Shown here: positions 1 through 64,000 of the stretch, piece after piece
Layout of the letters: every line of letters begins with the position of its first letter
How positions within the stretch are numbered: the first letter of the stretch is position 1
Assembly (NCBI RefSeq): GCF_020180945.1
Contig: NZ_JAIPUL010000001.1
Location: forward strand, 992,001-1,056,000
DNA from: Lacticaseibacillus kribbianus
Lineage (GTDB): Bacteria; Bacillota; Bacilli; Lactobacillales; Lactobacillaceae
Length of the DNA: 64,000 bases
Reading direction: 5' to 3'
Program-made: the position numbers and the translations under genes
Notes under the pieces: model-generated
Database searches by the model: none
Told to the model about the DNA's origin: nothing
The model's input: the letters and a program-made list of their open reading frames with translations, nothing else

Positions 1-1541
1 TCATTCCGCACCTGTTCGTGCACACCTGGTCTTTGGCCGTCGAGATGCACTTCTACGTGCTTTGGGGGGCCTTCGTCTTTCTGCTGGCCCGCTTCGTGCG
101 CCACTTCGGCGGGCGGCCGAGCGCCCTGACGGTGTCCTTTCGCATGGGGCTTGCGCTGTTTGCGCTGGTGTTCGGCGGCGGCTCAATCCTGTTGATGAAC
201 CTGCAGGCAGCGGGGCTCACCGAGTTCTCGCCCGTCTACTTCTCAAGCCTCACCCACGGCTTCCCGTTCTTCATCGGAGCGCTGTTGGCCACGCTGACCG
301 GCATCACCGCGCGCCCGTACTGGTTCGAGGCGCTGGGTCGTCGGGCCAACGCGTGGTGGCCCGCCCTGTTGATGCTGGCCGCGGCGGCCGGGCTGTTCGG
401 CCTCGGGCGCTGGTTGCGCTTCGACCAGCTTTCGACCTACCAGTACGGGATGCTGCTGGCGGTCGGGCTGGCCTGCGTGATGATCTTTGCGGCCCGCGTG
501 CTGCACGAGGCGACGCTTGGCGCGACCGAGCCCTGGCTGGTCAGCTTTTTGGCCGACACCTCCTACAGCATGTACCTCTACCACTGGCCGCTGTTCGTCA
601 TCTTCTCGCACCTGATGCCGACCTGGCAGGCGGTGCTGGTCACCATCGGCCTCGGCCTGGTGCTGTCGTCCCTGTCCTACTACGTGATCGAACCGATCAT
701 CGCCGGGCGTGCGGCCAAAATCGGCCCGTGGCGCCCGCGCGGGTGGGTGCTCGGCGTTCCAATCGCCCTGCTCGCCCTGGCGCTGAGCGGTATCGGCGTG
801 TGGACGGTGCGCGATGCCCCGCGGCAAACCGCGCTGCAGGCGACGCTTGAGGTCGGCGGCCTCTACCAGGACCAAGACCAGCTTGGCGCCGCCCGCAGCC
901 AGATTCTGGCCGTCTCGGCGCCCAAGCCCAAGGCCAAACCGGCCGCGACGGCCCCGGCCAAGCCCGCGCCCAAGGTGACGGACTACCGCGCGTACAACCA
1001 AAAGAGCACGGCAGAAAAGCACGACATCCCCGCCGGCGTCTCCGTCATCGGCGACTCCGTGACGCTCGGCACCCGTCAGTACCTCGGCGCCCACGTCGCG
1101 GAATCCACCGTCGACGCGGAGGGCGACCGCACCATGAACCTCGCGTACAACGTGATGATGGCCGCGCAAAAGGCTAACACCCTGCGCGAGTTCGTGGTGA
1201 TCGCGATCGGCACCAACGCGCTGGACGACTACGCGGCGCAGACCGCCAAGGTGATCAAGGACCTGGCGCCGGGCCACAAGCTCGTGTTCATGACCCCGTA
1301 CAACCGCGAGGCCGGCCCCGACTGGAACTCAACGAAGCTCGGCGAACTGGAGCGCAAACTGCCGGACAAGTACGACTGGATCACCATCGCCGACTGGGGC
1401 CAAGTCGCCCCGACGCACCCGAAGCTGTTCGAGGGCACGGACGGCGTGCACTTCGCCGGCCGGCGCGAGGGCGACATCCTCTTCGCGCAGCTGGTCAACA
1501 GCGCCCTGATCCAGGCCGCCAAGCGGCCCGCCAAGAAGTAA
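1..1541 (+). CDS. Peptidoglycan O-acetyltransferase-like acyltransferase (OatA type), 5' end outside window
   Basis: The reading frame is already open at base 3, so the N-terminus lies outside the window. The first visible residues contain the HTWSLAVEMHFY motif typical of acyltransferase-3 membrane proteins, followed by about eight hydrophobic segments. An Ala/Pro/Lys-rich linker then leads to a C-terminal SGNH domain with VIGDSVTLG (nucleophile Ser), AIGTNALDD and a late TDGVHF (Asp-x-x-His type block). This two-part architecture is that of OatA, which moves acetyl groups across the membrane onto muramic acid O-6 and so gives lysozyme resistance; acetylation of another surface polymer is possible. 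It is followed by a strong terminator and so ends its own transcript. Confidence 0.85.
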   Translation, partial: IPHLFVHTWSLAVEMHFYVLWGAFVFLLARFVRHFGGRPSALTVSFRMGLALFALVFGGGSILLMNLQAAGLTEFSPVYFSSLTHGFPFFIGALLATLTGITARPYWFEALGRRANAWWPALLMLAAAAGLFGLGRWLRFDQLSTYQYGMLLAVGLACVMIFAARVLHEATLGATEPWLVSFLADTSYSMYLYHWPLFVIFSHLMPTWQAVLVTIGLGLVLSSLSYYVIEPIIAGRAAKIGPWRPRGWVLGVPIALLALALSGIGVWTVRDAPRQTALQATLEVGGLYQDQDQLGAARSQILAVSAPKPKAKPAATAPAKPAPKVTDYRAYNQKSTAEKHDIPAGVSVIGDSVTLGTRQYLGAHVAESTVDAEGDRTMNLAYNVMMAAQKANTLREFVVIAIGTNALDDYAAQTAKVIKDLAPGHKLVFMTPYNREAGPDWNSTKLGELERKLPDKYDWITIADWGQVAPTHPKLFEGTDGVHFAGRREGDILFAQLVNSALIQAAKRPAKK

Positions 1542-1560
1542 CGCCACGCATCACCGCAGC

Positions 1561-1597
1561 ACCCCGGGCTCGGCCTTCGCCGAACCCGGGGTTTTTG
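1561..1597 (+). terminator. Rho-independent terminator after the acyltransferase
   Basis: CCCCGGG-CTCGGC pairs with GCCGA-ACCCGGGG around a CTTC loop, followed by TTTTT. It lies 20 bases after the stop codon. Confidence 0.9.
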
Positions 1598-1655
1598 GTG
1601 TGCACGCGGTGAGCGCCGCCCGCCGCGTGCACAATTGTCGCCGGGATGACGGTTA

Positions 1656-1727
1656 GTGAACCTTTCACCGATTATTTGAATGTTTTTGAACGTTTTTGCT
1701 TGCACATGACGGGATGCCGTGTATAAT
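1656..1727 (+). promoter_or_regulatory. fru operon promoter with candidate operators
   Basis: A promoter reads TTGCAC (1700-1705), 16-bp spacer, TATAAT (1722-1727). Directly upstream is a tandem 10-bp repeat TTGAAYGTTT (1676-1685 and 1686-1695), and further up a perfect inverted repeat GTGAA-CCT-TTCAC (1656-1668). DeoR-family regulators commonly bind AT-rich repeats of this kind beside their own promoters, so autoregulation by the adjacent regulator is inferred. Confidence 0.7.
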
Positions 1728-1748
1728 GGAGCTTGCGAGGTGATGGAA

Positions 1749-2498
1749 ATGCTTACAGAGGAACGTCAACGCTTCATCAAGGACTGCCTGACCAAGCAGG
1801 CGGTTGTCAAATCCAAGGAGCTGATGGCCGCCATGAACGCCTCGGAGTCCACAATCCGCCGTGACCTGGCGGAGCTTGAGGCGGCGGGCGCGCTGCGCCG
1901 CATCCACGGCGGGGCCGAACGGCTGGCCGAAAACGTGGTCGAGGCCAGCGTGCAGGAGAAGGCGACGCAGGCGCTGATCGAAAAGCGTCTGATCGCCCAA
2001 GCGGCGGTGGCGCTGATTGCGCCGCACAGCACCATTTTCCTCGATGCCGGCACGACTACGGCGCAGCTGATTCCCCTGCTGCCGCCGCTGGACGTGACCG
2101 TGGTCACCTCCGGGGTCGACAACGCCAGCCAGCTGGCGGACTTCGGGGTCTCGGCGCTGATGCCGGGCGGGCGCATCAAAGCGGCCACCAAGGCGACGGT
2201 CGGCGCCGGCACGGTCGCCGCGCTGGCCGACATGCACTTCGACCTGGCCTTTCTCGGCACCAACGGCGTGCACCCCAAGTACGGGCTGACCACGCCGGAC
2301 GCCGAGGAGGCCAAAGTCAAGCAGACCGCCATCGCCCAGGCGAAAGCCACGGTGATTCTGGCCGATCCGGCCAAATTCGGTCAGGTCAGCTTCGCCAAGT
2401 TCGCGAAGATCACCGACAACCAGATTCTGACCACCAAACTCTCGGCGCTTGCGCCGTACTACTCGGATTACGTCAACATTAAGGAGGTTCCCCTTTGA
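1749..2498 (+). CDS. fruR: DeoR-family transcriptional regulator of the fructose operon
   Basis: A 249-residue DeoR-family protein. The N-terminal winged helix carries the signature recognition helix (STIRRDLAELEAAG followed by LRRIHGG), and the C-terminal sugar-phosphate sensor domain shows DAGTTTAQLI and LGTNGVHPKYGLTTPD. The ATG at 1749 was chosen because GAGGTG lies six bases upstream; GTG 1719 and ATG 1743 are in frame but less well placed, and the -10 box would lie inside the longer version. The stop overlaps the TTG start of the kinase gene, so the two are translationally coupled. Position ahead of fruK and fruA makes fructose-1-phosphate the likely inducer; this is inferred from family and context. 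Confidence 0.88.
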   Translation: MLTEERQRFIKDCLTKQAVVKSKELMAAMNASESTIRRDLAELEAAGALRRIHGGAERLAENVVEASVQEKATQALIEKRLIAQAAVALIAPHSTIFLDAGTTTAQLIPLLPPLDVTVVTSGVDNASQLADFGVSALMPGGRIKAATKATVGAGTVAALADMHFDLAFLGTNGVHPKYGLTTPDAEEAKVKQTAIAQAKATVILADPAKFGQVSFAKFAKITDNQILTTKLSALAPYYSDYVNIKEVPL

Positions 2499-3412
2499 TC
2501 TACTCGATCACTTTGAACCCGTCGATCGACTATGTCGTCACCCTGCCAGCGCTCTCGCTGGGCCTGGTCAACCGCCTGGACGGCGCCGACAAGCTCCCCG
2601 GCGGCAAGGGCATCAACGTCAGCCGCATCCTCAGGGCGCTGAACCAGCCGACCACGGCGCTGGGTTTTGTCGGCGGCTTCACCGGCCAGTTCATCCAAGA
2701 CGCGCTTAGAACACTCGGCCTGGCCTGTGGCTTCACGCCAATCGCCGGCGACACGCGCATCAACGTCAAGCTCAAGGCCCAGCAGGAAACGGAGCTCAAC
2801 GCCCCGGGCCCGACCATCAGCGAGGCGGAGGCCACGGCCTTTCGGACCGACCTCGCCGCCCGGCTTGCCCCCGGTGACGTGGTGGTGATGGCCGGCAGCC
2901 TGCCCAACGGTCTGCCTCAGACCTTCTACCGCGACCTGATTCCGGTGATTCAGGCGGCCCACGCCGAGTTCGTCATCGACACCACCGGCCAGGCGCTGCT
3001 CGACACCCTGGCGGACCACCCGCTGGTCGTCAAGCCCAACCACCACGAGCTCGCCGCCCTGTTCGGCGATGCCGAGTACCAAGACGTCGCGGCGATCGTT
3101 GCCGCCGGCCGCAAGCTGCTGGCGCTGGGCGCCCAGCACGTGCTGGTGTCGATGGCGGGCAAGGGCGCGCTGATGATCACGAAGGACAAGGCCTACCACG
3201 GCAACGTCGCCAAGGACACGGTGGTCAACTCCGTGGGCGCCGGCGACTCGATGCTGGCCGGCTTCACCGGCACGCTTGCGACCACCGGCGACGCGCTGGA
3301 GGCCTTCAAGCAGGGCCTGGCTTGCGGCAGCGCCACCGCCTTTTCCAAGGACCTCGCCGACCGCGCCAAGATTGATCAGGTGTACCGCACAATCACAATG
3401 GAGGAAGTCTAA
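2495..3412 (+). CDS. fruK: 1-phosphofructokinase
   Basis: A 305-residue PfkB-family sugar kinase that phosphorylates fructose-1-phosphate to fructose-1,6-bisphosphate. Visible features are the N-terminal TLNPSIDY typical of the 1-PFK/tagatose-6-phosphate kinase subgroup, the GGKGINVSRIL substrate region and the C-terminal NSVGAGDSMLAGF signature carrying the catalytic Asp. The start is TTG at 2495, fixed by AAGGAGG at 2481-2487 and overlapping the regulator stop. The transporter begins two bases after its stop. Tagatose-6-phosphate kinase is the main alternative, but the fructose PTS partner argues for FruK. Confidence 0.93.
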   Translation: MIYSITLNPSIDYVVTLPALSLGLVNRLDGADKLPGGKGINVSRILRALNQPTTALGFVGGFTGQFIQDALRTLGLACGFTPIAGDTRINVKLKAQQETELNAPGPTISEAEATAFRTDLAARLAPGDVVVMAGSLPNGLPQTFYRDLIPVIQAAHAEFVIDTTGQALLDTLADHPLVVKPNHHELAALFGDAEYQDVAAIVAAGRKLLALGAQHVLVSMAGKGALMITKDKAYHGNVAKDTVVNSVGAGDSMLAGFTGTLATTGDALEAFKQGLACGSATAFSKDLADRAKIDQVYRTITMEEV

Positions 3413-3414
3413 CC

Positions 3415-5355
3415 ATGGACATCAAAGACCTACTGCTCAAAAACGTCATGATCATGGACCTCAAGGCCACGACCAAGGCGGCCGCGATTGACGAGATGGT
3501 CGCCAAGTACGCGGCGGAAGGCATCATCACCGATGCCGACCTGTACCGCTCAGACATCGTCAAGCGCGAGGCGGAATCCACCACCGGCATCGGCGAGGGC
3601 ATCGCGATGCCGCACGCCAAGGACAAGGCCGTCACCCGCGCCACCGTGCTCTTCGCCAAGAGCGAAGCCGGCGTGGACTTCGCCTCCCTGGACGGCCAGC
3701 CGGTGCACCTGTTCTTCATGATCGCCGCTCCCGAAGGCGCCAACAACACGCACCTCGCCGCGCTTGCCGCCCTGTCTTCCCTGTTGATCGACCCGAAGCT
3801 CGTCACCGCCTTGAAGCGCGCGACCACGCCGGACGACGTGCTGCAGCTGTTCGGCGACGCGCAGGCGGCCAAGGAGGCCAAGGACAAGGCCGATGAGGCG
3901 GCGCAGGCCGCCAAGGAAGCCGACCGCAACGCGGCGGCCGCCCAGGCGACCCGCCCGTTCGTCGTCGCCGTCACCGCCTGCCCGACCGGCATCGCCCACA
4001 CCTACATGGCAGAAGCTGCCCTCAAGGAGCAGGCCGAGAAGATGGGCGTCGACATCAAGGTTGAGACCAACGGCTCCGAGGGCGTCAAGCACAAGCTGAC
4101 CGCCCAGGACATCGCCCAGGCCTCCGGCGTCATCATCGCCGCCGACAAGAAGGTCGACATGCCGCGCTTTGACGGCAAGCCGCTCCTGAACCGACCGGTG
4201 ATCGACGGTATCAAGAAGCCCGAGGAGCTGATCCAAAAGGCCGTGGCGGCCGACGCGCCGATCTACCACGCGACCGCTAGCGTTGCCCCGGAAGCGGCCG
4301 ACGAAGACCAAAAGAGCCTGTGGAGCCGCATCTACCAGGACCTGATGAACGGCGTCTCCAACATGCTGCCCTTCGTCGTCGGCGGTGGGATCATCATGGC
4401 CCTCTCGTTCATTTTCGAGAACGTCTTCGGCGCCAAGTCGATGGCCTTCACCTTCACCAACAACCTGGGCAACTACGCCTTCAGCTTCCTGGTGCCGGTC
4501 CTGGCCGCGTACATCGCGGTGTCCATCGGTGATCGCCCGGCCCTGATGCCCGGCTTCGTCGCCGGCTACATGGCCACCATCGCCAGCGCCTCGGTCGTGC
4601 ACGCCCAGAACCCAGCCGGCTTCATCGGCGGGCTGGCCGCCGGCTTCATCGCCGGCTGGCTGATCGTCGGGCTCAAGCGCCTCTTCGCCGGCATGCCGCA
4701 CTCCCTGGACGGGCTCAAGACCATCCTGGTCTACCCGGTGATCGGCCTCGCGTTAATGGGGTTGATCATGTTCTTCATCGTCAACCCGATCTTCGCCGCC
4801 ATCAACGGCGCGTTGATCAGCTTCCTGGAGAACATGGGTACCGGTAACGCGGTGCTGGTCGGCGTGATCCTCGCCGCCATGATGAGCATCGACATGGGCG
4901 GCCCCTTCAACAAGGCGGCCTACACCTTCGCCATCGGCATCTACCAGGCCAGCAACTTCACCGACGGCCGCTGGATGGCCGCGGTCATGATCGGCGGCAT
5001 GATCCCGCCTCTGGCCATCGCCCTCGCCTCGACCTTCTTCCCGCAAAAATTCACCAAGACCGAACGCAACTCCGGCCTTTCTAACTACGTGCTTGGCCTG
5101 ACCTTCATCACGGAAGGCGCGATTCCGTTCGCCGCCACCGATCCCCTGCACGTCATCGGCAGCTCCGTCATCGGTTCCGCCATCGCCGGCGGCCTCACCC
5201 AGCTGTTCAAAGTCAACGTCCCGGCCCCGCACGGCGGCATCGTCGCTTTGGCCCTGACCGACCAGAAGCTCGGCTTCATCATCAGCCTGGTGGTCGGCGC
5301 CGTCATCGCCGGGGTCATACTCGGCCTCTGGCGCCCGGTTGCCAAGGAAGACTGA
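3415..5355 (+). CDS. fruA: Fructose-specific PTS transporter, EIIABC fusion
   Basis: A 646-residue single-chain PTS permease that imports fructose as fructose-1-phosphate. Order: EIIA (about 1-150, phosphorylated His67 in GIAMPHAKD), an Ala/Lys-rich coiled linker (about 150-178), EIIB (about 180-280, active Cys189 in VTACPTGIAHTYMAEA) and a membrane EIIC domain (about 310-640) with many hydrophobic helices and FITEGAIPFAATDP. Length and order match Gram-positive FruA. It is the last gene of the operon, ends in a clear terminator, and supplies the substrate of the kinase just upstream. Confidence 0.95.
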   Translation: MDIKDLLLKNVMIMDLKATTKAAAIDEMVAKYAAEGIITDADLYRSDIVKREAESTTGIGEGIAMPHAKDKAVTRATVLFAKSEAGVDFASLDGQPVHLFFMIAAPEGANNTHLAALAALSSLLIDPKLVTALKRATTPDDVLQLFGDAQAAKEAKDKADEAAQAAKEADRNAAAAQATRPFVVAVTACPTGIAHTYMAEAALKEQAEKMGVDIKVETNGSEGVKHKLTAQDIAQASGVIIAADKKVDMPRFDGKPLLNRPVIDGIKKPEELIQKAVAADAPIYHATASVAPEAADEDQKSLWSRIYQDLMNGVSNMLPFVVGGGIIMALSFIFENVFGAKSMAFTFTNNLGNYAFSFLVPVLAAYIAVSIGDRPALMPGFVAGYMATIASASVVHAQNPAGFIGGLAAGFIAGWLIVGLKRLFAGMPHSLDGLKTILVYPVIGLALMGLIMFFIVNPIFAAINGALISFLENMGTGNAVLVGVILAAMMSIDMGGPFNKAAYTFAIGIYQASNFTDGRWMAAVMIGGMIPPLAIALASTFFPQKFTKTERNSGLSNYVLGLTFITEGAIPFAATDPLHVIGSSVIGSAIAGGLTQLFKVNVPAPHGGIVALALTDQKLGFIISLVVGAVIAGVILGLWRPVAKED

Positions 5356-5363
5356 GCCCAACT

Positions 5364-5406
5364 CAAGGCCCCGCAGCCGCCCACCCGGCCGGTTGCGGGG
5401 CCTTTG
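5364..5406 (+). terminator. Rho-independent terminator of the fru operon
   Basis: AAGGCCCCGCA pairs with TGCGGGGCCTT around a GC-rich loop, followed by a short T run, about ten bases after the fruA stop. Confidence 0.85.
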
Positions 5407-5451
5407 TGATCGGCGCGCCAACGCCGGGCCGGCCCGCCGAGCATTTTGCTG

Positions 5452-5479
5452 TTCACATTCCCGCCAACTCGGGTATACT
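5452..5479 (+). promoter_or_regulatory. Candidate promoter of the GNAT gene
   Basis: TTCACA (5452-5457), 16-bp spacer, TATACT (5474-5479), about 34 bases upstream of the start codon and just after the fru terminator. Confidence 0.6.
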
Positions 5480-5512
5480 GATATGGAAACTCACTGAAGG
5501 GAGCATCGCCAC

Positions 5513-6025
5513 TTGGATGCGATTCGTTACGAAAAGCTGGCCGACCACACAGAGGCCGGCCGCAAGTATTTCATTGAACACTGGCTCTCGGACACCCTGA
5601 TTGTCTCGGCCGGTGACTACCACTTCGACGACCTGAACGGCCTGATCGCCCTGGAAGGCGACACCGTCGTCGGCCTGATCACCTACGCCATTCACGGCAA
5701 CGCGATGGCCGTCGTCAGCCTCAACAGCGTCAGAAACGGCCGCGGCGTCGGCAAGCACCTGCTGCACATGGCCGAAAACCGCGCCAAGATGCTGGGCCTG
5801 ACCGTGATGGACGTGTCCGTCATGAACGACAACCTGCAGGCGCTGGGCTTCTTCCAGCGCCAGGGCTACCGCCTGAACAAGATCCTGCGCGGCTCCGTCG
5901 ACATCGCCCGCCAGCGCAAGCCCGAGATTCCAAGCCTCGGCAGCAACGACATCCCGCTGCACGACGAGGTCCTGATGGCCAAGCGCCTGGTCCTGCCGCG
6001 CACGGAGAACCAGCCGGAGAACTAA
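5513..6025 (+). CDS. GNAT family N-acetyltransferase
   Basis: A 170-residue acetyltransferase of the GNAT fold. The acetyl-CoA-binding region is visible as VRNGRGVGKHLLHMAENRAKMLG (about 77-99), followed by MNDNLQALGFFQRQGY, the usual end of the domain. The substrate cannot be read from the sequence. The start is TTG at 5513, supported by AAGGGAG nine bases upstream; no better ATG exists in this frame. It is a single-gene unit with its own promoter, and it converges on uvrC with a shared terminator between them. Confidence 0.8.
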   Translation: MDAIRYEKLADHTEAGRKYFIEHWLSDTLIVSAGDYHFDDLNGLIALEGDTVVGLITYAIHGNAMAVVSLNSVRNGRGVGKHLLHMAENRAKMLGLTVMDVSVMNDNLQALGFFQRQGYRLNKILRGSVDIARQRKPEIPSLGSNDIPLHDEVLMAKRLVLPRTENQPEN

Positions 6026-6034
6026 GCCACAGGC

Positions 6035-6082
6035 AAAAATCGGCACCACCCGACCGCATAGGCCAGGTGGTGCCGATTTTTT
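6035..6082. terminator. Bidirectional terminator between the GNAT gene and uvrC
   Basis: AAAAATCGGCACCACC pairs with GGTGGTGCCGATTTTTT. The A tract on one side and the T tract on the other let it serve both converging transcripts. Confidence 0.92.
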
Positions 6083-6146
6083 GCGTGCCGTGAGCGCTGG
6101 TGCGATGGCCTGCGGTGGGCGCCGCCGCCACGCGCGTATGACGGCC

Positions 6147-7934
6147 TCACTGCGCCGCAAGCGAGACCTTGACCGCCTGCGCGACGGCCTTGGAGATGCC
6201 AAGCGCCTGGATGTCCTCGAGCGACGCCTCCTTGATGTGGTTGACCGTCTTGAACTCGCGCAGAAGCTTCGTGCGCGTCCGCGGGCCAACGCCCTTGATG
6301 GTCTCCAGCCGGCTGGCCAACGAGTTCTTGTTGCGCAGCTGGCGGTGGAAGGTGATGGCGAAGCGGTGGACCTCCTCCTGGATGCGCTCCAGCAGGTAGA
6401 AGCCCTGCGACTGCGGATCAAGGTCCAGCGGCTCGTCGCGGTCGCCGAACAAAAGCGCCGCAGTCTTGTGCTTGTTGTTTTTGACCATGCCCGCGACCGG
6501 GATGTCCAGGTTCAGCTCGTTTTCCAGCACGTCCTTGGCCGCGTTCATCTCGATCGCCCCGCCGTCCATCAGGATCAGGTCCGGCAGCGCCGCGTGCTCC
6601 TTGAGCAGCCGCGTGTAGCGGCGGCGGATCACCTCGCGGGTGTTTTGGTCCTCGTTGGCGGAGTGGTCGCCCTCCTCCTGGGCGAGCTTGTACTTGCGGT
6701 AGTTGGCCTTCTCCGCCCGGCCGTCGACGAACTGAACCATCGCCGACACCGGCTCCGCGCCCTGAATGTGGCTGTGGTCGAAGGCCTCCATCACGTGGCC
6801 GAACGGCAGGCCGAGCGCGTCAAAAATCTCGCGCTGGGCGCCGATGGTCGTGCGGTTGTCCAGCTCCAGCAGCCGAAACTTCTCGTCCAGCTTGATGCGC
6901 GCGTTCTTGTGCGCCAGCTCCATCAAGGACCGCTTCTCGCCGCGCTGCGGCGTGCGCACCGGCACCCCGATTACCGACTCCAGCACCGCATTGTTGACGC
7001 CGGCGGGCACCAGCACCTCCTTGGGCCGCACGTTGTTCTTGCGGTCGTAGAACTGCAGGATGAAGGACTCGAACTCCTCCTCCGCCGAGTTGACGATCGG
7101 GAAAAGCCGCGACTCGCGCTTCATCAGCCGCGCCTGGCGGATGAAGAAGATCTGAATCGAGATCCAGCCCTTGTCCATGTAAAAGTTGAAGATGTCGCGC
7201 TGCGTCTTGTCCGTCGAGATGATTTTTTGCTTCTCGACCGTCACGTCGATGTAGTGCAGCTGGTCGCGCAGCTCTGCGGCCCGCTCGAACTCAAGGCCAG
7301 CTGCGGCCTTGTTCATCGCCTGGGTCAGGTGCTGTGTGACCTTGCCGGTGTTGCCGTCCAGGAAGCTCTTGATCTTGGCAATCTGCGCGGCGTACTCGGC
7401 CTCCGGCACCGTGCGCCAGCAGGCCCCGAGGCACTGGCCCATGTGGTAGTACAGGCACGGGCGGCCCTGGTAGCCGTTGCAGCGGCGCAGCGGGTAGACC
7501 TTTTCCAGAAAATGCATGGTCTCCTGGGCCGCGTAGACGTTCGGGTACGGCCCGAAGTAGTACGCATCGTCCTTCTTGATGTCGCCGGTGATCTCGAGCT
7601 TGGGGTCGCGCTCATTGGTGATCTTGATGTATGGGTAGCCGGTGCCCTTCTTGAGCTTGATGTTGTAGTACGGCTGCCACTTCTGGATCAGCGTGATTTC
7701 AAGCAGGAAGGCCTCCTTGTCGGAGCTCGTGACGATGTAGTCGAAGTCGGCGATTTCGGCCACCAGCCGGGCCGTCTTGCCGTCGTGGCTGGACTTGAAG
7801 TACGAGCGGACCCGGTTCTTCAGGTTCTTGGCCTTGCCGACGTAGATGATCTTGCCCATCACGTCCTTCATCTGGTAGCACCCCGGCAGGTCGGGCAGCA
7901 GCGCCAGCTTGTGTTCAATGTGCTCTGAGGCCAC
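6147..7934 (-). CDS. uvrC: UvrABC system protein C (excision nuclease subunit)
   Basis: A 595-residue UvrC, the subunit that makes both incisions around a UvrB-marked DNA lesion. The N-terminal GIY-YIG nuclease is visible (KIIYVGKAKNLKNRVRSYF region, residues about 28-46), then Cys residues near 135-150, a UVR motif FERAAELRDQL (about 206-216) that binds UvrB, the RNase H-like second nuclease, and C-terminal helix-hairpin-helix repeats (IKGVGPRTRTKLL). Length is standard. The start is GTG at 7934 with AAAGGAGG seven bases upstream. The promoter overlaps a near-perfect Gram-positive SOS box, so LexA control is likely. Confidence 0.97.
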   Translation of the reverse strand: MASEHIEHKLALLPDLPGCYQMKDVMGKIIYVGKAKNLKNRVRSYFKSSHDGKTARLVAEIADFDYIVTSSDKEAFLLEITLIQKWQPYYNIKLKKGTGYPYIKITNERDPKLEITGDIKKDDAYYFGPYPNVYAAQETMHFLEKVYPLRRCNGYQGRPCLYYHMGQCLGACWRTVPEAEYAAQIAKIKSFLDGNTGKVTQHLTQAMNKAAAGLEFERAAELRDQLHYIDVTVEKQKIISTDKTQRDIFNFYMDKGWISIQIFFIRQARLMKRESRLFPIVNSAEEEFESFILQFYDRKNNVRPKEVLVPAGVNNAVLESVIGVPVRTPQRGEKRSLMELAHKNARIKLDEKFRLLELDNRTTIGAQREIFDALGLPFGHVMEAFDHSHIQGAEPVSAMVQFVDGRAEKANYRKYKLAQEEGDHSANEDQNTREVIRRRYTRLLKEHAALPDLILMDGGAIEMNAAKDVLENELNLDIPVAGMVKNNKHKTAALLFGDRDEPLDLDPQSQGFYLLERIQEEVHRFAITFHRQLRNKNSLASRLETIKGVGPRTRTKLLREFKTVNHIKEASLEDIQALGISKAVAQAVKVSLAAQ

Positions 7935-7948
7935 GTGACCCCTCCTTT

Positions 7949-7998
7949 CGAAACAAACGTTCGCTTACTATTGTACAAACTCCCTGGGCCGAACGCAA
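7949..7998 (-). promoter_or_regulatory. uvrC promoter with candidate LexA (SOS) box
   Basis: On the minus strand: TTGCGT (7998-7993), 17-bp spacer, TACAAT (7975-7970), then CGAACGTTTGTTTC (7963-7950). The Firmicute LexA/DinR consensus is CGAACRNRYGTTYC and 13 of 14 positions fit. The box covers the expected transcription start, a position that would block initiation. Confidence 0.75.
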
Positions 7999-8047
7999 GT
8001 GACGGAGAGCAGGCGCCCCGCGTGCCTGCGCAATCCGCCGGCACTGC

Positions 8048-8352
8048 GTCGGGCTACGCCAGGCAACGGCCACTCGCCCAGCTAAGTCCGCGCTTCTTCG
8101 CCCTGGTCATCGTCGGGCTGCGACGCGCAACGCGGGTGCGGCTAGCTGCGCCCTAGCGCCGAGGCCCAGCCCGCCTCAACGCCATGGCTAGGCTATCCGA
8201 CCCGCTAAGTCCGCGCTTCTTCGCCCTGGTCACGTCGGGCTCTGCCAGGCAACGGCCGCTCGCCCAGCTAAGACCAGCACTCGGGCCAAAGTGCGGCCCA
8301 AGCACTGGCCTTACGCTGGCCGGTGGCCTAAGTGCGTCTGGCTCCGCCCTGG
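8048..8352 (-). repeat. Dispersed hairpin repeat: one full unit and two core-deleted units
   Basis: This fills most of the 468-bp gap between uvrC and tuf, where no gene is credible. The full unit (about 8232-8352) is an imperfect palindrome centred on GGGCC-AAAGTGC-GGCCC (minus-strand loop GCACTTT). Two shorter copies (ending near 8105 and 8226) share GCTAAGTCCGCGCTTCTTCG and lack the central hairpin, as if lost between CTAAG repeats present in both arms. The same unit recurs near 14.3, 22.5 and 37.0-37.6 kb. Here it begins four bases after the tuf terminator. Confidence 0.85.
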
Positions 8353-8356
8353 ACAC

Positions 8357-8386
8357 AAAAAAACACTCCCAAAAATTGGGAGTGTT
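8357..8386 (-). terminator. Rho-independent terminator of tuf
   Basis: On the minus strand AACACTCCC pairs with GGGAGTGTT around an A/T loop, followed by TTTTTT. Confidence 0.95.
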
Positions 8387-8402
8387 CTCTGGCACTGCGT
8401 TA

Positions 8403-9593
8403 TTAGTCGAGGATTTCGGAAACAACGCCGGCGCCGACGGTACGGCCACCTTCACGAACGGTGAACTTGGTACCCTTTTCGATAGCGACAGGGCTGATCA
8501 TGTCGACTTCGAAGGTTACGTTATCGCCAGGCATAACCATTTCTACGCCTTCTGGCAGCTGGATAACGCCGGTAACGTCCGTCGTGTGGAAGTAGAACTG
8601 AGGACGGTAGTTGGAGAAGAACGGGGTGTGACGGCCGCCTTCTTCCTTGCTCAGGACATAAACTTCACCCTTGAACTTGGAGTGGGTCTGGATGGAACCT
8701 GGCTTTGCCAGGACCTGGCCACGTTCGATCTGGTCGCGGCCAACGCCACGAAGCAGAACACCAACGTTATCGCCGGCTTCGCCCAGGTCGAGGGTCTTGC
8801 GGAACATTTCAAGGCCGGTAACGGTGGACTTGATAACTTCTTCCTTCAGACCAACGATGGAAACTTCGTCGCCGATCTTAACCGTCCCACGGTCGATACG
8901 ACCGGAAGCAACGGTACCACGACCGGTGATGGTGAAGACGTCTTCAACAGGCATCAGGAAAGGCTTGTCGGTGTCACGAACTGGGGTTGGGATGTATTCG
9001 TCAACCGTGTCCATGAGTTCCATAACAACCTTTTCCTGTTCTGGGTCGCCTTCAAGGGCCTTGAGGGCAGAACCGCGGAGAACAGGGATGTCGTCACCAG
9101 GGAAATCGTATTCGGACAGAAGTTCACGAACTTCCATCTCCACGAGGTCGGTGAGTTCTTCGTCGTCAACAAGGTCAGTCTTGTTGAGGAAGACGATCAG
9201 GTAGTCAACACCAACCTGGCGAGCCAAGAGGATGTGTTCGCGGGTCTGTGGCATTGGGCCATCAGTGGCCGCAACAACCAAGATCGCACCATCCATCTGA
9301 GCCGCACCGGTGATCATGTTCTTAACGTAGTCCGCGTGCCCTGGCGCATCGATGTGAGCGTAGTGGCGCTTTTCGGTCTCGTATTCAACGTGGGCGGTGT
9401 TGATGGTGATACCACGTTCCTTTTCTTCAGGGGCAGCATCGATGGATGCGTAGTCTTGCGCCTTGGCAAGGCCCTTTTCGGAAAGTACCTTGGTGATAGC
9501 CGCGGTCAGAGTGGTCTTACCGTGGTCAACGTGCCCGATCGTACCAATGTTTACGTGGGGCTTAGTGCGTTCATAGTGTTCTTTTTCAGCCAT
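8403..9593 (-). CDS. tuf: Elongation factor Tu
   Basis: A 396-residue EF-Tu, the GTPase that delivers aminoacyl-tRNA to the ribosome. G-domain motifs are all present: GHVDHGKTT (P-loop), DAPGHADY, and NKTD in [15 protein letters not shown], followed by the two beta-barrel domains ending in [11 protein letters not shown]. The start at 9593 ([17 protein letters not shown]) is the family start and has AGGAGG upstream; the frame is open for 13 more codons but those fall in the leader. The gene has its own strong promoter and terminator and an untranslated leader of about 125 bases. Its codon use is more restricted than that of its neighbours, as expected for a highly expressed gene. Confidence 0.99.
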
Positions 9594-9725
9594 GAAAAAA
9601 CGAACCTCCTGTATATTTTCGTAAAGACGCAAAGTCTAAACCCTGCAATCCTTTACGTTCTAGTGTACTACATTTAAGCCGAAATACCAAAGGAATATTT
9701 TGGCTGGAAATGAATTCCGAAAATG

Positions 9726-9754
9726 ATTATATCGAGAATCCCGGGCTTTGTAAA
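9726..9754 (-). promoter_or_regulatory. tuf promoter
   Basis: On the minus strand TTTACA (9754-9749), exact 17-bp spacer, TATAAT (9731-9726), in an AT-rich stretch that stands out from the surrounding DNA. Confidence 0.88.
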
Positions 9755-9794
9755 CCTGGAACGTCAACTTTTTTCCCTTTACACCAAAATCCCG

Positions 9795-10709
9795 TCATTT
9801 CGCCATATTCACGAGTTCTGCGGTCTGTGCCTGCAGCCAGTTGAATAACGCGTGCTCCTCTGGCGTGACCGTGGCCCCCGACTTGTTCAGGTAGCTCTGG
9901 GCGAAGTGCTTGGGGTCTTTAATCGCCCGGTCGACGAACGGATAGAGGTAGCCGAGCTCGAAGCGCAGCACCTCGACGGTCGCCCGCATCAGCTCCGGAT
10001 CGTTCAGCCCGATCTCCAGCTGAATGTGGTTCAGCACCTGAAGCAGCGTCTGGTCGTTCAGGACCCCCGGCAGCGTGCTCGGCACGATCTCGCCCGAAGT
10101 CTGGTAGCCGGCCACCTTGACCGGCGTGTCGTCCCCCACCGCCGTCAGCGCGTCCAGCAGGCTGATGCGAATCGCGGGGTGCACGTCCGGGTCGGTCAGG
10201 TTCGGTTGGGCCGCGTCGATCATCACCGCGCGCGGCAGCCGGCCGAGGTCTGCAATCGCCTGCTCCTGCTCATGCGGGGCGAACCCGCCGAGGTGGCGCA
10301 GCTTCTTGGCCAACGCGTCAATCGCCGCGCCGTTGGCGGCCAGGTCCGCCTGCTCCGCGGCTTCAATCCGCGCGGCGATTGGAGCCGGGTCGCCCTGGAC
10401 GTGGTGCAGCACGGCCCAGGCGAAGCGGTAATCCGGCAGCGCCAGCAGGGTGTCGTACAAAAGCGCCGTGTCCTCGGGGGTGGCCAGGAAGTCCTCCATG
10501 AACTGGCTGGCGTACGGCACCGCGGCCTTGGCGTCCTGCATCCCCAAGAGCGCCTGCACCAGCGGGCGCGCGATCTCGAACGCCGGCGCCTGCTTGAAGG
10601 CCTTTTCCAGGTGCGGCACTGCGCTTGCGAAGTTCTGCTTCTTGAGCGCGGCGAGCCCGAGGCTCAGGTGACGATTACTGTTGTTCGGCATTGCGACTAC
10701 TTTTCCCAT
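9795..10709 (-). CDS. Tetratricopeptide-like helical repeat protein
   Basis: About 304 residues, mostly helical and without a signal peptide or membrane segment. The N-terminus reads like a TPR unit (HLSLGLAALKKQNFASAVPHLEKAF), and several later helix pairs look repeat-like; no catalytic motif is apparent. Such proteins usually serve as scaffolds, and its partner is unknown. The second of two adjacent ATGs (10709) is chosen because GGAGG ends five bases before it; ATG 10691 is a further option. It lies between rnjB (62 bases upstream) and tuf, so it probably shares the rnjB transcript. Confidence 0.75.
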   Translation of the reverse strand: MGKVVAMPNNSNRHLSLGLAALKKQNFASAVPHLEKAFKQAPAFEIARPLVQALLGMQDAKAAVPYASQFMEDFLATPEDTALLYDTLLALPDYRFAWAVLHHVQGDPAPIAARIEAAEQADLAANGAAIDALAKKLRHLGGFAPHEQEQAIADLGRLPRAVMIDAAQPNLTDPDVHPAIRISLLDALTAVGDDTPVKVAGYQTSGEIVPSTLPGVLNDQTLLQVLNHIQLEIGLNDPELMRATVEVLRFELGYLYPFVDRAIKDPKHFAQSYLNKSGATVTPEEHALFNWLQAQTAELVNMAK

Positions 10710-10771
10710 CATGACCTCCGTGAGACCCAAAAAACGGCACCCACTGCGGTGTCGTTCGGGCGCGATTGCGA

Positions 10772-12451
10772 TTACTGGCGCTTGGCGCTGTTCTGGTTGA
10801 CTTCCATGATCACCGGCAGGATTACCGGGCGGCGCTTGGTCTGGTCGAACAGGAAGCGGCTCAGGTCGTCGCGCACGCTTTGCTTGAGCGTGCTCCAGTC
10901 GAACTCCTTGTTGTCCAGGCTCTTTTGGACCGTCGCGGCGACCAGGTTCGCCGACTCCGTCATCAGGTCCTTGGCCGTCTTCATGTAGACGAAGCCGCGG
11001 CTTTGGATCTTCGGCTTGGCGACGATGCGCTTCTTCTTGCGGTCGATGGTGACAACGGCGATGAAAATGCCGTCCTCGGCCAGCATCTTGCGGTCGCGCA
11101 GCACGATGTTGCCGATGTCGCCGACGCCGATGCCGTCGATCATGGTGTTGCCCGCGTCCACGTGGCCGGCGTTGTGCATCTTGCCCTTCTCGTAGCTCAG
11201 GATGTCACCGATGTTGGGAATCAGGATGTTCTCTTCCGGAATGCCGGTTTCCTGGGCGATCTCGGCGTGCGCGGCCAGCAGACGGTACTCGCCCTGAACC
11301 GGGATCACGAACTTCGGCCGCAGCAGGTTGATCATCAGCTGCAGGTCGGCCTTGTTGGCGTGCCCGGAGGCGTGCAGGTCGTCGGACACCGCCTTGACCT
11401 CGCCGCCTGCGCGGTAGATCATGTCGCGGGTCTTGGCCGCCATGGTCTCCATCGCGTGGGAGATCGACGTGGTGATGAAGACCAGGTCCCCTTCGTGAAT
11501 GTGGACGAGGCGGTGCTTGTTGGTCGCCATGCGCTGCAGCGACTTCAGCGGCTCGCCCATCCGCCCAGTTTCAAGAATCACCACCTGGCTGTCGTCCAGG
11601 GTCTTGAGCTCCTTGGTGGTGGCGAGAATCTCGGGATTCGGCAGCACGATGTCGTTGAGGCGCATCGCGGTTTTCACCACGCGCTCAACCTCGCGGCCGG
11701 TCAGCACCACGCGGCGGTTGGTGGCCGCGGCGGCGTTCAAGACCTGCTGGATGCGCTCGATGTTGGAGGCGACGCTGGCCACCACGATGCGGCCGGTGTG
11801 GTACTTGAAAGTCTCTTGAATGTAGGTGTAGATCTCGTGCTCACTGGCGTTTTGGTACGGCGATTCCGCGTTGGCGGAGTCGGACAACAGCGCAAGCACC
11901 TTGCGATCGCCGATCTTGGCCAGGCGGGACAGGTCGGACGCGTACGCCGGCGCCGCGCTCTGGTCGAACTTGAAGTCGCCGGTGTACACCACCGCGCCGC
12001 TCGGGGTCTCGATCACGATGCCCAGGGCACCCGGGATACTGTGGGTGGTCGGGAAAAAGGAGACCTTGATCTTGCCGAACTGAACGACGGACTTGGCCGT
12101 GACCACGTTGAAGTCCTTGAACTTCTTGGCCGCAGGCGTCGTCATGCCCAGCTTGGCCAGGGCGATGGTCAGCTCGGAGCCGAAGACCGGCACCGGGTGC
12201 TCCGGCAGGAAGTACGGCAGCGCGCCCACCGCGTCGGCGTGGCCGTGGGACAGGAAAATCCCCTCGATGCGATCCGCGTTCTCCTCAAGATAGGTCAGGT
12301 CCGGAATCACAATGTCGATGCCCAGCAGCTCGTTGTCGGGATACTTCAGCCCGAAATCACATACAAAAATTCGGTCGTCCACTTCGATTGCGTACATGTT
12401 CTTGCCGTTCTCACGTACACCACCGAGGGCGACCACCTTGATCTTACTCAT
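10772..12451 (-). CDS. rnjB: Ribonuclease J2
   Basis: A 559-residue beta-CASP metallo-beta-lactamase RNase of the J family, which acts in 5'-3' mRNA turnover together with RNase J1. It contains the family N-terminus LGGVRENGKNMY, the metal-site region LSHGHADAVG (residues 68-76) and the C-terminal SRGFVYMKTAKDLMTES. The canonical HxHxDH reads H69-G-H-A-D-A74, so the last His is Ala. A weakened active site is known for RNase J2 of lactic acid bacteria and streptococci, where J2 works with the active J1. A second, intact J protein lies at 34.3-36.0 kb, supporting the J2 call. Confidence 0.92.
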   Translation of the reverse strand: MSKIKVVALGGVRENGKNMYAIEVDDRIFVCDFGLKYPDNELLGIDIVIPDLTYLEENADRIEGIFLSHGHADAVGALPYFLPEHPVPVFGSELTIALAKLGMTTPAAKKFKDFNVVTAKSVVQFGKIKVSFFPTTHSIPGALGIVIETPSGAVVYTGDFKFDQSAAPAYASDLSRLAKIGDRKVLALLSDSANAESPYQNASEHEIYTYIQETFKYHTGRIVVASVASNIERIQQVLNAAAATNRRVVLTGREVERVVKTAMRLNDIVLPNPEILATTKELKTLDDSQVVILETGRMGEPLKSLQRMATNKHRLVHIHEGDLVFITTSISHAMETMAAKTRDMIYRAGGEVKAVSDDLHASGHANKADLQLMINLLRPKFVIPVQGEYRLLAAHAEIAQETGIPEENILIPNIGDILSYEKGKMHNAGHVDAGNTMIDGIGVGDIGNIVLRDRKMLAEDGIFIAVVTIDRKKKRIVAKPKIQSRGFVYMKTAKDLMTESANLVAATVQKSLDNKEFDWSTLKQSVRDDLSRFLFDQTKRRPVILPVIMEVNQNSAKRQ

Positions 12452-12483
12452 GGGTTCACCTCTGGTTGATATTTAGGTTTTTC

Positions 12484-12521
12484 GCCAAGTCTTGGCACGA
12501 ATAAATCCTTTTACCAGTGTA
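12484..12521 (-). promoter_or_regulatory. Candidate rnjB extended -10 promoter and dyad in the leader
   Basis: On the minus strand TGGTACACT (extended -10, hexamer 12521-12516) lies about 65 bases before the start; a convincing -35 is not seen. In the leader GCCAAG-T-CTTGGC (12484-12496) is a perfect dyad that widens to TTCG/CGAA on both sides. A regulatory role is only a guess. Confidence 0.4.
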
Positions 12522-12594
12522 CCACACCGCGCGGCGTCTTGCACCCGCCCCGAAGACGCGAACGGGGCGCGCCGCATGGCCCGCCCCGAATCTC

Positions 12595-13281
12595 TCACGC
12601 CTGTGCCAGCTTCCAATCCAGAAGCGGCGTGTAGAAGCGCTGGTACCCTGCCTGGTTCAGGTGGGTGCCGTCGCCATCGTGCGGCACCTTGCCGCTGTTG
12701 TAGGAGAAGCGGCGCGCCATCTCAGGCAGGCAGGTGTTGATCTGCCCCTCGCGGTACACATCGACCACGGGAATCGCCCACTTCGCGCACGCGGCGCGCG
12801 CCGCGGCGTGCAGCTGATCCTGCAGCGCCGGCGCAATCAGCGGCATGTGGTGCGGCGCGACGAAAAACGCCGGTGTCAGCGGGTACTTCGCCCGCAGCGT
12901 CGCGAGCACGCACTCGAAGGCGCCGAGGTACGTGTTGGGATCGAAGGCCGCGGCATCGTAGCCCGCAGTCAGCGTGCCCAGCGCCCGCAGCGCCGGCACG
13001 TAGCTTGCGCCGTCGTTGGTCAGCCCGTCGAACACGATCAGGTCCGGGGCCGCCGGGTCGGCGTCGCGCAGCTGCCTGGCCACGTCCGGCACATCGTTGT
13101 CGGAGGGCCAGGTGTGGTCGCTCGGCCGCGTCGGCACCACCGTCGCACCGTTTTGCGCGTACTTCACGTAGCGCATGCCGTGGCGGGCGGCCAGGTCGTC
13201 GAGCATGCCGTAGTCCAGCTCGTGGCCCCGCACCAGCGAGTCGCCGAAGCCGTAGAGTGTTGCGCCATCAAGCTTCACCAT
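12595..13281 (-). CDS. SGNH/GDSL-family hydrolase
   Basis: A 228-residue cytoplasmic protein (no signal peptide) of the SGNH esterase family. Block I is YGFGDSLVRG with the nucleophile Ser, block II/III residues appear as FDGLTNDGASY, and block V is DGTHLNQAG with the Asp and His. Substrates of such proteins range from acyl esters to carbohydrate acetyl groups and cannot be told here. The start at 13281 has GGAGG seven bases upstream and lies inside the last codons of the endonuclease-family gene (14-base overlap), so the two are translationally coupled. Confidence 0.82.
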   Translation of the reverse strand: MVKLDGATLYGFGDSLVRGHELDYGMLDDLAARHGMRYVKYAQNGATVVPTRPSDHTWPSDNDVPDVARQLRDADPAAPDLIVFDGLTNDGASYVPALRALGTLTAGYDAAAFDPNTYLGAFECVLATLRAKYPLTPAFFVAPHHMPLIAPALQDQLHAAARAACAKWAIPVVDVYREGQINTCLPEMARRFSYNSGKVPHDGDGTHLNQAGYQRFYTPLLDWKLAQA

Positions 13282-14077
13282 GCTGCGCCTCCAAGGTCAC
13301 GTCGATGACGACCGGGAAGTGGTCGGAGGCGTAGTGCCCGTCCGGCGTCTGCGCGACGTCGATCTGGTAGCGGTCAACGCTCACGTTCGGTGTGACGAAC
13401 CAGTAATCGATGCGCTTGGTCGTCAGGTCCGGCCGCGCGCGGAACTGCCCGTTGTCCTGGAAGGTGCCTGGGTACGGCATCTCGCGCGTTTTGGCCACCA
13501 GCTGCGCGTCCTGCAGGGCTGAGACGGCCTGGTGGTAGGCCTGGTCCTCGGGTTCCGCGTTGAAGTCACCGGCCAAAACCAGCGCCTCGCCGGCCGCAAG
13601 CAGCGGCGCGAAGTAGCGCAGGATCTGCGCCATGCCCTGCTCGCGCGCCGGCTGGGACTGGTCGTCCAGGTGCGTCACCACCGCCGTGAACACGCGGTTA
13701 GTCGCGCGCTCGCGCAGCCGCGCCCACTGGAAAATGCGGGTGCTGCCGGCCCCGGGAAACTTCGTCGGCTGATCCGGCGTCTGCGCCAGCCACTGGTGAC
13801 CGCTTGCAATCAGCGCGAACTTGGCGGGCAGATAGAACAGCCCGTTGAACTCCCCGGCGGCGATGCCGTCGTCGCGCGCCACCCCGACGAAGCGGTACGC
13901 CGGCAGCGCCTGCTTCAGCGCGGCCAAGGGCTCCGCCAGCACCTCCTGCAGCGCCAAAAGGTCCGGCGCCTGGGCCTGAATGTTGGCAATCACGTGCGGC
14001 CGGCGCTGGGCCCAGCGCCACTGGCCCCCTTCGTCCTCCGGGTTGTCGTAGCGAATGTTGTACGTCATTAATTTCAT
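13268..14077 (-). CDS. Endonuclease/exonuclease/phosphatase family protein
   Basis: A 269-residue protein with the EEP fold: MTYNIRYD at the N-terminus, LLALQEV (metal-binding Glu), VVTHLDD, VLAGDFNAEPED (catalytic Asp/Asn) and a C-terminal YASDHFPVVIDV (general-base His). The family includes phosphodiesterases acting on DNA, phosphoinositides and sugar phosphates; there is no export signal, so it acts in the cytoplasm. The start at 14077 is preceded by AGAGGTC; ATG 14095 is in frame but less well spaced. It overlaps and probably is co-transcribed with the GDSL gene. Confidence 0.85.
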   Translation of the reverse strand: MKLMTYNIRYDNPEDEGGQWRWAQRRPHVIANIQAQAPDLLALQEVLAEPLAALKQALPAYRFVGVARDDGIAAGEFNGLFYLPAKFALIASGHQWLAQTPDQPTKFPGAGSTRIFQWARLRERATNRVFTAVVTHLDDQSQPAREQGMAQILRYFAPLLAAGEALVLAGDFNAEPEDQAYHQAVSALQDAQLVAKTREMPYPGTFQDNGQFRARPDLTTKRIDYWFVTPNVSVDRYQIDVAQTPDGHYASDHFPVVIDVTLEAQHGEA

Positions 14078-14208
14078 GGTTTGACCTCTTCTCATGACTC
14101 ACCGCAATGCGGTCACCGTCTAGGATACGCTTTCACAAGCGGCGTGACCACCGGCGCCGGGCAACTTTTTTGGCCGATGTGGCCTCAGTGCGAGACTGCG
14201 GCCGGCAC

Positions 14209-14370
14209 GCTGTGCGGTTGCCTAAGTGCGCCTGGCTTCGCTCTGGCCTCGTCGAGCTACGCAAGGCAACGACAACTCGCGCTGCTAAGGCCAGCCCTCG
14301 GGGCATAGTGCGCCCCAAGCGCTGGCCTTACGCTGTGCGGTTGCCTAAGTGCGCCTGGCTTCGCTCTGGG
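14209..14370 (-). repeat. Dispersed hairpin repeat: one half unit and one full unit
   Basis: This occupies the 342-bp gap between rpsO and the endonuclease-family gene. The full unit (about 14250-14369) has arms AAGGCCAGCCCT and AGCGCTGGCCTT around GGGGC-ATAGTGC-GCCCC: 16 of 18 facing positions pair, and the core has changed from GGGCC/GGCCC to GGGGC/GCCCC on both sides at once. A right-half copy (14209-14246) precedes it. The block starts next to the rpsO terminator. The rest of the gap (14096-14208) shows nothing recognisable. Confidence 0.85.
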
Positions 14371-14371
14371 A

Positions 14372-14408
14372 ACAAAAAAGGCCGCCACAGCGAACGCTGC
14401 AGCGGCGG
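14372..14408 (-). terminator. Rho-independent terminator of rpsO
   Basis: On the minus strand a GC-rich stem (CCGCCGCTGCAGCG with CGCTGTGGCGG, loop near TT) is followed by CCTTTTTTG, 11 bases after the rpsO stop. Confidence 0.9.
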
Positions 14409-14419
14409 TGAAATCTAGA

Positions 14420-14689
14420 TTAACGACGCAGGCCAAGAGCCTTGATCAGGTCGCGGTAACGGGTGATGTCCTTGTTCCGCAGGTAGCGAAGCAGGTTACG
14501 ACGTTCACCGATCTTCTTCATCAGACCAACATAGGAGTGGTGGTCCTTCTTGTGAACGCCCAAGTGAGCGTTCAGGTTCTTGATGTCGGCGGTCAGAACG
14601 GCAATCTGGACCTCAGGTGAGCCAGTGTCGCCTTCGTGACGCGCAAACTTTGCGATGATTTCGTTCTTTTCAGTTTGAGAAACAGCCAT
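14420..14689 (-). CDS. rpsO: 30S ribosomal protein S15
   Basis: An 89-residue S15, a primary 16S rRNA binder in the central domain of the small subunit. Conserved stretches [27 protein letters not shown] and [12 protein letters not shown] are all present. The start at 14689 (MAVSQTEKN) is the family start with GGTGG upstream; the ATG-open frame to 14710 is leader. It follows rpsT and shares its strong promoter, as no separate promoter is evident in the 148-base gap. That gap can fold, in keeping with S15 autoregulation known from other bacteria. Confidence 0.98.
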
Positions 14690-14773
14690 GAGCTTATTTC
14701 CACCTTTCATTAAATTGCCCGAAACTGCGGCAGGCGACGGTGAACCGCCAGCGAAGTAACGGGTTCAAAACTT

Positions 14774-14811
14774 GACCACGTCCCAAGCGCGAAGCTTGGT
14801 CATCCGAGGTC
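14774..14811 (-). promoter_or_regulatory. Structured rpsO leader, possible S15 autoregulatory site
   Basis: On the minus strand GACC (14811-14808) and GGTC (14777-14774) enclose CCAAGC-TTCGC-GCTTGG, giving a compact stem with internal loops upstream of rpsO. S15 represses its own mRNA through structured leaders of several unrelated shapes; assignment here rests on position only. No T run follows, so it is not a normal terminator of rpsT. Confidence 0.35.
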
Positions 14812-14837
14812 GCAACAAAAATCACGACCCCGGGTGA

Positions 14838-15092
14838 TTACTTGGTCAAAAGTGCGGACAGGCGGCTCTTGTCGCGGCCGGCCTTGTTCTTGTGGATCAG
14901 GCCCTTGTTAGCGGCCATATCGATCGCACGTGCAGCTTCCTTGTACAGGTCCTGCTTGTTGTCAGCACCTGCGGCAGCCGCAACCTTGAACTTCTTGACC
15001 GTCGTGCGCAGTGCGCTGACCTGAGCCGCGTTGCGTTCGCGGTTCGCGGCCTGCGTCTTGACGCGCTTGATCGCAGATTTGATTTGTGGCAT
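14838..15092 (-). CDS. rpsT: 30S ribosomal protein S20
   Basis: An 84-residue S20, a helical protein that binds 16S rRNA. It is Lys/Arg/Ala-rich with the family start [14 protein letters not shown] and the C-terminal region [22 protein letters not shown] lies just upstream of ATG 15092. It is transcribed from the strong promoter at 15141-15169 away from the holA-comE cluster and reads on towards rpsO. Confidence 0.98.
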
Positions 15093-15140
15093 ACATGTCA
15101 CCTCCGGGGATTAATCGGTTGTTTACACAACACAGCGAGT

Positions 15141-15169
15141 ATTATAGCGAATCTGAGCCGTCGTTGCAA
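15141..15169 (-). promoter_or_regulatory. rpsT promoter
   Basis: On the minus strand TTGCAA (15169-15164), exact 17-bp spacer, TATAAT (15146-15141). The -35 box directly abuts the stop codon of the upstream fusion gene. Confidence 0.9.
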
Positions 15170-16060
15170 CTAAAAGTTGTCAAGTCCGCCGCCTTGATAG
15201 CAGATGACGGTCGTGTCGAAGTAACGCTCCTGAAACGCCACGGCCGTAGCCACCGCCGCGGGCGTCAGCGGTCGGTCGGCGACCACCCACTTCTCCTCGC
15301 GATCGTCGTGGCGGCAGATCACCGCCTGCACGCGCCCCGTGTAGCGGGTCAGCGGGCGGATCGGCCCCAGCACGTAGGCGTCCTGGGGCAGCCGGTCGCC
15401 ACCCATCACACCGGCGACGTACCCGTAGTTCACCGGGTAGCGCAGGTTCGGCCAGCGCGGGTGGGTGCTGCCGAGCGGCCGGTCCATCGTCACCGTGACC
15501 ACCTGCCCCAGCGGCCCGAGCGGTTGCGGCAGTACCACGGCCGGCAGGCGGTCGCCGCGGAAGGTCACCCGCAGCCGCGCGGCAAACGGCAGCGCCTGCC
15601 AGAACGCCGCACCGTGGCCGGGCCAGGCCGCCTCGAGCACCGTGCCCATCGCCGTGCCGTGCGCCCCGACGGCCACAACGGCGTCCGCCGGCAGGTCCGC
15701 CGCGAAGGCACGGTAGCGCGCCTGGGTCTGGCGCAGGCTTTCGCCGCCTAGCGCCGTGAAGTCCCAGTCCGCCCACTGGTGCGCTGCGTACCCGGCAAAA
15801 TCGGCCTGCCAGCCGGGCATGCGTCGCTCGACCAGCCGTGAGTCGAGCTGCACCACCAGACCGAGCCGGGCGGCCAGTGGCTGCACCGTCTGCACCGCGC
15901 GCCGCAACGGGCTGCTGTACACGGCGGTGTATGGCGTCGCGGTCAGCGTCTGGGCCAGGGCCTCGGCCTGGGCGCGCCCGCGCGCGGTCAACGGCCGCCT
16001 CAGATCATCGTGCTCGCGCACGTCGGGCTCGCCGTGGCGGATGAAGTCGATCTGTGCCAT
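15170..16060 (-). CDS. Histidine phosphatase fused to a pyrophosphatase-like domain
   Basis: A 296-residue two-domain protein. Residues 1-180 form a histidine-phosphatase (phosphoglycerate-mutase-like) domain with FIRHGEPD (phospho-acceptor His9), SSPLRRAVQT, E78 in LVERRMPGW and the second catalytic His134 in VGAHGTAMG. Residues about 187-285 resemble the small inorganic-pyrophosphatase-like proteins of Firmicutes: VTMDRPLGSTHP, YPVNYGYVAGVMGGD, QDAYVLG and a late FQERYF. The Asp cluster of true family I enzymes (DGDPxD) is only partly kept, so pyrophosphatase activity is uncertain. Start 16060 has AGGGGG upstream. It is the last gene of the holA-com group and the rpsT promoter abuts its stop. 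Confidence 0.75.
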   Translation of the reverse strand: MAQIDFIRHGEPDVREHDDLRRPLTARGRAQAEALAQTLTATPYTAVYSSPLRRAVQTVQPLAARLGLVVQLDSRLVERRMPGWQADFAGYAAHQWADWDFTALGGESLRQTQARYRAFAADLPADAVVAVGAHGTAMGTVLEAAWPGHGAAFWQALPFAARLRVTFRGDRLPAVVLPQPLGPLGQVVTVTMDRPLGSTHPRWPNLRYPVNYGYVAGVMGGDRLPQDAYVLGPIRPLTRYTGRVQAVICRHDDREEKWVVADRPLTPAAVATAVAFQERYFDTTVICYQGGGLDNF

Positions 16061-16068
16061 CCCGCCCC

Positions 16069-17097
16069 CTACCGCCGCGCCTTGCCGCAGTAGCGCAGCA
16101 CGAAGAGCTCGAAGGCCAGTGCCTTGTCCATGCGGCCGGTTTTCATCGCCGTCTCCGTGTCGACCAGGCCGACGTAGGCGTCCTGAAGCGACGCCAGGCT
16201 TGTGCGCTGCACTGCCTGCAGCGCCAGCTTGACGCGGTACGGGTGCACCTTCAGCGTGCCGGCCAGGCTGCCCTGGCTGTAGCCCTTCTGCGAAAGAATC
16301 GCGACCTGCAGCAGCAGCCGAAACTGGCCAACCAGCAGGCTGTTGAGGCGGATCGGTTCCTCTTTTTGAAGCAGCAGGTCGCGGTACAGGCCGATGGCCA
16401 GCGTCGCGTTTTGCGCGACCACCGCCGACACCAAGTCAAAGACCCGATCCGTCAGCTGCTTGGGCACCAGCGCGTCGATTGCCGCCTCATCCAGCGTGCC
16501 GCCGGCCGCGGCGTAGGTCGCAAGCTTGGGCAGCTCGCGCACCATCGCCGAGTAGTCGCCGCCGGCCCGCTGCACCAGCGCCGCGGAGGCCTGCGGAGTG
16601 ATCTCGATTTTCTGCTTGCGCAGCGCCTTTTGAATCGCGGACTGGGCGTCGCGCTGGTTCAGGGGCGCCGCATCGACCACCAGGGCGGCCTTCTTGATCG
16701 CCTTGACCAGCCGCTTGCGCTCGTCGAGCTTCGGGTAGCCGGCGGCGATCACCATGGTGGTCGACGCGACCGGATGCTGGCAGTAGGCGAGAAGCCCGTC
16801 TAGGTCGTGCACCGGCCCGCCCTTGCCGGCCTCGCCGGTCAGGAAAAACGGGTCGGTGATCACGACCTCGCGGAAGTCGCCGAAGAACGGCTGCGAGCTG
16901 GCGTCGTCCAGCGCCACGGCCACCGGTGTCTGGCGCATGTCGTAGCTGGCGTAATTCATCGTCTGCTGGTCCGGCGGCACCAGCGCCCGCAGCGCCTGCA
17001 GGGCACGGTCGAACAGCGCCTGCTCCGTGCCGAGCACCAGCACCAGCGGCGGCCTTTCCTTGGTTTTGAGTTGTTCAATCAGGTCATCGACTTGCAT
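16069..17097 (-). CDS. holA: DNA polymerase III delta subunit
   Basis: A 342-residue HolA, the clamp-loader subunit that opens the beta sliding clamp. The sequence has the expected N-terminal LVLGTEQALFDRAL, the central region with ASTTMVIAAGYPKLDERKR and the C-terminal collar domain (QFRLLLQVAILSQKGYSQG, LKVHPYRVKLAL). Length is normal. The start at 17097 lies inside the end of comEC (14-base overlap). The gene order comEA-comEC-holA-rpsT is widely conserved in Firmicutes and supports the call. Confidence 0.93.
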   Translation of the reverse strand: MQVDDLIEQLKTKERPPLVLVLGTEQALFDRALQALRALVPPDQQTMNYASYDMRQTPVAVALDDASSQPFFGDFREVVITDPFFLTGEAGKGGPVHDLDGLLAYCQHPVASTTMVIAAGYPKLDERKRLVKAIKKAALVVDAAPLNQRDAQSAIQKALRKQKIEITPQASAALVQRAGGDYSAMVRELPKLATYAAAGGTLDEAAIDALVPKQLTDRVFDLVSAVVAQNATLAIGLYRDLLLQKEEPIRLNSLLVGQFRLLLQVAILSQKGYSQGSLAGTLKVHPYRVKLALQAVQRTSLASLQDAYVGLVDTETAMKTGRMDKALAFELFVLRYCGKARR

Positions 17098-19249
17098 CGC
17101 GTGGTCCTTTCAGGTAAGTCATGAAGCGGTGGTTTTCGCGCCAGATCATGCCGACGTCGGCCGTGTTCAGCCAGGCGACGCCCGCCGCATCCAGCCGCGC
17201 CAGGGTCTCCGGGTTCGGGTGGCCGTAGCGGTTGTCCACCCCCGCCGAGATCAGCGCCGTCGTCGGGGTGATCTGTGCGAGGAAGGCAGCGCTGGTCGAG
17301 GTCTTGGAGCCGTGATGGCCGGCCTTGAGAATGTCGACGTCGAGGTTTTGTGGCATCAGCACGCTTTGCTCCACCGTCTCATCCGCGTCGCCGGTCAACA
17401 GCCAGCGCTCGTTGTCTATCTTACCATACACGACCAGCGAGTCCTGATTTTTGTCCGCCGTGCTGGAGGTGAGCGGCGACACCACCTCCAGCCGGATGGC
17501 GCCGACGGTCAGCGCGGCCCCGGCCTGCACCTGCACGGCCCGGTCCACCCTGGCTGCGACCGCTTGGATGCCGGCGTCCGTCGCGGCCGCCGGTGTGGTG
17601 TACAGCGTGGTCACCGGCATCAGGTCGGACAAAAGCGCCGCATCACCCATGTGATCGGCGTCGGGGTGGGTCAACAGCAGCGCGTCTAGGCGCGCGATGC
17701 CGCGCGCGTGCAGGTAGTTGACGATGGCGCGCTTGGCCGGCGGGTTGCTGCTGGTGCCAAACCCGCGCCCGCCCGTGTCGATCAAAAGCGTCCCCTGCTT
17801 GAACGGCGCCTCGATCAGGATCGCATCCCCCTGTCCGACGTCAAACATCGTGACCCGCCAGGCGGGATGGACGTTGGCGATCAGCCAGGCGACCCCGACC
17901 CACACCACAAGCGGCGCCCACCGCCTGCGGGCCAGCCCCACCAGCACGACGAGCACGCCAAGCACCGCCACCGCGGTCGGCAGCGCACCGAAGATCACCT
18001 GACCGGGCAGCCCGGACGCCGCCGTCAGCCCGCGCTCCCCGACTTCAATCAGGCGCTCAAGCCCCGCTGTCAGCTGCGGCTGCGGCCAGATGGTCACCAG
18101 CACCAAGGCCGGCATCAGGCCGAGCTCGAAGACCGGCATCAAAAGCCAGTTGAACCCCGCAGATAGCAGGTGGAAGCGAAAGGTCTGTGCGATCACCACC
18201 GGCGCGGAGGCCAGCGTCAGCCGCCACGCGGTGGTCAGGCGACTGCCCGGCGCCAGCATCAGCACCCCGCACAGCAGGTAGGTCAGCTGCCCGCCCATCG
18301 TGTGGAGCACGTACGGCTGCACGGCGAGGTTCAGCCCCAGCACCAGGCTGAAGCAGTCCAGCTGGGTCAGGTGCCAGTGCAGGCGTGCGTTCAAAAGCGC
18401 CACCAACCGCAGTCCGACCGCGCGGGTGATGCCGGCGCCCGGCGGAATCAGAATGAGAAGCGTCGGCAGGCCGCCGATCAGCGCCCAGTCCACCCCCTCC
18501 TTGGGCAGGCGCAGCCGGTCGGTCAGCGCGTACAGCGCCCCGATTAGCGCGAACAGGTGCAGCCCCGACACCGAAAACAGGTGCAGGATGCCCAGATCCG
18601 CAAAGGTCTGCCGCTGGGCGGCGAAGTCGGCGTCCATCTGGCCGAACAACAATCCCTTGGCGTACGCCTGCACCCGGTCCGGCAGCCGCCCCAACCGCAG
18701 CAGCAGCCGGGCGCGCAGCCCGGCCAGCCAGTCGATCGGGGTGCTGACGGCCAGCCGCTGCCACACCAGCGGCTGGGCAACGCTTTGGTAGGCCAGCCCC
18801 GACTGCTGCCAGGCGTAGGCCGCGTAGTCGAACTCGTACTGATTGCGCGCGCCGGTCAGCCGCTCCGGCGCCTTCGTCCAGGTCACGAGGCTCGGCGTCG
18901 TCAGGGTGCGCAGATCAGCGGCCTGCGCCGGCGTCACCGTGACGAAGCCGCTGATCGGCACGCCGTTGGCCGCGGTGCCAACATAACGCGCGGTGCCTTC
19001 GCTCAGCGTCCACCCCGTCGGCAGCACCCGCGCCGGACCGCTGGGCACCGGCGGGGTCGCGGTCCGGCGCATCGTCCAGCCCCCGAGCGCCAGGCCGAGG
19101 GCGGCCGCGATCGCCATTGCCGGCAGGGCGAAGCGCCACGCGCGCAGCAGCGCCCAGGCCAAAAGGAGCCCGCCCAGCCACCGCGGCCCGAGGCACAGCA
19201 GCAGGGCGCCGAGAAAGGCCGCCAGCCAAAACACGCCCTGCCGGTTCAT
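17084..19249 (-). CDS. comEC: DNA internalization protein ComEC/Rec2
   Basis: A 721-residue polytopic protein forming the channel for single-stranded transforming DNA. It has an N-terminal membrane pair and OB-like region, the Competence domain with the signature LHLFSVSGLHLFALIGALYA (about 232-251) and several helices, then a C-terminal metallo-beta-lactamase domain with LLTHPDADHMGD and KAGHHGSKTS, a candidate nuclease. All parts are intact and the length is standard, so the gene looks functional. It overlaps comEA by four bases and holA by 14, which implies coupled translation. Confidence 0.96.
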   Translation of the reverse strand: MNRQGVFWLAAFLGALLLCLGPRWLGGLLLAWALLRAWRFALPAMAIAAALGLALGGWTMRRTATPPVPSGPARVLPTGWTLSEGTARYVGTAANGVPISGFVTVTPAQAADLRTLTTPSLVTWTKAPERLTGARNQYEFDYAAYAWQQSGLAYQSVAQPLVWQRLAVSTPIDWLAGLRARLLLRLGRLPDRVQAYAKGLLFGQMDADFAAQRQTFADLGILHLFSVSGLHLFALIGALYALTDRLRLPKEGVDWALIGGLPTLLILIPPGAGITRAVGLRLVALLNARLHWHLTQLDCFSLVLGLNLAVQPYVLHTMGGQLTYLLCGVLMLAPGSRLTTAWRLTLASAPVVIAQTFRFHLLSAGFNWLLMPVFELGLMPALVLVTIWPQPQLTAGLERLIEVGERGLTAASGLPGQVIFGALPTAVAVLGVLVVLVGLARRRWAPLVVWVGVAWLIANVHPAWRVTMFDVGQGDAILIEAPFKQGTLLIDTGGRGFGTSSNPPAKRAIVNYLHARGIARLDALLLTHPDADHMGDAALLSDLMPVTTLYTTPAAATDAGIQAVAARVDRAVQVQAGAALTVGAIRLEVVSPLTSSTADKNQDSLVVYGKIDNERWLLTGDADETVEQSVLMPQNLDVDILKAGHHGSKTSTSAAFLAQITPTTALISAGVDNRYGHPNPETLARLDAAGVAWLNTADVGMIWRENHRFMTYLKGPRDASR

Positions 19250-19935
19250 GGCCCCACCGTGATGGACGACGCCAGGGCCGCGAAGGTTTTGTCGCCGATG
19301 CCGCTGACGTTCTTGAGGTCCTCGATCTGCTTGAAGCCGCCGTTCTCCTCCCGGTAGGCGATGATGTCCGCGGCCTTCTTGGGCCCGATGCCGGACAGCG
19401 TCTCAAGCTCCGCCTCCGTTGCGGTGTTCAAGTTGACCAGGGCCGATTCGGCACTCGCGCTCCCCGCGGCACTGCCGGCAGCACCCGCGGCGGCCGTGGC
19501 AGGCGGTGGTGCCTCGCCAATCGCGGGGATGTGCAGGCTCTCCTCATCGACCGCGACCTTGGCAAGGTTCACCTGCGTCACGTCGGCCTTGGCCGTCAAA
19601 CCTCCCGCCGCCTTCACCACCGCGTCCCAGCGCGTGGTGCCGGTGATCGGGTACAGGCCGGGGTGCACCACCTCCCCGGTCAGGTAGACGTAGCCAGGCT
19701 TGGCCGAGGACTCGCTGACCGCCCCGCTCACCGCGCCGGCCGCGCTGCCGCCCGCGGCACCGGCCGTGGTCGCCGTCCCACTGCCCGCCCCGGCCACTGC
19801 ACTACTGCTTTCCGCCGCGCCGGAGTCCGCCGGCACCACCGGCGCGCGGCTTTGCCACCACCAAAACGCGAGCCCCGCCACGACCAACAGGGGCACATAC
19901 CAGTAGTCGCGCGCCCATTGCTTCACCTGCAGCAT
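19246..19935 (-). CDS. comEA: Competence DNA receptor ComEA
   Basis: A 229-residue membrane-anchored DNA-binding protein. It has an N-terminal hydrophobic helix (YVPLLVVAGLAFWWW), a long low-complexity Ala/Gly/Ser linker, an SLBB-type domain (YVYLTGEVVHPGLYPI), a second Ala-rich linker and a C-terminal helix-hairpin-helix pair (LETLSGIGPKKAADI, LKNVSGIGDKTF) that binds DNA. Start 19935 is preceded by AGGAGGTGAGGGCG; GTG 19944 overlaps the ribosome site. A terminator lies 40 bases upstream, separating it from sepM; no clear promoter remains in between. Confidence 0.93.
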   Translation of the reverse strand: MLQVKQWARDYWYVPLLVVAGLAFWWWQSRAPVVPADSGAAESSSAVAGAGSGTATTAGAAGGSAAGAVSGAVSESSAKPGYVYLTGEVVHPGLYPITGTTRWDAVVKAAGGLTAKADVTQVNLAKVAVDEESLHIPAIGEAPPPATAAAGAAGSAAGSASAESALVNLNTATEAELETLSGIGPKKAADIIAYREENGGFKQIEDLKNVSGIGDKTFAALASSITVGP

Positions 19936-19975
19936 CGCCCTCACCTCCTGTCTAGGAGATTACGCGAACGGCCAC

Positions 19976-20006
19976 AAAAAAACCGGCCGAGGAATCCTCG
20001 GTCGGG
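19976..20006 (-). terminator. Rho-independent terminator after the SepM-like gene
   Basis: On the minus strand CCGACCGAGG pairs with CCTCGGCCGG, followed by TTTTTTT. It stands between the protease gene and comEA. Confidence 0.92.
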
Positions 20007-20012
20007 TGGTCG

Positions 20013-21053
20013 TCAGCGGCTGGTCAGGTAGGTCACCGCGTCTTCGAGGTGGCGCACCGGCACCACTACCATCTTGCTGTTGATCGTCTTGGCGGCCTTT
20101 TTGGCCACGGCGTAGTTGTTTTGGTAGCCGGGGTCGGCCTTGAGAATCGCCTTGGTGGCCGGCTGGTCCGGGGCAAAGAAGACCTTGGCGCCTTCCTTGT
20201 CGGCCATCACCACCTTCTTGTCGATGCCGCCGATCTGGCCGACGGTGCCGTCCGCGGCGATGGTGCCGGTGCCCGCGATGTTTTGCCCCTTGCGCAGCTC
20301 TTGGTGCGTGATCAGCGTGTAGGTCTCAAGCGCAAACATCAGCCCGGCGCTCGGGCCGCCAATCTGGCCGGCGTCGATGGTCACCTTGGGCGTGGTGGTG
20401 ACGGTGGTGTGCTCCGTCAAGGTGATGCCGATGCCCGCGCGGCTGGTGCCTGGCAGGCGCATCAGCTTGGCCGATGCCTGGTGGCTTTGGCCGTCTCTCA
20501 GGTAGGTCAGCGTGATGGTGCTGCCGACCTTGCGCGCCTTGATGGCCGTGACGTACTGATCGGCGGTCTCGTAGTGCTTGCCGTCAAGCGCGGTGATGGT
20601 GTCGCCGAGCTTGAGTTTGCCGCGAAACGGCGAGTCTTTGAGCAGCGACATCACGTAGATGCCCAGGTGATTGACGGTCGCCTTTTTCCCCGCCTGGGCG
20701 AAGGCCGCCTGAATCGCGTTGTTGCCCGCGCTTTGGATGTCGTACTGCTGCATCAGCTGGTACTCGGCGCTTGAGTCCTGGCCCATCAGCTCGGTTTTGC
20801 TCATGGTCTCCGAGAAGGGCTGGAACTTGCTCCACAACAGCACCGCAGGCGAGGCCGGGCCGATGATGCCGACCGTGGTCAGCATGTAGCTGCCCGCCTC
20901 GCGGTCCTTGATGCCCGCAACCTTGACGTAGGGCTTCAAAGACTCCGCGGAGCCCGGCACCTCGACGTACTGGTTGGTGGGCACGAACAGGAAGGCCAGC
21001 ACAAGGGCGACGACCAGGCCGAGGCCCAGCCAGCGGCGCCGACGCTTACTCAT
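20013..21053 (-). CDS. PDZ and Lon-type (S16) membrane protease, SepM/YlbL family
   Basis: A 346-residue protein with an N-terminal membrane anchor after a very basic MSKRRRRW start, a PDZ domain (SPFRGKLKLGDTITALDGK) and a C-terminal Lon-type peptidase domain with the Ser in QIGGPSAGL and the Lys in GIDKKVVMAD. Family members cut extracytoplasmic peptides: SepM in Streptococcus mutans matures the competence pheromone, and YlbL in Bacillus acts in DNA-damage checkpoint recovery. ATG 21053 lies within the coaD 3' end, showing coupling; an in-frame GTG at 21062 is possible. Confidence 0.9.
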   Translation of the reverse strand: MSKRRRRWLGLGLVVALVLAFLFVPTNQYVEVPGSAESLKPYVKVAGIKDREAGSYMLTTVGIIGPASPAVLLWSKFQPFSETMSKTELMGQDSSAEYQLMQQYDIQSAGNNAIQAAFAQAGKKATVNHLGIYVMSLLKDSPFRGKLKLGDTITALDGKHYETADQYVTAIKARKVGSTITLTYLRDGQSHQASAKLMRLPGTSRAGIGITLTEHTTVTTTPKVTIDAGQIGGPSAGLMFALETYTLITHQELRKGQNIAGTGTIAADGTVGQIGGIDKKVVMADKEGAKVFFAPDQPATKAILKADPGYQNNYAVAKKAAKTINSKMVVVPVRHLEDAVTYLTSR

Positions 21054-21543
21054 GGCGCTCACTTCCCAACTTGGCCTTCAAGGCGGCGTCGACGTTGGCC
21101 GGCACCAGCGCGGAGACGTCGCCGCCGAACGTTGCGACCTCCTTGATCAGGCTGGAGGAGATGAAGCGGTAGCGCTTGTCCCCGAAGAGCAGCACCGTCT
21201 CGATCTCGGGCGCGAGGTTCGCGTTCATGTCCGCGATGCCGCTTTCGTAGTTGTAATCCGCCGTGTTGCGCACGCCGCGGATCAGCGCCGTGGCACCGAT
21301 CGACTCGGCGTAGGCCACCGTCAGCATCGCCGGCTGCGTCACCACCCGGACGTTCGGGAGGTCTTGGGTCGCGTCTTGAATCAGCGTCAGCTTCTCCTCT
21401 GCCGTGAACAGCGCGCGCTTGTTCGTGTTGGTCATCGCCGCGATCACGACCTCATCGAACAGCTTGCTGGCGCGCCGCACCGTATCGAGGTGGCCGTTGG
21501 TGAAGGGGTCAAAACTGCCGGGAAACAATGCGATTCTTGCCAT
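21046..21543 (-). CDS. coaD: Phosphopantetheine adenylyltransferase
   Basis: A 165-residue CoaD, which joins 4'-phosphopantetheine to AMP from ATP in coenzyme A synthesis. The nucleotidyltransferase motif appears as FPGSFDPFTNGHLD (T/HxGH), with RGVRNTADYNYE in the middle and ISSSLIKEVATFGGDVS at the end, all typical. It begins three bases after the rsmD stop and overlaps the protease gene, as in the conserved rsmD-coaD-sepM order. Confidence 0.97.
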   Translation of the reverse strand: MARIALFPGSFDPFTNGHLDTVRRASKLFDEVVIAAMTNTNKRALFTAEEKLTLIQDATQDLPNVRVVTQPAMLTVAYAESIGATALIRGVRNTADYNYESGIADMNANLAPEIETVLLFGDKRYRFISSSLIKEVATFGGDVSALVPANVDAALKAKLGSERHE

Positions 21544-21546
21544 GAG

Positions 21547-22101
21547 TTACTCGCCTCGCTCTAGAATTAGCACCTGCGCCACGCCGTACTTCTGCAGGCG
21601 CAGCTGGTTGTAACCCGGAATCGCCTCCGGGTAGTCGACGTCCAGACCGGTTTCAAGCAGCACGCGACCGCCCGGGGCGATCAGGTCCAGCTCTAGGAAG
21701 GCCGCCAGCTGCGCCAGCACCTCCTGCTTGGCGTACGGCGGGTCCGCCATGATCAGGTCAAACTGCGCGTGCGCCGCCCCCAGCTGCGTCAGGGCGCGGT
21801 CCACCGGCGCCTTGAGCACCGTGAAGCGCTCGGGCGCGCGGGTCAACGCGATGTTGGCCCGGATGGTTTTGATCGCCGCGAACTGCTTGTCGACCAGCGT
21901 CGCGTGGGCCATCCCCCGGGACACCGCCTCGATGCCCAGCGCCCCGGTGCCGGCGTAAAGGTCGAGCGCGGCGCCGCCTCCGAACTGCTGGCCGAGCATG
22001 TTGAACATCGATTCCTTGACCTTGTCGGCGGTCGGCCGGGTCTGATCCCCCGGCACCGCGCTGAGTTTGCGGCCGCGGAACTCACCGCTAATGACGCGCA
22101 T
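21547..22101 (-). CDS. rsmD: 16S rRNA (guanine-966-N2)-methyltransferase
   Basis: A 184-residue SAM-dependent methyltransferase. The N-terminus MRVISGEFRGRKL, the binding loop LDLYAGTGALGIEAVSRG and the catalytic MADPPYAK (DPPY motif for N2/N6 methylation) identify RsmD. Start 22101 has AAAGGAGG upstream; the longer frame begins within ylbG. It overlaps ylbG by 14 bases and directly precedes coaD. Confidence 0.96.
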   Translation of the reverse strand: MRVISGEFRGRKLSAVPGDQTRPTADKVKESMFNMLGQQFGGGAALDLYAGTGALGIEAVSRGMAHATLVDKQFAAIKTIRANIALTRAPERFTVLKAPVDRALTQLGAAHAQFDLIMADPPYAKQEVLAQLAAFLELDLIAPGGRVLLETGLDVDYPEAIPGYNQLRLQKYGVAQVLILERGE

Positions 22102-22396
22102 GGGAACCTCCTTTGGGGGCATCGTCGTCCTCGTCGTCTTCAACGGCGGCGAAGCTCGCGTGCCCGCCGTACTCGGTGCGCAGCGCGGCCTGAGGCGACA
22201 CCGTCACGCTTTTGACGAACCGAAGCTTCTCGACTTGGGCGATGGTGTCTGCCATCTTGTCTTCATCTAGGTACAGGTACACGTACTTCATGCGCTTGGA
22301 CACGTACAAAACCGTGCCGAAGTGCCGCAGCGCCTTGATCTGCTTGAGCGAGTACACCCAAACCACCAGGCCCTGCCGAGCGGTGACATCGAGCAT
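22088..22396 (-). CDS. ylbG: YlbG family protein (DUF2129)
   Basis: A 102-residue cytoplasmic protein of the conserved YlbG family, whose function is not established. Characteristic stretches are GLVVWVYSLKQIKALRHFG and MKYVYLYLDED. An acidic run (AAVEDDEDDDAPK) forms the tail. Start 22396 has AAAGGAGT upstream. The ylbG-rsmD-coaD order is widely kept in Bacilli, so it probably belongs to the same transcript. Confidence 0.92.
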   Translation of the reverse strand: MLDVTARQGLVVWVYSLKQIKALRHFGTVLYVSKRMKYVYLYLDEDKMADTIAQVEKLRFVKSVTVSPQAALRTEYGGHASFAAVEDDEDDDAPKGGSHARH

Positions 22397-22419
22397 TGGA
22401 AAAACTCCTTTCAGAGGGT

Positions 22420-22525
22420 GAAGAAGCGCGGGCTTAGGCAATCGGCCAGCGTAAGGCTGGGCAGTGGGCCGCACTTTGGCCCGAGTGCCGGCGCGTAGCT
22501 AGACGCACCCGCGTTGCGCGTTGGC
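22420..22525 (+). repeat. Dispersed hairpin repeat, single degenerate unit
   Basis: One unit lies between the pyc stop and ylbG. The core GGGCC-GCACTTT-GGCCC is exact and is flanked by GGCA and TGCC. The CTTAGGCAATCGGCCAGCGTAAG left arm and GCGCGTAGCTAGACG right arm are recognisable but have lost much of their pairing. It ends three bases after the pyc stop and is inverted relative to pyc transcription, unlike the copies at tuf and rpsO. Confidence 0.8.
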
Positions 22526-22528
22526 CCC

Positions 22529-25500
22529 CTACCCCTGGCTTGCGGGCTTGAGCGTCGCCAGCAGCGTCTGGCTTTGCACTAGGTCGCCTTCCGCGACGTA
22601 AAGGTGGGTCACGGTGCCGGCGAACGGCGCGTGCACCGTAGTTTCCATCTTCATCGCCTCGGTGGTGAACAGCGCGTCGCCCTCTCGAACCGCCTGGCCC
22701 ACCGACACGGCGACGGTCAGGATGCGACCGCCCATCGGTGCCGGAATCTGGTTTTTGTCGGTCGGCTCGGCCAGCTGGGCGCCGGTCGTGGTGTGCTTGG
22801 CCGCCGCATCCTTGACCTGCACCTCGCGCTTTTGGCCGTTGACGGTGAAGTACAGCGTGCGCAGGCCGGCCGCGTCGGGCTCGCCGATCGCGTCCAGCTG
22901 CATGATGTAGGTGGTGCCCGGCGCCACGGCAACGCTGACGCGCTCGCCGATGCGCATGCCCTGGAAGTAGGTCGGGCTGTCCAGGCGGGTGACCGGGCCG
23001 TACAGGGCCTGGTTCTTCAGGTAGCCGGCGAACACCTCCGGGTACAGGATTGCGGAGAGCACCTGCTCCTCCGTCGGGTGCGCGAGGCCGGAAGTCTTCA
23101 GCTGTTCCCGGACCGCAGTGAAATCAACCGGCTCGGCCAGGCTGCCCGGCCGCACGGTCAGGGGCGTCTGGCCCTTGATAATCTTGGCCTGCAACAGCTT
23201 AGGGAAGCCGCCGACCGGCTGGCCGAGGTCGCCCTTGAAGAAGGCGACGACGGACTCCGGAAAGTCCAGCTGCTCGCCGTGATCCAGGACGTCCGCGGTG
23301 GTCAGCTCGTTTTGCAACAGGTAGAGGGCCATGTCGCCGACCACCTTGGACGACGGTGTAACCTTGACGATGTCGCCGAACAGGGCGTTAACGTCCTGGT
23401 ACATGCGCTTGACCGCCTCGAAGTCGGTCAGGCCCATCCCCTTGGCCTGCTGCTGCAGGTTGGAGTACTGGCCACCTGGCATCTGCACGGCGTAGATGTC
23501 GGTCAGCGGGCCGGTCACGTTGTTGGCAAAATCGGCGTAGTACGGCCGAATCGCCTGGAAGTACTGGTTCAGGTGCTCGGCGTGGTCGATGTCGAGCTGT
23601 GGCTGGCGCGGCGAGCCCTCCAGCGCGTAGTACAGGCTTTCCATCGACGGCTGGCTTGTGGTGCCGGACATCGCCGACTGGGCGACATCGACCACGTCGA
23701 CGCCGGCGCGCACCGCGGCCACGTAAGTCGCGATGCCGTTACCGGTGGTGTCGTGGGTGTGCAGGTGCAGCGGCACGTCGACGGCGTCCTTGAGCGCAGC
23801 CACCAGGGCGTACGCGGCCTGGGGTTTGAGCAGCCCGGCCATGTCCTTGATCGCCAGGATGTCGGCGCCGGCAGCGACCAACTCGCGCGCCAGGTTGACG
23901 TAGTACGGCAGGTTGTACTTGGGGTGCGCGTCGCCCAGGATGTCGCCGGTGTAGCACATCGTCCCCTCGGCCAGCTTGCCGGTCGCCTTGACCGCGTCGA
24001 TCGAGTGGGTCAGCTGCGGCACCCAGTTGAGGGAGTCGAAAATGCGGAAGACGTCGATGCCGTTTTTCGCCGCCGTGGCGATGAACTGGCGAATCACGTT
24101 GTCCGGGTAGTTCTTGTAGCCGACGGCGTTGCTGCCGCGAAACAGCATCTGCAGCAGCGTGTTGGGCATCGCCTGCCTGAGCGCCTGCAGCCGGCGCCAC
24201 GGGTCCTCGTTGAGGAAGCGGTAGGCGACATCGAAGGTCGCGCCGCCCCACATCTCCATGGAAAACAGGTCGGGCAGCGCGTTGTGCATGTCCGGCGCCA
24301 CGCGCAGCATGTCGCGCGTGCGCATCCGGGTGGCAAACAGGCTCTGGTGCGCGTCGCGGAAGGTGGTGTCGGTCAAGAGCACGCGGTCTTGGTCCTTCAT
24401 CCAGGCCGTGACCGCCCGCGGACCACCGTTGGCCAGCAGCTCGACCAGGTTGGTCTTGGGCGCCGTCTGCGGGAACTGCAGGCGGTACTGCCAGTCCGGG
24501 TAGTACTTTTGGGCGTGGCGCTCGAGCCCCGGGAAGCCGTTGACCGTGATCTCGCCGACGTAGGCCATCAGCTGATCGGTCTTGGCGACCTGCGGCTTGA
24601 GCCTGAACAAGGACGGCGTCTGGTCGATGAACGTGGTCTCGGCCAGCCCCTCCCGGAAGGTCGGCGCGTTGAGCACGTTGACCAGGAACGGCAGGTTGGT
24701 TTTGACCCCGCTGATGCGGAACTCGCCGAGCGCCCGCAGCATCTTGCGCACCGCGCCGGCGAAGGTCGCCGAGTGCACGGAGGTTTTCACCAGAAGCGAG
24801 TCGTAGTACGGGCTGACCACGGCGCCGGCGTACGCGTTGCCGACGTCCAGCCGCACCCCGTAGCCGCCCGGGCTGCGGTAGGTCTTGATGGTGCCGGTGT
24901 CGGGCATGAAGCCGTTGGCCGGGTCCTCGGTGGTGATGCGGCACTGAATCGCCGCGCCGCGCCAGGTCAAATCGGCCTGCTGCGGCAGGCCCAGGTCCTT
25001 GAACAGGTCGGCACCGGCCGCCACGCGCAGCTGGCTTTGGACGATGTCGACGTCCGTGATCAGCTCGGTGATGGTGTGCTCGACCTGCACGCGCGGGTTG
25101 ACCTCGATGAAGTAGAAGTTGTCCCCCTCGACCAGAAACTCGACCGTGCCGGCGTTCTCGTAGCCGACGCTTGTCATCAGGGCCACCGCCGCGTCGCAGA
25201 TGCGTTGGCGCAGGGCCAAGTCGAGACCGACGGCCGGTGCAATTTCAATCACCTTTTGGTTGCGGCGCTGCACGGAGCAGTCGCGCTCGAACAGGTGCAG
25301 CAGGTGGCCGTGCCAGTCGCCGAGCACCTGCACCTCGATGTGCTTGGCGCTTGGAATGTATTTTTCCACGTACATGCGGCCGTCGCCGAAGCTGGCCTTG
25401 GCCTCGTTCACCGCGTTCTGGTAGACGGCGCGCAGCTCGGCCTCGGAGTGCACGATACGCATCCCCTTGCCGCCGCCGCCGCTGGCCGCCTTGAGCATGA

Positions 25501-25963
25501 CCGGAAACCCGTGGGTCTTTGTGAAGGCGAGGATCTCGTCAAAGTCTTCCGTCGGCTCTGGGGTGCCTGGAATCGTGGCCAGCCCCGCGGCGTGCGCCGC
25601 CTTTTTGGCCGCGACCTTGTCGCCGAACATGTCGAGCAGCTCGGGGCGCGGGCCGACGAAGGTCAGCCCCGCCGCCGCGACCTTGCGCGCGAACGTCGCG
25701 TTCTCCGACAGCAGGCCGTAACCGGGGTGAATCGCGTCCGCGCCGCTTTGAAGCGCGATGCGGATGATGTCGTCCATGTCGAGGTACGCCGCGATCGGCG
25801 CCTTGCCCGCGCCGACCTGGTAGCTCTCCTGCGCCTTGAAGCGGTGGATGGCCAGCTCGTCTTCGGCGGCAAAAATGCCGACGGTGGCGAGCCCAAGCTC
25901 CGTGGCCGCGCGGAAAATCCGCACGGCAATCTCCCCGCGGTTGGCAACCAATACTTTACGCAT
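22529..25963 (-). CDS. pyc: Pyruvate carboxylase
   Basis: A 1144-residue biotin enzyme that makes oxaloacetate from pyruvate, bicarbonate and ATP. In order: biotin carboxylase (about 1-455; MRKVLVANRGEIAVRIFRA, MLKAASGGGGKGMR ATP loop, VNPRVQVEHT), the carboxyltransferase barrel (about 530-800; TTFRDAHQS with metal ligands, LHTHDTTGNG), the allosteric/tetramer domain, and a C-terminal biotinyl domain with the lysine in TEAMKMETT. Length is standard. Start 25963 lies just inside the end of ftsW, the usual neighbour in lactobacilli. In these bacteria oxaloacetate feeds aspartate and thus c-di-AMP-sensitive metabolism; regulation is not visible here. Confidence 0.98.
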   Translation of the reverse strand: MRKVLVANRGEIAVRIFRAATELGLATVGIFAAEDELAIHRFKAQESYQVGAGKAPIAAYLDMDDIIRIALQSGADAIHPGYGLLSENATFARKVAAAGLTFVGPRPELLDMFGDKVAAKKAAHAAGLATIPGTPEPTEDFDEILAFTKTHGFPVMLKAASGGGGKGMRIVHSEAELRAVYQNAVNEAKASFGDGRMYVEKYIPSAKHIEVQVLGDWHGHLLHLFERDCSVQRRNQKVIEIAPAVGLDLALRQRICDAAVALMTSVGYENAGTVEFLVEGDNFYFIEVNPRVQVEHTITELITDVDIVQSQLRVAAGADLFKDLGLPQQADLTWRGAAIQCRITTEDPANGFMPDTGTIKTYRSPGGYGVRLDVGNAYAGAVVSPYYDSLLVKTSVHSATFAGAVRKMLRALGEFRISGVKTNLPFLVNVLNAPTFREGLAETTFIDQTPSLFRLKPQVAKTDQLMAYVGEITVNGFPGLERHAQKYYPDWQYRLQFPQTAPKTNLVELLANGGPRAVTAWMKDQDRVLLTDTTFRDAHQSLFATRMRTRDMLRVAPDMHNALPDLFSMEMWGGATFDVAYRFLNEDPWRRLQALRQAMPNTLLQMLFRGSNAVGYKNYPDNVIRQFIATAAKNGIDVFRIFDSLNWVPQLTHSIDAVKATGKLAEGTMCYTGDILGDAHPKYNLPYYVNLARELVAAGADILAIKDMAGLLKPQAAYALVAALKDAVDVPLHLHTHDTTGNGIATYVAAVRAGVDVVDVAQSAMSGTTSQPSMESLYYALEGSPRQPQLDIDHAEHLNQYFQAIRPYYADFANNVTGPLTDIYAVQMPGGQYSNLQQQAKGMGLTDFEAVKRMYQDVNALFGDIVKVTPSSKVVGDMALYLLQNELTTADVLDHGEQLDFPESVVAFFKGDLGQPVGGFPKLLQAKIIKGQTPLTVRPGSLAEPVDFTAVREQLKTSGLAHPTEEQVLSAILYPEVFAGYLKNQALYGPVTRLDSPTYFQGMRIGERVSVAVAPGTTYIMQLDAIGEPDAAGLRTLYFTVNGQKREVQVKDAAAKHTTTGAQLAEPTDKNQIPAPMGGRILTVAVSVGQAVREGDALFTTEAMKMETTVHAPFAGTVTHLYVAEGDLVQSQTLLATLKPASQG

Positions 25964-27146
25964 GCGCAATCCCTGCTTTCTCCTTGGCTTTGCGTTCACT
26001 GGCGCTGATGTTCAGCATGATGCCGACCGAGGCCGACAGCACCAGCATCGATGAGCCGCCGTACGAGATGAACGGCAGCGTGACGCCGGTGACGGGAATC
26101 ATGCCCGACACGGCGCCGACGTTGAAAATGGTCTGAATTAGCATCATGGTGGCGATGCCGTACGCCATCAGCGCGTGGAAGTTGTTCTTGCTGCGCACCC
26201 CGACCAGGTAGCAGCGCATGATCAGGAAGAAAATGCCGCCGATCACCAGCGCCGCGCCGATCAGCCCGAGCTCCTCGGCGATCACCGCCAAGATGAAGTC
26301 GGTGTAAGGCTCCGGCAAAAAGCCGAGCTTCTGGCTGCTCATCCCCAGCCCCACGCCGGTCAGCCCGCCGTGGTCGATGGCCAAAAGCGAGTTGACCACC
26401 TGATTGCCCTCGAGCTTGACCCACTCGAACGGGTGGAACGCGGCGACGACCCGGCGCAGCTGGTAGTGCTTCAGCCAGCTGGCCGGAAACGTCAGGTGAC
26501 TGGCCGCGTAGTAGCCGCCGCCGAGCACCACCGCCATGATCCCCGCGAAGCCGAAGCCGTAGCGCTTGGGGATGCCGCTTGCGATCAGCATCACCGCGGC
26601 GATCCCGGTCAGGATCATCGCCCCCCCGGTGTCCGGCTCGACCAGGACCAGAACAATCAGAAACAGCACGAAGATCAGCGGTTTTCTCATGTCGCGAAGC
26701 CTGAAGTCGATGCGGCGCATCTGGTCCTGACGCATGGTGAACATGTGCGCCAGGTAGATGATCATCACGAGCTTGGCGAACTCGGTCGGCTGAATGCTGA
26801 TCGGCCCGGCGTCGATCCAAGCGCTGGCCCCGTTGACCGCGGAGGTCGGGTGAAGGATGCCCCGCAGGATCAGGTAGGCCAGACTTCCGAACAGCGCGAC
26901 GTTGGCGACCAACTGGAAGCGCCAGTCCCGCAGCACGCTGAGCCTGAAGTAATAAAACAGCGCGACGAGAACCAGCCCGAGCGCCACGAAGATCAGCTGC
27001 TTGAGCATGTACGTGGTCTGGTTGGCCCCGAAGCGAACCTGCGTGTAGTAGGCGCTGGCGGAGTACACCATCACCACGCCGGTGGCGCAGAGCAGAAGGT
27101 AGGGAACGAGTAGGTAGTAATCCAGGTAGTGAAGTTTCTTGAGCAC
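25956..27146 (-). CDS. ftsW: FtsW-type SEDS peptidoglycan glycosyltransferase
   Basis: A 396-residue SEDS protein with about ten membrane helices. Conserved stretches include MVYSASAYYTQ near the N-terminus, QPTEFAKLVMIIYLAH, VLVEPDTGGAMI, and the C-terminal VTGVTLPFISYGGSS with the family's Pro-rich loop. SEDS proteins polymerise lipid II; FtsW does so at the septum, RodA along the side wall. Position next to pyc favours the copy called ftsW in lactobacilli, but RodA cannot be wholly excluded. The start is GTG 27146 with AAAGGGCG upstream. The stop is five bases before the pyc start codon is completed, so they are coupled. Confidence 0.88.
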   Translation of the reverse strand: MLKKLHYLDYYLLVPYLLLCATGVVMVYSASAYYTQVRFGANQTTYMLKQLIFVALGLVLVALFYYFRLSVLRDWRFQLVANVALFGSLAYLILRGILHPTSAVNGASAWIDAGPISIQPTEFAKLVMIIYLAHMFTMRQDQMRRIDFRLRDMRKPLIFVLFLIVLVLVEPDTGGAMILTGIAAVMLIASGIPKRYGFGFAGIMAVVLGGGYYAASHLTFPASWLKHYQLRRVVAAFHPFEWVKLEGNQVVNSLLAIDHGGLTGVGLGMSSQKLGFLPEPYTDFILAVIAEELGLIGAALVIGGIFFLIMRCYLVGVRSKNNFHALMAYGIATMMLIQTIFNVGAVSGMIPVTGVTLPFISYGGSSMLVLSASVGIMLNISASERKAKEKAGIAHA

Positions 27147-27279
27147 GGCGGTCGCCCTTTCGCGGCAAAATGTAACATAATTCTACCACACATCCCGCAA
27201 TCGTGCGGCATTCGCGTGGCCACATGCGTCATTTCACCAACTGGCTGTCAACGGTCATACAGAAAACGGGCAGGAAACC

Positions 27280-27306
27280 AAAAAAGCCCTCGCAATGGAG
27301 GGCTTC
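27280..27306 (-). terminator. Rho-independent terminator of typA
   Basis: On the minus strand GAAGCCCTC and GAGGGCTTT form the stem around CATTGC, ending in TTTTTT, ten bases after the stop. Confidence 0.92.
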
Positions 27307-27316
27307 GGTGGTGCGA

Positions 27317-29164
27317 TTAGTCGATGTCTTTGGCCATCTTGCGGCGCTTGTCGGCCTTTTGACGCTCGCCGGTGTTCAGGATCTTCTTGCGCAGGCGAAC
27401 GGAGGTCGGGGTCACTTCGCAAAGCTCGTCGTCGTTCAGGAACTCGATGGATTCCTCGAGGCTGAGGTTCTTCGGGGTCTTGATGGCCGCCGCGTGGTCC
27501 TTACCGGCCGCACGGGTGTTGGTCAGGTTCTTCCCCTTCGTCGCGTTGACGGCGATGTCGTTGTCGCGGCTGTTCTCGCCGACGATCATGCCTTCGTAGA
27601 CCTCGACACCAGCGTCGATGAAGAGCTGGCCGCGGTCTTCGATGCTCTGCAGCGAGTACGTGGTCGCCTGGCCGGCGTTGATGGAGACCAGAGCGCCCGT
27701 GATGCGGCCCGGTTCCCAGTTTTTAACGACTGGCAGGTACTTCTCGAAGGTGTGGTTCATGATGCCGTAGCCGCCGGTGCTGGAGAGGAACTCGGTCGAG
27801 TAGCCGATCAGGCCACGGGACGGGGCGAGGAAGGTCATGCGGGTCTGGCCGTTCCCTTCGTTCTCCATGTTCTGCATCTCACCCTTGCGCTTGGACATGG
27901 CGTCGATGATGGTCCCGGTGTACTGCTCCGGCGTGTCGATCTGCACCTCTTCGAACGGTTCACAGGTCTGACCGTCGATTTCGCGGTAGATTACTTCCGG
28001 ACGGCCGAGCTGAAGCTCGAAGCCGGCGCGGCGCATCTCTTCGACCAGAATCGAGAGGTGCAGCTCACCACGGCCGGACACCATCCAGGCGCCGGCCTGG
28101 TCGGTGTCGTCGACGCGCAGGGAGACGTCCGTCTGCAGCTTGGAACGCAGGTAGTCCTCGAGCTTGCGCGCGGTGACCTTGTCGCCTTCGCGGCCGGCGA
28201 ACGGGCTGTCGTTTTGGAGGAACATCATCTGCAGTGTCGGCGGATCGATCCGCAGCACCGGCAGGGCCTCTGGGGTGTTGGCATCCGCGACGGTTTCACC
28301 GACGTAGATGTCGTCCATCCCGGACACGGCGATCAGGTCGCCGGCCTTGGCCGTCTGAACCTCGACGCGCTTGAGGCCGAAGAACCCGAACAGCTTGGTG
28401 ACACGGAAGTTCTTCTTGGTGCCGTCGAGCTTCAGAACGGACACGTTGTCGCCGACGGAGATCGTGCCGCGGAAAACGCGGCCGATGCCGATGCGGCCCA
28501 CGTAGTCGTTGTAGTCCAGCATGGAAACCTGAAACTGCAGCGGCTCGTCGGTGTTGTCGATTGGGGCCGGGATGGTCTTCACGATGGTGTCGAACAGCGG
28601 CTGCATCGTGTGCTCCTGGTCGGCCGGGTCGTCGGAATAGCTGGAGGTCCCGTTCAGCGCACTGGCGTAAACAATCGGGAACTCGAGCTGGCTTTCATCG
28701 GCACCCAGGTCGATGAACAGTTCCAGCACTTCGTCGACCACTTCCTCCGGACGGGCGCCCGGACGATCGATCTTGTTGATGACCACGATTGGAACTAGGT
28801 GCTGTTCCAGGGCCTTCTTCAGCACGAAGCGGGTCTGGGGCATGGTTCCTTCAAAGGCGTCGACGATGAGCAGCACCCCATCGACCATCTTCATGATCCG
28901 TTCCACTTCGCCCCCGAAGTCCGCGTGCCCTGGGGTGTCCACGATGTTGATCGTGGTGTCGCCGTACTTCACGGCGGTGTTCTTGGACAGGATGGTGATC
29001 CCGCGTTCCTTTTCAATGGCGTTCGAGTCCAAAGCGCGGTCCCCAATGGTCATGTGCTCAGCCAGGGTGTCGGATTGCTTCAGCATCTCGTTGACCAGCG
29101 TCGTCTTACCATGGTCGACGTGGGCAATGATTGCGATATTCCGAATGTCGTCGCGTGTCTTCAC
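27317..29164 (-). CDS. typA: Ribosome-associated GTPase TypA/BipA
   Basis: A 615-residue translational GTPase involved in 50S assembly and stress adaptation. G motifs are clear: [27 protein letters not shown] and [15 protein letters not shown]-like domains and the TypA-specific C-terminal domain follow ([24 protein letters not shown] region). The start is GTG 29164 with AAAGGAAG upstream. It is a single-gene unit with its own promoter, a terminator-like hairpin in its leader and a terminator at its end. The hairpin and a start-proximal AT-rich leader suggest regulation, perhaps by temperature or growth state. Confidence 0.97.
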
Positions 29165-29206
29165 GTGTATTAACTTCCTTTCAGCGTGCCTGTTTGATTA
29201 CGGCAT

Positions 29207-29232
29207 AAAAAAACGTGTGTCGCGTCGACACA
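29207..29232 (-). promoter_or_regulatory. Terminator-like hairpin in the typA leader
   Basis: On the minus strand TGTGTCG-ACG-CGACACA is followed by CGTTTTTTT, a full intrinsic-terminator form, between the promoter and the start codon. It may attenuate typA expression. Confidence 0.65.
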
Positions 29233-29246
29233 GTCTTCGATAAAAC

Positions 29247-29252
29247 ATTATA
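29247..29252 (-). promoter_or_regulatory. typA promoter, extended -10
   Basis: On the minus strand TGCTATAAT gives an extended -10 with hexamer at 29252-29247. No convincing -35 is present, which fits an extended -10 promoter. An inverted repeat GCCGCA/TGCGGC sits immediately upstream. Confidence 0.75.
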
Positions 29253-29302
29253 GCACAGCCGCACGATTCTGCGGCAGTTTTCTGAAAACTTTTTCTGCAA
29301 GC

Positions 29303-30076
29303 CTAGGCCCGGCCCATCGCGGCCACGATTGCCGCATGAGCGCGCGGCATCGCCGCCACCACCAGCCCGGGCTCAAGCCAGGCCACGGGACCACCGTCCG
29401 GCCGCGTCACCTGCAGGCCAAGCCCGGCGCCGATTGCCGCGCCCGCCGCCACGTCCCAGGGTTGAAGAAACGACACGTAGCCGATCAGCTGCCCCAGGCA
29501 AAGCGCCGTGAAGGTCATGCCGGCGCTGCCGATCATGCGCGCCCCTGCGCTGGCCAGCGCCAGGTCGCCGAGGTGCTGCTGGTTGTGAATCGTCATGCGC
29601 GAGTTCACGCCGAGCAGCCCGTCCTCAAGCGGCAGGTCCGCAGGCCGCGGCAGCGGCACCCCGTTGAGCCGAGGCGCAAAGTCCGGGCCGCCCGCCAGCA
29701 GCCGGTCGGCCATCACGTCGAGAATCGCCCCGTAGACCGGCGCGCCGTCGACGTAGGCACCGAGCATCACCGCGAAGTTGGCGCGTTGCTTGACGAAGTT
29801 CATCGTCCCGTCGATCGGATCGAGGAAAAACACCAGCCCGGCCATGCTGCCCGGCCGTGGCAGGTTGGCCTCCTCGCCGACAATGCCCGCCTGCGGGTAC
29901 GCCGCGCGGAGCTTGTCAACGAGGAAGGCCTGGTTGGCGCGGTCGACGTTGGTCACTAGGTCGTTGCGGTTGCGCTTGGTCGCCACCGCAACGGGGGCGG
30001 CCATGGCGGCCAGCACGCGCTTGCGGCTCTGGTCGAACCAGTCCACCACCTGGGCGTGAAGCGTCGCCGGCGTCAT
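29303..30076 (-). CDS. Inositol monophosphatase family protein
   Basis: A 257-residue Mg2+/Li+-type phosphatase. Metal and catalytic motifs are visible: VGEEAN, FLDPIDGTMNFVKQ (DPIDGT signature), and the second signature QPWDVAAGAAIGAGLG. These enzymes hydrolyse inositol phosphates, NADP or related sugar phosphates; the substrate here is unknown. The ATG at 30076 overlaps the stop of the upstream UPF0223 reading frame (TGATG), so translation was coupled before that gene was shifted. Confidence 0.9.
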   Translation of the reverse strand: MTPATLHAQVVDWFDQSRKRVLAAMAAPVAVATKRNRNDLVTNVDRANQAFLVDKLRAAYPQAGIVGEEANLPRPGSMAGLVFFLDPIDGTMNFVKQRANFAVMLGAYVDGAPVYGAILDVMADRLLAGGPDFAPRLNGVPLPRPADLPLEDGLLGVNSRMTIHNQQHLGDLALASAGARMIGSAGMTFTALCLGQLIGYVSFLQPWDVAAGAAIGAGLGLQVTRPDGGPVAWLEPGLVVAAMPRAHAAIVAAMGRA

Positions 30077-30356
30077 CAGTCCGCCCTCAGCTTGACGCGC
30101 TTGCCGGTTTCGGTGCGCGCCGCCTTCACGACCAGGTACAGCGAGTAGCCCGAGGCGGCCTCGAACTCGCGCCCCAGCTGGCGCTCCGTCCCTTGTCCGG
30201 CACCACCTGCTTGAAGCCGGCGTACGCCGCCAGCAGGTTGGCGCGGTCCACGCCTTTTTCGAAGGCGTCCTCCACCAGGGAGTAAAAGGTGGTGACTAGG
30301 ACCATTTCGTCCGCGGTCCAGTCCAGATCCAGTGGGTATTGGTAATTAGGTTTCAC
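30076..30356 (-). pseudogene. UPF0223 family protein, disrupted by a one-base frameshift
   Basis: The first 54 codons read like a UPF0223 protein (MKPNYQYPLDLDWTADEM, TFYSLVEDAFEKGVDRA, AGFKQVVPDK) and then leave the family frame. In the next frame the expected end appears (TERQLGREFEAASGYSLYLVV, KAARTETGKRVKLRAD) and stops at the TGATG overlap with the phosphatase gene. Adding one base to the CCC at 30190-30192 (plus strand) restores a normal 93-residue product. Start is GTG 30356 with GGAGG upstream. It is either a recent inactivation or a base-calling error; function of the family is unknown. Confidence 0.85.
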
Positions 30357-30370
30357 GTGCCGCTCCTCCG

Positions 30371-31243
30371 TTAATCGATTGTTGAAAGTTTCGCCAGCAC
30401 CTTGGCCTCAATGGCGGCCAGCTCGTCTTGCTCGGCATTGTCGCCGGTGACCGGGGCCAAAAGCGTCGCGCCGCGCCCGTCGACCAGCATCGGCTGGGCG
30501 ATCGCCAGTGGCCCGTCGTCCCGGTCGACCAGAGTGGTCACCGGGGCCAGCAGCGCATCCCCGGCCAGGGCCGCGAGCAGCCGCTCGACGGCCGCCGCCC
30601 ACACCGCCGCACCCGTGGCCGCGGCGAAGGCGTCGCAGGCGCCTAGGGCGTCTTGCATGATGGCCCCGGCGTCCAGGTCCTTCATCAGACTGAGCGCCGG
30701 TGTGGTGCCGATGTAGGCGCGACTCCACAGTAACACGTAATCCTGCTGGGTGCCAACCGCGTAGGCGGTTACCGCGCTGAGCGGCACGGCAAAGCGCGTC
30801 GCTAAGAAACGCTCGAAGCAGGCCGACAGCGCCAGGGTCCCCACCCCGAACACGTCGGCCTTAGGCAGCCCCGAGATGCGCTGGGCAAAGTAGGTACCGA
30901 CCGCCGCTTCGCGCGTCGCCACCAGCACGACGCCGCCAAATCCCGCGGCCATCGCGGCATTCAGCACGCGGCGCATGCGCGCGACGTTCTCGCCTCGCAC
31001 CGCCTCCGCCGGCTCGTCGCCGTAGTCGGTGAAGATCAGCACGTCGGCGCTGGCCAGGCTCTTGGCCGTCGCCTTGGCGAAGTCGTTGGCGCCCAAAAGC
31101 GCAAGCGCCGCCAGCCGCTCGAAGTCAAGCGCCGCGGCGTCGGTGGCCTCAAGCGCCACCCCCAGCGGCAGCGGACTTTGAATCAGCCGCTCGCACACCC
31201 TCACCGTCACGGTGCTTTGCCCGCACACCACCACTTTTTGCAT
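30371..31243 (-). CDS. Lactate/malate dehydrogenase-like protein without catalytic residues
   Basis: A 290-residue protein whose overall plan follows LDH/MDH: an N-terminal nucleotide-binding start (VVVCGQSTVTVRVCERL), an ADVLIFTDYGDEP segment at the usual place, then LPKADVFGVGTLALSACFERFL and AVTAYAVGTQQDYVLLWS. In active enzymes these last two read LDxARFR and GEHGDS: the catalytic His is Gln166 here and the substrate-binding Arg and its Asp partner are not in place. It is therefore probably a non-catalytic relative or an enzyme of altered chemistry. It ends 15 bases before the UPF0223 start and may be co-transcribed with it. Confidence 0.65.
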   Translation of the reverse strand: MQKVVVCGQSTVTVRVCERLIQSPLPLGVALEATDAAALDFERLAALALLGANDFAKATAKSLASADVLIFTDYGDEPAEAVRGENVARMRRVLNAAMAAGFGGVVLVATREAAVGTYFAQRISGLPKADVFGVGTLALSACFERFLATRFAVPLSAVTAYAVGTQQDYVLLWSRAYIGTTPALSLMKDLDAGAIMQDALGACDAFAAATGAAVWAAAVERLLAALAGDALLAPVTTLVDRDDGPLAIAQPMLVDGRGATLLAPVTGDNAEQDELAAIEAKVLAKLSTID

Positions 31244-31419
31244 GTTGTCCCCCTACCGACTCCCACGAGTCTCTAATGATACCCGAAGGATACCGCTTTT
31301 TGACCCGATTGGCTACAATTATCGCCCGCCGGCCGCAGCATTGCACAAAACGGCCGGCGCATTCCCCCGAGGGAAACGCGCCGACCGCCTTTGCGCAATC
31401 GTGTCATCTGAGTCAAAAA

Positions 31420-32223
31420 TTAGGCCAAGCGCCACGAGACCGGGTCCTGGTTGTAGCGGAACGCCGCCTCTTTGGCGTCGTGCCCGCTGGTCCCAACCAG
31501 GGTCGCCAGGGCGTTCAACGCCCCGAGAATCGTGTGAAGCCGTGCGTCGATGGCGCGGGCCACCGGGCGGCATGCCAGGGCTGCCTGACCCTGCCCGAAC
31601 TGGTGCAGCGCCAGGCGCACCTGCGCGGCCAGGCCGAGTGCGGCCTGAGCGAGCCAGCCCACCAGCGTGAAGGCCGCACCGGCGGTCGCATCGCCTGCGA
31701 CCTGGCGCACCACCAGCCGGTCGGCGCCGACGGCCACGACTTGAACCTGACCGGCCGCGGTGAAGCGGCTGCCGGCGGCAATCGTGCCGGCGGTCATGCC
31801 GGTTGCCAGGGCAATCAGGCGCAGCCACGCACTCGGCTTGGCCGCGACCGTCCCGGCCACGTCTGCGGGAAGCACCGTGCCGGCCTGAACCTGCACGATG
31901 TCACCGGCGACCAGCTCCGCCGCGTCGACGGCGCGGGCGAGCCCGTCGCGCACCACCAGCACCTGGCGTGGCGCGTCAAGCCGGGCGAGCCAGCGGCGAA
32001 AGGCCGCGTGGCCCAGCAGGGTTGCCGCCGTGATCAGGGCAACCAGGGCAAACCCAACCATGCCGGAGGTGGTCCAGTCGCCGAGCACGACGCCAAGACC
32101 CAGCCCGAGCAGGATGATCGGGCGCAGGGCGAACGCCGGGCGTACCACGGCGCTCGTCCGCTTGAAAACTTGTTGTTGCTTGACCTCGAAGCGGGTCAAG
32201 CCGCTTTGTACTTGCATCAACAT
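31420..32223 (-). CDS. Degenerate P-type-ATPase-like membrane protein (actuator part only)
   Basis: A 267-residue protein. Two hydrophobic helices (about 31-49 and 53-71) are followed by a stretch very like the actuator domain of P-type ATPases: VRDG, VAGDIVQVQAGTVLPAD (106-121), then ATGMTAGTIAAGSRFTAAGQV (140-160). The dephosphorylation motif TGES is replaced by TGMT, and the whole phosphorylation domain (DKTGT) and ATP-binding domain are missing. It cannot be a working pump; it may assist or regulate an Mg2+ transporter, or be the remnant of one. Start 32223 has GAGGAG seven bases upstream, held in a hairpin, and the mRNA leader is an M-box. Confidence 0.65.
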   Translation of the reverse strand: MLMQVQSGLTRFEVKQQQVFKRTSAVVRPAFALRPIILLGLGLGVVLGDWTTSGMVGFALVALITAATLLGHAAFRRWLARLDAPRQVLVVRDGLARAVDAAELVAGDIVQVQAGTVLPADVAGTVAAKPSAWLRLIALATGMTAGTIAAGSRFTAAGQVQVVAVGADRLVVRQVAGDATAGAAFTLVGWLAQAALGLAAQVRLALHQFGQGQAALACRPVARAIDARLHTILGALNALATLVGTSGHDAKEAAFRYNQDPVSWRLA

Positions 32224-32227
32224 CGTC

Positions 32228-32253
32228 GATCTCCTCTCTACCCCGAGGAGGTC
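32228..32253 (-). promoter_or_regulatory. Hairpin covering the ribosome binding site of the P-type-ATPase-like gene
   Basis: On the minus strand GACCTCCTC faces GAGGAGATC across the loop GGGGTAGA (8 of 9 pairs). The right arm contains the entire Shine-Dalgarno sequence GAGGAG, so translation should need this stem to open. It begins 11 bases after the leader ORF stop. Confidence 0.75.
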
Positions 32254-32263
32254 CGATGCCGCT

Positions 32264-32356
32264 TTACCTCATTATTAAGTTAAGTGGCGGCACAAGGACA
32301 AATCTTCGGGGATCCGCATTGTCGGGGTTACCGCCATCAATCGCTGTTTGTTTCAT
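32264..32356 (-). CDS. Putative 30-residue leader peptide between M-box and structural gene
   Basis: An ATG at 32356 with AGGTGG about ten bases upstream opens a 30-codon frame that stops with TAA at 32264. The peptide begins MKQTAIDGGNPDNADPRRF and continues with VLVPPLNLIMR. It holds NP, DP and PP steps and acidic residues. Salmonella mgtA, also under Mg2+ control, has a short Pro-rich leader peptide (MgtL), whose translation reports on proline and Mg2+ levels; analogy to that case is inference. Its ribosomes would end next to the stem that masks the downstream ribosome site. Confidence 0.55.
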   Translation of the reverse strand: MKQTAIDGGNPDNADPRRFVLVPPLNLIMR

Positions 32357-32391
32357 GTGCTCACCACCTTTCATTCACGTTCCGTTGCACG

Positions 32392-32421
32392 AAAAAGCGC
32401 GCACCAATTGGGCATGCGCGC
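32392..32421 (-). terminator. Rho-independent terminator of the M-box riboswitch
   Basis: On the minus strand GCGCGC pairs with GCGCGC around a loop containing CCAATTGG, followed by TTTTT. It lies directly after the aptamer and is the expected expression platform. Confidence 0.85.
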
Positions 32422-32427
32422 GATCTG

Positions 32428-32590
32428 CATCCCAATCGTTTAGTTTTAGCACTATACGCCTAGAACCCTCGTTCAGCTACGTTAGCGCAAGCCTTTGTAG
32501 ACAAGCGCAGTTGACTCATTGGCATCTCTGGATGTTTCTGAGCAGCAGCATTGTTCGTATAGGAGCCTCACCTAACGGAAAGCACCGGTT
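32428..32590 (-). ncRNA. M-box (ykoK-type) magnesium riboswitch
   Basis: On the minus strand the diagnostic M-box blocks occur in order: CCGTTAGGTGAGGCTCCTAT, GCTGCTGCTCAGAAA, AGAGATGCCAATGAGTCAAC, AACGTAGCTGAA and finally AGTGCTAAAACTAAACGATT. These match the aptamer that binds Mg2+ and switches off Mg2+ transporter genes such as mgtE and mgtA. A consensus promoter lies just upstream and a terminator just downstream, so the gene that follows is expressed when Mg2+ is low. Confidence 0.95.
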
Positions 32591-32605
32591 TTCAACTACT
32601 TACTT

Positions 32606-32634
32606 ATCATACGTGATTGCCCGGCGGGTGTCAA
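32606..32634 (-). promoter_or_regulatory. Promoter of the M-box transcript
   Basis: On the minus strand TTGACA (32634-32629), exact 17-bp spacer, TATGAT (32611-32606). It is divergent from def. Confidence 0.92.
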
Positions 32635-32715
32635 GGCCGCGCCTTGCAGATTTTCTTTTTTGTTGCGCGCCGGTGTGGTAAGGTAATGAGGAATAATGAA
32701 TTGGAGGTCTGGACC

Positions 32716-33270
32716 GTGTATCTCATGAAAGACATCACCCGCGACGGGGCCCCGGTGCTGCGCGCCACCGCGCAGCCGGTCGCGTTCCCGCTTTCGGCTG
32801 AAGACAAGAAGCTGGCCGACGACATGATGGAGTACCTGGTGATCAGCCAGGACGAGAAGGAAAACGAAAAGTACAAGCTGCGCCCGGGCGTCGGCCTCGC
32901 CGCGCCGCAGGTCGGCGTTGGCAAGGCGATGGCCGCGGTGCTCGTGCCCGGCCCCGACGACGAGATTCTGTTCAAGGAAGTGCTGATCAACCCCGTCATC
33001 ATCAGCCACAGCGTCCAGGAGGCAGCCCTGTCCGAGGGTGAGGGCTGCCTGAGCGTGGACAAGGACGTGCCGGGCTACGTGGTGCGCCACGACCGCATCA
33101 CAATCCGCTACCAAAACGAGGCCGGTGAGACCAAGAAGGTGCGGCTCAAGAACTACCCTGCCATCGTCTGCCAGCACGAGATTGACCACCTCAACGGCAT
33201 CCTCTTCTACGACCACATCGACAAGAAGCAGCCCTTCCACATGAAGCCCGAGGGCATCCTGATCGACTAA
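32716..33270 (+). CDS. def: Peptide deformylase
   Basis: A 184-residue metal-dependent deformylase that removes the N-formyl group from new proteins. The three family motifs are intact: [16 protein letters not shown] and [12 protein letters not shown] (HExxH metal site). The insert after the first helix ([16 protein letters not shown]) is typical of Gram-positive type 2 enzymes. The start is GTG 32716, eight bases after GGAGG and giving the family N-terminus [14 protein letters not shown] 32725 is less well spaced. It is a single-gene unit with a very stable terminator. Confidence 0.97.
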
Positions 33271-33289
33271 GCTTCACACAACTAAGCAC

Positions 33290-33355
33290 AAGACAACGGC
33301 GCCTGCCGCGAGCTTCCCTGATCCGGGGAGCTGCGGCAGGCGCCGTTGTCTTGTC
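33290..33355. terminator. Bidirectional terminator between def and the convergent gene
   Basis: A perfect 20-bp stem (AAGACAACGGCGCCTGCCGC with its complement) continues into a second GAGCT/AGCTC-type pairing around GATCC. It lies between two convergent genes and can serve both. Confidence 0.85.
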
Positions 33356-33381
33356 TCAGGAATCCAGTGCGGTGCAGGCCC

Positions 33382-33852
33382 TCACACCCGCCGCACATCC
33401 TCAACGTACTCGCGCGTCGCCGGGTTGACCAGGCGCGCCACATCGAAGTGGATCAGCCCGTCGCGCAGCCAAAAATCGGTGACCACGAACTCGGCGGCGG
33501 CTTCCGGGGTGACGGTGACCTGCCCCGCCGTCGCCATTTCCGCGGCTGCATCCACCAGCGCCTGCCCCAGCGTCGCCTTGGTGACCGCCTCAGCGTCCGA
33601 ATCCGGCGCCAGAGTCACGTACTCGAAGGCCGCGATGCCGTGGCCCCAGACGTCGGCGACCGGCGCGGCCGGCACCAGCGGCGACTCGGGCCAGCCAAGC
33701 GCCGTCAGGGCCGCGGTCACAACCTGATCGCACACCCGCTGGTTGCGCGCCAGAAACAGCCGCAGCGCACGGCGCCTGCGCAGCGCGCGCACGACCAAGA
33801 CGGCGAAAATCAGCGCCACCACCGCAATCACTGCCATCAACCACCAGATCAT
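33382..33852 (-). CDS. Membrane-anchored protein of unknown function
   Basis: A 156-residue protein that I do not recognise. An N-terminal membrane helix (MIWWLMAVIAVVALIFAVLVV) is followed by an Arg-rich stop-transfer run (RALRRRRALR) and a soluble, probably cytoplasmic domain rich in Ala and Val. No catalytic motif is visible. Start 33852 has AAGGAGGTG upstream, which is better than the upstream in-frame starts. It is a single gene, divergent from rpoY and convergent with def. Confidence 0.7.
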   Translation of the reverse strand: MIWWLMAVIAVVALIFAVLVVRALRRRRALRLFLARNQRVCDQVVTAALTALGWPESPLVPAAPVADVWGHGIAAFEYVTLAPDSDAEAVTKATLGQALVDAAAEMATAGQVTVTPEAAAEFVVTDFWLRDGLIHFDVARLVNPATREYVEDVRRV

Positions 33853-33954
33853 GTCAGCACCTCCTTGTGACTCCAGTATACCGCATCGACCAACCTGGCC
33901 GCATCTGGACACGCCTTGCCGGCGGGCGTTAGGGCGTGGCGTCACGCCGCCATC

Positions 33955-34037
33955 TATGATAAGATAGTCGTAACTGTTGAAGAAACTTCAACATTTGACC
34001 GGTAAATCGCTAAATCACCCCGCTCACGGGGAGTTTT
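33955..34037 (+). promoter_or_regulatory. rpoY-rnjA promoter region and leader with terminator-like hairpin
   Basis: A TATGAT -10 candidate (33955-33960, no clear -35) is followed by the hairpin GTTGAAG-AAA-CTTCAAC (33976-33992) and then by CCCCG-CTCA-CGGGG with a TTTTTT tract (about 34017-34036), 26 bases before rpoY. The pair could form an attenuator; the second hairpin may also end a short upstream transcript. Confidence 0.5.
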
Positions 34038-34062
34038 TTGGCGTACACGAAAGGAGTCCACT

Positions 34063-34275
34063 ATGATCTACAAAGTATTGTACCAACCAGACAAAATCCG
34101 CAACCCGAAGCGGGAAACCACGGAGACGCTTTACCTCCAGGCGGATTCGGCAGCGGCAGCACGCGCACTCGTTGAAGATAACACCCCTTACAACATCGAG
34201 CTTGTGCAGGAACTCTCAGGCAAGTTCTTGGCCTTCGAGCAGCAAGAACCGGGCTTTGAGCTGACGGAGTTTTAA
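34063..34275 (+). CDS. rpoY: RNA polymerase epsilon subunit
   Basis: A 70-residue RpoY (formerly DUF1447), a small RNA polymerase accessory subunit of Firmicutes. The sequence [18 protein letters not shown] and the ending [19 protein letters not shown] are typical. AAAGGAG precedes ATG 34063. It sits five bases upstream of rnjA, the conserved pairing in Bacilli, so both are made from one transcript. Confidence 0.95.
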
Positions 34276-34280
34276 CCTAG

Positions 34281-35963
34281 ATGAAACTTAACGTCAAGAA
34301 CAACGAAACCGCCGTCTTCGCGATCGGCGGCTTGGGCGAAATCGGCAAGAACATGTACGGGGTTCAGTTCCAAGACGAGATCATCGTCATCGACGCCGGG
34401 ATTAAGTTCCCGGAGGATGATCTGCTCGGGATTGATTACGTGATCTCCGATTACTCCTACCTAGTCCAGAACCAAGACAAGATTCAGGCCCTGGTGATCA
34501 CCCACGGCCACGAGGACCACATCGGCGGCATCCCCTACTTCCTCAAGCAGGTGCCGAACGTTCCGGTGTACGCCCCGCCGTTGGCCGCGGCCCTGATCCG
34601 CGGCAAGCTCGAGGAGCACGGGCTGCTTCGCACCACCGAGCTGCACGAGCTGAAGGAAGACACGGTGCTCAAGTTCCGCAAGGTCACCGTCGACTTCTTC
34701 CGCACCACCCACAGCATTCCGGACACCCTGGGCGTCGCCGTCCACACCCCGCAAGGCGTAATCGTCGAAACCGGGGACTACAAGTTCGACCTGACCCCGG
34801 TTGGCGACCAGCCGGCGCCGAACCTGCAGAAAATGGCCCGGCTCGGTGAGGAAGGCGTCCTTCTTTTGATGTCCGACTCGACCAACGCCGAGATCCCGAA
34901 CTTCACCAAGTCCGAGCGCTTCGTCGGCCACTCGATTCGCCACCTGTTCGACGGCATTGAGGGCCGCATCATCTTCGCGACCTTCGCCTCCAACATCTCG
35001 CGCATCGCCCAGGCCGCCCAGGCGGCGATGGACCACGGCCGCAAGATTGCGGTGTTCGGCCGCTCGATGGAAACCGCGATGGTCAACGGCCGCGAGCTCG
35101 GCTACCTGGACATTCCAGACGACGTGCTGATCGACAGCCACGAGCTCAACAAGATTCCGGCCGGGGAGGTCATGATTCTCTGCACGGGCTCGCAAGGTGA
35201 GCCGATGGCTGCGCTGTCGCGCATCGCCAACGGCACCCACCGCCAGATTTCCATTCAGCCCGGCGACACCGTGATTTTCTCCTCCAACCCGATCCCGGGC
35301 AACACCGTGAGCGTGAACCACGTGATCAACGAGCTCGAGGAGGCCGGCGCCACGGTCATCCACGGCAAGGTCAACAACATCCACACCTCCGGCCACGGCG
35401 GCCAGGAGGAGCAGAAGCTGATGCTGCGCCTGATGAAGCCGAAGTTCTTCATGCCGATCCACGGCGAGTACCGGATGCTGAAGATCCACACGGAGCTGGC
35501 GCAGGAGTGCCACATCCCCGAGGACCACTGCTTCATCATGGACAACGGCGACGTGCTGGCCCTGAGCAAGGACTCCGTGCGCCGCGCGGGGCACTTCCCC
35601 GCCGCCGACGTCTACATCGATGGCTCGGGCATCGGCGACATCGGCAACGCGGTGATCCGCGACCGGCGCCTTTTGTCCGAGGAAGGCCTGGTGGTCGTGG
35701 TCGCCACGATCAACATGCAAAAGCAGGCCGTACTGGCCGGTCCGGACCTGCTGTCGCGCGGCTTCATCTACATGCGCGAGTCCGGCGAGCTGATCAACTC
35801 CGCCCAGCGCCGCGTGTACCGCACCATCAAGACCACCTTCAAGCAAAACGAGAAGGTGACCGAGGGCATGCTCAAGGACGCGATCATCGCCAACCTGCAG
35901 GAGTTCCTGTTCGACAAGACGGAGCGCCACCCTGTTATTTTACCGATGCTGATCACGCTGTGA
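34281..35963 (+). CDS. rnjA: Ribonuclease J1
   Basis: A 560-residue RNase J1, the active 5'-3' exo- and endoribonuclease of the J family. The metal site [11 protein letters not shown] (H75-G-H-E-D-H80) is complete, unlike that of the J2 paralogue at 10.8-12.4 kb. Further features are the beta-CASP region [28 protein letters not shown] and the C-terminal [17 protein letters not shown] lies about ten bases before ATG 34281, inside the rpoY 3' end. J1 and J2 work as a complex in mRNA decay and rRNA maturation. Confidence 0.97.
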
Positions 35964-35968
35964 GCTTG

Positions 35969-36001
35969 AACCGAGACGCCTGCTGGCGCCTCGGTTTTTT
36001 G
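35969..36001 (+). terminator. Rho-independent terminator of rpoY-rnjA
   Basis: AACCGAG-A-CGCC pairs with GGCG-C-CTCGGTT around TGCT, followed by TTTT, six bases after the stop. Confidence 0.92.
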
Positions 36002-36020
36002 TTGCCGCGGCGCGATTCGG

Positions 36021-36049
36021 TTGTTTTATCCAAAATCAGCCGGTATAAT
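36021..36049 (+). promoter_or_regulatory. Promoter of the diacylglycerol-kinase-family gene
   Basis: TTGTTT (36021-36026), exact 17-bp spacer, TATAAT (36044-36049), 33 bases before the start codon. Confidence 0.85.
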
Positions 36050-36082
36050 CAAACTTAGTGAAATTGAGGAAGAGGGATCCGC

Positions 36083-37030
36083 ATGGCCGACGTCTTTTAC
36101 TATATTATTTTCAACCCCGCAGCGGGGTCTGGCACCTCCGTGGCGACCTTCAAGGCCGTGCGCAAGGTGCTCGACGCCCGCAAGCTCCCATACGAGATCC
36201 GCGTCAGCCGCTACTCCGGGCACGCCGTCCAGCTGGGTAAGCAGATCGGCAGCTTCAACAAGCATGAGCACGCGGTGGTGATGGTCATCGGCGGCGACGG
36301 CACCCTGAACCAGACCATCAGTGGCCTGCGCCAGACGGACCAGCCGCTGCTCCCCGTCGCCTACATCCCCGCGGGCTCCGGCAACGACTTCGCCCGCGGC
36401 ATCGGTATGGCACAGGAGCCGATGAAGGCGCTGGACCAGATTCTCGCCGCAACGGAGCCCCTCGTGCTCGACATCGGCCAGTACAGTGAGGCGAGCCGCC
36501 ACGAAAGCGGCTACTTCGTCAACAACATCGGCGTCGGCTTCGACGCCGCCGCCGTCGCCGCGGCCAACCGCAGCAACTACAAGCGCATCCTGAACCGGCT
36601 CCACCTCGGCAGCCTCGCCTACATGTTCGGCGTGGTCAACGTCTTCTTCTCGCGCAAGCCGTTCCCCGTCACCGTGCACCACGACGGCAAGTTCGAGCTG
36701 ATTCCGCGCGCGTTCCTGTGCACCACCACCAACCACCCGTACTTCGGCGGCGGCGTGCGCATCCTGCCCACCGCCACCCCGACGGACGGCGAAATCGACC
36801 TGATCGTGGTCGAGAACCTGAACATCCCCTACTTCCTGTTCCTCTTGCTGGAGCTGATCCGCGGCAAGCACATGAAGTACAAGGCCGTGCACCACTTCAA
36901 GGCCAAGCACCTGCGCGTCGAGACCAGCTCGCTTGAGTTCGGCCAGATGGACGGCGAGGAGATGGGCACCCGCCCCTACGATCTGGACTTCAACGTGGTC
37001 AAGCAGCCGTTTTGGATCAAGCTGGACTAA
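36083..37030 (+). CDS. Diacylglycerol/lipid kinase family protein (DagK/YegS)
   Basis: A 315-residue soluble lipid kinase. The nucleotide-binding motifs FNPAAGSGTS, VIGGDGTLNQ and PAGSGNDFARG mark the DAGK catalytic domain, and EMGTRPYDLDF near the end belongs to the second domain. In Gram-positives DgkB-like members recycle diacylglycerol left from lipoteichoic acid synthesis; this role is likely but not shown. GAGG and AGAGGG precede ATG 36083. It is a single-gene unit, and the hairpin-repeat array starts six bases after its stop, with no ordinary terminator between. Confidence 0.9.
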   Translation: MADVFYYIIFNPAAGSGTSVATFKAVRKVLDARKLPYEIRVSRYSGHAVQLGKQIGSFNKHEHAVVMVIGGDGTLNQTISGLRQTDQPLLPVAYIPAGSGNDFARGIGMAQEPMKALDQILAATEPLVLDIGQYSEASRHESGYFVNNIGVGFDAAAVAAANRSNYKRILNRLHLGSLAYMFGVVNVFFSRKPFPVTVHHDGKFELIPRAFLCTTTNHPYFGGGVRILPTATPTDGEIDLIVVENLNIPYFLFLLLELIRGKHMKYKAVHHFKAKHLRVETSSLEFGQMDGEEMGTRPYDLDFNVVKQPFWIKLD

Positions 37031-37036
37031 AAATCA

Positions 37037-37568
37037 GGGCGAAGCGGCGCGCTCTTAGCAGGACGGCTAGCGAAGAAGAGGGATTTGGGCCGCACTTTGG
37101 CCCGAGTCCCTCTTCGCAGCTGGCCGCTCCTGTGTTGCGCCGCACAGCTCGACGATACAAGGGCGAAGCGGCGCGCTCTTAGGCCACCGGCTAGCGTAAG
37201 AACGGGCATTGGGCCGCACCTTGGCCCAGTGCCCGTTCTTAGCTGGACGAGTGGCCGTTGCGCCGCGTAGCCCGACGAAAACCAGAGCAAAGCGGCACGC
37301 ACTTAGCAGGACGGGTAGCGAAGAAGAGGGACTTGGACCGCACTTTGGCCCGAGTCCCTCTTCGCAGCTGGCCGCTCCTGCGTTGCGCCGCACAGCCCGA
37401 CGATACCAGGGCGAAGCGGCGCGTACTTAGGCCAACGGCTAGCGTAAGAACGGGCATTGGGCCGCACTTTGGCCCGGTGCCCGTTCTTAGCTGGATGAGT
37501 GGCCGTTGCGCCGCGTAGCCCGACGAAAACCAGGGCGCAGCGGCACGCACTGAGGCCACCGGCCAGCG
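37037..37568 (+). repeat. Tandem array of 124-bp hairpin units (four full, one truncated)
   Basis: Units begin at 37037, 37161, 37285, 37409 and 37533, a period of exactly 124 bp. Two types alternate (A-B-A-B-truncated). Type B holds TAAGAACGGGCA and TGCCCGTTCTTA arms around GGGCC-GCACYTT-GGCCC (19 paired positions counting wobble); type A holds GAAGAGGGA and TCCCTCTTC arms around the same core. Outer arms GCGGCGC and GCGCCGC pair as well, so each unit is a long imperfect palindrome. The fifth unit stops at AGCG, 23 bases before the IS element. This explains the 561-bp gap; no gene is credible in it. Confidence 0.95.
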
Positions 37569-37649
37569 AAACATCAATCCAGACGCAAATTAAGGCGCTA
37601 ACCGCATCAATGAAGTGCAATAGAAAAGTTAGACAAGTTCAATTTTGAA

Positions 37650-38513
37650 TCAAGCAATCATGGCCTGTTCCCGGTACGCGACTGGGGTCAGGCCATTTTT
37701 GGTTCTCGAGATTCTGGCATTGTTGAACCAATCAACGTAGCCGTTCACCAGCTGGCGCAGGCTGGCAAGGTCATCAATCCGATAACGATTCAGGCACTCG
37801 CGCTTCATCAGGTTGAAGAAGCTTTCAATTGGCGCATTATCATGGCAGTTGCCCTTGCGTGACATGCTCTGAACAATGTTCATGTCCTTCAGGCGCTGCT
37901 GATAGTCTGGCATCTGATACTGCCAGCCTTGATCAGAGTGAAGAATCGGTCGTACTCCTGCTTTGAGATGATGTTTGAGTTCGTCAAGCGTCGCTTGGAT
38001 AAGCGCCTTATTTGGTGAGGCACTGACAATGGTGGCGAGGACTTCGCGACTAGCCTCATCGGTAATCGACGAGATGTAACCCCATTCGCCGTTATAGAGC
38101 CGAACCTGGGTGACATCGGTGTGAAGGACGGTGAGCGGCTGTTTCGCGCCAAAATGTTGCTTCAAGATATTGGGGACGATATTACCAACCGTGCCTTTGT
38201 ATGAGTGGTACTTGGCCGTGTGTTTGGAGTAAATCGTCACTTTCAAGCCCATGTCGCTCATCAGACGTCGAATCGTCTCCTCGGCATAATGAAACCCGTG
38301 CTTCAACGCTTCATCATGAATCCGCCGGTAACCGTACGTCTCCCTAGAATCGTAGTAGACCCGCTTGATGAACTTCTTAATCTCAGCGTACTTGTCGGCC
38401 TTCTTATCCCGCTTAAGGCGATCATAGTACGTTGCTCGAGGCAACTTGAGTTGCCTAAGCAGCTCTTGAAAACCATAGCGCGACCTCAACGAGGTAACGA
38501 TGCCCGCCTTCAC
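37650..38513 (-). CDS. IS3-family transposase OrfB (DDE integrase)
   Basis: A 287-residue transposase catalytic protein with an N-terminal HTH_21 segment (YRRIHDEALKHG) and an rve integrase core. The three acidic residues can be placed in VLHTDVTQV (Asp), LHSDQGWQYQ (Asp) and the late NCHDNAPIESFFNLMKRE (Glu). It uses a GTG at 38513 or, more likely, is made as an OrfAB fusion by -1 frameshifting in the overlap with orfA, where CAAAAG precedes the orfA stop. The reading frame is intact, so the element may be active. Confidence 0.92.
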   Translation of the reverse strand: MKAGIVTSLRSRYGFQELLRQLKLPRATYYDRLKRDKKADKYAEIKKFIKRVYYDSRETYGYRRIHDEALKHGFHYAEETIRRLMSDMGLKVTIYSKHTAKYHSYKGTVGNIVPNILKQHFGAKQPLTVLHTDVTQVRLYNGEWGYISSITDEASREVLATIVSASPNKALIQATLDELKHHLKAGVRPILHSDQGWQYQMPDYQQRLKDMNIVQSMSRKGNCHDNAPIESFFNLMKRECLNRYRIDDLASLRQLVNGYVDWFNNARISRTKNGLTPVAYREQAMIA

Positions 38514-39046
38514 TTTTGCTGAGAGTGCTTCGGTGAGTTCTTCGTCAGGGTCGCGAGTGCTTTTAAAATATCACGATCCAGCTCTGCCTCGTGAAGCTTG
38601 CTTTTGAGTTCCAGAATCTCCTGTTGGTACTTCTCTTCCTGCGTCGGCTCAAGTTTCTTGATTGGTTTGATTTTCTTGTGCTTACCCATGGCTGGTCTCC
38701 CTTTTTGAGTAGTGCGCAATCCAGCCACCCCTTGATCTCTCACGATGCGATACCAAGAATTGACCTGGCTGGGTGAGATGCCGAAATGAGCCGCAGTTTG
38801 CGCACGACTTATTTGATGTGTATGCACATACTCTACCACTGCAATCTTGAATGTTTGGGAGTATTCAACGTTTGTATGCTTAACTTTTAGAGAATCGAGG
38901 CCATGAGCCTTAGCCTGATTAACCCAAGTTTGGACGATTCTGGCATGGGGTATTCCAAACTCTGTGCACAGATTTTTATAGCTTATGCCACCCTTAAGAT
39001 ACCTGGAGACAACCCTGATTTTAAATTCACTACTGTATTTAGTCAT
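38510..39046 (-). CDS. IS3-family transposase OrfA (helix-turn-helix)
   Basis: About 178 residues: two HTH units that bind the element ends (FKIRVVSRYLKGGISYKNL and FKIAVVEYVHTHQISRAQT), a basic stretch (MGKHKKIKPIKK) and a C-terminal leucine-zipper-like coiled coil (EEKYQQEILELKSKLHEAEL). This is the IS150-type OrfA plan. ATG 39046 is chosen because it opens the HTH domain; the longer frame runs into the terminal repeat. Confidence 0.9.
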   Translation of the reverse strand: MTKYSSEFKIRVVSRYLKGGISYKNLCTEFGIPHARIVQTWVNQAKAHGLDSLKVKHTNVEYSQTFKIAVVEYVHTHQISRAQTAAHFGISPSQVNSWYRIVRDQGVAGLRTTQKGRPAMGKHKKIKPIKKLEPTQEEKYQQEILELKSKLHEAELDRDILKALATLTKNSPKHSQQK

Positions 39047-39133
39047 AAGAAAAGCCCCACAATCGTTAGACTTCTTGTCTAACAATTGTAGGGCACTTCA
39101 TCAATGCGGTTAGCGCCTTTCGTGTCTGCGGCA

Positions 39134-40348
39134 TCAGAAGTAATCCGAGAAGTACGGCTCATCCATGGGAATGATGCCCTCGAGCAGCTTCAGCGCCTTC
39201 TTGGACGCGGTCAGCCGCTCGATTTTGGCCAGGTACGATGGCCGGCGGTAGCTCATCAGCATCGTGGTCAACGTCTGGATGTCGACAACCACCTTCTCGC
39301 CCACCGGCCGGTCCGTGACGTGAATGCTCCCCGACTCGTCCCACCAGAGGCCGAAGGTGCGGTTGTTCCACTCCGCCAGCGGATCGGTGACGACAAAGTG
39401 CAGCGGCGCCCCGGGCTCGACGAACGGGTAGGCCTTCAGGAACTCGGCGACGTCGACGATGCGCGCCATGTAGTACGGGTGGATGGTCTGCTTGATGTCG
39501 CCGTCGTCCAGCAGGAAGTGCAGCGGCTCGTTCTTGTAGATGTTACCCCGCACGTGCTCGACCATCGAGAAGTGCGCGGCGACGAAGTTCCACAGGCCGA
39601 GGCGCGCCTCCTGCGTGTTGTAGACCATCTCCTTGATGTGAAAAACCTCGGAGGCAATCCAGTACAGCACGTAACCCTGCGGAATGTCGTGCTCGTCGTA
39701 GTAAACCCCGGCGACGCGCTCCTCCTCGTTCTCCCAGCGCCAGTACTCGTCCCAGTTCAGCTGGTTGCGAATCATCGCGCCGTGGTTGTGGAGCGCAAAA
39801 CGATTGTAGGTCTCGATCACGTCGGGGTCGTCGATCTCCAGCCGCTCGACGTGGCCCGGCATGTTCGCATCGGCCTTGGGCAGCTGCGTGTCGCGCACGT
39901 CGAACGTCAGGTGATCGGACATGATCTCCCAGCCCTTTTTGCGGTAGAACGGAATGCTGTAGGGGTACAGGTAGGAGATCCACTGCCCGTGGTCGCGCAT
40001 GTGGCGCAGGCCGAGCTTCACCAGGTCGTGCATCAGCCCATGGCCGGCGTACTCGGGGTACGTGCCGACGCCGGTCAGGCCGCCCATCTCGTAGATGGTG
40101 CCGTGCAGGTTGACGCGGCACGGGTAGATGGCCAGCTGCGAGATCAGCTCGTCTTTGTGGAACCAGCCGATGACGTCGGATTTTTCGAGCACCGGGCGCT
40201 TGGCGCGCTCGAGCTCCCCCTCCTCGTAGCCGCCCTCGGCCTCGTCCTCGGCGGTGACTTGAAACACGTAAGCCAACAGGTCGTTGAACTGCTCCAGGTC
40301 CGCCGGGGTGACCCGGCGAATCTCAAGTTCGGATCGTATGTCTGCCAT
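39134..40348 (-). CDS. Eis-like GNAT N-acetyltransferase
   Basis: A 404-residue protein with the three-part Eis plan: an N-terminal GNAT domain (GGLTGVGTYPEYAGHGLMHDLVKLGLRHM region, acetyl-CoA loop), a second degenerate GNAT domain, and an SCP2-like C-terminal domain (FGLWWDESGSIHVTD), ending in EPYFSDYF with the free C-terminal carboxylate used in this family. Mycobacterial Eis acetylates aminoglycosides and protein lysines; the role in lactobacilli is not established. Start 40348 has AGAGAGG upstream. It lies 17 bases downstream of recD2, so they are probably co-transcribed. Confidence 0.85.
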   Translation of the reverse strand: MADIRSELEIRRVTPADLEQFNDLLAYVFQVTAEDEAEGGYEEGELERAKRPVLEKSDVIGWFHKDELISQLAIYPCRVNLHGTIYEMGGLTGVGTYPEYAGHGLMHDLVKLGLRHMRDHGQWISYLYPYSIPFYRKKGWEIMSDHLTFDVRDTQLPKADANMPGHVERLEIDDPDVIETYNRFALHNHGAMIRNQLNWDEYWRWENEEERVAGVYYDEHDIPQGYVLYWIASEVFHIKEMVYNTQEARLGLWNFVAAHFSMVEHVRGNIYKNEPLHFLLDDGDIKQTIHPYYMARIVDVAEFLKAYPFVEPGAPLHFVVTDPLAEWNNRTFGLWWDESGSIHVTDRPVGEKVVVDIQTLTTMLMSYRRPSYLAKIERLTASKKALKLLEGIIPMDEPYFSDYF

Positions 40349-40365
40349 AAAAACCTCTCTCTAGT

Positions 40366-42861
40366 CTACTTTGTGGCAATGGGTGCGATGCCGGCCATGC
40401 CGATCATCGGGTCGATGGCGTTTTGCGCCACCAGTTCCTTCGTCAGCCGGTACGGGGGGCCGCTTGGGGTTGACGCCGCGGCCGGCTGGCTGGCGACCGC
40501 GGTTGCGGCCGCCGCATCAGGCGCGGCGCTCGGCTCGGCCCCCGCGTGGGCCGCCGGCGCTGACGGGCTGTCCGCAATCGCCGATTTCGGTGGGGCCGCC
40601 GCGGGCGCCGTGGCGCCGCCAACCGGTGCGGCCGTGGCCGGCATCACCGCCTGCAGCCGCGCCACCAGCGCGGTCTGGCGGTTGTCCGCCAGCTCCGACA
40701 CGGCCAGCTCGAAGGCCCGCGGGTCGCCCATCAGAATCAGGAAGTCCTTGGCCCGGGTGATGGCCGTGTACAGCAGGTTGCGCCTCAGCATCCGCCGGCT
40801 GCCCAGCGTCAGGGGCAGGATGACGACGGAAAATTCGCTACCCTGGGCCTTGTGGATCGAGGTCGCGTAGGCCAGGGTCATCTTGCCCCAGTCCGAGCGC
40901 TGGTAGGTCAGCTCGTTGCCATCAAAGTCCAGGGTCAGCTCGTCAGTTTTGCTGTCGGCCTGCTTGGCCTCGGTGATGCCGACGACCTCGCCGAGCTCGC
41001 CGTTGTACACGTTGGCCTCGGGGTTGTTGACCAGCTGCAACACCTTGTCGCCAATGCGGTACACCCCGAACGGCCCGGTGACCTCCTTGGTCCGCGCGTC
41101 GCGGCGCGGGTTCAGGATGTCTTGGATCAGCGGGTTGAGCTGGTCGATGCCGGCCACCCCGCGGTACATTGGGGCCAGCACCTGCAGCTCGCTCTTGGCG
41201 AACTTGCGCGAGGCCTTGGCCACGACCTGCCCCACCGCTGCCGCCAGCTGATTGGGCGGGCAGAGGATGAAGGAGCGGTCCGGCCGGTTTTGCTGCCAGT
41301 CCGCCGGCAGCTTGCCGGCGTTGATCGCGTGGGCCAGCGGAATGATCGAGCTGGTCGCGTCCTGGCGGTGGATGTGGCTGAGCTCAAGCGCCGGCAGCGT
41401 GCGGCTGCGCAGCAGGTCGGCGAAGACCTGGCCGGGGCCGACGCTTGGCAGCTGGTCCTTGTCCCCGACTAGGATCAGGTGGATGCCGGGGTGAACCGAG
41501 GCCAAAAGGGTGCGGAACAGGTAGGTGTCCACCATCGACATCTCGTCGACGATCAACAGCCCGTCTGGCAGGTCCTTGGGCTCGAACTCCTGGCTGTCGA
41601 CGGCAAGTCCGAGCAGGCGGTGGATGGTGCTGGCCGGCAGCCCCGTGGTTTCCATCATGCGCTTGGCCGCACGGCCGGTCGGCGCCGCCAGCATGAACGG
41701 GAACGGCTCGTCCTTGTAAGCGTTGGGGTCCAGCGACAGGTCGTTGAGCGCGGCGAACACCCGCACGATGCCGTTGACCACCGTGGTCTTGCCGGTGCCG
41801 GGGCCGCCGGTCAGCAGGAACACCTGGTTTTGCATCGCGGTCTGGATCGCCGCGGTCTGCGTCTCGTCGTAGGTGATGCCCTCGGCCTTGGCGACGGCCT
41901 TGATCGCCTTTTGGATCGCGCGGGGCTTGACTGGGTCGGCCGCGGCACGGGTCAACAGGCGCAGCCGGTCGGCAATCGTGCGCTCCGCGTCGTACAGGCG
42001 CTTGGGGAACACGTGCTGGGCCTCGACGAACAGCTCCCCTTTTCGCGTCAGGGCCAGCATCGCGTCGGCCACCTGGTCAGGCGCGATCTCAACGTTGCGC
42101 GCGCCTTCGAGCATCGCGACGGTGTCGTGCAGCAGCGTCGGCAGCAGCGCGTAGGTGTCGCCGGTGCCCTCCGTCAGCGTGCCCAGCACGTCGAGCACGG
42201 CCCCGGCCAGGCGCATCGGCGCATCGGCGGCGACGTTCAGGTGCGCCGCAATCGCGTCGGCCCGCTTGAAGCCGATGCCCTCGACGTCGGCGATCAGCTG
42301 GTACGGGTTCTCCTCGATCACGTGCATCGCGTCGGTGCCGTAGAGCTGGTAGATGCGCGCGGCCATCGTGCTGGTGAAGCCCAGGTCGTTGAGGCCGATG
42401 ATCACCTGCTCCATGCCGAGGTTGGCGGTCAGGTTGTCGACCAAAACGGCCTGCTTCTGCGCGTTCAGCCCCAGCGGTGCCAGCACCTTGGCGTCCTTGA
42501 GAATCTTGTCGATGGCCCCCATGCCCAGCGCGTCGACGATGCGCCCGGCGGTTTTGGCCCCGATGCCCGGGAACTTGTCGGAGCTCAGGTAGTTAATCAG
42601 CCCCTGCTTGGAGGTGGGCTTGGCAACCTGGTAGTTGCTGGCGGCGAACTGGCCGCCGTACTTGGGGTGGTTCACCAAGTTGCCGACGAAGCCGTAGCTC
42701 TCCTCCTCCTTGATGTCGCCGAAGCTGCCCGTGACCACAATCTCTTTTTCCGGCCAGTCGAAGTCCTTTTGGGTGATGCCCACCAGAAGAATCTTGAAGA
42801 AGGTGCTGCTGTTCTCGTAAAAAATCGCCTTGACGCGCCCGGTCAGGTGGCACTCAGTCAT
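40366..42861 (-). CDS. recD2: RecD2-type ATP-dependent DNA helicase
   Basis: An 831-residue SF1B helicase found in bacteria without RecBC, acting in DNA repair and replication fork maintenance. The order is: N-terminal OB-like domain, helix-hairpin-helix stretch (FPGIGAKTAGRIVDALG, VEGIGFKRADAIA), Walker A LTGGPGTGKTTVV (around 350), Walker B LLIVDEMSMVD, and the C-terminal AYATSIHKAQGSEF and LYTAITRAKDF. A tail of about 80 residues very rich in Ala and Pro follows and is unusual in composition. The start at 42861 overlaps the TPR gene by eight bases. Confidence 0.93.
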   Translation of the reverse strand: MTECHLTGRVKAIFYENSSTFFKILLVGITQKDFDWPEKEIVVTGSFGDIKEEESYGFVGNLVNHPKYGGQFAASNYQVAKPTSKQGLINYLSSDKFPGIGAKTAGRIVDALGMGAIDKILKDAKVLAPLGLNAQKQAVLVDNLTANLGMEQVIIGLNDLGFTSTMAARIYQLYGTDAMHVIEENPYQLIADVEGIGFKRADAIAAHLNVAADAPMRLAGAVLDVLGTLTEGTGDTYALLPTLLHDTVAMLEGARNVEIAPDQVADAMLALTRKGELFVEAQHVFPKRLYDAERTIADRLRLLTRAAADPVKPRAIQKAIKAVAKAEGITYDETQTAAIQTAMQNQVFLLTGGPGTGKTTVVNGIVRVFAALNDLSLDPNAYKDEPFPFMLAAPTGRAAKRMMETTGLPASTIHRLLGLAVDSQEFEPKDLPDGLLIVDEMSMVDTYLFRTLLASVHPGIHLILVGDKDQLPSVGPGQVFADLLRSRTLPALELSHIHRQDATSSIIPLAHAINAGKLPADWQQNRPDRSFILCPPNQLAAAVGQVVAKASRKFAKSELQVLAPMYRGVAGIDQLNPLIQDILNPRRDARTKEVTGPFGVYRIGDKVLQLVNNPEANVYNGELGEVVGITEAKQADSKTDELTLDFDGNELTYQRSDWGKMTLAYATSIHKAQGSEFSVVILPLTLGSRRMLRRNLLYTAITRAKDFLILMGDPRAFELAVSELADNRQTALVARLQAVMPATAAPVGGATAPAAAPPKSAIADSPSAPAAHAGAEPSAAPDAAAATAVASQPAAASTPSGPPYRLTKELVAQNAIDPMIGMAGIAPIATK

Positions 42862-43507
42862 TGCGCTGAACCTTCAGGAACCCGGCGATGTCGCGCACCC
42901 GTCCCGCCTGCGCCTTGTAGCCCTTGGGGTCGAGCTTTTCGGCCGCCTCAAGCCACCGGCTGCCGTCGCGCCCCGCGCCGCTTTCGGCCATGCCGTACGT
43001 GAAAAGCACCTTGGCGTCTTGCACCTTGCGAAACGGCTTCAACAGCGCCGCAGCCTGCTCGAACACGCCGAGCCCCAGCAGCAGCTCGGCGGCAAGCTCC
43101 GCCGCGTCCAGCCGCGTCAGGTCCGCCTCGTGGGCGGTCAGCGCAAAGGCCAACGCGCGCGCCGGCTGGTTCAGCTGCTGGTAGCTAAGCGCCAGCATGT
43201 ACTGCGCGTCGGCGGCCAAAGCACCCTGGGTCAGCTGCTGGAAGTAGCGCACCGCAAGCGCAAAGTTCTCCTGGGCGTACGCCAGAAGCCCTGCGTCGTA
43301 GGTCAGCTCCACGTCGCCGGGAAACAGGCCCAGCGCCTTGAGCAATAGCTGGCTGGCCTCGTCGTAGGCCTTGATGCCGATCAGCATCGTCGCCAGCGTC
43401 GCGTAGCGCTTGGGGTCCGTCGGCTTGTCGTCGATGCGGCGCACCGCCTCTTGAATCGCCGCGTCGTGCTCGCCGCGGTTGAACTGCGCAATCATTTTGT
43501 CTGCCAT
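42854..43507 (-). CDS. Tetratricopeptide repeat protein
   Basis: A 217-residue soluble protein built from helix pairs of TPR type (ADKMIAQFNRGEHDAAIQEA, YATLATMLIGIKAYDEASQL, LTYDAGLLAYAQENFALAVR, AQYMLALSYQQLNQPARALA). No enzyme motif is present. ATG 43507 with AGGAGG upstream is the true start; the frame stays open far upstream only because of GC-rich sequence opposite the phosphatase gene. A TPR gene next to recD2 and mnmA is common in lactobacilli. It overlaps recD2 by eight bases. Confidence 0.85.
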   Translation of the reverse strand: MADKMIAQFNRGEHDAAIQEAVRRIDDKPTDPKRYATLATMLIGIKAYDEASQLLLKALGLFPGDVELTYDAGLLAYAQENFALAVRYFQQLTQGALAADAQYMLALSYQQLNQPARALAFALTAHEADLTRLDAAELAAELLLGLGVFEQAAALLKPFRKVQDAKVLFTYGMAESGAGRDGSRWLEAAEKLDPKGYKAQAGRVRDIAGFLKVQRND

Positions 43508-43515
43508 GGTGCCTC

Positions 43516-44178
43516 CTAAATCGTGTCGGTCGGGTCGGGCCGCTTGGTCAAAAAATCCGTGTCGTTCCAGCGAATCAGGCTGAACGGCAGCGTCGGCCCC
43601 GCCGCCTCGAGAATGGTGACGCTGGAGTTGGTCAGCCCGCCGCGCTTTCGCATGTCGGCCAGGGGCGTGCCGAGCAGGCTTTGGATCAGCGCCACCAGGG
43701 CCGCGCCGTGGCTGACGAACAGCAGGTTGGCGTTGCCTGAGCGGTCCGCCGCCACAGCGTCCAGCACCACCGGCTGCATCCGCGCGATCAGCGCCTGGAA
43801 GCTCTCGCCCTGAATGGCGGTGGGGTCGTAGTCGGCCGGCGCGTGGCGAAAGGCGTACAGCTCCTGGGGGTAGCGCTTGTGCACCTCGGTGAAGGCCATG
43901 CCCTCCATCTTGCCCAGGTCGAACTCGCGCATCCCCACCGTGGTGGTGACCGGAATCGCCTGGCCGAGGTCTGCAATCAGCACCCGTGCGGTTTCCTGTG
44001 CCCGCGGCAGCGGACTGACGTAGGCGTGGGCGAACGCCACCCCCGCCAGCGCACCGGCCAGCTGGTGAATCTGCTCGTAGCTCTCGGGCAAAAGCGGCGA
44101 ATCGCCGTTGGCCCCCTGGTAGCGCCCCGCCAAGTTCCATTCCGTCTTCCCGTGTCGCACAAAGTATAACCGCGTCAA
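43516..44178 (-). CDS. Histidine phosphatase family protein (phosphoglycerate-mutase-like)
   Basis: A 220-residue single-domain histidine phosphatase. Motifs: LYFVRHGKTEWN (phospho-His), YVSPLPRAQETA, MREFDLGKMEG (catalytic Glu) and FVSHGAALVAL (second His). It is more likely a general phosphatase (GpmB/PhoE-like) than a glycolytic mutase. The start is TTG 44178 preceded by GGGGGTC; no ATG opens the conserved N-terminus. It lies eight bases upstream of the TPR gene. The 172-base gap before it shows no gene and no clear promoter. Confidence 0.87.
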   Translation of the reverse strand: MTRLYFVRHGKTEWNLAGRYQGANGDSPLLPESYEQIHQLAGALAGVAFAHAYVSPLPRAQETARVLIADLGQAIPVTTTVGMREFDLGKMEGMAFTEVHKRYPQELYAFRHAPADYDPTAIQGESFQALIARMQPVVLDAVAADRSGNANLLFVSHGAALVALIQSLLGTPLADMRKRGGLTNSSVTILEAAGPTLPFSLIRWNDTDFLTKRPDPTDTI

Positions 44179-44350
44179 GCCGTGACCCCCTTATCGATAA
44201 CCTTAATTATCGCGATTTCGGGGGCGGATTTCAAGGGCTCCCGGGAAAGCACGGCCACCGCAGGCAAAGGCAAGCGGTGATTGGCCTCGCACGTCGATCA
44301 AAACGGCGCGTAGGCGGCCAACTGCGCCGGCTCCCCGGCCGCGGGTGCGG

Positions 44351-44851
44351 TCAGGCGCGGACCAGCCGGCCGGCCACCACGCGCTCGCCCTCGAGCGTCA
44401 GCAGCGCCGCCTTGCGCTCCAGCCCGCCGGCGTACCCGGTCAGCGCCCCGTCGGTCGCGACCACGCGGTGGCAGGGCACGAACAGCGACAGCGGGTTGTG
44501 CCCCACCGCGCCGCCGATCGCCCGGGCCCCGCCGCCGACCGCCTGCGCAAGGTCGCGGTAGGTCGCCGTCTCCCCGTAAGGAATCGCGGTCAAAGCCGTC
44601 CACACCGCCTGGCGGTACGGCGTGCCGGCGGCGTGCAGCGGCACGTCGACTGCGGGGCGCGCCCCGGCGAAGTAGGCGTCGAGCCACGCCGCGGCCCGGC
44701 GCAGGATCGGCGTCGCCGCCACCGTCGCTTGGTCCAGATCGACCCCGGCGCCGAAGTACGCCTGCCCGGCAAACCAGGCGCCGCACAGCCCCACCTCATC
44801 CGCCGCCAGCGTCATCGTGCCCAGCGGCGTTGTCCAATCTAGCTTGTTCAT
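44351..44851 (-). CDS. ogt: Methylated-DNA-protein-cysteine methyltransferase
   Basis: A 166-residue O6-alkylguanine-DNA alkyltransferase that transfers the alkyl group from damaged guanine to its own Cys. The active site LFVPCHRVVATDG, the preceding AVGHNPLS (Asn of the helix-turn-helix), the Tyr-flipping region IPYGETATYRDLA and the C-terminal LTGYAGGLERKAALL are intact. It has no AraC-type regulatory domain, so it is Ogt-like rather than Ada-like. Confidence 0.95.
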   Translation of the reverse strand: MNKLDWTTPLGTMTLAADEVGLCGAWFAGQAYFGAGVDLDQATVAATPILRRAAAWLDAYFAGARPAVDVPLHAAGTPYRQAVWTALTAIPYGETATYRDLAQAVGGGARAIGGAVGHNPLSLFVPCHRVVATDGALTGYAGGLERKAALLTLEGERVVAGRLVRA

Positions 44852-44949
44852 CTATTTCACCCTCCGTACGTATGTTTGCCACCATTATACCAGAGTGGCG
44901 GGCCGGCGGCGACCGGGGTTCCGGGGCCACGGCCCCCGTCTGAAGGCCA

Positions 44950-44985
44950 AAAGCGGGCTGACCGCAAAACCGGTCAACCCGCAGA
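44950..44985 (-). terminator. Rho-independent terminator of mnmA
   Basis: On the minus strand GCGGGTTGACCG pairs with CGGTCAGCCCGC around GTTTTG, followed by TTTT. Confidence 0.88.
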
Positions 44986-44999
44986 TTGTCGCTGTGAAG

Positions 45000-46226
<1,227 letters not shown>

Positions 46227-46261
46227 TTAGCAAGTGGTGCGCCGGCGAACCCGGGGCACAA

Positions 46262-46296
46262 AAATGGCCCGCAGGCGCTGAGGCGCCCCGGGCCGT
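46262..46296 (-). terminator. Rho-independent terminator after the DUF1831 gene
   Basis: On the minus strand GGCCCGGGGCGCC and GCGCCTGCGGGCC form a near-perfect stem around TCA, followed by ATTTTT. Confidence 0.9.
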
Positions 46297-46306
46297 GATC
46301 GGTGCG

Positions 46307-46648
46307 CTAGGCCTCCTCGAGGACGTCGCGCTCAATCAGGTTTTCAATCAGGTAGTGGTACTGCTCCACGTTGTCCGCGGTGCGGTCGTCCTTGAAGATG
46401 TTCAGCGCCTTGAGCCCGTTGCCGGTGGTGACGCCCATCTGAAAGGCGGTCAGGTCCTTTTTGACCGTGACCTTCAGCTTGTTGGCCGCGGTGAACGGCG
46501 AGTTGGGATCCAGGCTGCGCTCCAGCTGGAAGTTGCCGTTCTTGGTCTGAACGAATCCCAGGTCCATCAAGGTGTAGCGCTTGATGCCGGCCCCGATCTT
46601 GTAGGTCTTGGGATCGCCAAGAGCGGATCCCGTGCTTGCTAATGCCAT
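46307..46648 (-). CDS. DUF1831 family protein
   Basis: A 113-residue protein of the DUF1831 family, small soluble proteins found mostly in lactobacilli; function unknown. Recognisable stretches are YKIGAGIKRYTLMDLGF, GNFQLERSLDPNSPF and a C-terminal VEQYHYLIENLIER. Members are regularly found just downstream of a cysteine desulfurase and near mnmA, as here, so a role linked to sulfur transfer or cysteine metabolism is likely but inferred from context only. Confidence 0.85.
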   Translation of the reverse strand: MALASTGSALGDPKTYKIGAGIKRYTLMDLGFVQTKNGNFQLERSLDPNSPFTAANKLKVTVKKDLTAFQMGVTTGNGLKALNIFKDDRTADNVEQYHYLIENLIERDVLEEA

Positions 46649-46708
46649 GTTCTCTCCCCCTAACTGCTTTCTTCCATTCTACCATTGCTTGGCGGTGGCG
46701 CAAAGCGC

Positions 46709-47869
46709 TTACTTGGCCGCCTTGGCGCGCAGGCGCGTGACAATCTTGATCAGCGCCTGGATGAACTGCGCGATGTCCATGGTGGTGGTCGCCTTGCCGA
46801 AGGACACGCGAATCGACTCGGCGATCCGCGGGCTGTCGGCCCCGTACATCGCGGTCAACACGTGCGAGGGCTCGAGGCTGCCGGCGGTGCAGGCCGACCC
46901 GCCGGAGACGGCGAACCCGGCAAGGTCTAGGTTGGTCTGCAGCGCGTAGGTCGACACGCCCGGAAACCAGAGGTTGAACACGTGGTTCAAAGCCCCCGCC
47001 TCCACCGTGCCGTTGACGACAAAGTCGACACCTGCACCCCGCAGCGAATCCTGAATCTGCTGCTTGAAGCCGAGGTACTTGGCCTGGCGATCGGCCTTCT
47101 CCTGCGGCGTGATCAGCTTGACCGCCGCCGCGAAGCCGGCCACCGCCGCGACGTTCTCGGTGCCCGCCCGGCGCTTCGACTCCTGCTCACCGCCGCGCAA
47201 AAGCGGCGGGAAGTTGACGCCGGCGCGCCGGTACAGGAAACCGATGCCCTTGGGCCCGTTGATCTTGTGCGCCGACACGGAGAGCAGGTCGACGCCAAGC
47301 GCATCCACGTCGAGGTCAAGCAGCCCGTAAGCCTGCGTTGCATCGGTGTGGAAAACCGCCTGGTGGTCGGCCAGCCGATGCCCGATGGCCTGAATCGGCA
47401 TCACGCTGCCGACCTCGTTGTTGCCGGTCATCACCGACACCAGAATCGTGCGGTCGTCAAGCGCGGCATCGAAGTCCGCGAGGCTGATGTGCCCCGCCTC
47501 ATCCACCGGCAGGTAGGTGACGTCGTAGCCCTCTTTTTCCAGCTGCGCCAGCGGCTTCAAGACGCTGGGGTGCTCGATGGCGGTCGTGATGATGTGGTTG
47601 CCCTTGTCCCGGTTGGCGTGGGCAACCTCGGTGATGGCGGTGTTGTTGGCCTCGGTGGCGCCGCTGGTGATCTGAATGTTTTCGGGCCGCGCATTGATGC
47701 TGGCCGCCAGCACCTGGCGGGACGCGTCCATCACGGTGTGCGCCTGCCGTCCGAACCAGTGCGTGGAGCTGGGGTTGCCGAAGTCCTGTTCCATCTGTTC
47801 CGTCATCGCCGCGATGACCGGCTTGGCCATCGGCGTCGTGGCGGCATTGTCGAGGTAAATGTGAGCCAT
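46709..47869 (-). CDS. Cysteine desulfurase
   Basis: A 386-residue class V PLP enzyme (IscS/NifS type) that takes sulfur from cysteine as an enzyme persulfide. The PLP lysine is K201 in SVSAHKINGPKGIG; the N-terminus MAHIYLDNAATTPM and the catalytic-Cys loop SGGSACTAGSLEPSHVL are intact. With MnmA encoded 600 bases downstream, tRNA 2-thiolation is the probable main use of the sulfur; supply to Fe-S assembly is possible. GGCAC-type upstream sequence rather than a perfect AGGAGG precedes the start. Confidence 0.94.
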   Translation of the reverse strand: MAHIYLDNAATTPMAKPVIAAMTEQMEQDFGNPSSTHWFGRQAHTVMDASRQVLAASINARPENIQITSGATEANNTAITEVAHANRDKGNHIITTAIEHPSVLKPLAQLEKEGYDVTYLPVDEAGHISLADFDAALDDRTILVSVMTGNNEVGSVMPIQAIGHRLADHQAVFHTDATQAYGLLDLDVDALGVDLLSVSAHKINGPKGIGFLYRRAGVNFPPLLRGGEQESKRRAGTENVAAVAGFAAAVKLITPQEKADRQAKYLGFKQQIQDSLRGAGVDFVVNGTVEAGALNHVFNLWFPGVSTYALQTNLDLAGFAVSGGSACTAGSLEPSHVLTAMYGADSPRIAESIRVSFGKATTTMDIAQFIQALIKIVTRLRAKAAK

Positions 47870-47908
47870 GTTGTGCCTTCTTTGCGGATAAATGTGGTGC
47901 CGGTCGGC

Positions 47909-48604
47909 TTACGCGGCCAGCTGGTGAATGTAGGCCAGAAGCATCGCGGCGCTTTGCTTGCCGGCCTCGATGATGAAGTCATCGAAGTTGACGCTGGCCT
48001 CCTCGTTGCCGCCGTCGCTCATCGCGCGGATCACGACGAACGGCACGTGGAACTGGGTGGCGACCTGACCGATCGCCGCGCCCTCCATCTCGGAGGCCAG
48101 GGCATCCGGGTAGATGCCGTGGATGCGCTGAATGGAAGCCGTGCTGTTGATGAACTGGTCGCCGGAGACGATCAGGCCGACGTGCGTGGTCAGGTCAACG
48201 GTGGTCGCCGCCTTGGCGATGGCGTCGACCAGGTCCGGGTCGGTCGCAAACTTCTGCGGCTGGTCCGGCAGCTGCCCCGGCAGGTAGCCGAAGGCGGTGG
48301 AGTCGACGTCGTGGTAGGCCACGGCGCTGGCGATCACGACGTCGCCGATGTGCAGGCCTTCGCCGATGCCACCGGCGGATCCGGTGTTGATCACGACGTC
48401 CGGCTGGTACTGGTTGATCAAGACCGCGGTGGTCATCGCCGACTGCACCTTGCCGATGCCGCATTCCACCATCACCACGTCGATGCCCTCAATCGTGCCT
48501 TCGTAGTAGTGCTGGCTGGCGAATTGCCGCTCGGACTCCCCGTCAAGCTGGGCCCGCAGCGTGCGGATCTCCTCTTCCATTGCACAGATAACGCCAATCT
48601 TCAT
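47909..48604 (-). CDS. mtnN: 5'-methylthioadenosine/S-adenosylhomocysteine nucleosidase
   Basis: A 231-residue MTAN (Pfs), which splits MTA and SAH to adenine and the thio-ribose, the step before LuxS in the activated methyl cycle. Conserved residues appear in IGVICAMEEE (catalytic Glu), NTGSAGGIG, ASEMEGAAIGQVA and IRAMSDGGNEEA (catalytic Asp). Start 48604 is preceded by GGAGTCC; the frame opens nine codons earlier but without a ribosome site. It lies in a minus-strand cluster with the NUDIX and desulfurase genes. Confidence 0.96.
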   Translation of the reverse strand: MKIGVICAMEEEIRTLRAQLDGESERQFASQHYYEGTIEGIDVVMVECGIGKVQSAMTTAVLINQYQPDVVINTGSAGGIGEGLHIGDVVIASAVAYHDVDSTAFGYLPGQLPDQPQKFATDPDLVDAIAKAATTVDLTTHVGLIVSGDQFINSTASIQRIHGIYPDALASEMEGAAIGQVATQFHVPFVVIRAMSDGGNEEASVNFDDFIIEAGKQSAAMLLAYIHQLAA

Positions 48605-48686
48605 GTCTTGGACTCCATTCTTTCGGCTCATCGCCGCGTATTTACAAGCTTCTATTCTACCCTAACAATTGGTAAGCCGCAATTGC

Positions 48687-48947
48687 TCACAGCTTGAACA
48701 GGACCACCGCCACGATGATCAAAAGCACGATGACGATGCCGATTGCCCAGTTCAGCTTTTTCTTCAGGCTGTTGACCTTCGTGTAGGTCACGCTGTCGAA
48801 GCGCCCCGGAACGGGCTTTTTGCGTTTCTCCTGTTCCTTGGCGTAGTCGCGCTCGACTTGGCGGCGCTTGACGTCGCGTTCTTCGGCCTGCGACTCGGCC
48901 TTGGCCTGGGCCTCACGAAAGGCCTTTCTGGTGGGAATGTCTGACAT
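48687..48947 (-). CDS. Small tail-anchored membrane protein
   Basis: An 86-residue protein with a highly charged, coiled-coil-prone N-terminal half (EAQAKAESQAEERDVKRRQV, then RDYAKEQEKRKK) and a single C-terminal membrane helix (LNWAIGIVIVLLIIVAVVLF). Such proteins lie regularly between the NUDIX and MTAN genes in lactobacilli; the function is not known. GGAGGTAACC precedes the start, three bases after the NUDIX stop, so the two are coupled. Confidence 0.8.
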   Translation of the reverse strand: MSDIPTRKAFREAQAKAESQAEERDVKRRQVERDYAKEQEKRKKPVPGRFDSVTYTKVNSLKKKLNWAIGIVIVLLIIVAVVLFKL

Positions 48948-48950
48948 CGG

Positions 48951-49478
48951 TTACCTCCTCAGCTGCCAGTGCAGCAATCCAATCACGGTCTTGGCATCGC
49001 AGATGGTGCCGGCCTGTTGTGCGGCCAGCGCCGCCTCAAGCGTCAGCCAGGTGCCGGTCACAAACTCGCCGCGGTCTTGCGACCGCGCGGCGGCCGGTGC
49101 GTGCAGCCCGGACGCCGCAAACAGCGTGATGCTCGCGTCCGAGAAGCCCGCCGCCTGATACGTGCGGCCCAGCGGCTGCCACGTGTCCGCGGCCAGTCCA
49201 CCCTCCTCGTTCAGCTCACGCTGGGCGGCGTGTAGGGCTGACTCGCCCGGCTCGATGCGCCCGGCCGGCAGCTCCAGCGTCTCCTGGCCAAGCGGCGTAT
49301 GCCACTGCCGCACGAACAGCACGCGGCCGTCCGCGCGCCGGGCGAGGACGCCGGCCGCGCCGTTGGTGTGCACCACCTCCCGATAACCGGTGGTGCCATC
49401 TTGAAGGCGCACGGTCAGGCGGTTCAGCTCCAGAATGCGCCCGGTGTACAGGCGCTCACTTGCAACAATTTTTTCCAT
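48951..49478 (-). CDS. NUDIX hydrolase, ADP-ribose pyrophosphatase type
   Basis: A 175-residue NUDIX protein. The box reads GRIEPGESALHAAQRELNEEGG, with the REL-EE metal ligands complete. The preceding VLFVRQWHTPLGQETLELPA is typical of the ADP-ribose pyrophosphatase (NudF) group, which clears ADP-ribose to AMP and ribose-5-phosphate. Start 49478 (MEKIVASERLYTGRI) is the family start with GAGGT upstream. It heads the minus-strand cluster running to DUF1831. Confidence 0.9.
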   Translation of the reverse strand: MEKIVASERLYTGRILELNRLTVRLQDGTTGYREVVHTNGAAGVLARRADGRVLFVRQWHTPLGQETLELPAGRIEPGESALHAAQRELNEEGGLAADTWQPLGRTYQAAGFSDASITLFAASGLHAPAAARSQDRGEFVTGTWLTLEAALAAQQAGTICDAKTVIGLLHWQLRR

Positions 49479-49494
49479 CACATACCTCACCAGT

Positions 49495-49523
49495 ATCTTA
49501 CCAATCTCTCGGGGATTCGCCAA
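49495..49523 (-). promoter_or_regulatory. Candidate promoter of the NUDIX gene cluster
   Basis: On the minus strand TTGGCG (49523-49518), 17-bp spacer, TAAGAT (49500-49495) with an extended -10 TGG. The predicted transcript start is only about ten bases before the ATG, so the leader would be very short. Confidence 0.5.
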
Positions 49524-49624
49524 CGGCTTAACCAAATCTAAAAGAAAGTCAATCCTAGGGCCGATATTCCACCCCGTATTCTATGGTAAACTGAAGGCAC
49601 GATAACAATTCAGGAAGTGAGCCC

Positions 49625-50359
49625 GTGAGAAAAAAAGATAAGCAGATTCGCTGGTGGCGCGTCGGGGTCTGGACCCTCGGCGGCCTCGCCATCGGCCTGT
49701 TCAGCACCCAGGTCTGGCTGGCCGTGTTCGTGGCGCTGGTCTTCGGCTTCGCCCGGCTGATCGGCGAGCTGAGCCGCCCGCGCCCGGCCGCCCCGACCGT
49801 CGCGCCGCCTCTGACCGACCGCATGGCGGCGCACTACGCCGAGTCCGGGCTGAGCGAAAGCGAGATCGACCTGTTCCGCGAGACCATGGATCAGGTCGCC
49901 GCCCAGATTCGCCAGTTCGAGACCATCGAAAACCGCGTGCCCAAGCTCAAGAGCGTGGCACTCAACCACGACCTCGACAACGTGATGCACGCCTACTTCA
50001 AGGCCGTGGTCAAAACGCCCAAGCAGCTGGCCTCGGCGGGCCACTTCGTCTACGAGCAGCTGCCGAACCTGGTCAACATCGCGCAGAAGTACGAGGAGAT
50101 CAGCCACCACGAGGTCAAGACCCAAGACACCTACGACGTGCTGACCACCGCGGCCAACGCGCTGGGTGACCTCGCCGAGGCGATCAAGACCGACTACGCC
50201 GCCTTCGTCGAAAACGACCTGGACGACCTTGAGGCGTCCGTGGCCCTCGCCAAAAAGCAGATGCAGGAGCGCCCGCGCCTGAGTGAATCGACCACCCTGC
50301 CCGGCCACGAGCTGGACCTGAGCGCCGTCAAGGAAGAAATGGAGAAAACACATGAGTGA
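49625..50359 (+). CDS. XpaC-like protein (5-bromo-4-chloroindolyl phosphate hydrolysis family)
   Basis: A 244-residue membrane-attached protein of the XpaC family. After a basic start, two close membrane helices (about 8-48; [32 protein letters not shown]) are followed by a helical cytoplasmic domain. The family name comes from a Bacillus phenotype, and the biochemical role is not known. The start is GTG 49625 with AGGAAGTGAG upstream. It overlaps telA by eight bases; the xpaC-telA pair is conserved in Firmicutes. Confidence 0.87.
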
Positions 50360-51536
50360 AGAACAGCAGTCAACCGATACCCAAAGCCTGGTCAATGACC
50401 TGTTGAGCCAGCCCTTTTCCGCCACGACCAACGCCCCGGCCGAACAGCCCAAGGAGCAGGCGGCCGCCGCGCCGACCCTGAGCCCCGAGCAGGAGGCGCA
50501 GGCCAAGGAGCTGGCCAAGCAGCTGGACGTCAAGAGCCAAGACGCCGTGCTCAGCTACGGCGCCGCGGCCCAAAAGCAGCTCGGCAATTTCTCTCAGACC
50601 ATGCTGGACCAGGTGCAAAGCCAGGATACCGGGGCCGTCGGCGATGCCCTGTCCAGCCTGATGGCGCGGCTGAACGAGGCCAACCCGGACGAGCTGCGCG
50701 CCGAAAACAGCAACATTTTCAAGAAGATGTTCGGTAAGGTGCGCCGCTCCATCTTCGAGATCACGGCTAAGTACCAGAAGATCGGCGCCCAGATCGACGC
50801 GATCGCCAGCCGGCTCGAAAAGGAGCAGCAGGGCCTCTTGACCGACAACAAGATGCTCGAGGAGCTGTACGGCCAAAACAAGGCGTACTTCGACGCGCTG
50901 AACATCTACATTGCCGCGGCCAAGATGAAGCTTCAAGAGCTTGAGACCACCACCATCCCCGAAGCCCTCAAGGCGGCCCAGGAATCCGGCGACCAGATGA
51001 AGGTCCAGGAGGTCAACGACCTCAAGCAGTTCCAGGCCCGGCTTGAAAAGCGCGCGTACGACCTGCAGCTGGCCCGCCAGATCACCCTGCAGCAGGCCCC
51101 GCAGATCCGCCTGATTCAAAACACGAACCAGGCACTGGCCGAAAAGATTCAGGCCAGTGTCAACACCGCGATTCCGCTGTGGAAGAACCAGGTCGCCATC
51201 GCCCTGACCCTGCTGCGCCAAAAGGACGCGGTCACCGCCCAGCGCCAGGTCTCTGAGACCACCAACGACCTGCTGAAGAAGAACGCCGCGATGCTCAAGA
51301 TCTCCGCGGTCGAAACCGCCAAGGAGAACGAACGCGGCGTCGTCGACATCGAGACCTTGACCCAGACCCAAAACGACCTGGTCGACACGCTCAAGCAGAC
51401 CCTGCAGATTCAGCAGGACGGCCGCGCCAAGCGCAAGGCCGCCGAGGCCGAGCTGGCCAACATGGAAAACGACCTGAAGAATCACCTGCTGGACTACACC
51501 TCCGGCCGCATGAACGGCGGCAACCCGCAGGCCTAG
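50352..51536 (+). CDS. Toxic anion resistance protein, TelA family
   Basis: A 394-residue, largely helical cytoplasmic protein of the TelA/YceH family, linked in various bacteria to tellurite, nisin or cell-envelope stress resistance. There is an N-terminal low-complexity segment, then long helices with [20 protein letters not shown], the family-typical [18 protein letters not shown] and [21 protein letters not shown]. The mechanism is unknown. It is coupled to the xpaC-like gene and ends in a strong terminator. Confidence 0.92.
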
Positions 51537-51556
51537 CCCCCTCCCTCTCACCGCAG

Positions 51557-51605
51557 TCAAAAGCGCCAGTGTTCCCGCCATTTGGTGGGAACACTGGCGC
51601 TTTGC
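51557..51605. terminator. Bidirectional terminator between telA and the MFS gene
   Basis: AAAGCGCCAGTGTTCCC pairs with GGGAACACTGGCGCTTT around GCCATTTGGT, a 17-bp perfect stem with A and T tracts on its sides. Confidence 0.9.
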
Positions 51606-51646
51606 TATCCGCATACAATACAGTGGCGGCGACCATCGCGCAGGCC

Positions 51647-53074
51647 TCAGCCCTGCTTCTGCTGCCGCATCCGGTACGCCGTCAGGCCGACTGCGACCAG
51701 GCAGATCACCGCGGCAACGGCGAAGGCGACGTGCATCCCGACGATGAAGTAGTCCGGGTGCGCCGGCAGGTAAGTGGTCACCTTGCGCCCGGCGGTGTGG
51801 CTCATCGCGGAGAAGAGCACCGTGGTGGCCGTCGAGATGCCGACCACCATGCCGAGGTTGCGGGCCAGCGCGTTCAGCCCCCCGGCGATGCCGAGGTCCT
51901 GCGCGTCAACCGCGCTCATCACCACTGTGTTGTTCGGCGACTGGAACGAGCCGTTGCCAAGTCCCATCACGCCGATCAAAAGCAGCACCCAGGCCAGCGA
52001 CGTCGAGAGGTTCAAGAAGGCGTAGCCGAGCTGGCTGACGAGGATGATGACCAGCCCCACCAGCGTGATGGTGTACGGGCCGATCTTGTCTGAAAGGGAG
52101 CCTGCCAGCGGCGCGACCACCACCTGCACGATGGGAAAAATCATCAGGATGTACCCGGCCGTCGTCGCCGAGAGCCCGCGCGCGTTCTCGAGGTAAAACG
52201 GTGAGATCACGTTGAAGAAAAAGTTGGTGACGAAGATCAAGAAGCCGGCGAGCAGGCTGATGGTGAACTCCGCGTTTTGAAACAGCTTGAACGAGACCAG
52301 GGGGGCGGAGTGCCGCCGCTCGATGCGGATGAACAGCAACAGCGCGAGCACCGCGACGAGAAACAGCGTGAGCACCCGCCAGTCGCCAAAGCCCACCACC
52401 TGGCCGAGGTTGACGGCGACGAAGAACGGCACGATCAGCGCCACGAAGCTGGCAAAGCCGGCCCAGTCGATCGGCGCGTGCGACGGCGCCAGGTCACGCG
52501 GCAGCACCAGCTGCCCCATCACCATCGTCAGCAGGCCGATCGGGATGTTGATCCAGAAGATGTAGCCCCACGGCAGCTGGCCGAGGATCAGGCCGCCGAT
52601 GCCGGGCCCGGCGATCGAGCCGACCGAGACGAAGGAGCCGATCAGCCCCAGTGCCTTGCCGCGCTCGCGCAGCGGGAAGACCTCGGTGATGATGCCGTTG
52701 TTGTTGGCCATGGTCATCGACGCCCCGAGCGCCTGCACCACCCGCGCCGCCAGAAGCAGCGCGAAGCTATGGTTGAAGCCGGCGAACAGCGAACCGATGG
52801 TGAACAGCACCGTGCCGAGGCGAAACACGCGGATTTTGCCCAGTGTGTCCCCCAGCTTCCCCATCAGAAGCAGCAGGGCGCAGATCACGATCAGGTAGCT
52901 GGACACCACCCACTCGGCCTGATTCATCGGCACCCCGAGGTCTCGGGCCATGACCGGCAGGGCGATGTTGACAATGGAGCCGTCCAGGGTGGACATGATG
53001 GTGAACATTCCCACCGCCGTGATGATCCACCAGCGGTTCTTCTGGACGACCGGGTCGTTGACGTAGCTTTGCAT
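51647..53074 (-). CDS. MFS drug exporter, DHA2 (EmrB/QacA) type
   Basis: A 475-residue major facilitator with about 14 membrane helices. It carries LDGSIVNIALPVMARDLG (motif D1), the motif A-like LGDTLGKIRVFRLG after helix 2, and GPGIGGLILGQLPWGYIFWINIPIG (motif C region), typical of proton-driven multidrug exporters. The substrate cannot be told. Start 53074 has GGGAGG upstream. TATACT with TTGGCC 18 bases before it (about 53104-53133, minus strand) is a fair promoter. It is divergent from pstS. Confidence 0.9.
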   Translation of the reverse strand: MQSYVNDPVVQKNRWWIITAVGMFTIMSTLDGSIVNIALPVMARDLGVPMNQAEWVVSSYLIVICALLLLMGKLGDTLGKIRVFRLGTVLFTIGSLFAGFNHSFALLLAARVVQALGASMTMANNNGIITEVFPLRERGKALGLIGSFVSVGSIAGPGIGGLILGQLPWGYIFWINIPIGLLTMVMGQLVLPRDLAPSHAPIDWAGFASFVALIVPFFVAVNLGQVVGFGDWRVLTLFLVAVLALLLFIRIERRHSAPLVSFKLFQNAEFTISLLAGFLIFVTNFFFNVISPFYLENARGLSATTAGYILMIFPIVQVVVAPLAGSLSDKIGPYTITLVGLVIILVSQLGYAFLNLSTSLAWVLLLIGVMGLGNGSFQSPNNTVVMSAVDAQDLGIAGGLNALARNLGMVVGISTATTVLFSAMSHTAGRKVTTYLPAHPDYFIVGMHVAFAVAAVICLVAVGLTAYRMRQQKQG

Positions 53075-53150
53075 GATTGCCTCCCGCAGCTTGATTACTG
53101 ATTAGTATACGCCGATGTTTTCTGAAAGGCCAAGTGGCAGTCCTGTCATT

Positions 53151-53225
53151 CTTTACACACTTTACCGAATCGATACGCAACCGATACCCGAACCGGCCCG
53201 GATTTTTACCGGCGGCGGGTATGAT
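53151..53225 (+). promoter_or_regulatory. pstS upstream region with direct repeats, possible Pho box
   Basis: CTTTAC (53160-53165), CGATAC (53171-53176) and CGATAC (53182-53187) are spaced exactly 11 bp, the spacing of PhoP-bound repeats in Firmicutes; a further CTTTAC is at 53151. A TATGAT -10 lies at 53220-53225 with no good -35, as expected for an activator-dependent promoter. The match to the PhoP consensus TTNACA is only partial. Confidence 0.45.
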
Positions 53226-53252
53226 AAGCCTATCCTAACTAATGGGGGAAAG

Positions 53253-54152
53253 ATGATGAAGAAAACTGGATTGTTCACGACCTTAGCACTACTGTTCGTC
53301 CTGGCGGGCTGCGGGAGCCAAAGCGCCCAGGGAGACGCCAAGAAGACGAGCTCGAGCAGCACCGACGCCGCGCCGACCAAGATTGTGGCGGTGGGCTCCA
53401 CCGCCCTGCAGCCGCTGGTTGAGGCCGCGGCGCAGAACTACCAGCAGGCAACCCCTGGCGCCGACATCACTGTTCAGGGCGGCGGCTCCGGCGCCGGCCT
53501 CAGCCAGGTGGCAAGCGGTGCCGTGACCATCGGCAACTCCGACATTTTTGCCCAGGAGAAGGACGGCGTCGACGCCAACGCCCTGGTCGATCACCAGGTC
53601 GCCGTGGTCGGCATCGCCCCGGTGGTGCACCCGGACACCGGCGTGACCAACCTGAGCCACAAGCAGCTGGTCGACATCTTCACCGGCAAGGTCAAAAACT
53701 GGAAGCAGGTCGGCGGCAAGGACGAGGCCATCGTGGTGATCAACCGCGCCCAGGGCTCCGGCACCCGCGCCACCTTCGAGGCACTCGGCCTGAAGACCAC
53801 CAAGGTGATCACCGCCCAGGAGCAGGACTCCAGCGGCACCGTGATGAAGATGGTCAAGCAGACCCCGGGCGCCATCTCCTACCTCGCCTTCTCCGCCATC
53901 CAGTCCGGCGTGACTCCGGTCGCCCTGGACAACGTGAAGCCAACCGATGAGAACGTCACCACCAACAAGTGGAGCATCTGGGCGTACGAGCACATGTACA
54001 CCAAGGGCTCCCCTAAGGCCGACGTCGCCAAGTTCATCAACTACATCCAATCGGCCAAGGTGCAAGACACCCTGGTGAAGAAGATGGGTTACATCCGCAT
54101 CACCGCGATGAAGGTCGCCCGCACCCACGACGGCAAGATCGAAGACAAGTAA
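53253..54152 (+). CDS. pstS: Phosphate ABC transporter substrate-binding lipoprotein (PstS-like)
   Basis: A 299-residue lipoprotein: the signal peptide ends in the lipobox LAGC (Cys20), followed by a Ser/Lys linker and a periplasmic-type phosphate-binding fold. Ligand contacts are seen in VGSTALQPL, QGGGSGAGLSQVASG and RAQGSGTRATFE. It would capture phosphate outside the membrane. Start ATG 53253 or 53256, both just after GGGGGAAAG. No pstC, pstA, pstB or phoU follows; a terminator-like hairpin closes the unit, so the permease must be encoded elsewhere. Confidence 0.92.
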   Translation: MMKKTGLFTTLALLFVLAGCGSQSAQGDAKKTSSSSTDAAPTKIVAVGSTALQPLVEAAAQNYQQATPGADITVQGGGSGAGLSQVASGAVTIGNSDIFAQEKDGVDANALVDHQVAVVGIAPVVHPDTGVTNLSHKQLVDIFTGKVKNWKQVGGKDEAIVVINRAQGSGTRATFEALGLKTTKVITAQEQDSSGTVMKMVKQTPGAISYLAFSAIQSGVTPVALDNVKPTDENVTTNKWSIWAYEHMYTKGSPKADVAKFINYIQSAKVQDTLVKKMGYIRITAMKVARTHDGKIEDK

Positions 54153-54195
54153 CGACACCGAATGCTGGGCCATAAGTCGCACTTAGCCCAGAGTA

Positions 54196-54251
54196 CAAGG
54201 CGGCCACCGCGTGTTTCCCGAACTTAGGAAACGCGTGGTGGCCGCCTTGTG
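54196..54251 (+). terminator. Long hairpin after pstS
   Basis: ACAAGGCGGCCACC and GGTGGCCGCCTTGT, with inner CGTGTTTCC/GGAAACGCG, form a stem of over 20 bp. There is no T run, so termination is likely but not certain. Confidence 0.65.
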
Positions 54252-54347
54252 CGCGTGGGCGTTGACATATGGCCCGCGACTGTGATGCAACTTTCGTGTT
54301 CAATTCGGGCTGGCCGATCTCTGGCCAACCCTTTTCTTGCGTCTCCC

Positions 54348-54854
54348 CTACCGAATCGCCCAGCGGGCAAGCTCTTGGTACGGGTCACAGGCAATCAGCA
54401 CCAGCCTTGGTTCGACCAGCGTCAGCGGCGTGAACCGCGCCGTCAGCCAGATGAGCGCGGCGTTCAGGTTGGCCGGGCCCAAGTGTGAGGCCAGGGCGAC
54501 GTGAGGCTGCCACCCATCAGGCGCGTAACGCGATGTCGGCGCTGCGTCGCCCAGCGCGTTGGCCAGCCGGTTCGCCGCAACTAGGCCCGGGGTCCACAGC
54601 GGCGCCGCGTACACTACCGCAGGGATGAACGCCCCGAGACTGGCCAGCCGCACCGGCCCGACCGCAAACTGACCCACCGCAGCCGCGATGCGCGCCTGCA
54701 CCGCCGCCCCGCCTGCGGCGCTGAAGGCGGCCAGCGTCAGGTGCGGCGGCACCCCCGCGGGCTGTCCAATCAGCTGCCCGATCCCGGCGCGCCAGGCGAC
54801 CAGGGTCTGGGCCGCGTGGTCTTCGAACTGTAGAATCAGGGCGAATTCGGTCAT
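54348..54854 (-). CDS. 2'-5' RNA ligase (2H phosphoesterase) family protein
   Basis: A 168-residue 2H-superfamily protein. The two HxT/S-type motifs are PPHLTLAAF near residue 33 and QPHVALASH near residue 118; the second has Ala-Leu-Ala in place of the usual HxTL, so the pair is slightly relaxed. Related proteins act on 2',3'-cyclic phosphates or 2'-5' linkages in RNA. Start 54854 has CGGAGG upstream. It lies 49 bases downstream of the cold-shock gene. Confidence 0.72.
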   Translation of the reverse strand: MTEFALILQFEDHAAQTLVAWRAGIGQLIGQPAGVPPHLTLAAFSAAGGAAVQARIAAAVGQFAVGPVRLASLGAFIPAVVYAAPLWTPGLVAANRLANALGDAAPTSRYAPDGWQPHVALASHLGPANLNAALIWLTARFTPLTLVEPRLVLIACDPYQELARWAIR

Positions 54855-54903
54855 TGAGTCCTCCGATGGCAAACGGCCACCGCGTGTGCGATGACCGTTC
54901 GGC

Positions 54904-55104
54904 TTAATCCTTGACTTGAACGTTGGCTGCCTGCGGACCGCGCGGGCCCTCGACAATCACAAAGTCCACGGTGTCGCCGGGGTGCAGCGTCTTGTAGCCC
55001 CCGCCGAGAATGGCGGAGAAGTGGACGAACACATCCGGCTGGTTCTCGACTTTGATGAAGCCGAACCCCTTGTCCTCGTTAAAGTTTTTCACGCGTCCCT
55101 GCAT
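54904..55104 (-). CDS. Cold shock protein, CspA family
   Basis: A 66-residue OB-fold protein that binds single-stranded nucleic acids. RNP1 KGFGFI (12-17) and RNP2 VFVHF (25-29) are intact, and the sequence [20 protein letters not shown] is typical. The start lies one base from the ileS stop, so it probably follows ileS on the same mRNA. An AACGGTCA/TGGCCGTT hairpin (about 54871-54900) follows it without a T run. Confidence 0.96.
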
Positions 55105-55105
55105 G

Positions 55106-57892
55106 TTACGCCTCGAATCCTTCGGCCACTGCCTCCGGGAAGTTGGCGGTCACGATCTTGGCGCAGCGTGCGCAAAGCGTCGGGAAGTGCGGGTCCTGGC
55201 CCACCGTCTCGGTGGTCATTCGGCAGCGCGCGCAGACCTCGCCCTTGGCGTGCTCGACCAAGACGGCCACGTCGTCGAAGGTGACGGCGTCTTCCGGCAC
55301 CGCGGCCCCAACAGGCGCCACGGTGAAGGCGCTGGTGATCAGAAGCTGCATCACGTTGGCGTCCAGACCGGTCAGCAGGTCGCGCACGGCCTGGTTCGGG
55401 TAGACCGTCACGCTGGCCTCCAGCGACTTGCCGATGACCTTGGCGTCGCGGGCGGTTTCAAGCGCCTTTTGCACGTTGGTCCGGAAGGCCATGAAGCCGC
55501 GCCACTGGGCAACCAGCGCGTCCGCGCCGGCGATTGTCTGGGCCTTTGGCATCTCGCTTAAGGCCGCGTACTGCTCCGGCTGGTTCAGGTACGGCCAGAT
55601 TTCCTCGGCGGTGTGCGGCAGAATCGGGGTCAGCAGCTTGGTCAGGGCCAGCAGCGCCTGGAACATCACCGTCTGCATCCGGCGGCGCGGCAGCGAGTCC
55701 TCGCCCTCGATGTAGACGACATCCTTGGCGAAGTCGAGGTAAAAGGCGGACAGGTCGTTGACCAAAAAGCTCGAGATGGTCTTGTCGACGGTCGCGAAGT
55801 CGTACTGGTCGTAGGCCGCCAAGACCTGCTCAATCACCTGGTTGAGGCGCACGGTCAGGTACTGATCGACGCTGCCAAGGTTCTCGTAGGCCACGGTGTT
55901 TGCCGCCGGGTCGAAGTCGCTGGTGTTGGCGATCATGAAGCGCAGCGTGTTTCTGATCTTGCGGTAGGCGTCGCTGGCCTGCGCGAAGTTGTCCATCGAC
56001 ACGCGCACGTCGGAGCTTGAGTCGACCGTGGCGACCCACAGGCGGATGATCTCGGCGCCGTACTGCTTCTCCACCGTGTCCGGCACGATGGTGTTGCCCA
56101 GGCTCTTGCTCATCTTGCGGCCCTCGGCGTCGAGGGTGAAGCCCTGAGACAGCACCTGCTTGTAAGGCGCGATGCCGTTGGCGGCGACGCTGGTGATCAG
56201 ACTCGAGTTGAACCAGCCGCGGTACTGGTCGGATCCTTCAAGGTACAGGTCGGCCGGGTAGGTCAGCTCGGGCCGCGCCTCGCAGACGCCCGCCCAGCTG
56301 GAGCCGGAGTCGAACCAGACGTCCATGATGTCGGTTTCCTTGGTGAATTCACCGTGTGGGGAGTGGGCGTTGGTGTAGCCCTCCGGCAGCAGGTCCTTGG
56401 CCTCGCGCTGGGACCAGACGATCGAGCCGTACTGGCCGAACAGGTCGGCGACGTGGTCGATGGTGGCCTTTTCCAGGATCGGGGTGCCGTCCTCGGCGTA
56501 GAAAATCGGCAGCGGCACGCCCCACGCGCGCTGGCGGGAAATCACCCAGTCGCCGCGGTCCTTGATCATGTTGTGCAGGCGCGTCTTGCCCCAGGCCGGC
56601 GAGAAGCTGGCCTGGTCGATGGCGCCGAGAATCTGGTCGCGGATCGCGTCGATGGAGGCGAACCACTGGGTCGTGGCGCGGAAGATCACCGGCTTCTTGG
56701 TGCGCCAGTCGTGCGGGTAGCTGTGGGTGAAAAAGTCCAGCTTCAGCAGGCTGCCGTTGGCCTTCAGGGCCTCGGTCACCATCGGGTTGGCCTTGTCGTA
56801 GAACACCCCGGTGAAGCCCGGTGCGTCCTCGGTCATGAAGCCCTTCTCGTCGACGACGGACAGCACCGGCAGGTCGTACTTGATGCCGCACTTGTAGTCG
56901 TCTTCACCATGCCCAGGCGCGGTGTGCACCAGGCCGGTCCCGGCGTCAAGCGTCACGTGGTCACCCAGCACCACCAGGCTGGTGCGATCGTACAGCGGGT
57001 GCTGGCCGGTCATGTACTCCAGCTGCGTGCCCTTGAGCGTCTGCAGCACGGTGACGTCCTGCCAGCCAAGCGTCGCCTGAATCTTGGTCAACAGCTCGCT
57101 GGCCACGACGTACTTCTTGCCGTCGGCGTTCACCTGCACGTACTCGAAGCGTGGGTTGACCGCAATCCCCTCGTTGGCCGGAATGGTCCAAGGGGTCGTG
57201 GTCCAGATGATGAAGCTGGTGTCCGAGTCCAGCAGGCCCTTGCCGTCCACCACCTTGAAGGCGACGAACATCGACGGGGACTTGACGTCGTGGTACTCGA
57301 TTTCAGCCTCGGCCAAAGTCGACTCGGACGACCAGGACCAGTAGACGGGCTTCAGGCCGTTGTAGATGTAGCCCTTCTCGGCCATTTTGCCGAAAACGCG
57401 AATCTCCTGTTCCTCAAACTCCGGCTGCAGCGTGATGTACGGGTGATCCCAATCGCCCAGCACGCCGAGGCGCTTGAAGTCGGTGCGCTGCTTGTCAATC
57501 TCTTTCATCGCGAACTGGCGGCACAGCTCGCGGTACTCGGCCCAAGACATCTCCTTGCGGTGGACGCCCTTCTTGGCCAGCTGCTGCTCGATCGGCAGAC
57601 CGTGCGTATCCCAGCCGGGCACGTATGGCGCGCGGAAGCCGTTCATCGACTTGTAGCGCACGATGATGTCCTTGGAGACCTTGTTCAGGGCGTGGCCCAT
57701 GTGGATGTTGCCGTTGGCGAACGGGGGCCCGTCGTGCAGCACGAAGGTCGGCTTGCCCTCGTTGAGCTTTTGGCGCAGCTCGTACAGCCCATTTTCCTCC
57801 CATGCCGCCTGCATCTGCGGCTCCTTGGTCGGCAGACCGGCGCGCATCTTGAAGTCGGTTTTGCCCAGATTCAACGTGTCTTTGACTTTCAT
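55106..57892 (-). CDS. ileS: Isoleucyl-tRNA synthetase
   Basis: A 928-residue class Ia synthetase. The HIGH motif is HMGH (64-67), KMSKS is in [11 protein letters not shown], the editing (CP1) domain lies between with [13 protein letters not shown], and the C-terminal zinc site has CARCRMTTE and LCARCAK. Length is standard for bacteria. Start 57892 ([14 protein letters not shown]) has AGGAGG upstream. The leader is an Ile-specific T-box, so expression rises when uncharged tRNA-Ile accumulates. Confidence 0.98.
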
Positions 57893-57918
57893 CTTATCCT
57901 CCTGTGGTGTGGCGGCAC

Positions 57919-58128
57919 AAAAAAAGATTCTCTCCGAATAGGACGAGAATCTCGTGGTACCACCTAGGTTCGGGCCGCAAAGCGACCCCTCAGCGCCCGA
58001 TAACGGTGGTGACCGGCGCGGCCTACTTATCGACCGCACGACTGCGAACTGATACCAAGGCGTGCTTGTGGCTCGGGCTTCCACCGTCCCCGATTCGCTG
58101 TCCACTCACCGCGCCTTGGCGCGTGTTC
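57919..58128 (-). ncRNA. T-box riboswitch, isoleucine specific
   Basis: On the minus strand a long Stem I region contains GGTGAGTGGACAGCG and, in the specifier loop, CCTTGGT-ATC-AGTTCGC with specifier ATC (58053-58051) for isoleucine. Downstream is the T-box AGGTGGTACCACG (57965-57953), then the terminator stem GATTCTCGTCC/GGAGAGAATC with TTTTTTT (57952-57919). Uncharged tRNA-Ile should favour the antiterminator. Only about ten bases separate it from the divIVA stop. Confidence 0.95.
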
Positions 58129-58137
58129 TGACGTGAC

Positions 58138-58824
58138 TTACTCAGCGTCCGGCGTGTCCGCGTCCGTCTCCTGCTCCGCCGGCGCGTCGTCGGTTGGGAA
58201 CACGATCTCGGTGTACTTGGTCTCACCGTCGCTGTCTTCACTTGCCTCTGAGTTTACCGAAGGCTGTGGGGTGTTGTCAAGGGGGGCCGGGGTGTTGGCC
58301 GGATCAAGGTACTCGGCGGCCTCGGTGGAGCTTGCGAGCAGCTCCTTCCACTCCGGGCTCTTGACGACCTCCAGCTGGCTTTCAAGCATCACCTGCAGGC
58401 GCTGGCGGAAGACGCGGGTCTGGCGCTTGAGGTCCTCGGTCTGCACCGTGATCACCTTGGCCTTGTCCGTGGCATCGCCGAGGATGTGGTTGGCCTTGTC
58501 GGTCGCGTCCGTCAGCAGGTTTTGCGCGTTCTTTTCGGCCTGCTGCGTGATCAGCTCGGCCTCCTGGTCGGCGTTTTTCTTGACCTTGTCGGCGGCCTCC
58601 TGGGCCACGATGATCGACTGGTTCAGGGCGTCCTTGAGGTCGGTGAAGTACTTGATCTTGTCTTGCGTCTCCGCCAGGCTCTTTTCGAGCTCCTCGTTGT
58701 GCTTGATGGCCGCGGCGTAGTCCTTGATGATCTGCGCCAGAAAATCGTTGACCTCATCCTTGTCGTAGCCGCGCATCCGGCTGGCGAATTCCTTGTTGTG
58801 AATGTCTAATGGGCTCAGCGCCAT
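58138..58824 (-). CDS. divIVA: Cell division/polarity protein DivIVA
   Basis: A 228-residue coiled-coil protein that marks curved membrane at septum and poles. The N-terminal lipid-binding domain reads SPLDIHNKEFASRMRGYDKDEVNDFL, followed by two coiled-coil blocks (about 30-165) and an acidic, low-complexity tail (PSVNSEASEDSDGE). GGGGAG precedes the start. It is the last division gene of the dcw group and lies next to ileS, as in many Bacilli. Confidence 0.96.
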   Translation of the reverse strand: MALSPLDIHNKEFASRMRGYDKDEVNDFLAQIIKDYAAAIKHNEELEKSLAETQDKIKYFTDLKDALNQSIIVAQEAADKVKKNADQEAELITQQAEKNAQNLLTDATDKANHILGDATDKAKVITVQTEDLKRQTRVFRQRLQVMLESQLEVVKSPEWKELLASSTEAAEYLDPANTPAPLDNTPQPSVNSEASEDSDGETKYTEIVFPTDDAPAEQETDADTPDAE

Positions 58825-58839
58825 TGTTTTCTCCCCCTA

Positions 58840-59619
58840 CTATTTGTGAATGATCTCGACGTCGACGTGCTGCTTGCCCTTCTTGGTCAGGCCCAGCAGC
58901 GCGCGCACCCGCACCCGGCCGAAGCCGCGCACCGACACGATGTCCTCCAAGCCGACGGCGGCGTCCGGCGCGGTGGTCTCCGCGAAGTTCAGCCGCACCT
59001 TCTCCGTGTCGACCAGGTGCTTGGCGCGCGCCCGCGACAGGTTGAAGGCGTGGCCGACCAGGCTGTCCAGACGCAGACTGGTCATGGTCAGGCTTGCGGC
59101 CTCCCAGTCCACCTCCGGCACCACCAGGGCGTCCAGGTCGATCGGCACCAGCCGCACCGCAATCTTACCGATGCGCGTGATGTTGCTCTCGACCCAGTCC
59201 GCCATGCTGGCGGTGGTCAGAAGCTGCCAGTGGCCGCCGGCGGCCAGGATGTCGCCGAACTGCTCGCGAGCGATGCCCGCGTTGGCGATGGTGCCCAGCA
59301 CCTGGCTGTGGTGAAGCTCCGCGAACTTCTCCGGGTACTTGATTTCAAAGGCGGCAAGCTCGTAGTCCGAATCCGTCGGCACGAAGTAGTCCGGCGCAAT
59401 CAGTCCACGCACCCGCTCCGCGGCGTGAATGCCGCCAAATAGGTGCAGCCGCACCGCGTCGTTTTGACCGATCAGGGTCTGTGCGATGTAGGCCTGGCGC
59501 GGATCCAGAAAATCGGTCAGGACCGGTCGATACTCCGTGGCCGCGGTTTCAATCTGGTCCAGGAAGGCGGCGATGAACGGCGCCTCATCCTTTCTGAAGT
59601 GCTGATACACGTCGGCCAT
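58840..59619 (-). CDS. ylmH: YlmH family S4-domain RNA-binding protein
   Basis: A 259-residue protein with an N-terminal YlmH domain (HLFGGIHAAERVRGLIAPDYF) and a C-terminal S4 RNA-binding domain (LRLDSLVGHAFNLSRARAKHLVDTEKVRLNFA). It belongs to the sepF-ylmG-ylmH-divIVA block; Bacillus YlmH takes part in ribosome rescue of stalled chains. ATG 59619 shares its A with the TGA stop of yggT, so translation is coupled. Confidence 0.93.
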   Translation of the reverse strand: MADVYQHFRKDEAPFIAAFLDQIETAATEYRPVLTDFLDPRQAYIAQTLIGQNDAVRLHLFGGIHAAERVRGLIAPDYFVPTDSDYELAAFEIKYPEKFAELHHSQVLGTIANAGIAREQFGDILAAGGHWQLLTTASMADWVESNITRIGKIAVRLVPIDLDALVVPEVDWEAASLTMTSLRLDSLVGHAFNLSRARAKHLVDTEKVRLNFAETTAPDAAVGLEDIVSVRGFGRVRVRALLGLTKKGKQHVDVEIIHK

Positions 59620-59891
59620 CAGCCCGTCACCAGCGCGGAAAAAATCCAAAACAGGACGCGCTGGCCGAGGCCGAGCGCGAAGAAGGCCAGAAGCGGCGAG
59701 AAGTCCAGCCCCGCGAAGGTCGGCAGGAAGCTGAACAGCCGCAAAAACGGCTCGCAGATGCGGGCCAAAAAGCGCCCGAGCGCCGACTCGCGCGCGCCCG
59801 GGAACCAGGACATCAGCACGTACACGACCAGCGCAAGCATGTAGGCCTCGAGCACGGTGCTCAGGACCTGGTAAAGCCGATAGAGAATCAT
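59619..59891 (-). CDS. YggT/YlmG family membrane protein
   Basis: A 90-residue integral membrane protein with two hydrophobic regions (about 5-27 and 62-86) and the family motif WFPGARESALGRFLARICEPFL between them. It is implicated in division or membrane organisation by its constant place between sepF and ylmH. ATG 59891 is chosen, seven bases after AGGAGG; GTG 59897 overlaps the ribosome site. Confidence 0.92.
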   Translation of the reverse strand: MILYRLYQVLSTVLEAYMLALVVYVLMSWFPGARESALGRFLARICEPFLRLFSFLPTFAGLDFSPLLAFFALGLGQRVLFWIFSALVTG

Positions 59892-59903
59892 GCCCACACC
59901 TCC

Positions 59904-60386
59904 TTAGGGGGTTGCGAGGTCGAAGTCGGCGTCCTGGCCGACGGTGTCGGCCAGGCTGCCGTCAATCTGGAAGTTGGCCGGCGTGACCAGAAAGATCATC
60001 TGGCCGATCCGCTTGATCTCGCCGTTGATGGCGAACACGGTGCCGGTCAGGAAATCGACGATGCGCGTGGCATCCTCCGGCGTGATGCGATCGAAGTTCA
60101 CGACCACCGCCTTGTTGTTCAGCAGGTGGGTGCCGATCTCCTTGGCGTCCGAGTAGATGCGCGGCTCGTAGACCACGATCTTGGCTGCCTTGCTGGTCGG
60201 CTCGTTCATTGCCACGACCTTGTTGCCGCGAAACGGTGCCGTGGCCGGACGCGCCGGCTGGGTGCCGGCGGCTACCGGTGCCTGGGGCCGCTCCGTGCTG
60301 GCCGCCTTGGGGGCGACCTCCTCGGTATCCTCGGGGTCCAGGGCGAAGAACTGATTGAATTTGGTGGAAATTTTTTCAAAGGCCAT
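59904..60386 (-). CDS. sepF: Cell division protein SepF
   Basis: A 160-residue SepF, a membrane-bound FtsZ partner that organises the ring. The N-terminal amphipathic helix MAFEKISTKFNQFFAL is followed by an acidic/Pro-rich linker and the C-terminal domain (IVVYEPRIYSDAKEIGTHLL, VVVNFDRITPEDATRIVDFLTG). GGAGG precedes ATG 60386. It directly follows ftsZ. Confidence 0.95.
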   Translation of the reverse strand: MAFEKISTKFNQFFALDPEDTEEVAPKAASTERPQAPVAAGTQPARPATAPFRGNKVVAMNEPTSKAAKIVVYEPRIYSDAKEIGTHLLNNKAVVVNFDRITPEDATRIVDFLTGTVFAINGEIKRIGQMIFLVTPANFQIDGSLADTVGQDADFDLATP

Positions 60387-60408
60387 CGCCTTCACCTCCG
60401 TTCAATAA

Positions 60409-61623
60409 TTACTGGCGGCGGAACCGGAAGAACGGCGGCTGCTGATCGTCGCCCTTGTCCCCGTCGGTCGCCTGCGGCTGGCTTTCGAAGATGTCAAAAT
60501 CCTTCTTCTCCGCCTTGTCCAAGTTGGCGTCGGTCGGCGCCGGGCGCTGGCTCGGCTCGCGGCGCAGGTCCCAGTTGCCGAACGGATCGTCCGCTGGCTT
60601 GGCGGCAGGCTTGGCCGCCGGGGCCGGACGGGAGGCCGTGCGCGCACCGCGGCCCGCCTCAACGGCGGCCTCGTCGATGCCCGTGGCAATCACGGTGACC
60701 ACGACCTCGTCGCCGAGCTCCTCGTTGATCGAGGTCCCGAAGATGATGTTGACGTCGTTGGTCGCGGCCTGCGCCACGATTTCGGACGCGTCCTGGGCCT
60801 CAAACAAGGAGAGGTCCGGACCGCCGGTGATGTTCAGCAGCACCTGCTTGGCGCCGTCGATGGAGACCTCCAGCAGTGGGCTGGAGATCGCCTTCTTGGT
60901 CGCCTCGATGGTGCGGTTCTCGCCGGTGGCGGAGCCGATGCCCATCAGCGCGCTGCCCTGGTTGGCCATGACGGTCTTGACGTCGGCGAAGTCCAGGTTG
61001 ACGTAGCCGGGGCTGGTGATCAGGTCGGAAATCCCCTGAACCCCTTGGCGCAGCACGTTGTCGGCGGCGTGGAAGGCCTCGAGCATCGGGGTCTTCTTGT
61101 CGACGATCTCGAGCAGGCGGTTGTTGGCGATGATCACCAGTGTGTCCACGACGTCTTTGAGCTGGGAGATGCCTTCGCTGGCGTTCTTGGCGCGGCGTGG
61201 GCCCTCGAAGGTGAACGGCCGGGTGACCACGCCGACGGTGAGCGCGCCCAGGTCCTTGGCAATCTTGGCGACCACCGGGGCGGCCCCGGTGCCGGTGCCG
61301 CCGCCCATGCCGCAGGTGACGAAGATCATGTCGGCGCCTTCAAGCGCCTGCTGGATGGCCTCCTCGGACTCCTCGGCGGCTTTTTGGCCGATGTCGGCGG
61401 TGGCGCCGGCACCCAGGCCGCGGGTGAGCTTCGGACCGATCTGAATCTTGGTTTCGGCGTTGGAGTTGGCCAGGGCCTGAACGTCGGTGTTGGCGGCGAT
61501 AAACTCCACGCCCTTGACGTCCTCGGCAATCATGCGGTTGACCGCGTTGCCGCCGGCGCCGCCGACCCCGATGACCTTGATCACTGCCCCGGTGTCGTTT
61601 TGTGCATCAAGTGAGAATTCCAT
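60409..61623 (-). CDS. ftsZ: Cell division GTPase FtsZ
   Basis: A 404-residue tubulin homologue that builds the Z-ring. GTP-binding motifs are [14 protein letters not shown] near the N-terminus and the tubulin signature [10 protein letters not shown] (about 105-114); [11 protein letters not shown] marks the T7 region. A variable linker rich in Ala/Pro precedes the conserved C-terminal peptide (PPFFRFRRQ), which is basic and shorter than the usual C-terminal tail. It lies between ftsA and sepF with short gaps. Confidence 0.98.
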
Positions 61624-61650
61624 TGTCGTTCCTCCTAGGAAAATTCTTTA

Positions 61651-62958
61651 TTATTCGAAGAAATTGCCGAAGAAGCGACGCAGTGCAGAAGGCTTCTTCT
61701 CTTTGGGCTCGGGTGCTTGCGGTTGCGGTGCCGCCTGGCTTGTCGCCGTGGCGGTGGTCTGGGTGGCCGCGGCCACCGGTGTCGGCAGGACCGCGGCGAC
61801 CAGAATGTCGATGTCCGTCATCTTGGCCGCGGCGGTGATCAGGCCCAGCGCCTGGGTGAACGCCGGGTGGCGCAGCCCCATCTCGTCGGGCATGAAGCGT
61901 TTCACCGCCAGGGCCTGATCGCGGCCCTGGCTCAGGACGTCCTGGGCCAAGGCCTCGATGCCGGGCAGCGCGGTGGTGCCGCCGGTGATGACCACCCCGC
62001 CCGGCAGGTCCAGCGCCTTGGCCTGAGTCAACGCGCTGTGGAGCCGGTCAAAAATCTGGGTCATCCGCGCCTCGATGATCTCGGCGAGGTATTTCTCGGA
62101 GATCATCGCGGGCTCGGTCTTGCCGACCACGGTGACCGGGAAGCGGTTGCCCTCGGCGGCCGCCAGCGAGTCGGCGGTGCCGTAGTCGCGCTTGAGCTTC
62201 TCGGCATCCTTGAAGTCGGTGTTCAGCACCTGGGAGATGTCCTTGGTGACGTACTCCCCGCCTTCCGGATCGACCGCGGTGAACTTCAGCTTGTGGTCGT
62301 GAATCACCGCCGCGGTGGTTTGGCCGCCGCCGATGTCGATCAAAACGGTGCCGAAGTCCTGCTCGCCGTCGCTCAAGGCGACCTGCGCGGCCGCCAGCGG
62401 CGCGACGACCATGCAGCGGATGGTCAGGCCGGCCTTTTCGATCGCCTTTTTCGTGTTATGTAGGACCGTCTTGGGCACCGTGAACAGCAGACCGTGCATC
62501 TCCAGGCGCACCCCGACCATGTTGCGGGGGTCCTTGATGCCGTCGAAGCCGTCGACGATGAACTCGTCCGGTGTGAGCGAGAGGATCTCGCGCTCCGGTG
62601 GCAGGTTGCGGACCAAGGCCGCCGCGGCCACCGCGCGCACATCCGCGTCCTGAATCTCCTTGGACTGATCGCCGACCGCGATCATGCCGGTGACCGGCTC
62701 GATCTGCAGCGCGTTGGCCGGGACCCCGGCCACGACCTCGGAGATCTTAATCGACGCCTTCTCCTCCGCCTGGGCCACGGCCCCCTGGATGGCGCCCGCC
62801 ACCTTGTCGATGTCGACGATCACGCCGCGGGACAAGCCCTCGGAACGCTGGCTGCCGACCCCAATCACGTTGAGGGACCCCTGCACAGACTCGGCCACGA
62901 TGACCTTGATCGACGTTGTCCCGATGTCAAGACCGACGTATAAGTCGCGATTTCCCAT
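61651..62958 (-). CDS. ftsA: Cell division protein FtsA
   Basis: A 435-residue actin-like protein tethering FtsZ to the membrane. The phosphate loop YVGLDIGTTSIKVIVAE, the SHS2/1C region with TPDEFIVDGFDGIKDP, VLIDIGGGQTTAA and VVITGGTTALPGIEAL are all present. A Pro/Ala/Thr linker leads to the C-terminal amphipathic helix (SALRRFFGNFFE) that binds the membrane. GGAGG precedes the start. The 131-base gap upstream is AT-rich and could hold a promoter, but no clear -35/-10 pair is seen. Confidence 0.97.
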   Translation of the reverse strand: MGNRDLYVGLDIGTTSIKVIVAESVQGSLNVIGVGSQRSEGLSRGVIVDIDKVAGAIQGAVAQAEEKASIKISEVVAGVPANALQIEPVTGMIAVGDQSKEIQDADVRAVAAAALVRNLPPEREILSLTPDEFIVDGFDGIKDPRNMVGVRLEMHGLLFTVPKTVLHNTKKAIEKAGLTIRCMVVAPLAAAQVALSDGEQDFGTVLIDIGGGQTTAAVIHDHKLKFTAVDPEGGEYVTKDISQVLNTDFKDAEKLKRDYGTADSLAAAEGNRFPVTVVGKTEPAMISEKYLAEIIEARMTQIFDRLHSALTQAKALDLPGGVVITGGTTALPGIEALAQDVLSQGRDQALAVKRFMPDEMGLRHPAFTQALGLITAAAKMTDIDILVAAVLPTPVAAATQTTATATSQAAPQPQAPEPKEKKPSALRRFFGNFFE

Positions 62959-63089
62959 GTCGACCGAACCTCCTTTACCAATCGTTATTGTTCTATGATA
63001 AATATGACTAGTCCAAGTTTACCACAGGGGCGGTTAGTTCGTACCCCGTCAATTCAGCAAACCCAATGAAAAATTGAATATTCTGCCGT

Positions 63090-63896
63090 TTATTTCGCGT
63101 AGGGGGTGAAAAACGCGCCCACCTCGAGGTCCACGGTCCCCTTCGTCTTCACCTGCGCCACGATGGCCGGGTAGTAGCTGATCTTCTTAGCCACCGTGCG
63201 CGAGTCCGCCACCACCGTGTTGCCGTCGGTCATGGTCAGGGTGATCTGGTAGGGATTGCCCCCGCCGCGCGTCGCCTTGACCTCGCTGACCGTCCGGCGC
63301 ACCGCCGCCGGGAACTTGCGCACCGCCTTGGCCAAGCTGGTCGCGGCCTTGGCGTCAAAGCCGGTGAACACCGGGTAGTTGTTGACCGGCGTCGCCGTGC
63401 TGTCTTGCATCAGCGCGCCGTTTTCGAGGATCAGGCGGTAGCGTCCCTTCTGCTGCACGTAGCCGACCGGGGTGTACTCCTTGACGTGAAGCACCACGCG
63501 GTTCAGGCCGCTGACGCTCACCGAGACTTGGCGCAGCTCCGGCACTTGGCGCGCGATCCGCTTCAGGAAGTCGCGGCGGTGCAGCTGCATTCCCAGGATG
63601 GTCTTGGCGTCGTCCAGCTTGCTGGCATCGATCACCGACTGGATCGGCACGTTGGTCGTGCCGGTGACGGACACCGAGGCGACGCGCGCCCACGGCGACA
63701 CCATGTAGCCGAAAAACGCCAGCAGGATCACCAGCGGCGTCAGCACCAGCGCGAGGTTGCGCTGGCGGTGTCTGGCCCGCAGCTGGCTGACCGCCGGCAG
63801 CTTGAGCTTCGCCGCCTTTTTTTTGGCCCGCGCCTGCTTGGCCTGGTAGGCCTCCCAAGGCGTGAGCGGGTCTTGCTCAGGCTTTCGTCTGCCCAC
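63090..63896 (-). CDS. ftsQ: Cell division protein FtsQ/DivIB
   Basis: A 268-residue bitopic division protein. A basic cytoplasmic part (QAKQARAKKKAAKLKL) is followed by one membrane helix (LALVLTPLVILLAFFGYMV) and an outer POTRA domain (VASVSVTGTTNVPIQSVIDAS) and beta domain. Start GTG 63896 is chosen because GAGG lies eight bases upstream; GTG 63905 is an alternative. It follows murG directly, the normal order. Confidence 0.92.
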   Translation of the reverse strand: MGRRKPEQDPLTPWEAYQAKQARAKKKAAKLKLPAVSQLRARHRQRNLALVLTPLVILLAFFGYMVSPWARVASVSVTGTTNVPIQSVIDASKLDDAKTILGMQLHRRDFLKRIARQVPELRQVSVSVSGLNRVVLHVKEYTPVGYVQQKGRYRLILENGALMQDSTATPVNNYPVFTGFDAKAATSLAKAVRKFPAAVRRTVSEVKATRGGGNPYQITLTMTDGNTVVADSRTVAKKISYYPAIVAQVKTKGTVDLEVGAFFTPYAK

Positions 63897-63916
63897 GCCT
63901 AACACCTCACTTACGT

Positions 63917-64000
63917 CTAATTCTTCTCGATCACTTGGTGCAACACCGCGATCAGGTCATCCCCCGCGGTCGGGGTGCCCAAAGCCTTGGCCGCCTTGGC
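63917..64000 (-). CDS. murG: 3' end of murG (UDP-GlcNAc transferase of lipid II synthesis), partial
   Basis: Only the last 27 codons are inside the window (AKAAKALGTPTAGDDLIAVL and the final residues HQVIEKN before TAG). The sequence fits the C-terminal helix of MurG, and the place before ftsQ supports this, but so short a piece is not diagnostic by itself. Confidence 0.6.
   Translation of the reverse strand, partial: AKAAKALGTPTAGDDLIAVLHQVIEKN

Follow-up and report, generated by a model that had tools for sequence, protein, structure and literature searches.

The 64,000-nt window analysed here, from the genome of Lacticaseibacillus kribbianus, carries members of a large family of 119-nt repeats, each of which folds into a single long interrupted hairpin. 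We hold it somewhat more probable than all other accounts taken together that these repeats are a non-autonomous mobile palindromic family, recognised as a folded single strand and docking behind gene boundaries; small mobile elements of this probable kind are little known. Among the three explanations put forward in the initial annotation of this DNA, a non-autonomous mobile unit fits best. That annotation had described one unit at four loci, and we observed it at all four, as full units and as partial pieces, with the centre sequence and the swapped core of the rpsO copy as described (Table 1). The family is, however, far larger than four loci. Chance origin of the window units is ruled out by the fold z-scores (−6.28 to −8.50 for the five copies folded) and by the whole-genome E values, the strongest match reaching 1.3e-32.

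Table 1. Repeat units, partial pieces and adjoining features in the window
Feature	Position	Strand	Remarks
tuf array, decayed remnant of a further unit	8048..8106	-	5′ and 3′ part pieces; 27.1 bits
tuf array, second unit	8112..8229	-	91.5 bits
tuf array, unit directly behind the tuf terminator-like repeat	8234..8352	-	sense to tuf; 123.7 bits
tuf terminator-like inverted repeat, between tuf and array	8357..8386	.	by eye
rpsO partial 5′ piece, 40 nt	14207..14246	-	100% identity with first 40 nt of the rpsO unit
rpsO unit, directly behind the rpsO terminator-like repeat	14251..14369	-	117.5 bits; core GGGGC/GCCCC
rpsO terminator-like inverted repeat, between rpsO and unit	14374..14408	.	by eye
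Unit antisense to pyc and the YlbG-like gene	22413..22532	+	75.1 bits; degenerate 3′ end
YegS/diacylglycerol kinase-like gene	36083-37030		ends 4 nt before unit 1
Four-unit array, unit 1	37034..37153	+	118.6 bits; starts 4 nt past the lipid-kinase stop
Four-unit array, unit 2	37158..37276	+	132.8 bits; interior type differs from unit 1
Four-unit array, unit 3	37282..37401	+	112.1 bits; unit 1 interior type
Four-unit array, unit 4	37406..37524	+	130.2 bits; unit 2 interior type
Partial 5′ piece closing the four-unit array, ~42 nt	37530..37571	+	35/42 identical with unit 4
Weak extra candidate place	54162-54280		34 bits; counted in the totals of 128 copies and 71 arrays

The letters vary freely from copy to copy but the fold persists, so that the family illustrates very clearly how structure can be conserved independently of sequence. 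The matched arm changes claimed from the window copies were borne out: at least one double change was found in 21 of 38 pairs across 16 copies, and predicted base pairs accounted for 16 of the top 20 covarying column pairs, by a statistic that takes no account of the tree. Covariation was seen both among the copies of the genome and between species. When the copies were aligned, the loops left unpaired in the fold kept their sequence and were never closed up. We also compared each copy with its complement: the element's own strand gave the better fold in 183 of 187 with RNA parameters and in 186 of 187 with DNA parameters, and all 17 antisense-placed copies showed the same preference. Selection on the folded form, as the initial annotation had proposed, is well supported by the covariation among copies and across species and by the strand-specific fold; as one strand folds best, however, the symmetrical DNA cruciform that it also offered is insufficient as an explanation by itself.

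A search for the unit identified 128 non-overlapping copies in 71 arrays within 864 kb (31% of the window's genome), and extrapolation from this sample gives ∼415 copies per genome. The arrays hold 1–6 units spaced at ∼124 nt and separated by linkers of 1–6 nt, and all 57 adjacent pairs run head to tail in the same orientation. A partial 5′ piece, mostly 22–42 nt long, closed 34 of the 71 arrays, compared with 2 of 71 at random places. One unit with a 40-nt piece comes to ∼164 nt, and two lone 5′ pieces of ∼40 nt lay far from any copy. A search for half units yielded 37 free halves, of which 32 were 5′ halves and 25 of these lay no more than 9 nt from a copy. By eye, in 31% of the genome, no pair of 5′ and 3′ halves enclosed a gene, as an autonomous copy would.

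Comparison of 88 adjacent pairs showed that termini and linkers are shared within arrays and interiors mostly are not. The shared part comprises about the last 9–11 nt of each end plus the linker, and the interiors of array neighbours differ nearly as much as those of unlinked copies. Inner stems were near-identical in only 16 of the 88 pairs, and arrays as simple recent duplications were rejected on this ground. The idea that locus-specific outer arms reach in to P2 was also rejected, since P2 identity was only 0.48 between adjacent units versus 0.37 between unlinked ones. Among 55 multi-unit arrays of two species, pairing was better in the first than in the last unit in 27, worse in 13 and equal in 15, a weak indication that the newest unit stands first (sign test p 0.04; Wilcoxon p 0.08), and we did not adopt that order.

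The placement of the arrays is strongly biased. In 52 of 71 arrays the 5′ end follows a stop codon or a T-tract like that of a terminator, as do only 4.3% of random intergenic points; 26 arrays are behind a T-tract, and in 27 the 5′ end is at a stop codon or within 10 nt of it. Gene 3′ ends within 60 nt were faced by the element's 5′ end rather than its 3′ end by 41 to 3. Overlap with a predicted gene exceeded 30 nt in only 2 of 71 arrays. The statement that all window copies lie at gene 3′ ends applies to tuf and rpsO, with their terminator-like repeats, and to the lipid kinase, but fails for the pyc-side copy. That unit runs antisense to the gene on either side: 17 nt separate its 5′ end from the point where the YlbG-like gene is predicted to start, and at its 3′ end it overlaps the pyc stop by a few nucleotides.

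Beyond this genome, a covariance model, the kind of search suggested with the first description, detected the unit architecture in 75 of the 201 Lactobacillaceae genomes searched, representing 18 of 40 genera, and in three genomes from two other families; it also occurs on 14 plasmid records, which belong to Lacticaseibacillus and Pediococcus. Both genomes of genus g75 that were examined contain arrays. In one of them (G341) the nearest PDB chains to ribosomal protein S15 were 7nhk/7p7q-u, which we take to be E. faecalis ribosomes; three units of this genome had no match on plasmids. An exact 17-mer core was rejected as a family marker: it occurred in 33 stretches among genome contigs, only 3 of them Lacticaseibacillus (the window's own genome was possibly left out) and the other 30 taken for chance, and with one mismatch allowed it matched 6 of 60 relatives.

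The nearest species to the window's genome is L. parakribbianus. Copies differ between these sister species and between near-identical plasmids: 9 of 17 testable sites of the window's genome look empty in L. parakribbianus, and plasmid loci that share ∼98% identity are unequal in unit number, by about one or two. From the other side, 9 of 11 testable L. parakribbianus arrays have copies in the window's genome, at 7 places. Of the 30 genus genomes, 8 have a unit match to model R1 at 47–75 nt past rpsO, and the other 22, L. parakribbianus included, have none there. Two rpsO copies, one matched by R1 (G005) and one missed by it and found by eye (G028), carry matched arm changes. The shared L. parakribbianus arrays and the recurrence at rpsO indicate that many sites are shared or reused. 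A plasmid PTS site that has no unit still carries the final ∼11 nt of the element, so a deletion probably occurred there.

We searched for candidate mobilisers and for named families. Neither the Y1 (HUH) TnpA-REP transposase model PF01797 nor the reverse-transcriptase model PF00078 had a match in the window's genome, L. parakribbianus or a third genome (G001), and both kinds of mobiliser, RAYT/Y1 and reverse transcriptase, were set aside for that reason, although a transposase too divergent for the model may still be present; the two models matched 13 and 11 of the 30 genus genomes, respectively. A single unit used as query had no match in phage records. Rfam 15 gave no gathering-score match at the window units or at 16 loci from other genomes; the 10 matches at a lax threshold (E 0.0022–0.82) were all far under gathering. 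Inspection by eye revealed no constant TA or other target duplication at the junctions of the 71 arrays or in the linkers of the 55 multi-unit arrays. The genomes and plasmids compared showed neither transposition nor an exact unoccupied site bearing a target duplication. A literature search with thin coverage of subscription journals returned no description of such a repeat family in Lacticaseibacillus.

In the mechanism that we propose, what moves is probably one strand in folded form, always of the same polarity, either ssDNA or RNA copied back. A recombinase of the host, or one supplied in trans, would recognise it through the conserved unpaired loops and the long interrupted stem, and on insertion its 5′ end would come to lie immediately past a gene boundary, in most cases a stop codon or the T-tract of a terminator, the position at which it would be least harmful. 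Arrays, made up of n complete units and a 5′ fragment, may then grow and shrink through recombination between the repeated ends, their interiors being replaced as whole hairpins. In favour of mobility stand the copy number, the occurrence of one architecture across Lactobacillaceae genomes and plasmids, the docking bias, the strand preference, the excess of G-U over A-C in the inner helix, the head-to-tail arrays with trailing pieces and shared termini, and the sites that look empty or vary in unit number. The mobile reading is weakened by the lack of an observed transposition or exact empty site, the lack of Y1 and reverse-transcriptase matches, the shared or reused sites, the probable PTS deletion and the phage result. 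More tentatively, and with doubts outweighing belief, the arrays could be repeat cassettes of a strand-polar, folded and mobile class that is family-wide in lactic acid bacteria. The locus-constant end would serve as the exchange site, where a host recombinase that uses single strands in their folded state would insert or swap whole structured interiors of ∼80–100 nt, and docking would mostly follow gene boundaries.

A host RNA function has to be weighed against mobility. A structured 3′-UTR hairpin, selected at each locus, could protect, end or insulate the upstream transcript, and the mRNA 3′-end stabiliser of the initial annotation belongs here. The sense placement at gene 3′ ends and the frequent start at or just past a stop codon suit it, as do the rpsO matches, the matched arm changes of the two rpsO copies and the tolerance of the inner helix for G-U on the sense strand (G-U to A-C 159:26 and 110:8 in two species). 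However, the transcript probably does not include most of the arrays behind a T-tract, many of the sites look empty in the sister species, antisense copies retain the element's own strand preference, and most genus genomes have no R1 match behind rpsO. We regard this explanation as a serious minority view.

Less likely still is a neutral account, in which a DNA process, either template switching in a quasi-palindrome or hairpin cleavage with gene conversion, would keep the palindromes perfect and covariation would arise without structural selection. Outer helices have no G-U preference (G-U to A-C 43:36 and 19:19), a symmetry which favours such a process and counts against mobility, as it is not predicted there if the intermediate is RNA or a single strand; and shared termini with interiors nearly as different as unlinked ones are what centre-initiated conversion is expected to leave. 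Unpaired loops that keep their sequence and stay open argue the other way, together with the strong strand specificity of the inner helix and of whole-strand energy. Ordinary tandem repeats of the VNTR type, spread by duplication only, are very improbable: the ABAB interior order of the window's four-unit array and the higher identity of next-but-one than of adjacent units in this genome (0.806, n = 18, versus 0.768, n = 53) point that way, but the reading is disfavoured by the inner-stem comparison and is at odds with dispersed docking and fixed orientation.

Returning to the mobile reading, the nearest known kinds are ERIC and, by description, the EFAR repeats of Enterococcus faecalis. EFAR, reportedly described by Venditti et al. 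in 2007, is said to be modular, 42–650 bp and mostly ∼170 bp long, with two stem-loops and stem-loop targets. With this description the size series agrees (unit plus piece of ∼164 nt, lone ∼40-nt pieces, up to six units), and the places taken here are T-tracts (26/71) and stop codons (27/71); the likeness rests on description, not sequence. Integron attC sites are recognised as a folded strand, keep structure over sequence and follow a stop codon. The repeats resemble them in these respects, but no cassette genes were seen with them. Pairing ends as in a MITE are present, and target-site duplication was not seen.

Among families compared by description, from the accessible parts of the sources, Efa-1 of E. 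faecalis is intergenic, with a 163-nt model, an adjacent stem-loop pair and 65 copies (PMC2267715); copy number is far higher here. ERIC/IRU is a 127-bp enterobacterial palindrome (PMC2759123, PMC2267715), similar in length, in its single long interrupted stem-loop and in intergenic location; unlike ERIC, our repeats show no TA target duplication, form head-to-tail arrays with a partial end piece and occur in other bacteria. REP/BIME, with its RAYT (TnpA-REP) transposase (PMC2817692), likewise numbers hundreds of copies, and TnpA-REP recognises the folded strand in a strand-specific manner that needs its irregularities (PMC8266576); here, however, the genome has no Y1 match, the unit is about three times longer, and neighbours share one direction (57/57) instead of alternating. 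Pneumococcal BOX is modular and of variable length (boxA, repeated boxB, boxC), and SPRITE is enriched near CDS 3′ ends (PMC3049150); the repeats share the modularity and variable length of the one and the location of the other, and are built differently.

These findings add to food and probiotic bacteria a large structured-repeat family outside Rfam. Docking, strand polarity and arrays of n units plus a partial one set testable constraints on how small palindromic repeats that have no known transposase spread; for ERIC-like elements this has, to our knowledge, long been an open question. As the arrays differ between near-identical plasmids, they could also be of use as strain markers.

The aligned copies of the ~119-nt repeat start with CCAGRGCGGAG or AGAGGGCGGAG and end with GNAGCYCGACGA or GCCCGTTTA. 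In each unit, the outer helices P1–P3 are interrupted by two loops, one internal (GGA/GNA) and one CACTTA/GTT, and inside them lies the helix P4, with GGGCC-GCACTTT-GGCCC as its cap. The five copies that were folded had z-scores of −6.28 to −8.50, with none of 200 shuffles as stable. In the 16-copy alignment from which the covariance model R1 was built (119 positions, 38 pairs), at least one double change was present at 21 of the 38 pairs. We also ranked 6,670 column pairs by APC-corrected mutual information, a statistic blind to kinship, in sequence-only MAFFT alignments. Structure pairs made up 16 of the top 20 and 21 of the top 40 in G000, the genome containing the window (123 copies), and 11 and 16, respectively, in the sister species L. 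parakribbianus, G010 (64 copies). The matched changes on both arms reported in the initial annotation are borne out. Other genomes of the genus contributed 63 distinct rows, two of them reverse-strand echoes; in this alignment, biased toward the model because it was fitted to it, 93.9% of the cells pair, double changes occur at 37 of the 38 pairs, and 742 double-change cells were counted, versus 215.6 after shuffling and no more than 141 after sliding.

The fold has a polarity. Folded as RNA, the unit's own strand was lower in energy than its complement (mean −78.5 versus −65.9 kcal/mol) in 183 of 187 copies, and it folded better in all 17 copies placed antisense between tandem genes. This was also observed with DNA parameters (186/187) and with RNA parameters without G-U pairs (172/187). 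The ratio of G-U to A-C was 159:26 (G000) and 110:8 (G010) in the inner helices, leaving out two pairs with a G-U consensus, and 43:36 and 19:19, respectively, in the outer ones; summed over separate alignments, the outer figures are 43:42 and 19:19. The excess inside and near balance outside place the strand signal in the inner stem and loops; the outer-helix mismatches look neutral. A simple RNA reading is partly contradicted by these strand data.

The genome-wide R1 search that had been proposed gave at least 150 matches in G000. In 864 kb of the 2,794-kb genome, sampled systematically as the window and 40 further stretches, R1 had 182 hits at E ≤ 0.01. The best 150 comprised 128 non-overlapping copies, or ~415 when scaled up to the genome; the overlapping rows removed were mostly one copy read from the opposite strand. 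These copies form 71 arrays, of one (35), two (22), three (9), four (4) or six (1) units. Neighbouring units are head to tail in all 57 pairs, 49 of them spaced by 121–125 nt. In 34 arrays a partial copy of the 5' end trails the last unit past a linker of 1–6 nt; this piece measures 12–60 nt (22–42 nt in 27 of the 34), and that at rpsO is 40 nt and identical to the unit's 5' end. Random places were positive in 2 of 71, being tested with the last unit only and arrays with the better of the first and last. Among 88 adjacent pairs of the two species, the variable columns in the first 9 and last 9 positions had an excess identity of 0.51–0.93 over unlinked copies, and the interiors were barely above them (mean excess: P2, 0.22; P3, 0.08; P4, 0.15; core, 0.15). 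Many arrays have one linker sequence throughout (e.g. gatga five times in the stretch L099), and two interior types alternate in some, the window's included. Two lone 5' pieces of ~40 nt lie thousands of bases from the nearest copy found; they may be remains of units since lost, or else unused sites.

Of the 71 arrays, only 2 share more than 30 nt with a predicted gene. Genes were called by a dicodon scoring script, so that gene ends are predictions. An upstream stop codon is 0–10 nt from the 5' end in 27 arrays and a T-tract no more than 15 nt from it in 26, with one or the other in 52, as compared with 1.8, 2.5 and 4.3% of 20,000 random intergenic points (TTTTTTGTC/CCAGGG and TAA/CCAGGG are examples of the junction). 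Of arrays no more than 60 nt from the 3' end of a gene, 41 turn their 5' end toward it and 3 their 3' end; for gene starts, at up to 30 nt, the numbers are 7 and 2. No target duplication was seen at array junctions or linkers. In six arrays the element's first AG completes the TAG stop of the upstream predicted gene. By eye, some AGAGGG-type units are nested in a second, larger palindrome, GGTTGGAGCCCGA ... TCGGGCGGAAACC and variants, as if the stem were extended or nested.

Next, we compared occupancy between genomes, using a 400-kb sample of G010, matches at both flanks and simple gap-length rules. Seventeen of the 71 G000 arrays could be matched; G010 has copies at 6, is shorter as if empty at 9, and is unclear at 2. 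In the reverse comparison, flanks were matched for 11 of 30 G010 arrays: G000 has copies at 9 of these (7 places in G000), and 2 are unclear. Copy number at common sites often differs (e.g. 1 versus 6), and in one operon a stop-to-start gap of 14 nt in G010 is the place of a unit in G000. A unit from the comparison genome G027 matched 14 of 72,556 plasmid records (5 Lacticaseibacillus, 9 Pediococcus), 13 of them along 80% or more of the unit and none under a gene listed in the incomplete gene table. At a PTS locus, 98.1% identical, ~109 nt are missing from four L. plantarum plasmids, and a 3' remnant is kept in the one read. At a second locus, one L. paracasei plasmid has two units and a mini-unit; ~247 nt are missing from six others, and the two shorter plasmids read have the mini-unit only.

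Behind rpsO, an R1 match in the sense orientation, at 47–75 nt, was found in 8 of 30 genomes of the genus (G000, G005, G006, G012, G013, G020, G021 and G026), so the site is used repeatedly, though not in every genome. By eye, G028 has a copy missed by R1 and G001 a remnant; G010, nearest to G000, has no copy there. G007 has a long hairpin at this place, also missed by R1, with quite different arms and GCGTTGCG in common. The recurrence is compatible with both a preferred target and a local function.

Taken together, these features are in keeping with non-autonomous mobile repeats, one of the initial suggestions, with a folded single strand as the form that moves; another suggestion, an mRNA element selected locally, fits them less well. 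Neither the RAYT-type transposase family Y1 (PF01797) nor the reverse transcriptase family had a match in G000, G010 or G001. The EFAR repeats of E. faecalis, 42–650 bp long and mostly 170, have two stem-loops and target stem-loops; by this description their size series is like that seen here, and their docking may be, with 26 of the 71 arrays behind a T-tract but 27 at a stop codon. An E. faecalis family, Efa-1, is listed at 163 nt with two stem-loops side by side (PMC2267715).

The search of relatives, also proposed initially, gave R1 matches in 27 of 30 genus genomes at E ≤ 0.001, counts being limited to 121. The model R2, built on 67 rows of which one is a reverse-strand echo, was applied to 201 Lactobacillaceae genomes with no more than 18 candidates scored in each. 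At E ≤ 1e-5 it matched 75 of them, spread over 18 of 40 genera and including 9 of its own genus; E-values are rough because both models were calibrated briefly. In a draw from the order, R2 matched 9 of 198 genomes, 3 outside Lactobacillaceae. The loops and ends are the same in eight loci of six further Lactobacillaceae genera (local G+C 35–55%), whose arms are altogether different. In genus g75, G341 had 20 and G318 10 hits at E ≤ 0.001; these include arrays, and a ~41-nt trailing piece was noted by eye. Of 18 genomes of the family of g75, 3 had hits, one weak. The PDB entry nearest to G341 S15 is 7nhk/7p7q-u, which we take to be E. faecalis ribosomes.

The window also contains a riboswitch, a transposase gene and a weak model match, the last being either a unit that has diverged greatly or a long hairpin of another kind.

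Positions of individual features in the window and in other stretches (L-numbers)
Feature	Location	Strand	Remark
AG completing TAG	L076:10102		
AG completing TAG	L097:14817		
AG completing TAG	L101:3603		
AG completing TAG	L107:5395		
AG completing TAG	L109:10987		
AG completing TAG	L114:9099		
AGAGGG-type unit in larger palindrome	L096:747		by eye
AGAGGG-type unit in larger palindrome	L098:7189		by eye
AGAGGG-type unit in larger palindrome	L101:14092		by eye
AGAGGG-type unit in larger palindrome	L107:14607		by eye
Lone 5' piece	L089:3921-3960	-	
Lone 5' piece	L112:1733-1774	+	
Long hairpin behind rpsO, G007	L118:1767-1990		
M-box (Mg2+) riboswitch	window 32424-32586	-	121 bits; sole Rfam gathering hit in window
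IS3-family transposase	window 37650-38513	-	~80 nt beyond four-unit array, whose trailing piece stops short of it
Weak model match	window 54162-54280	+	34 bits; 10 nt past stop
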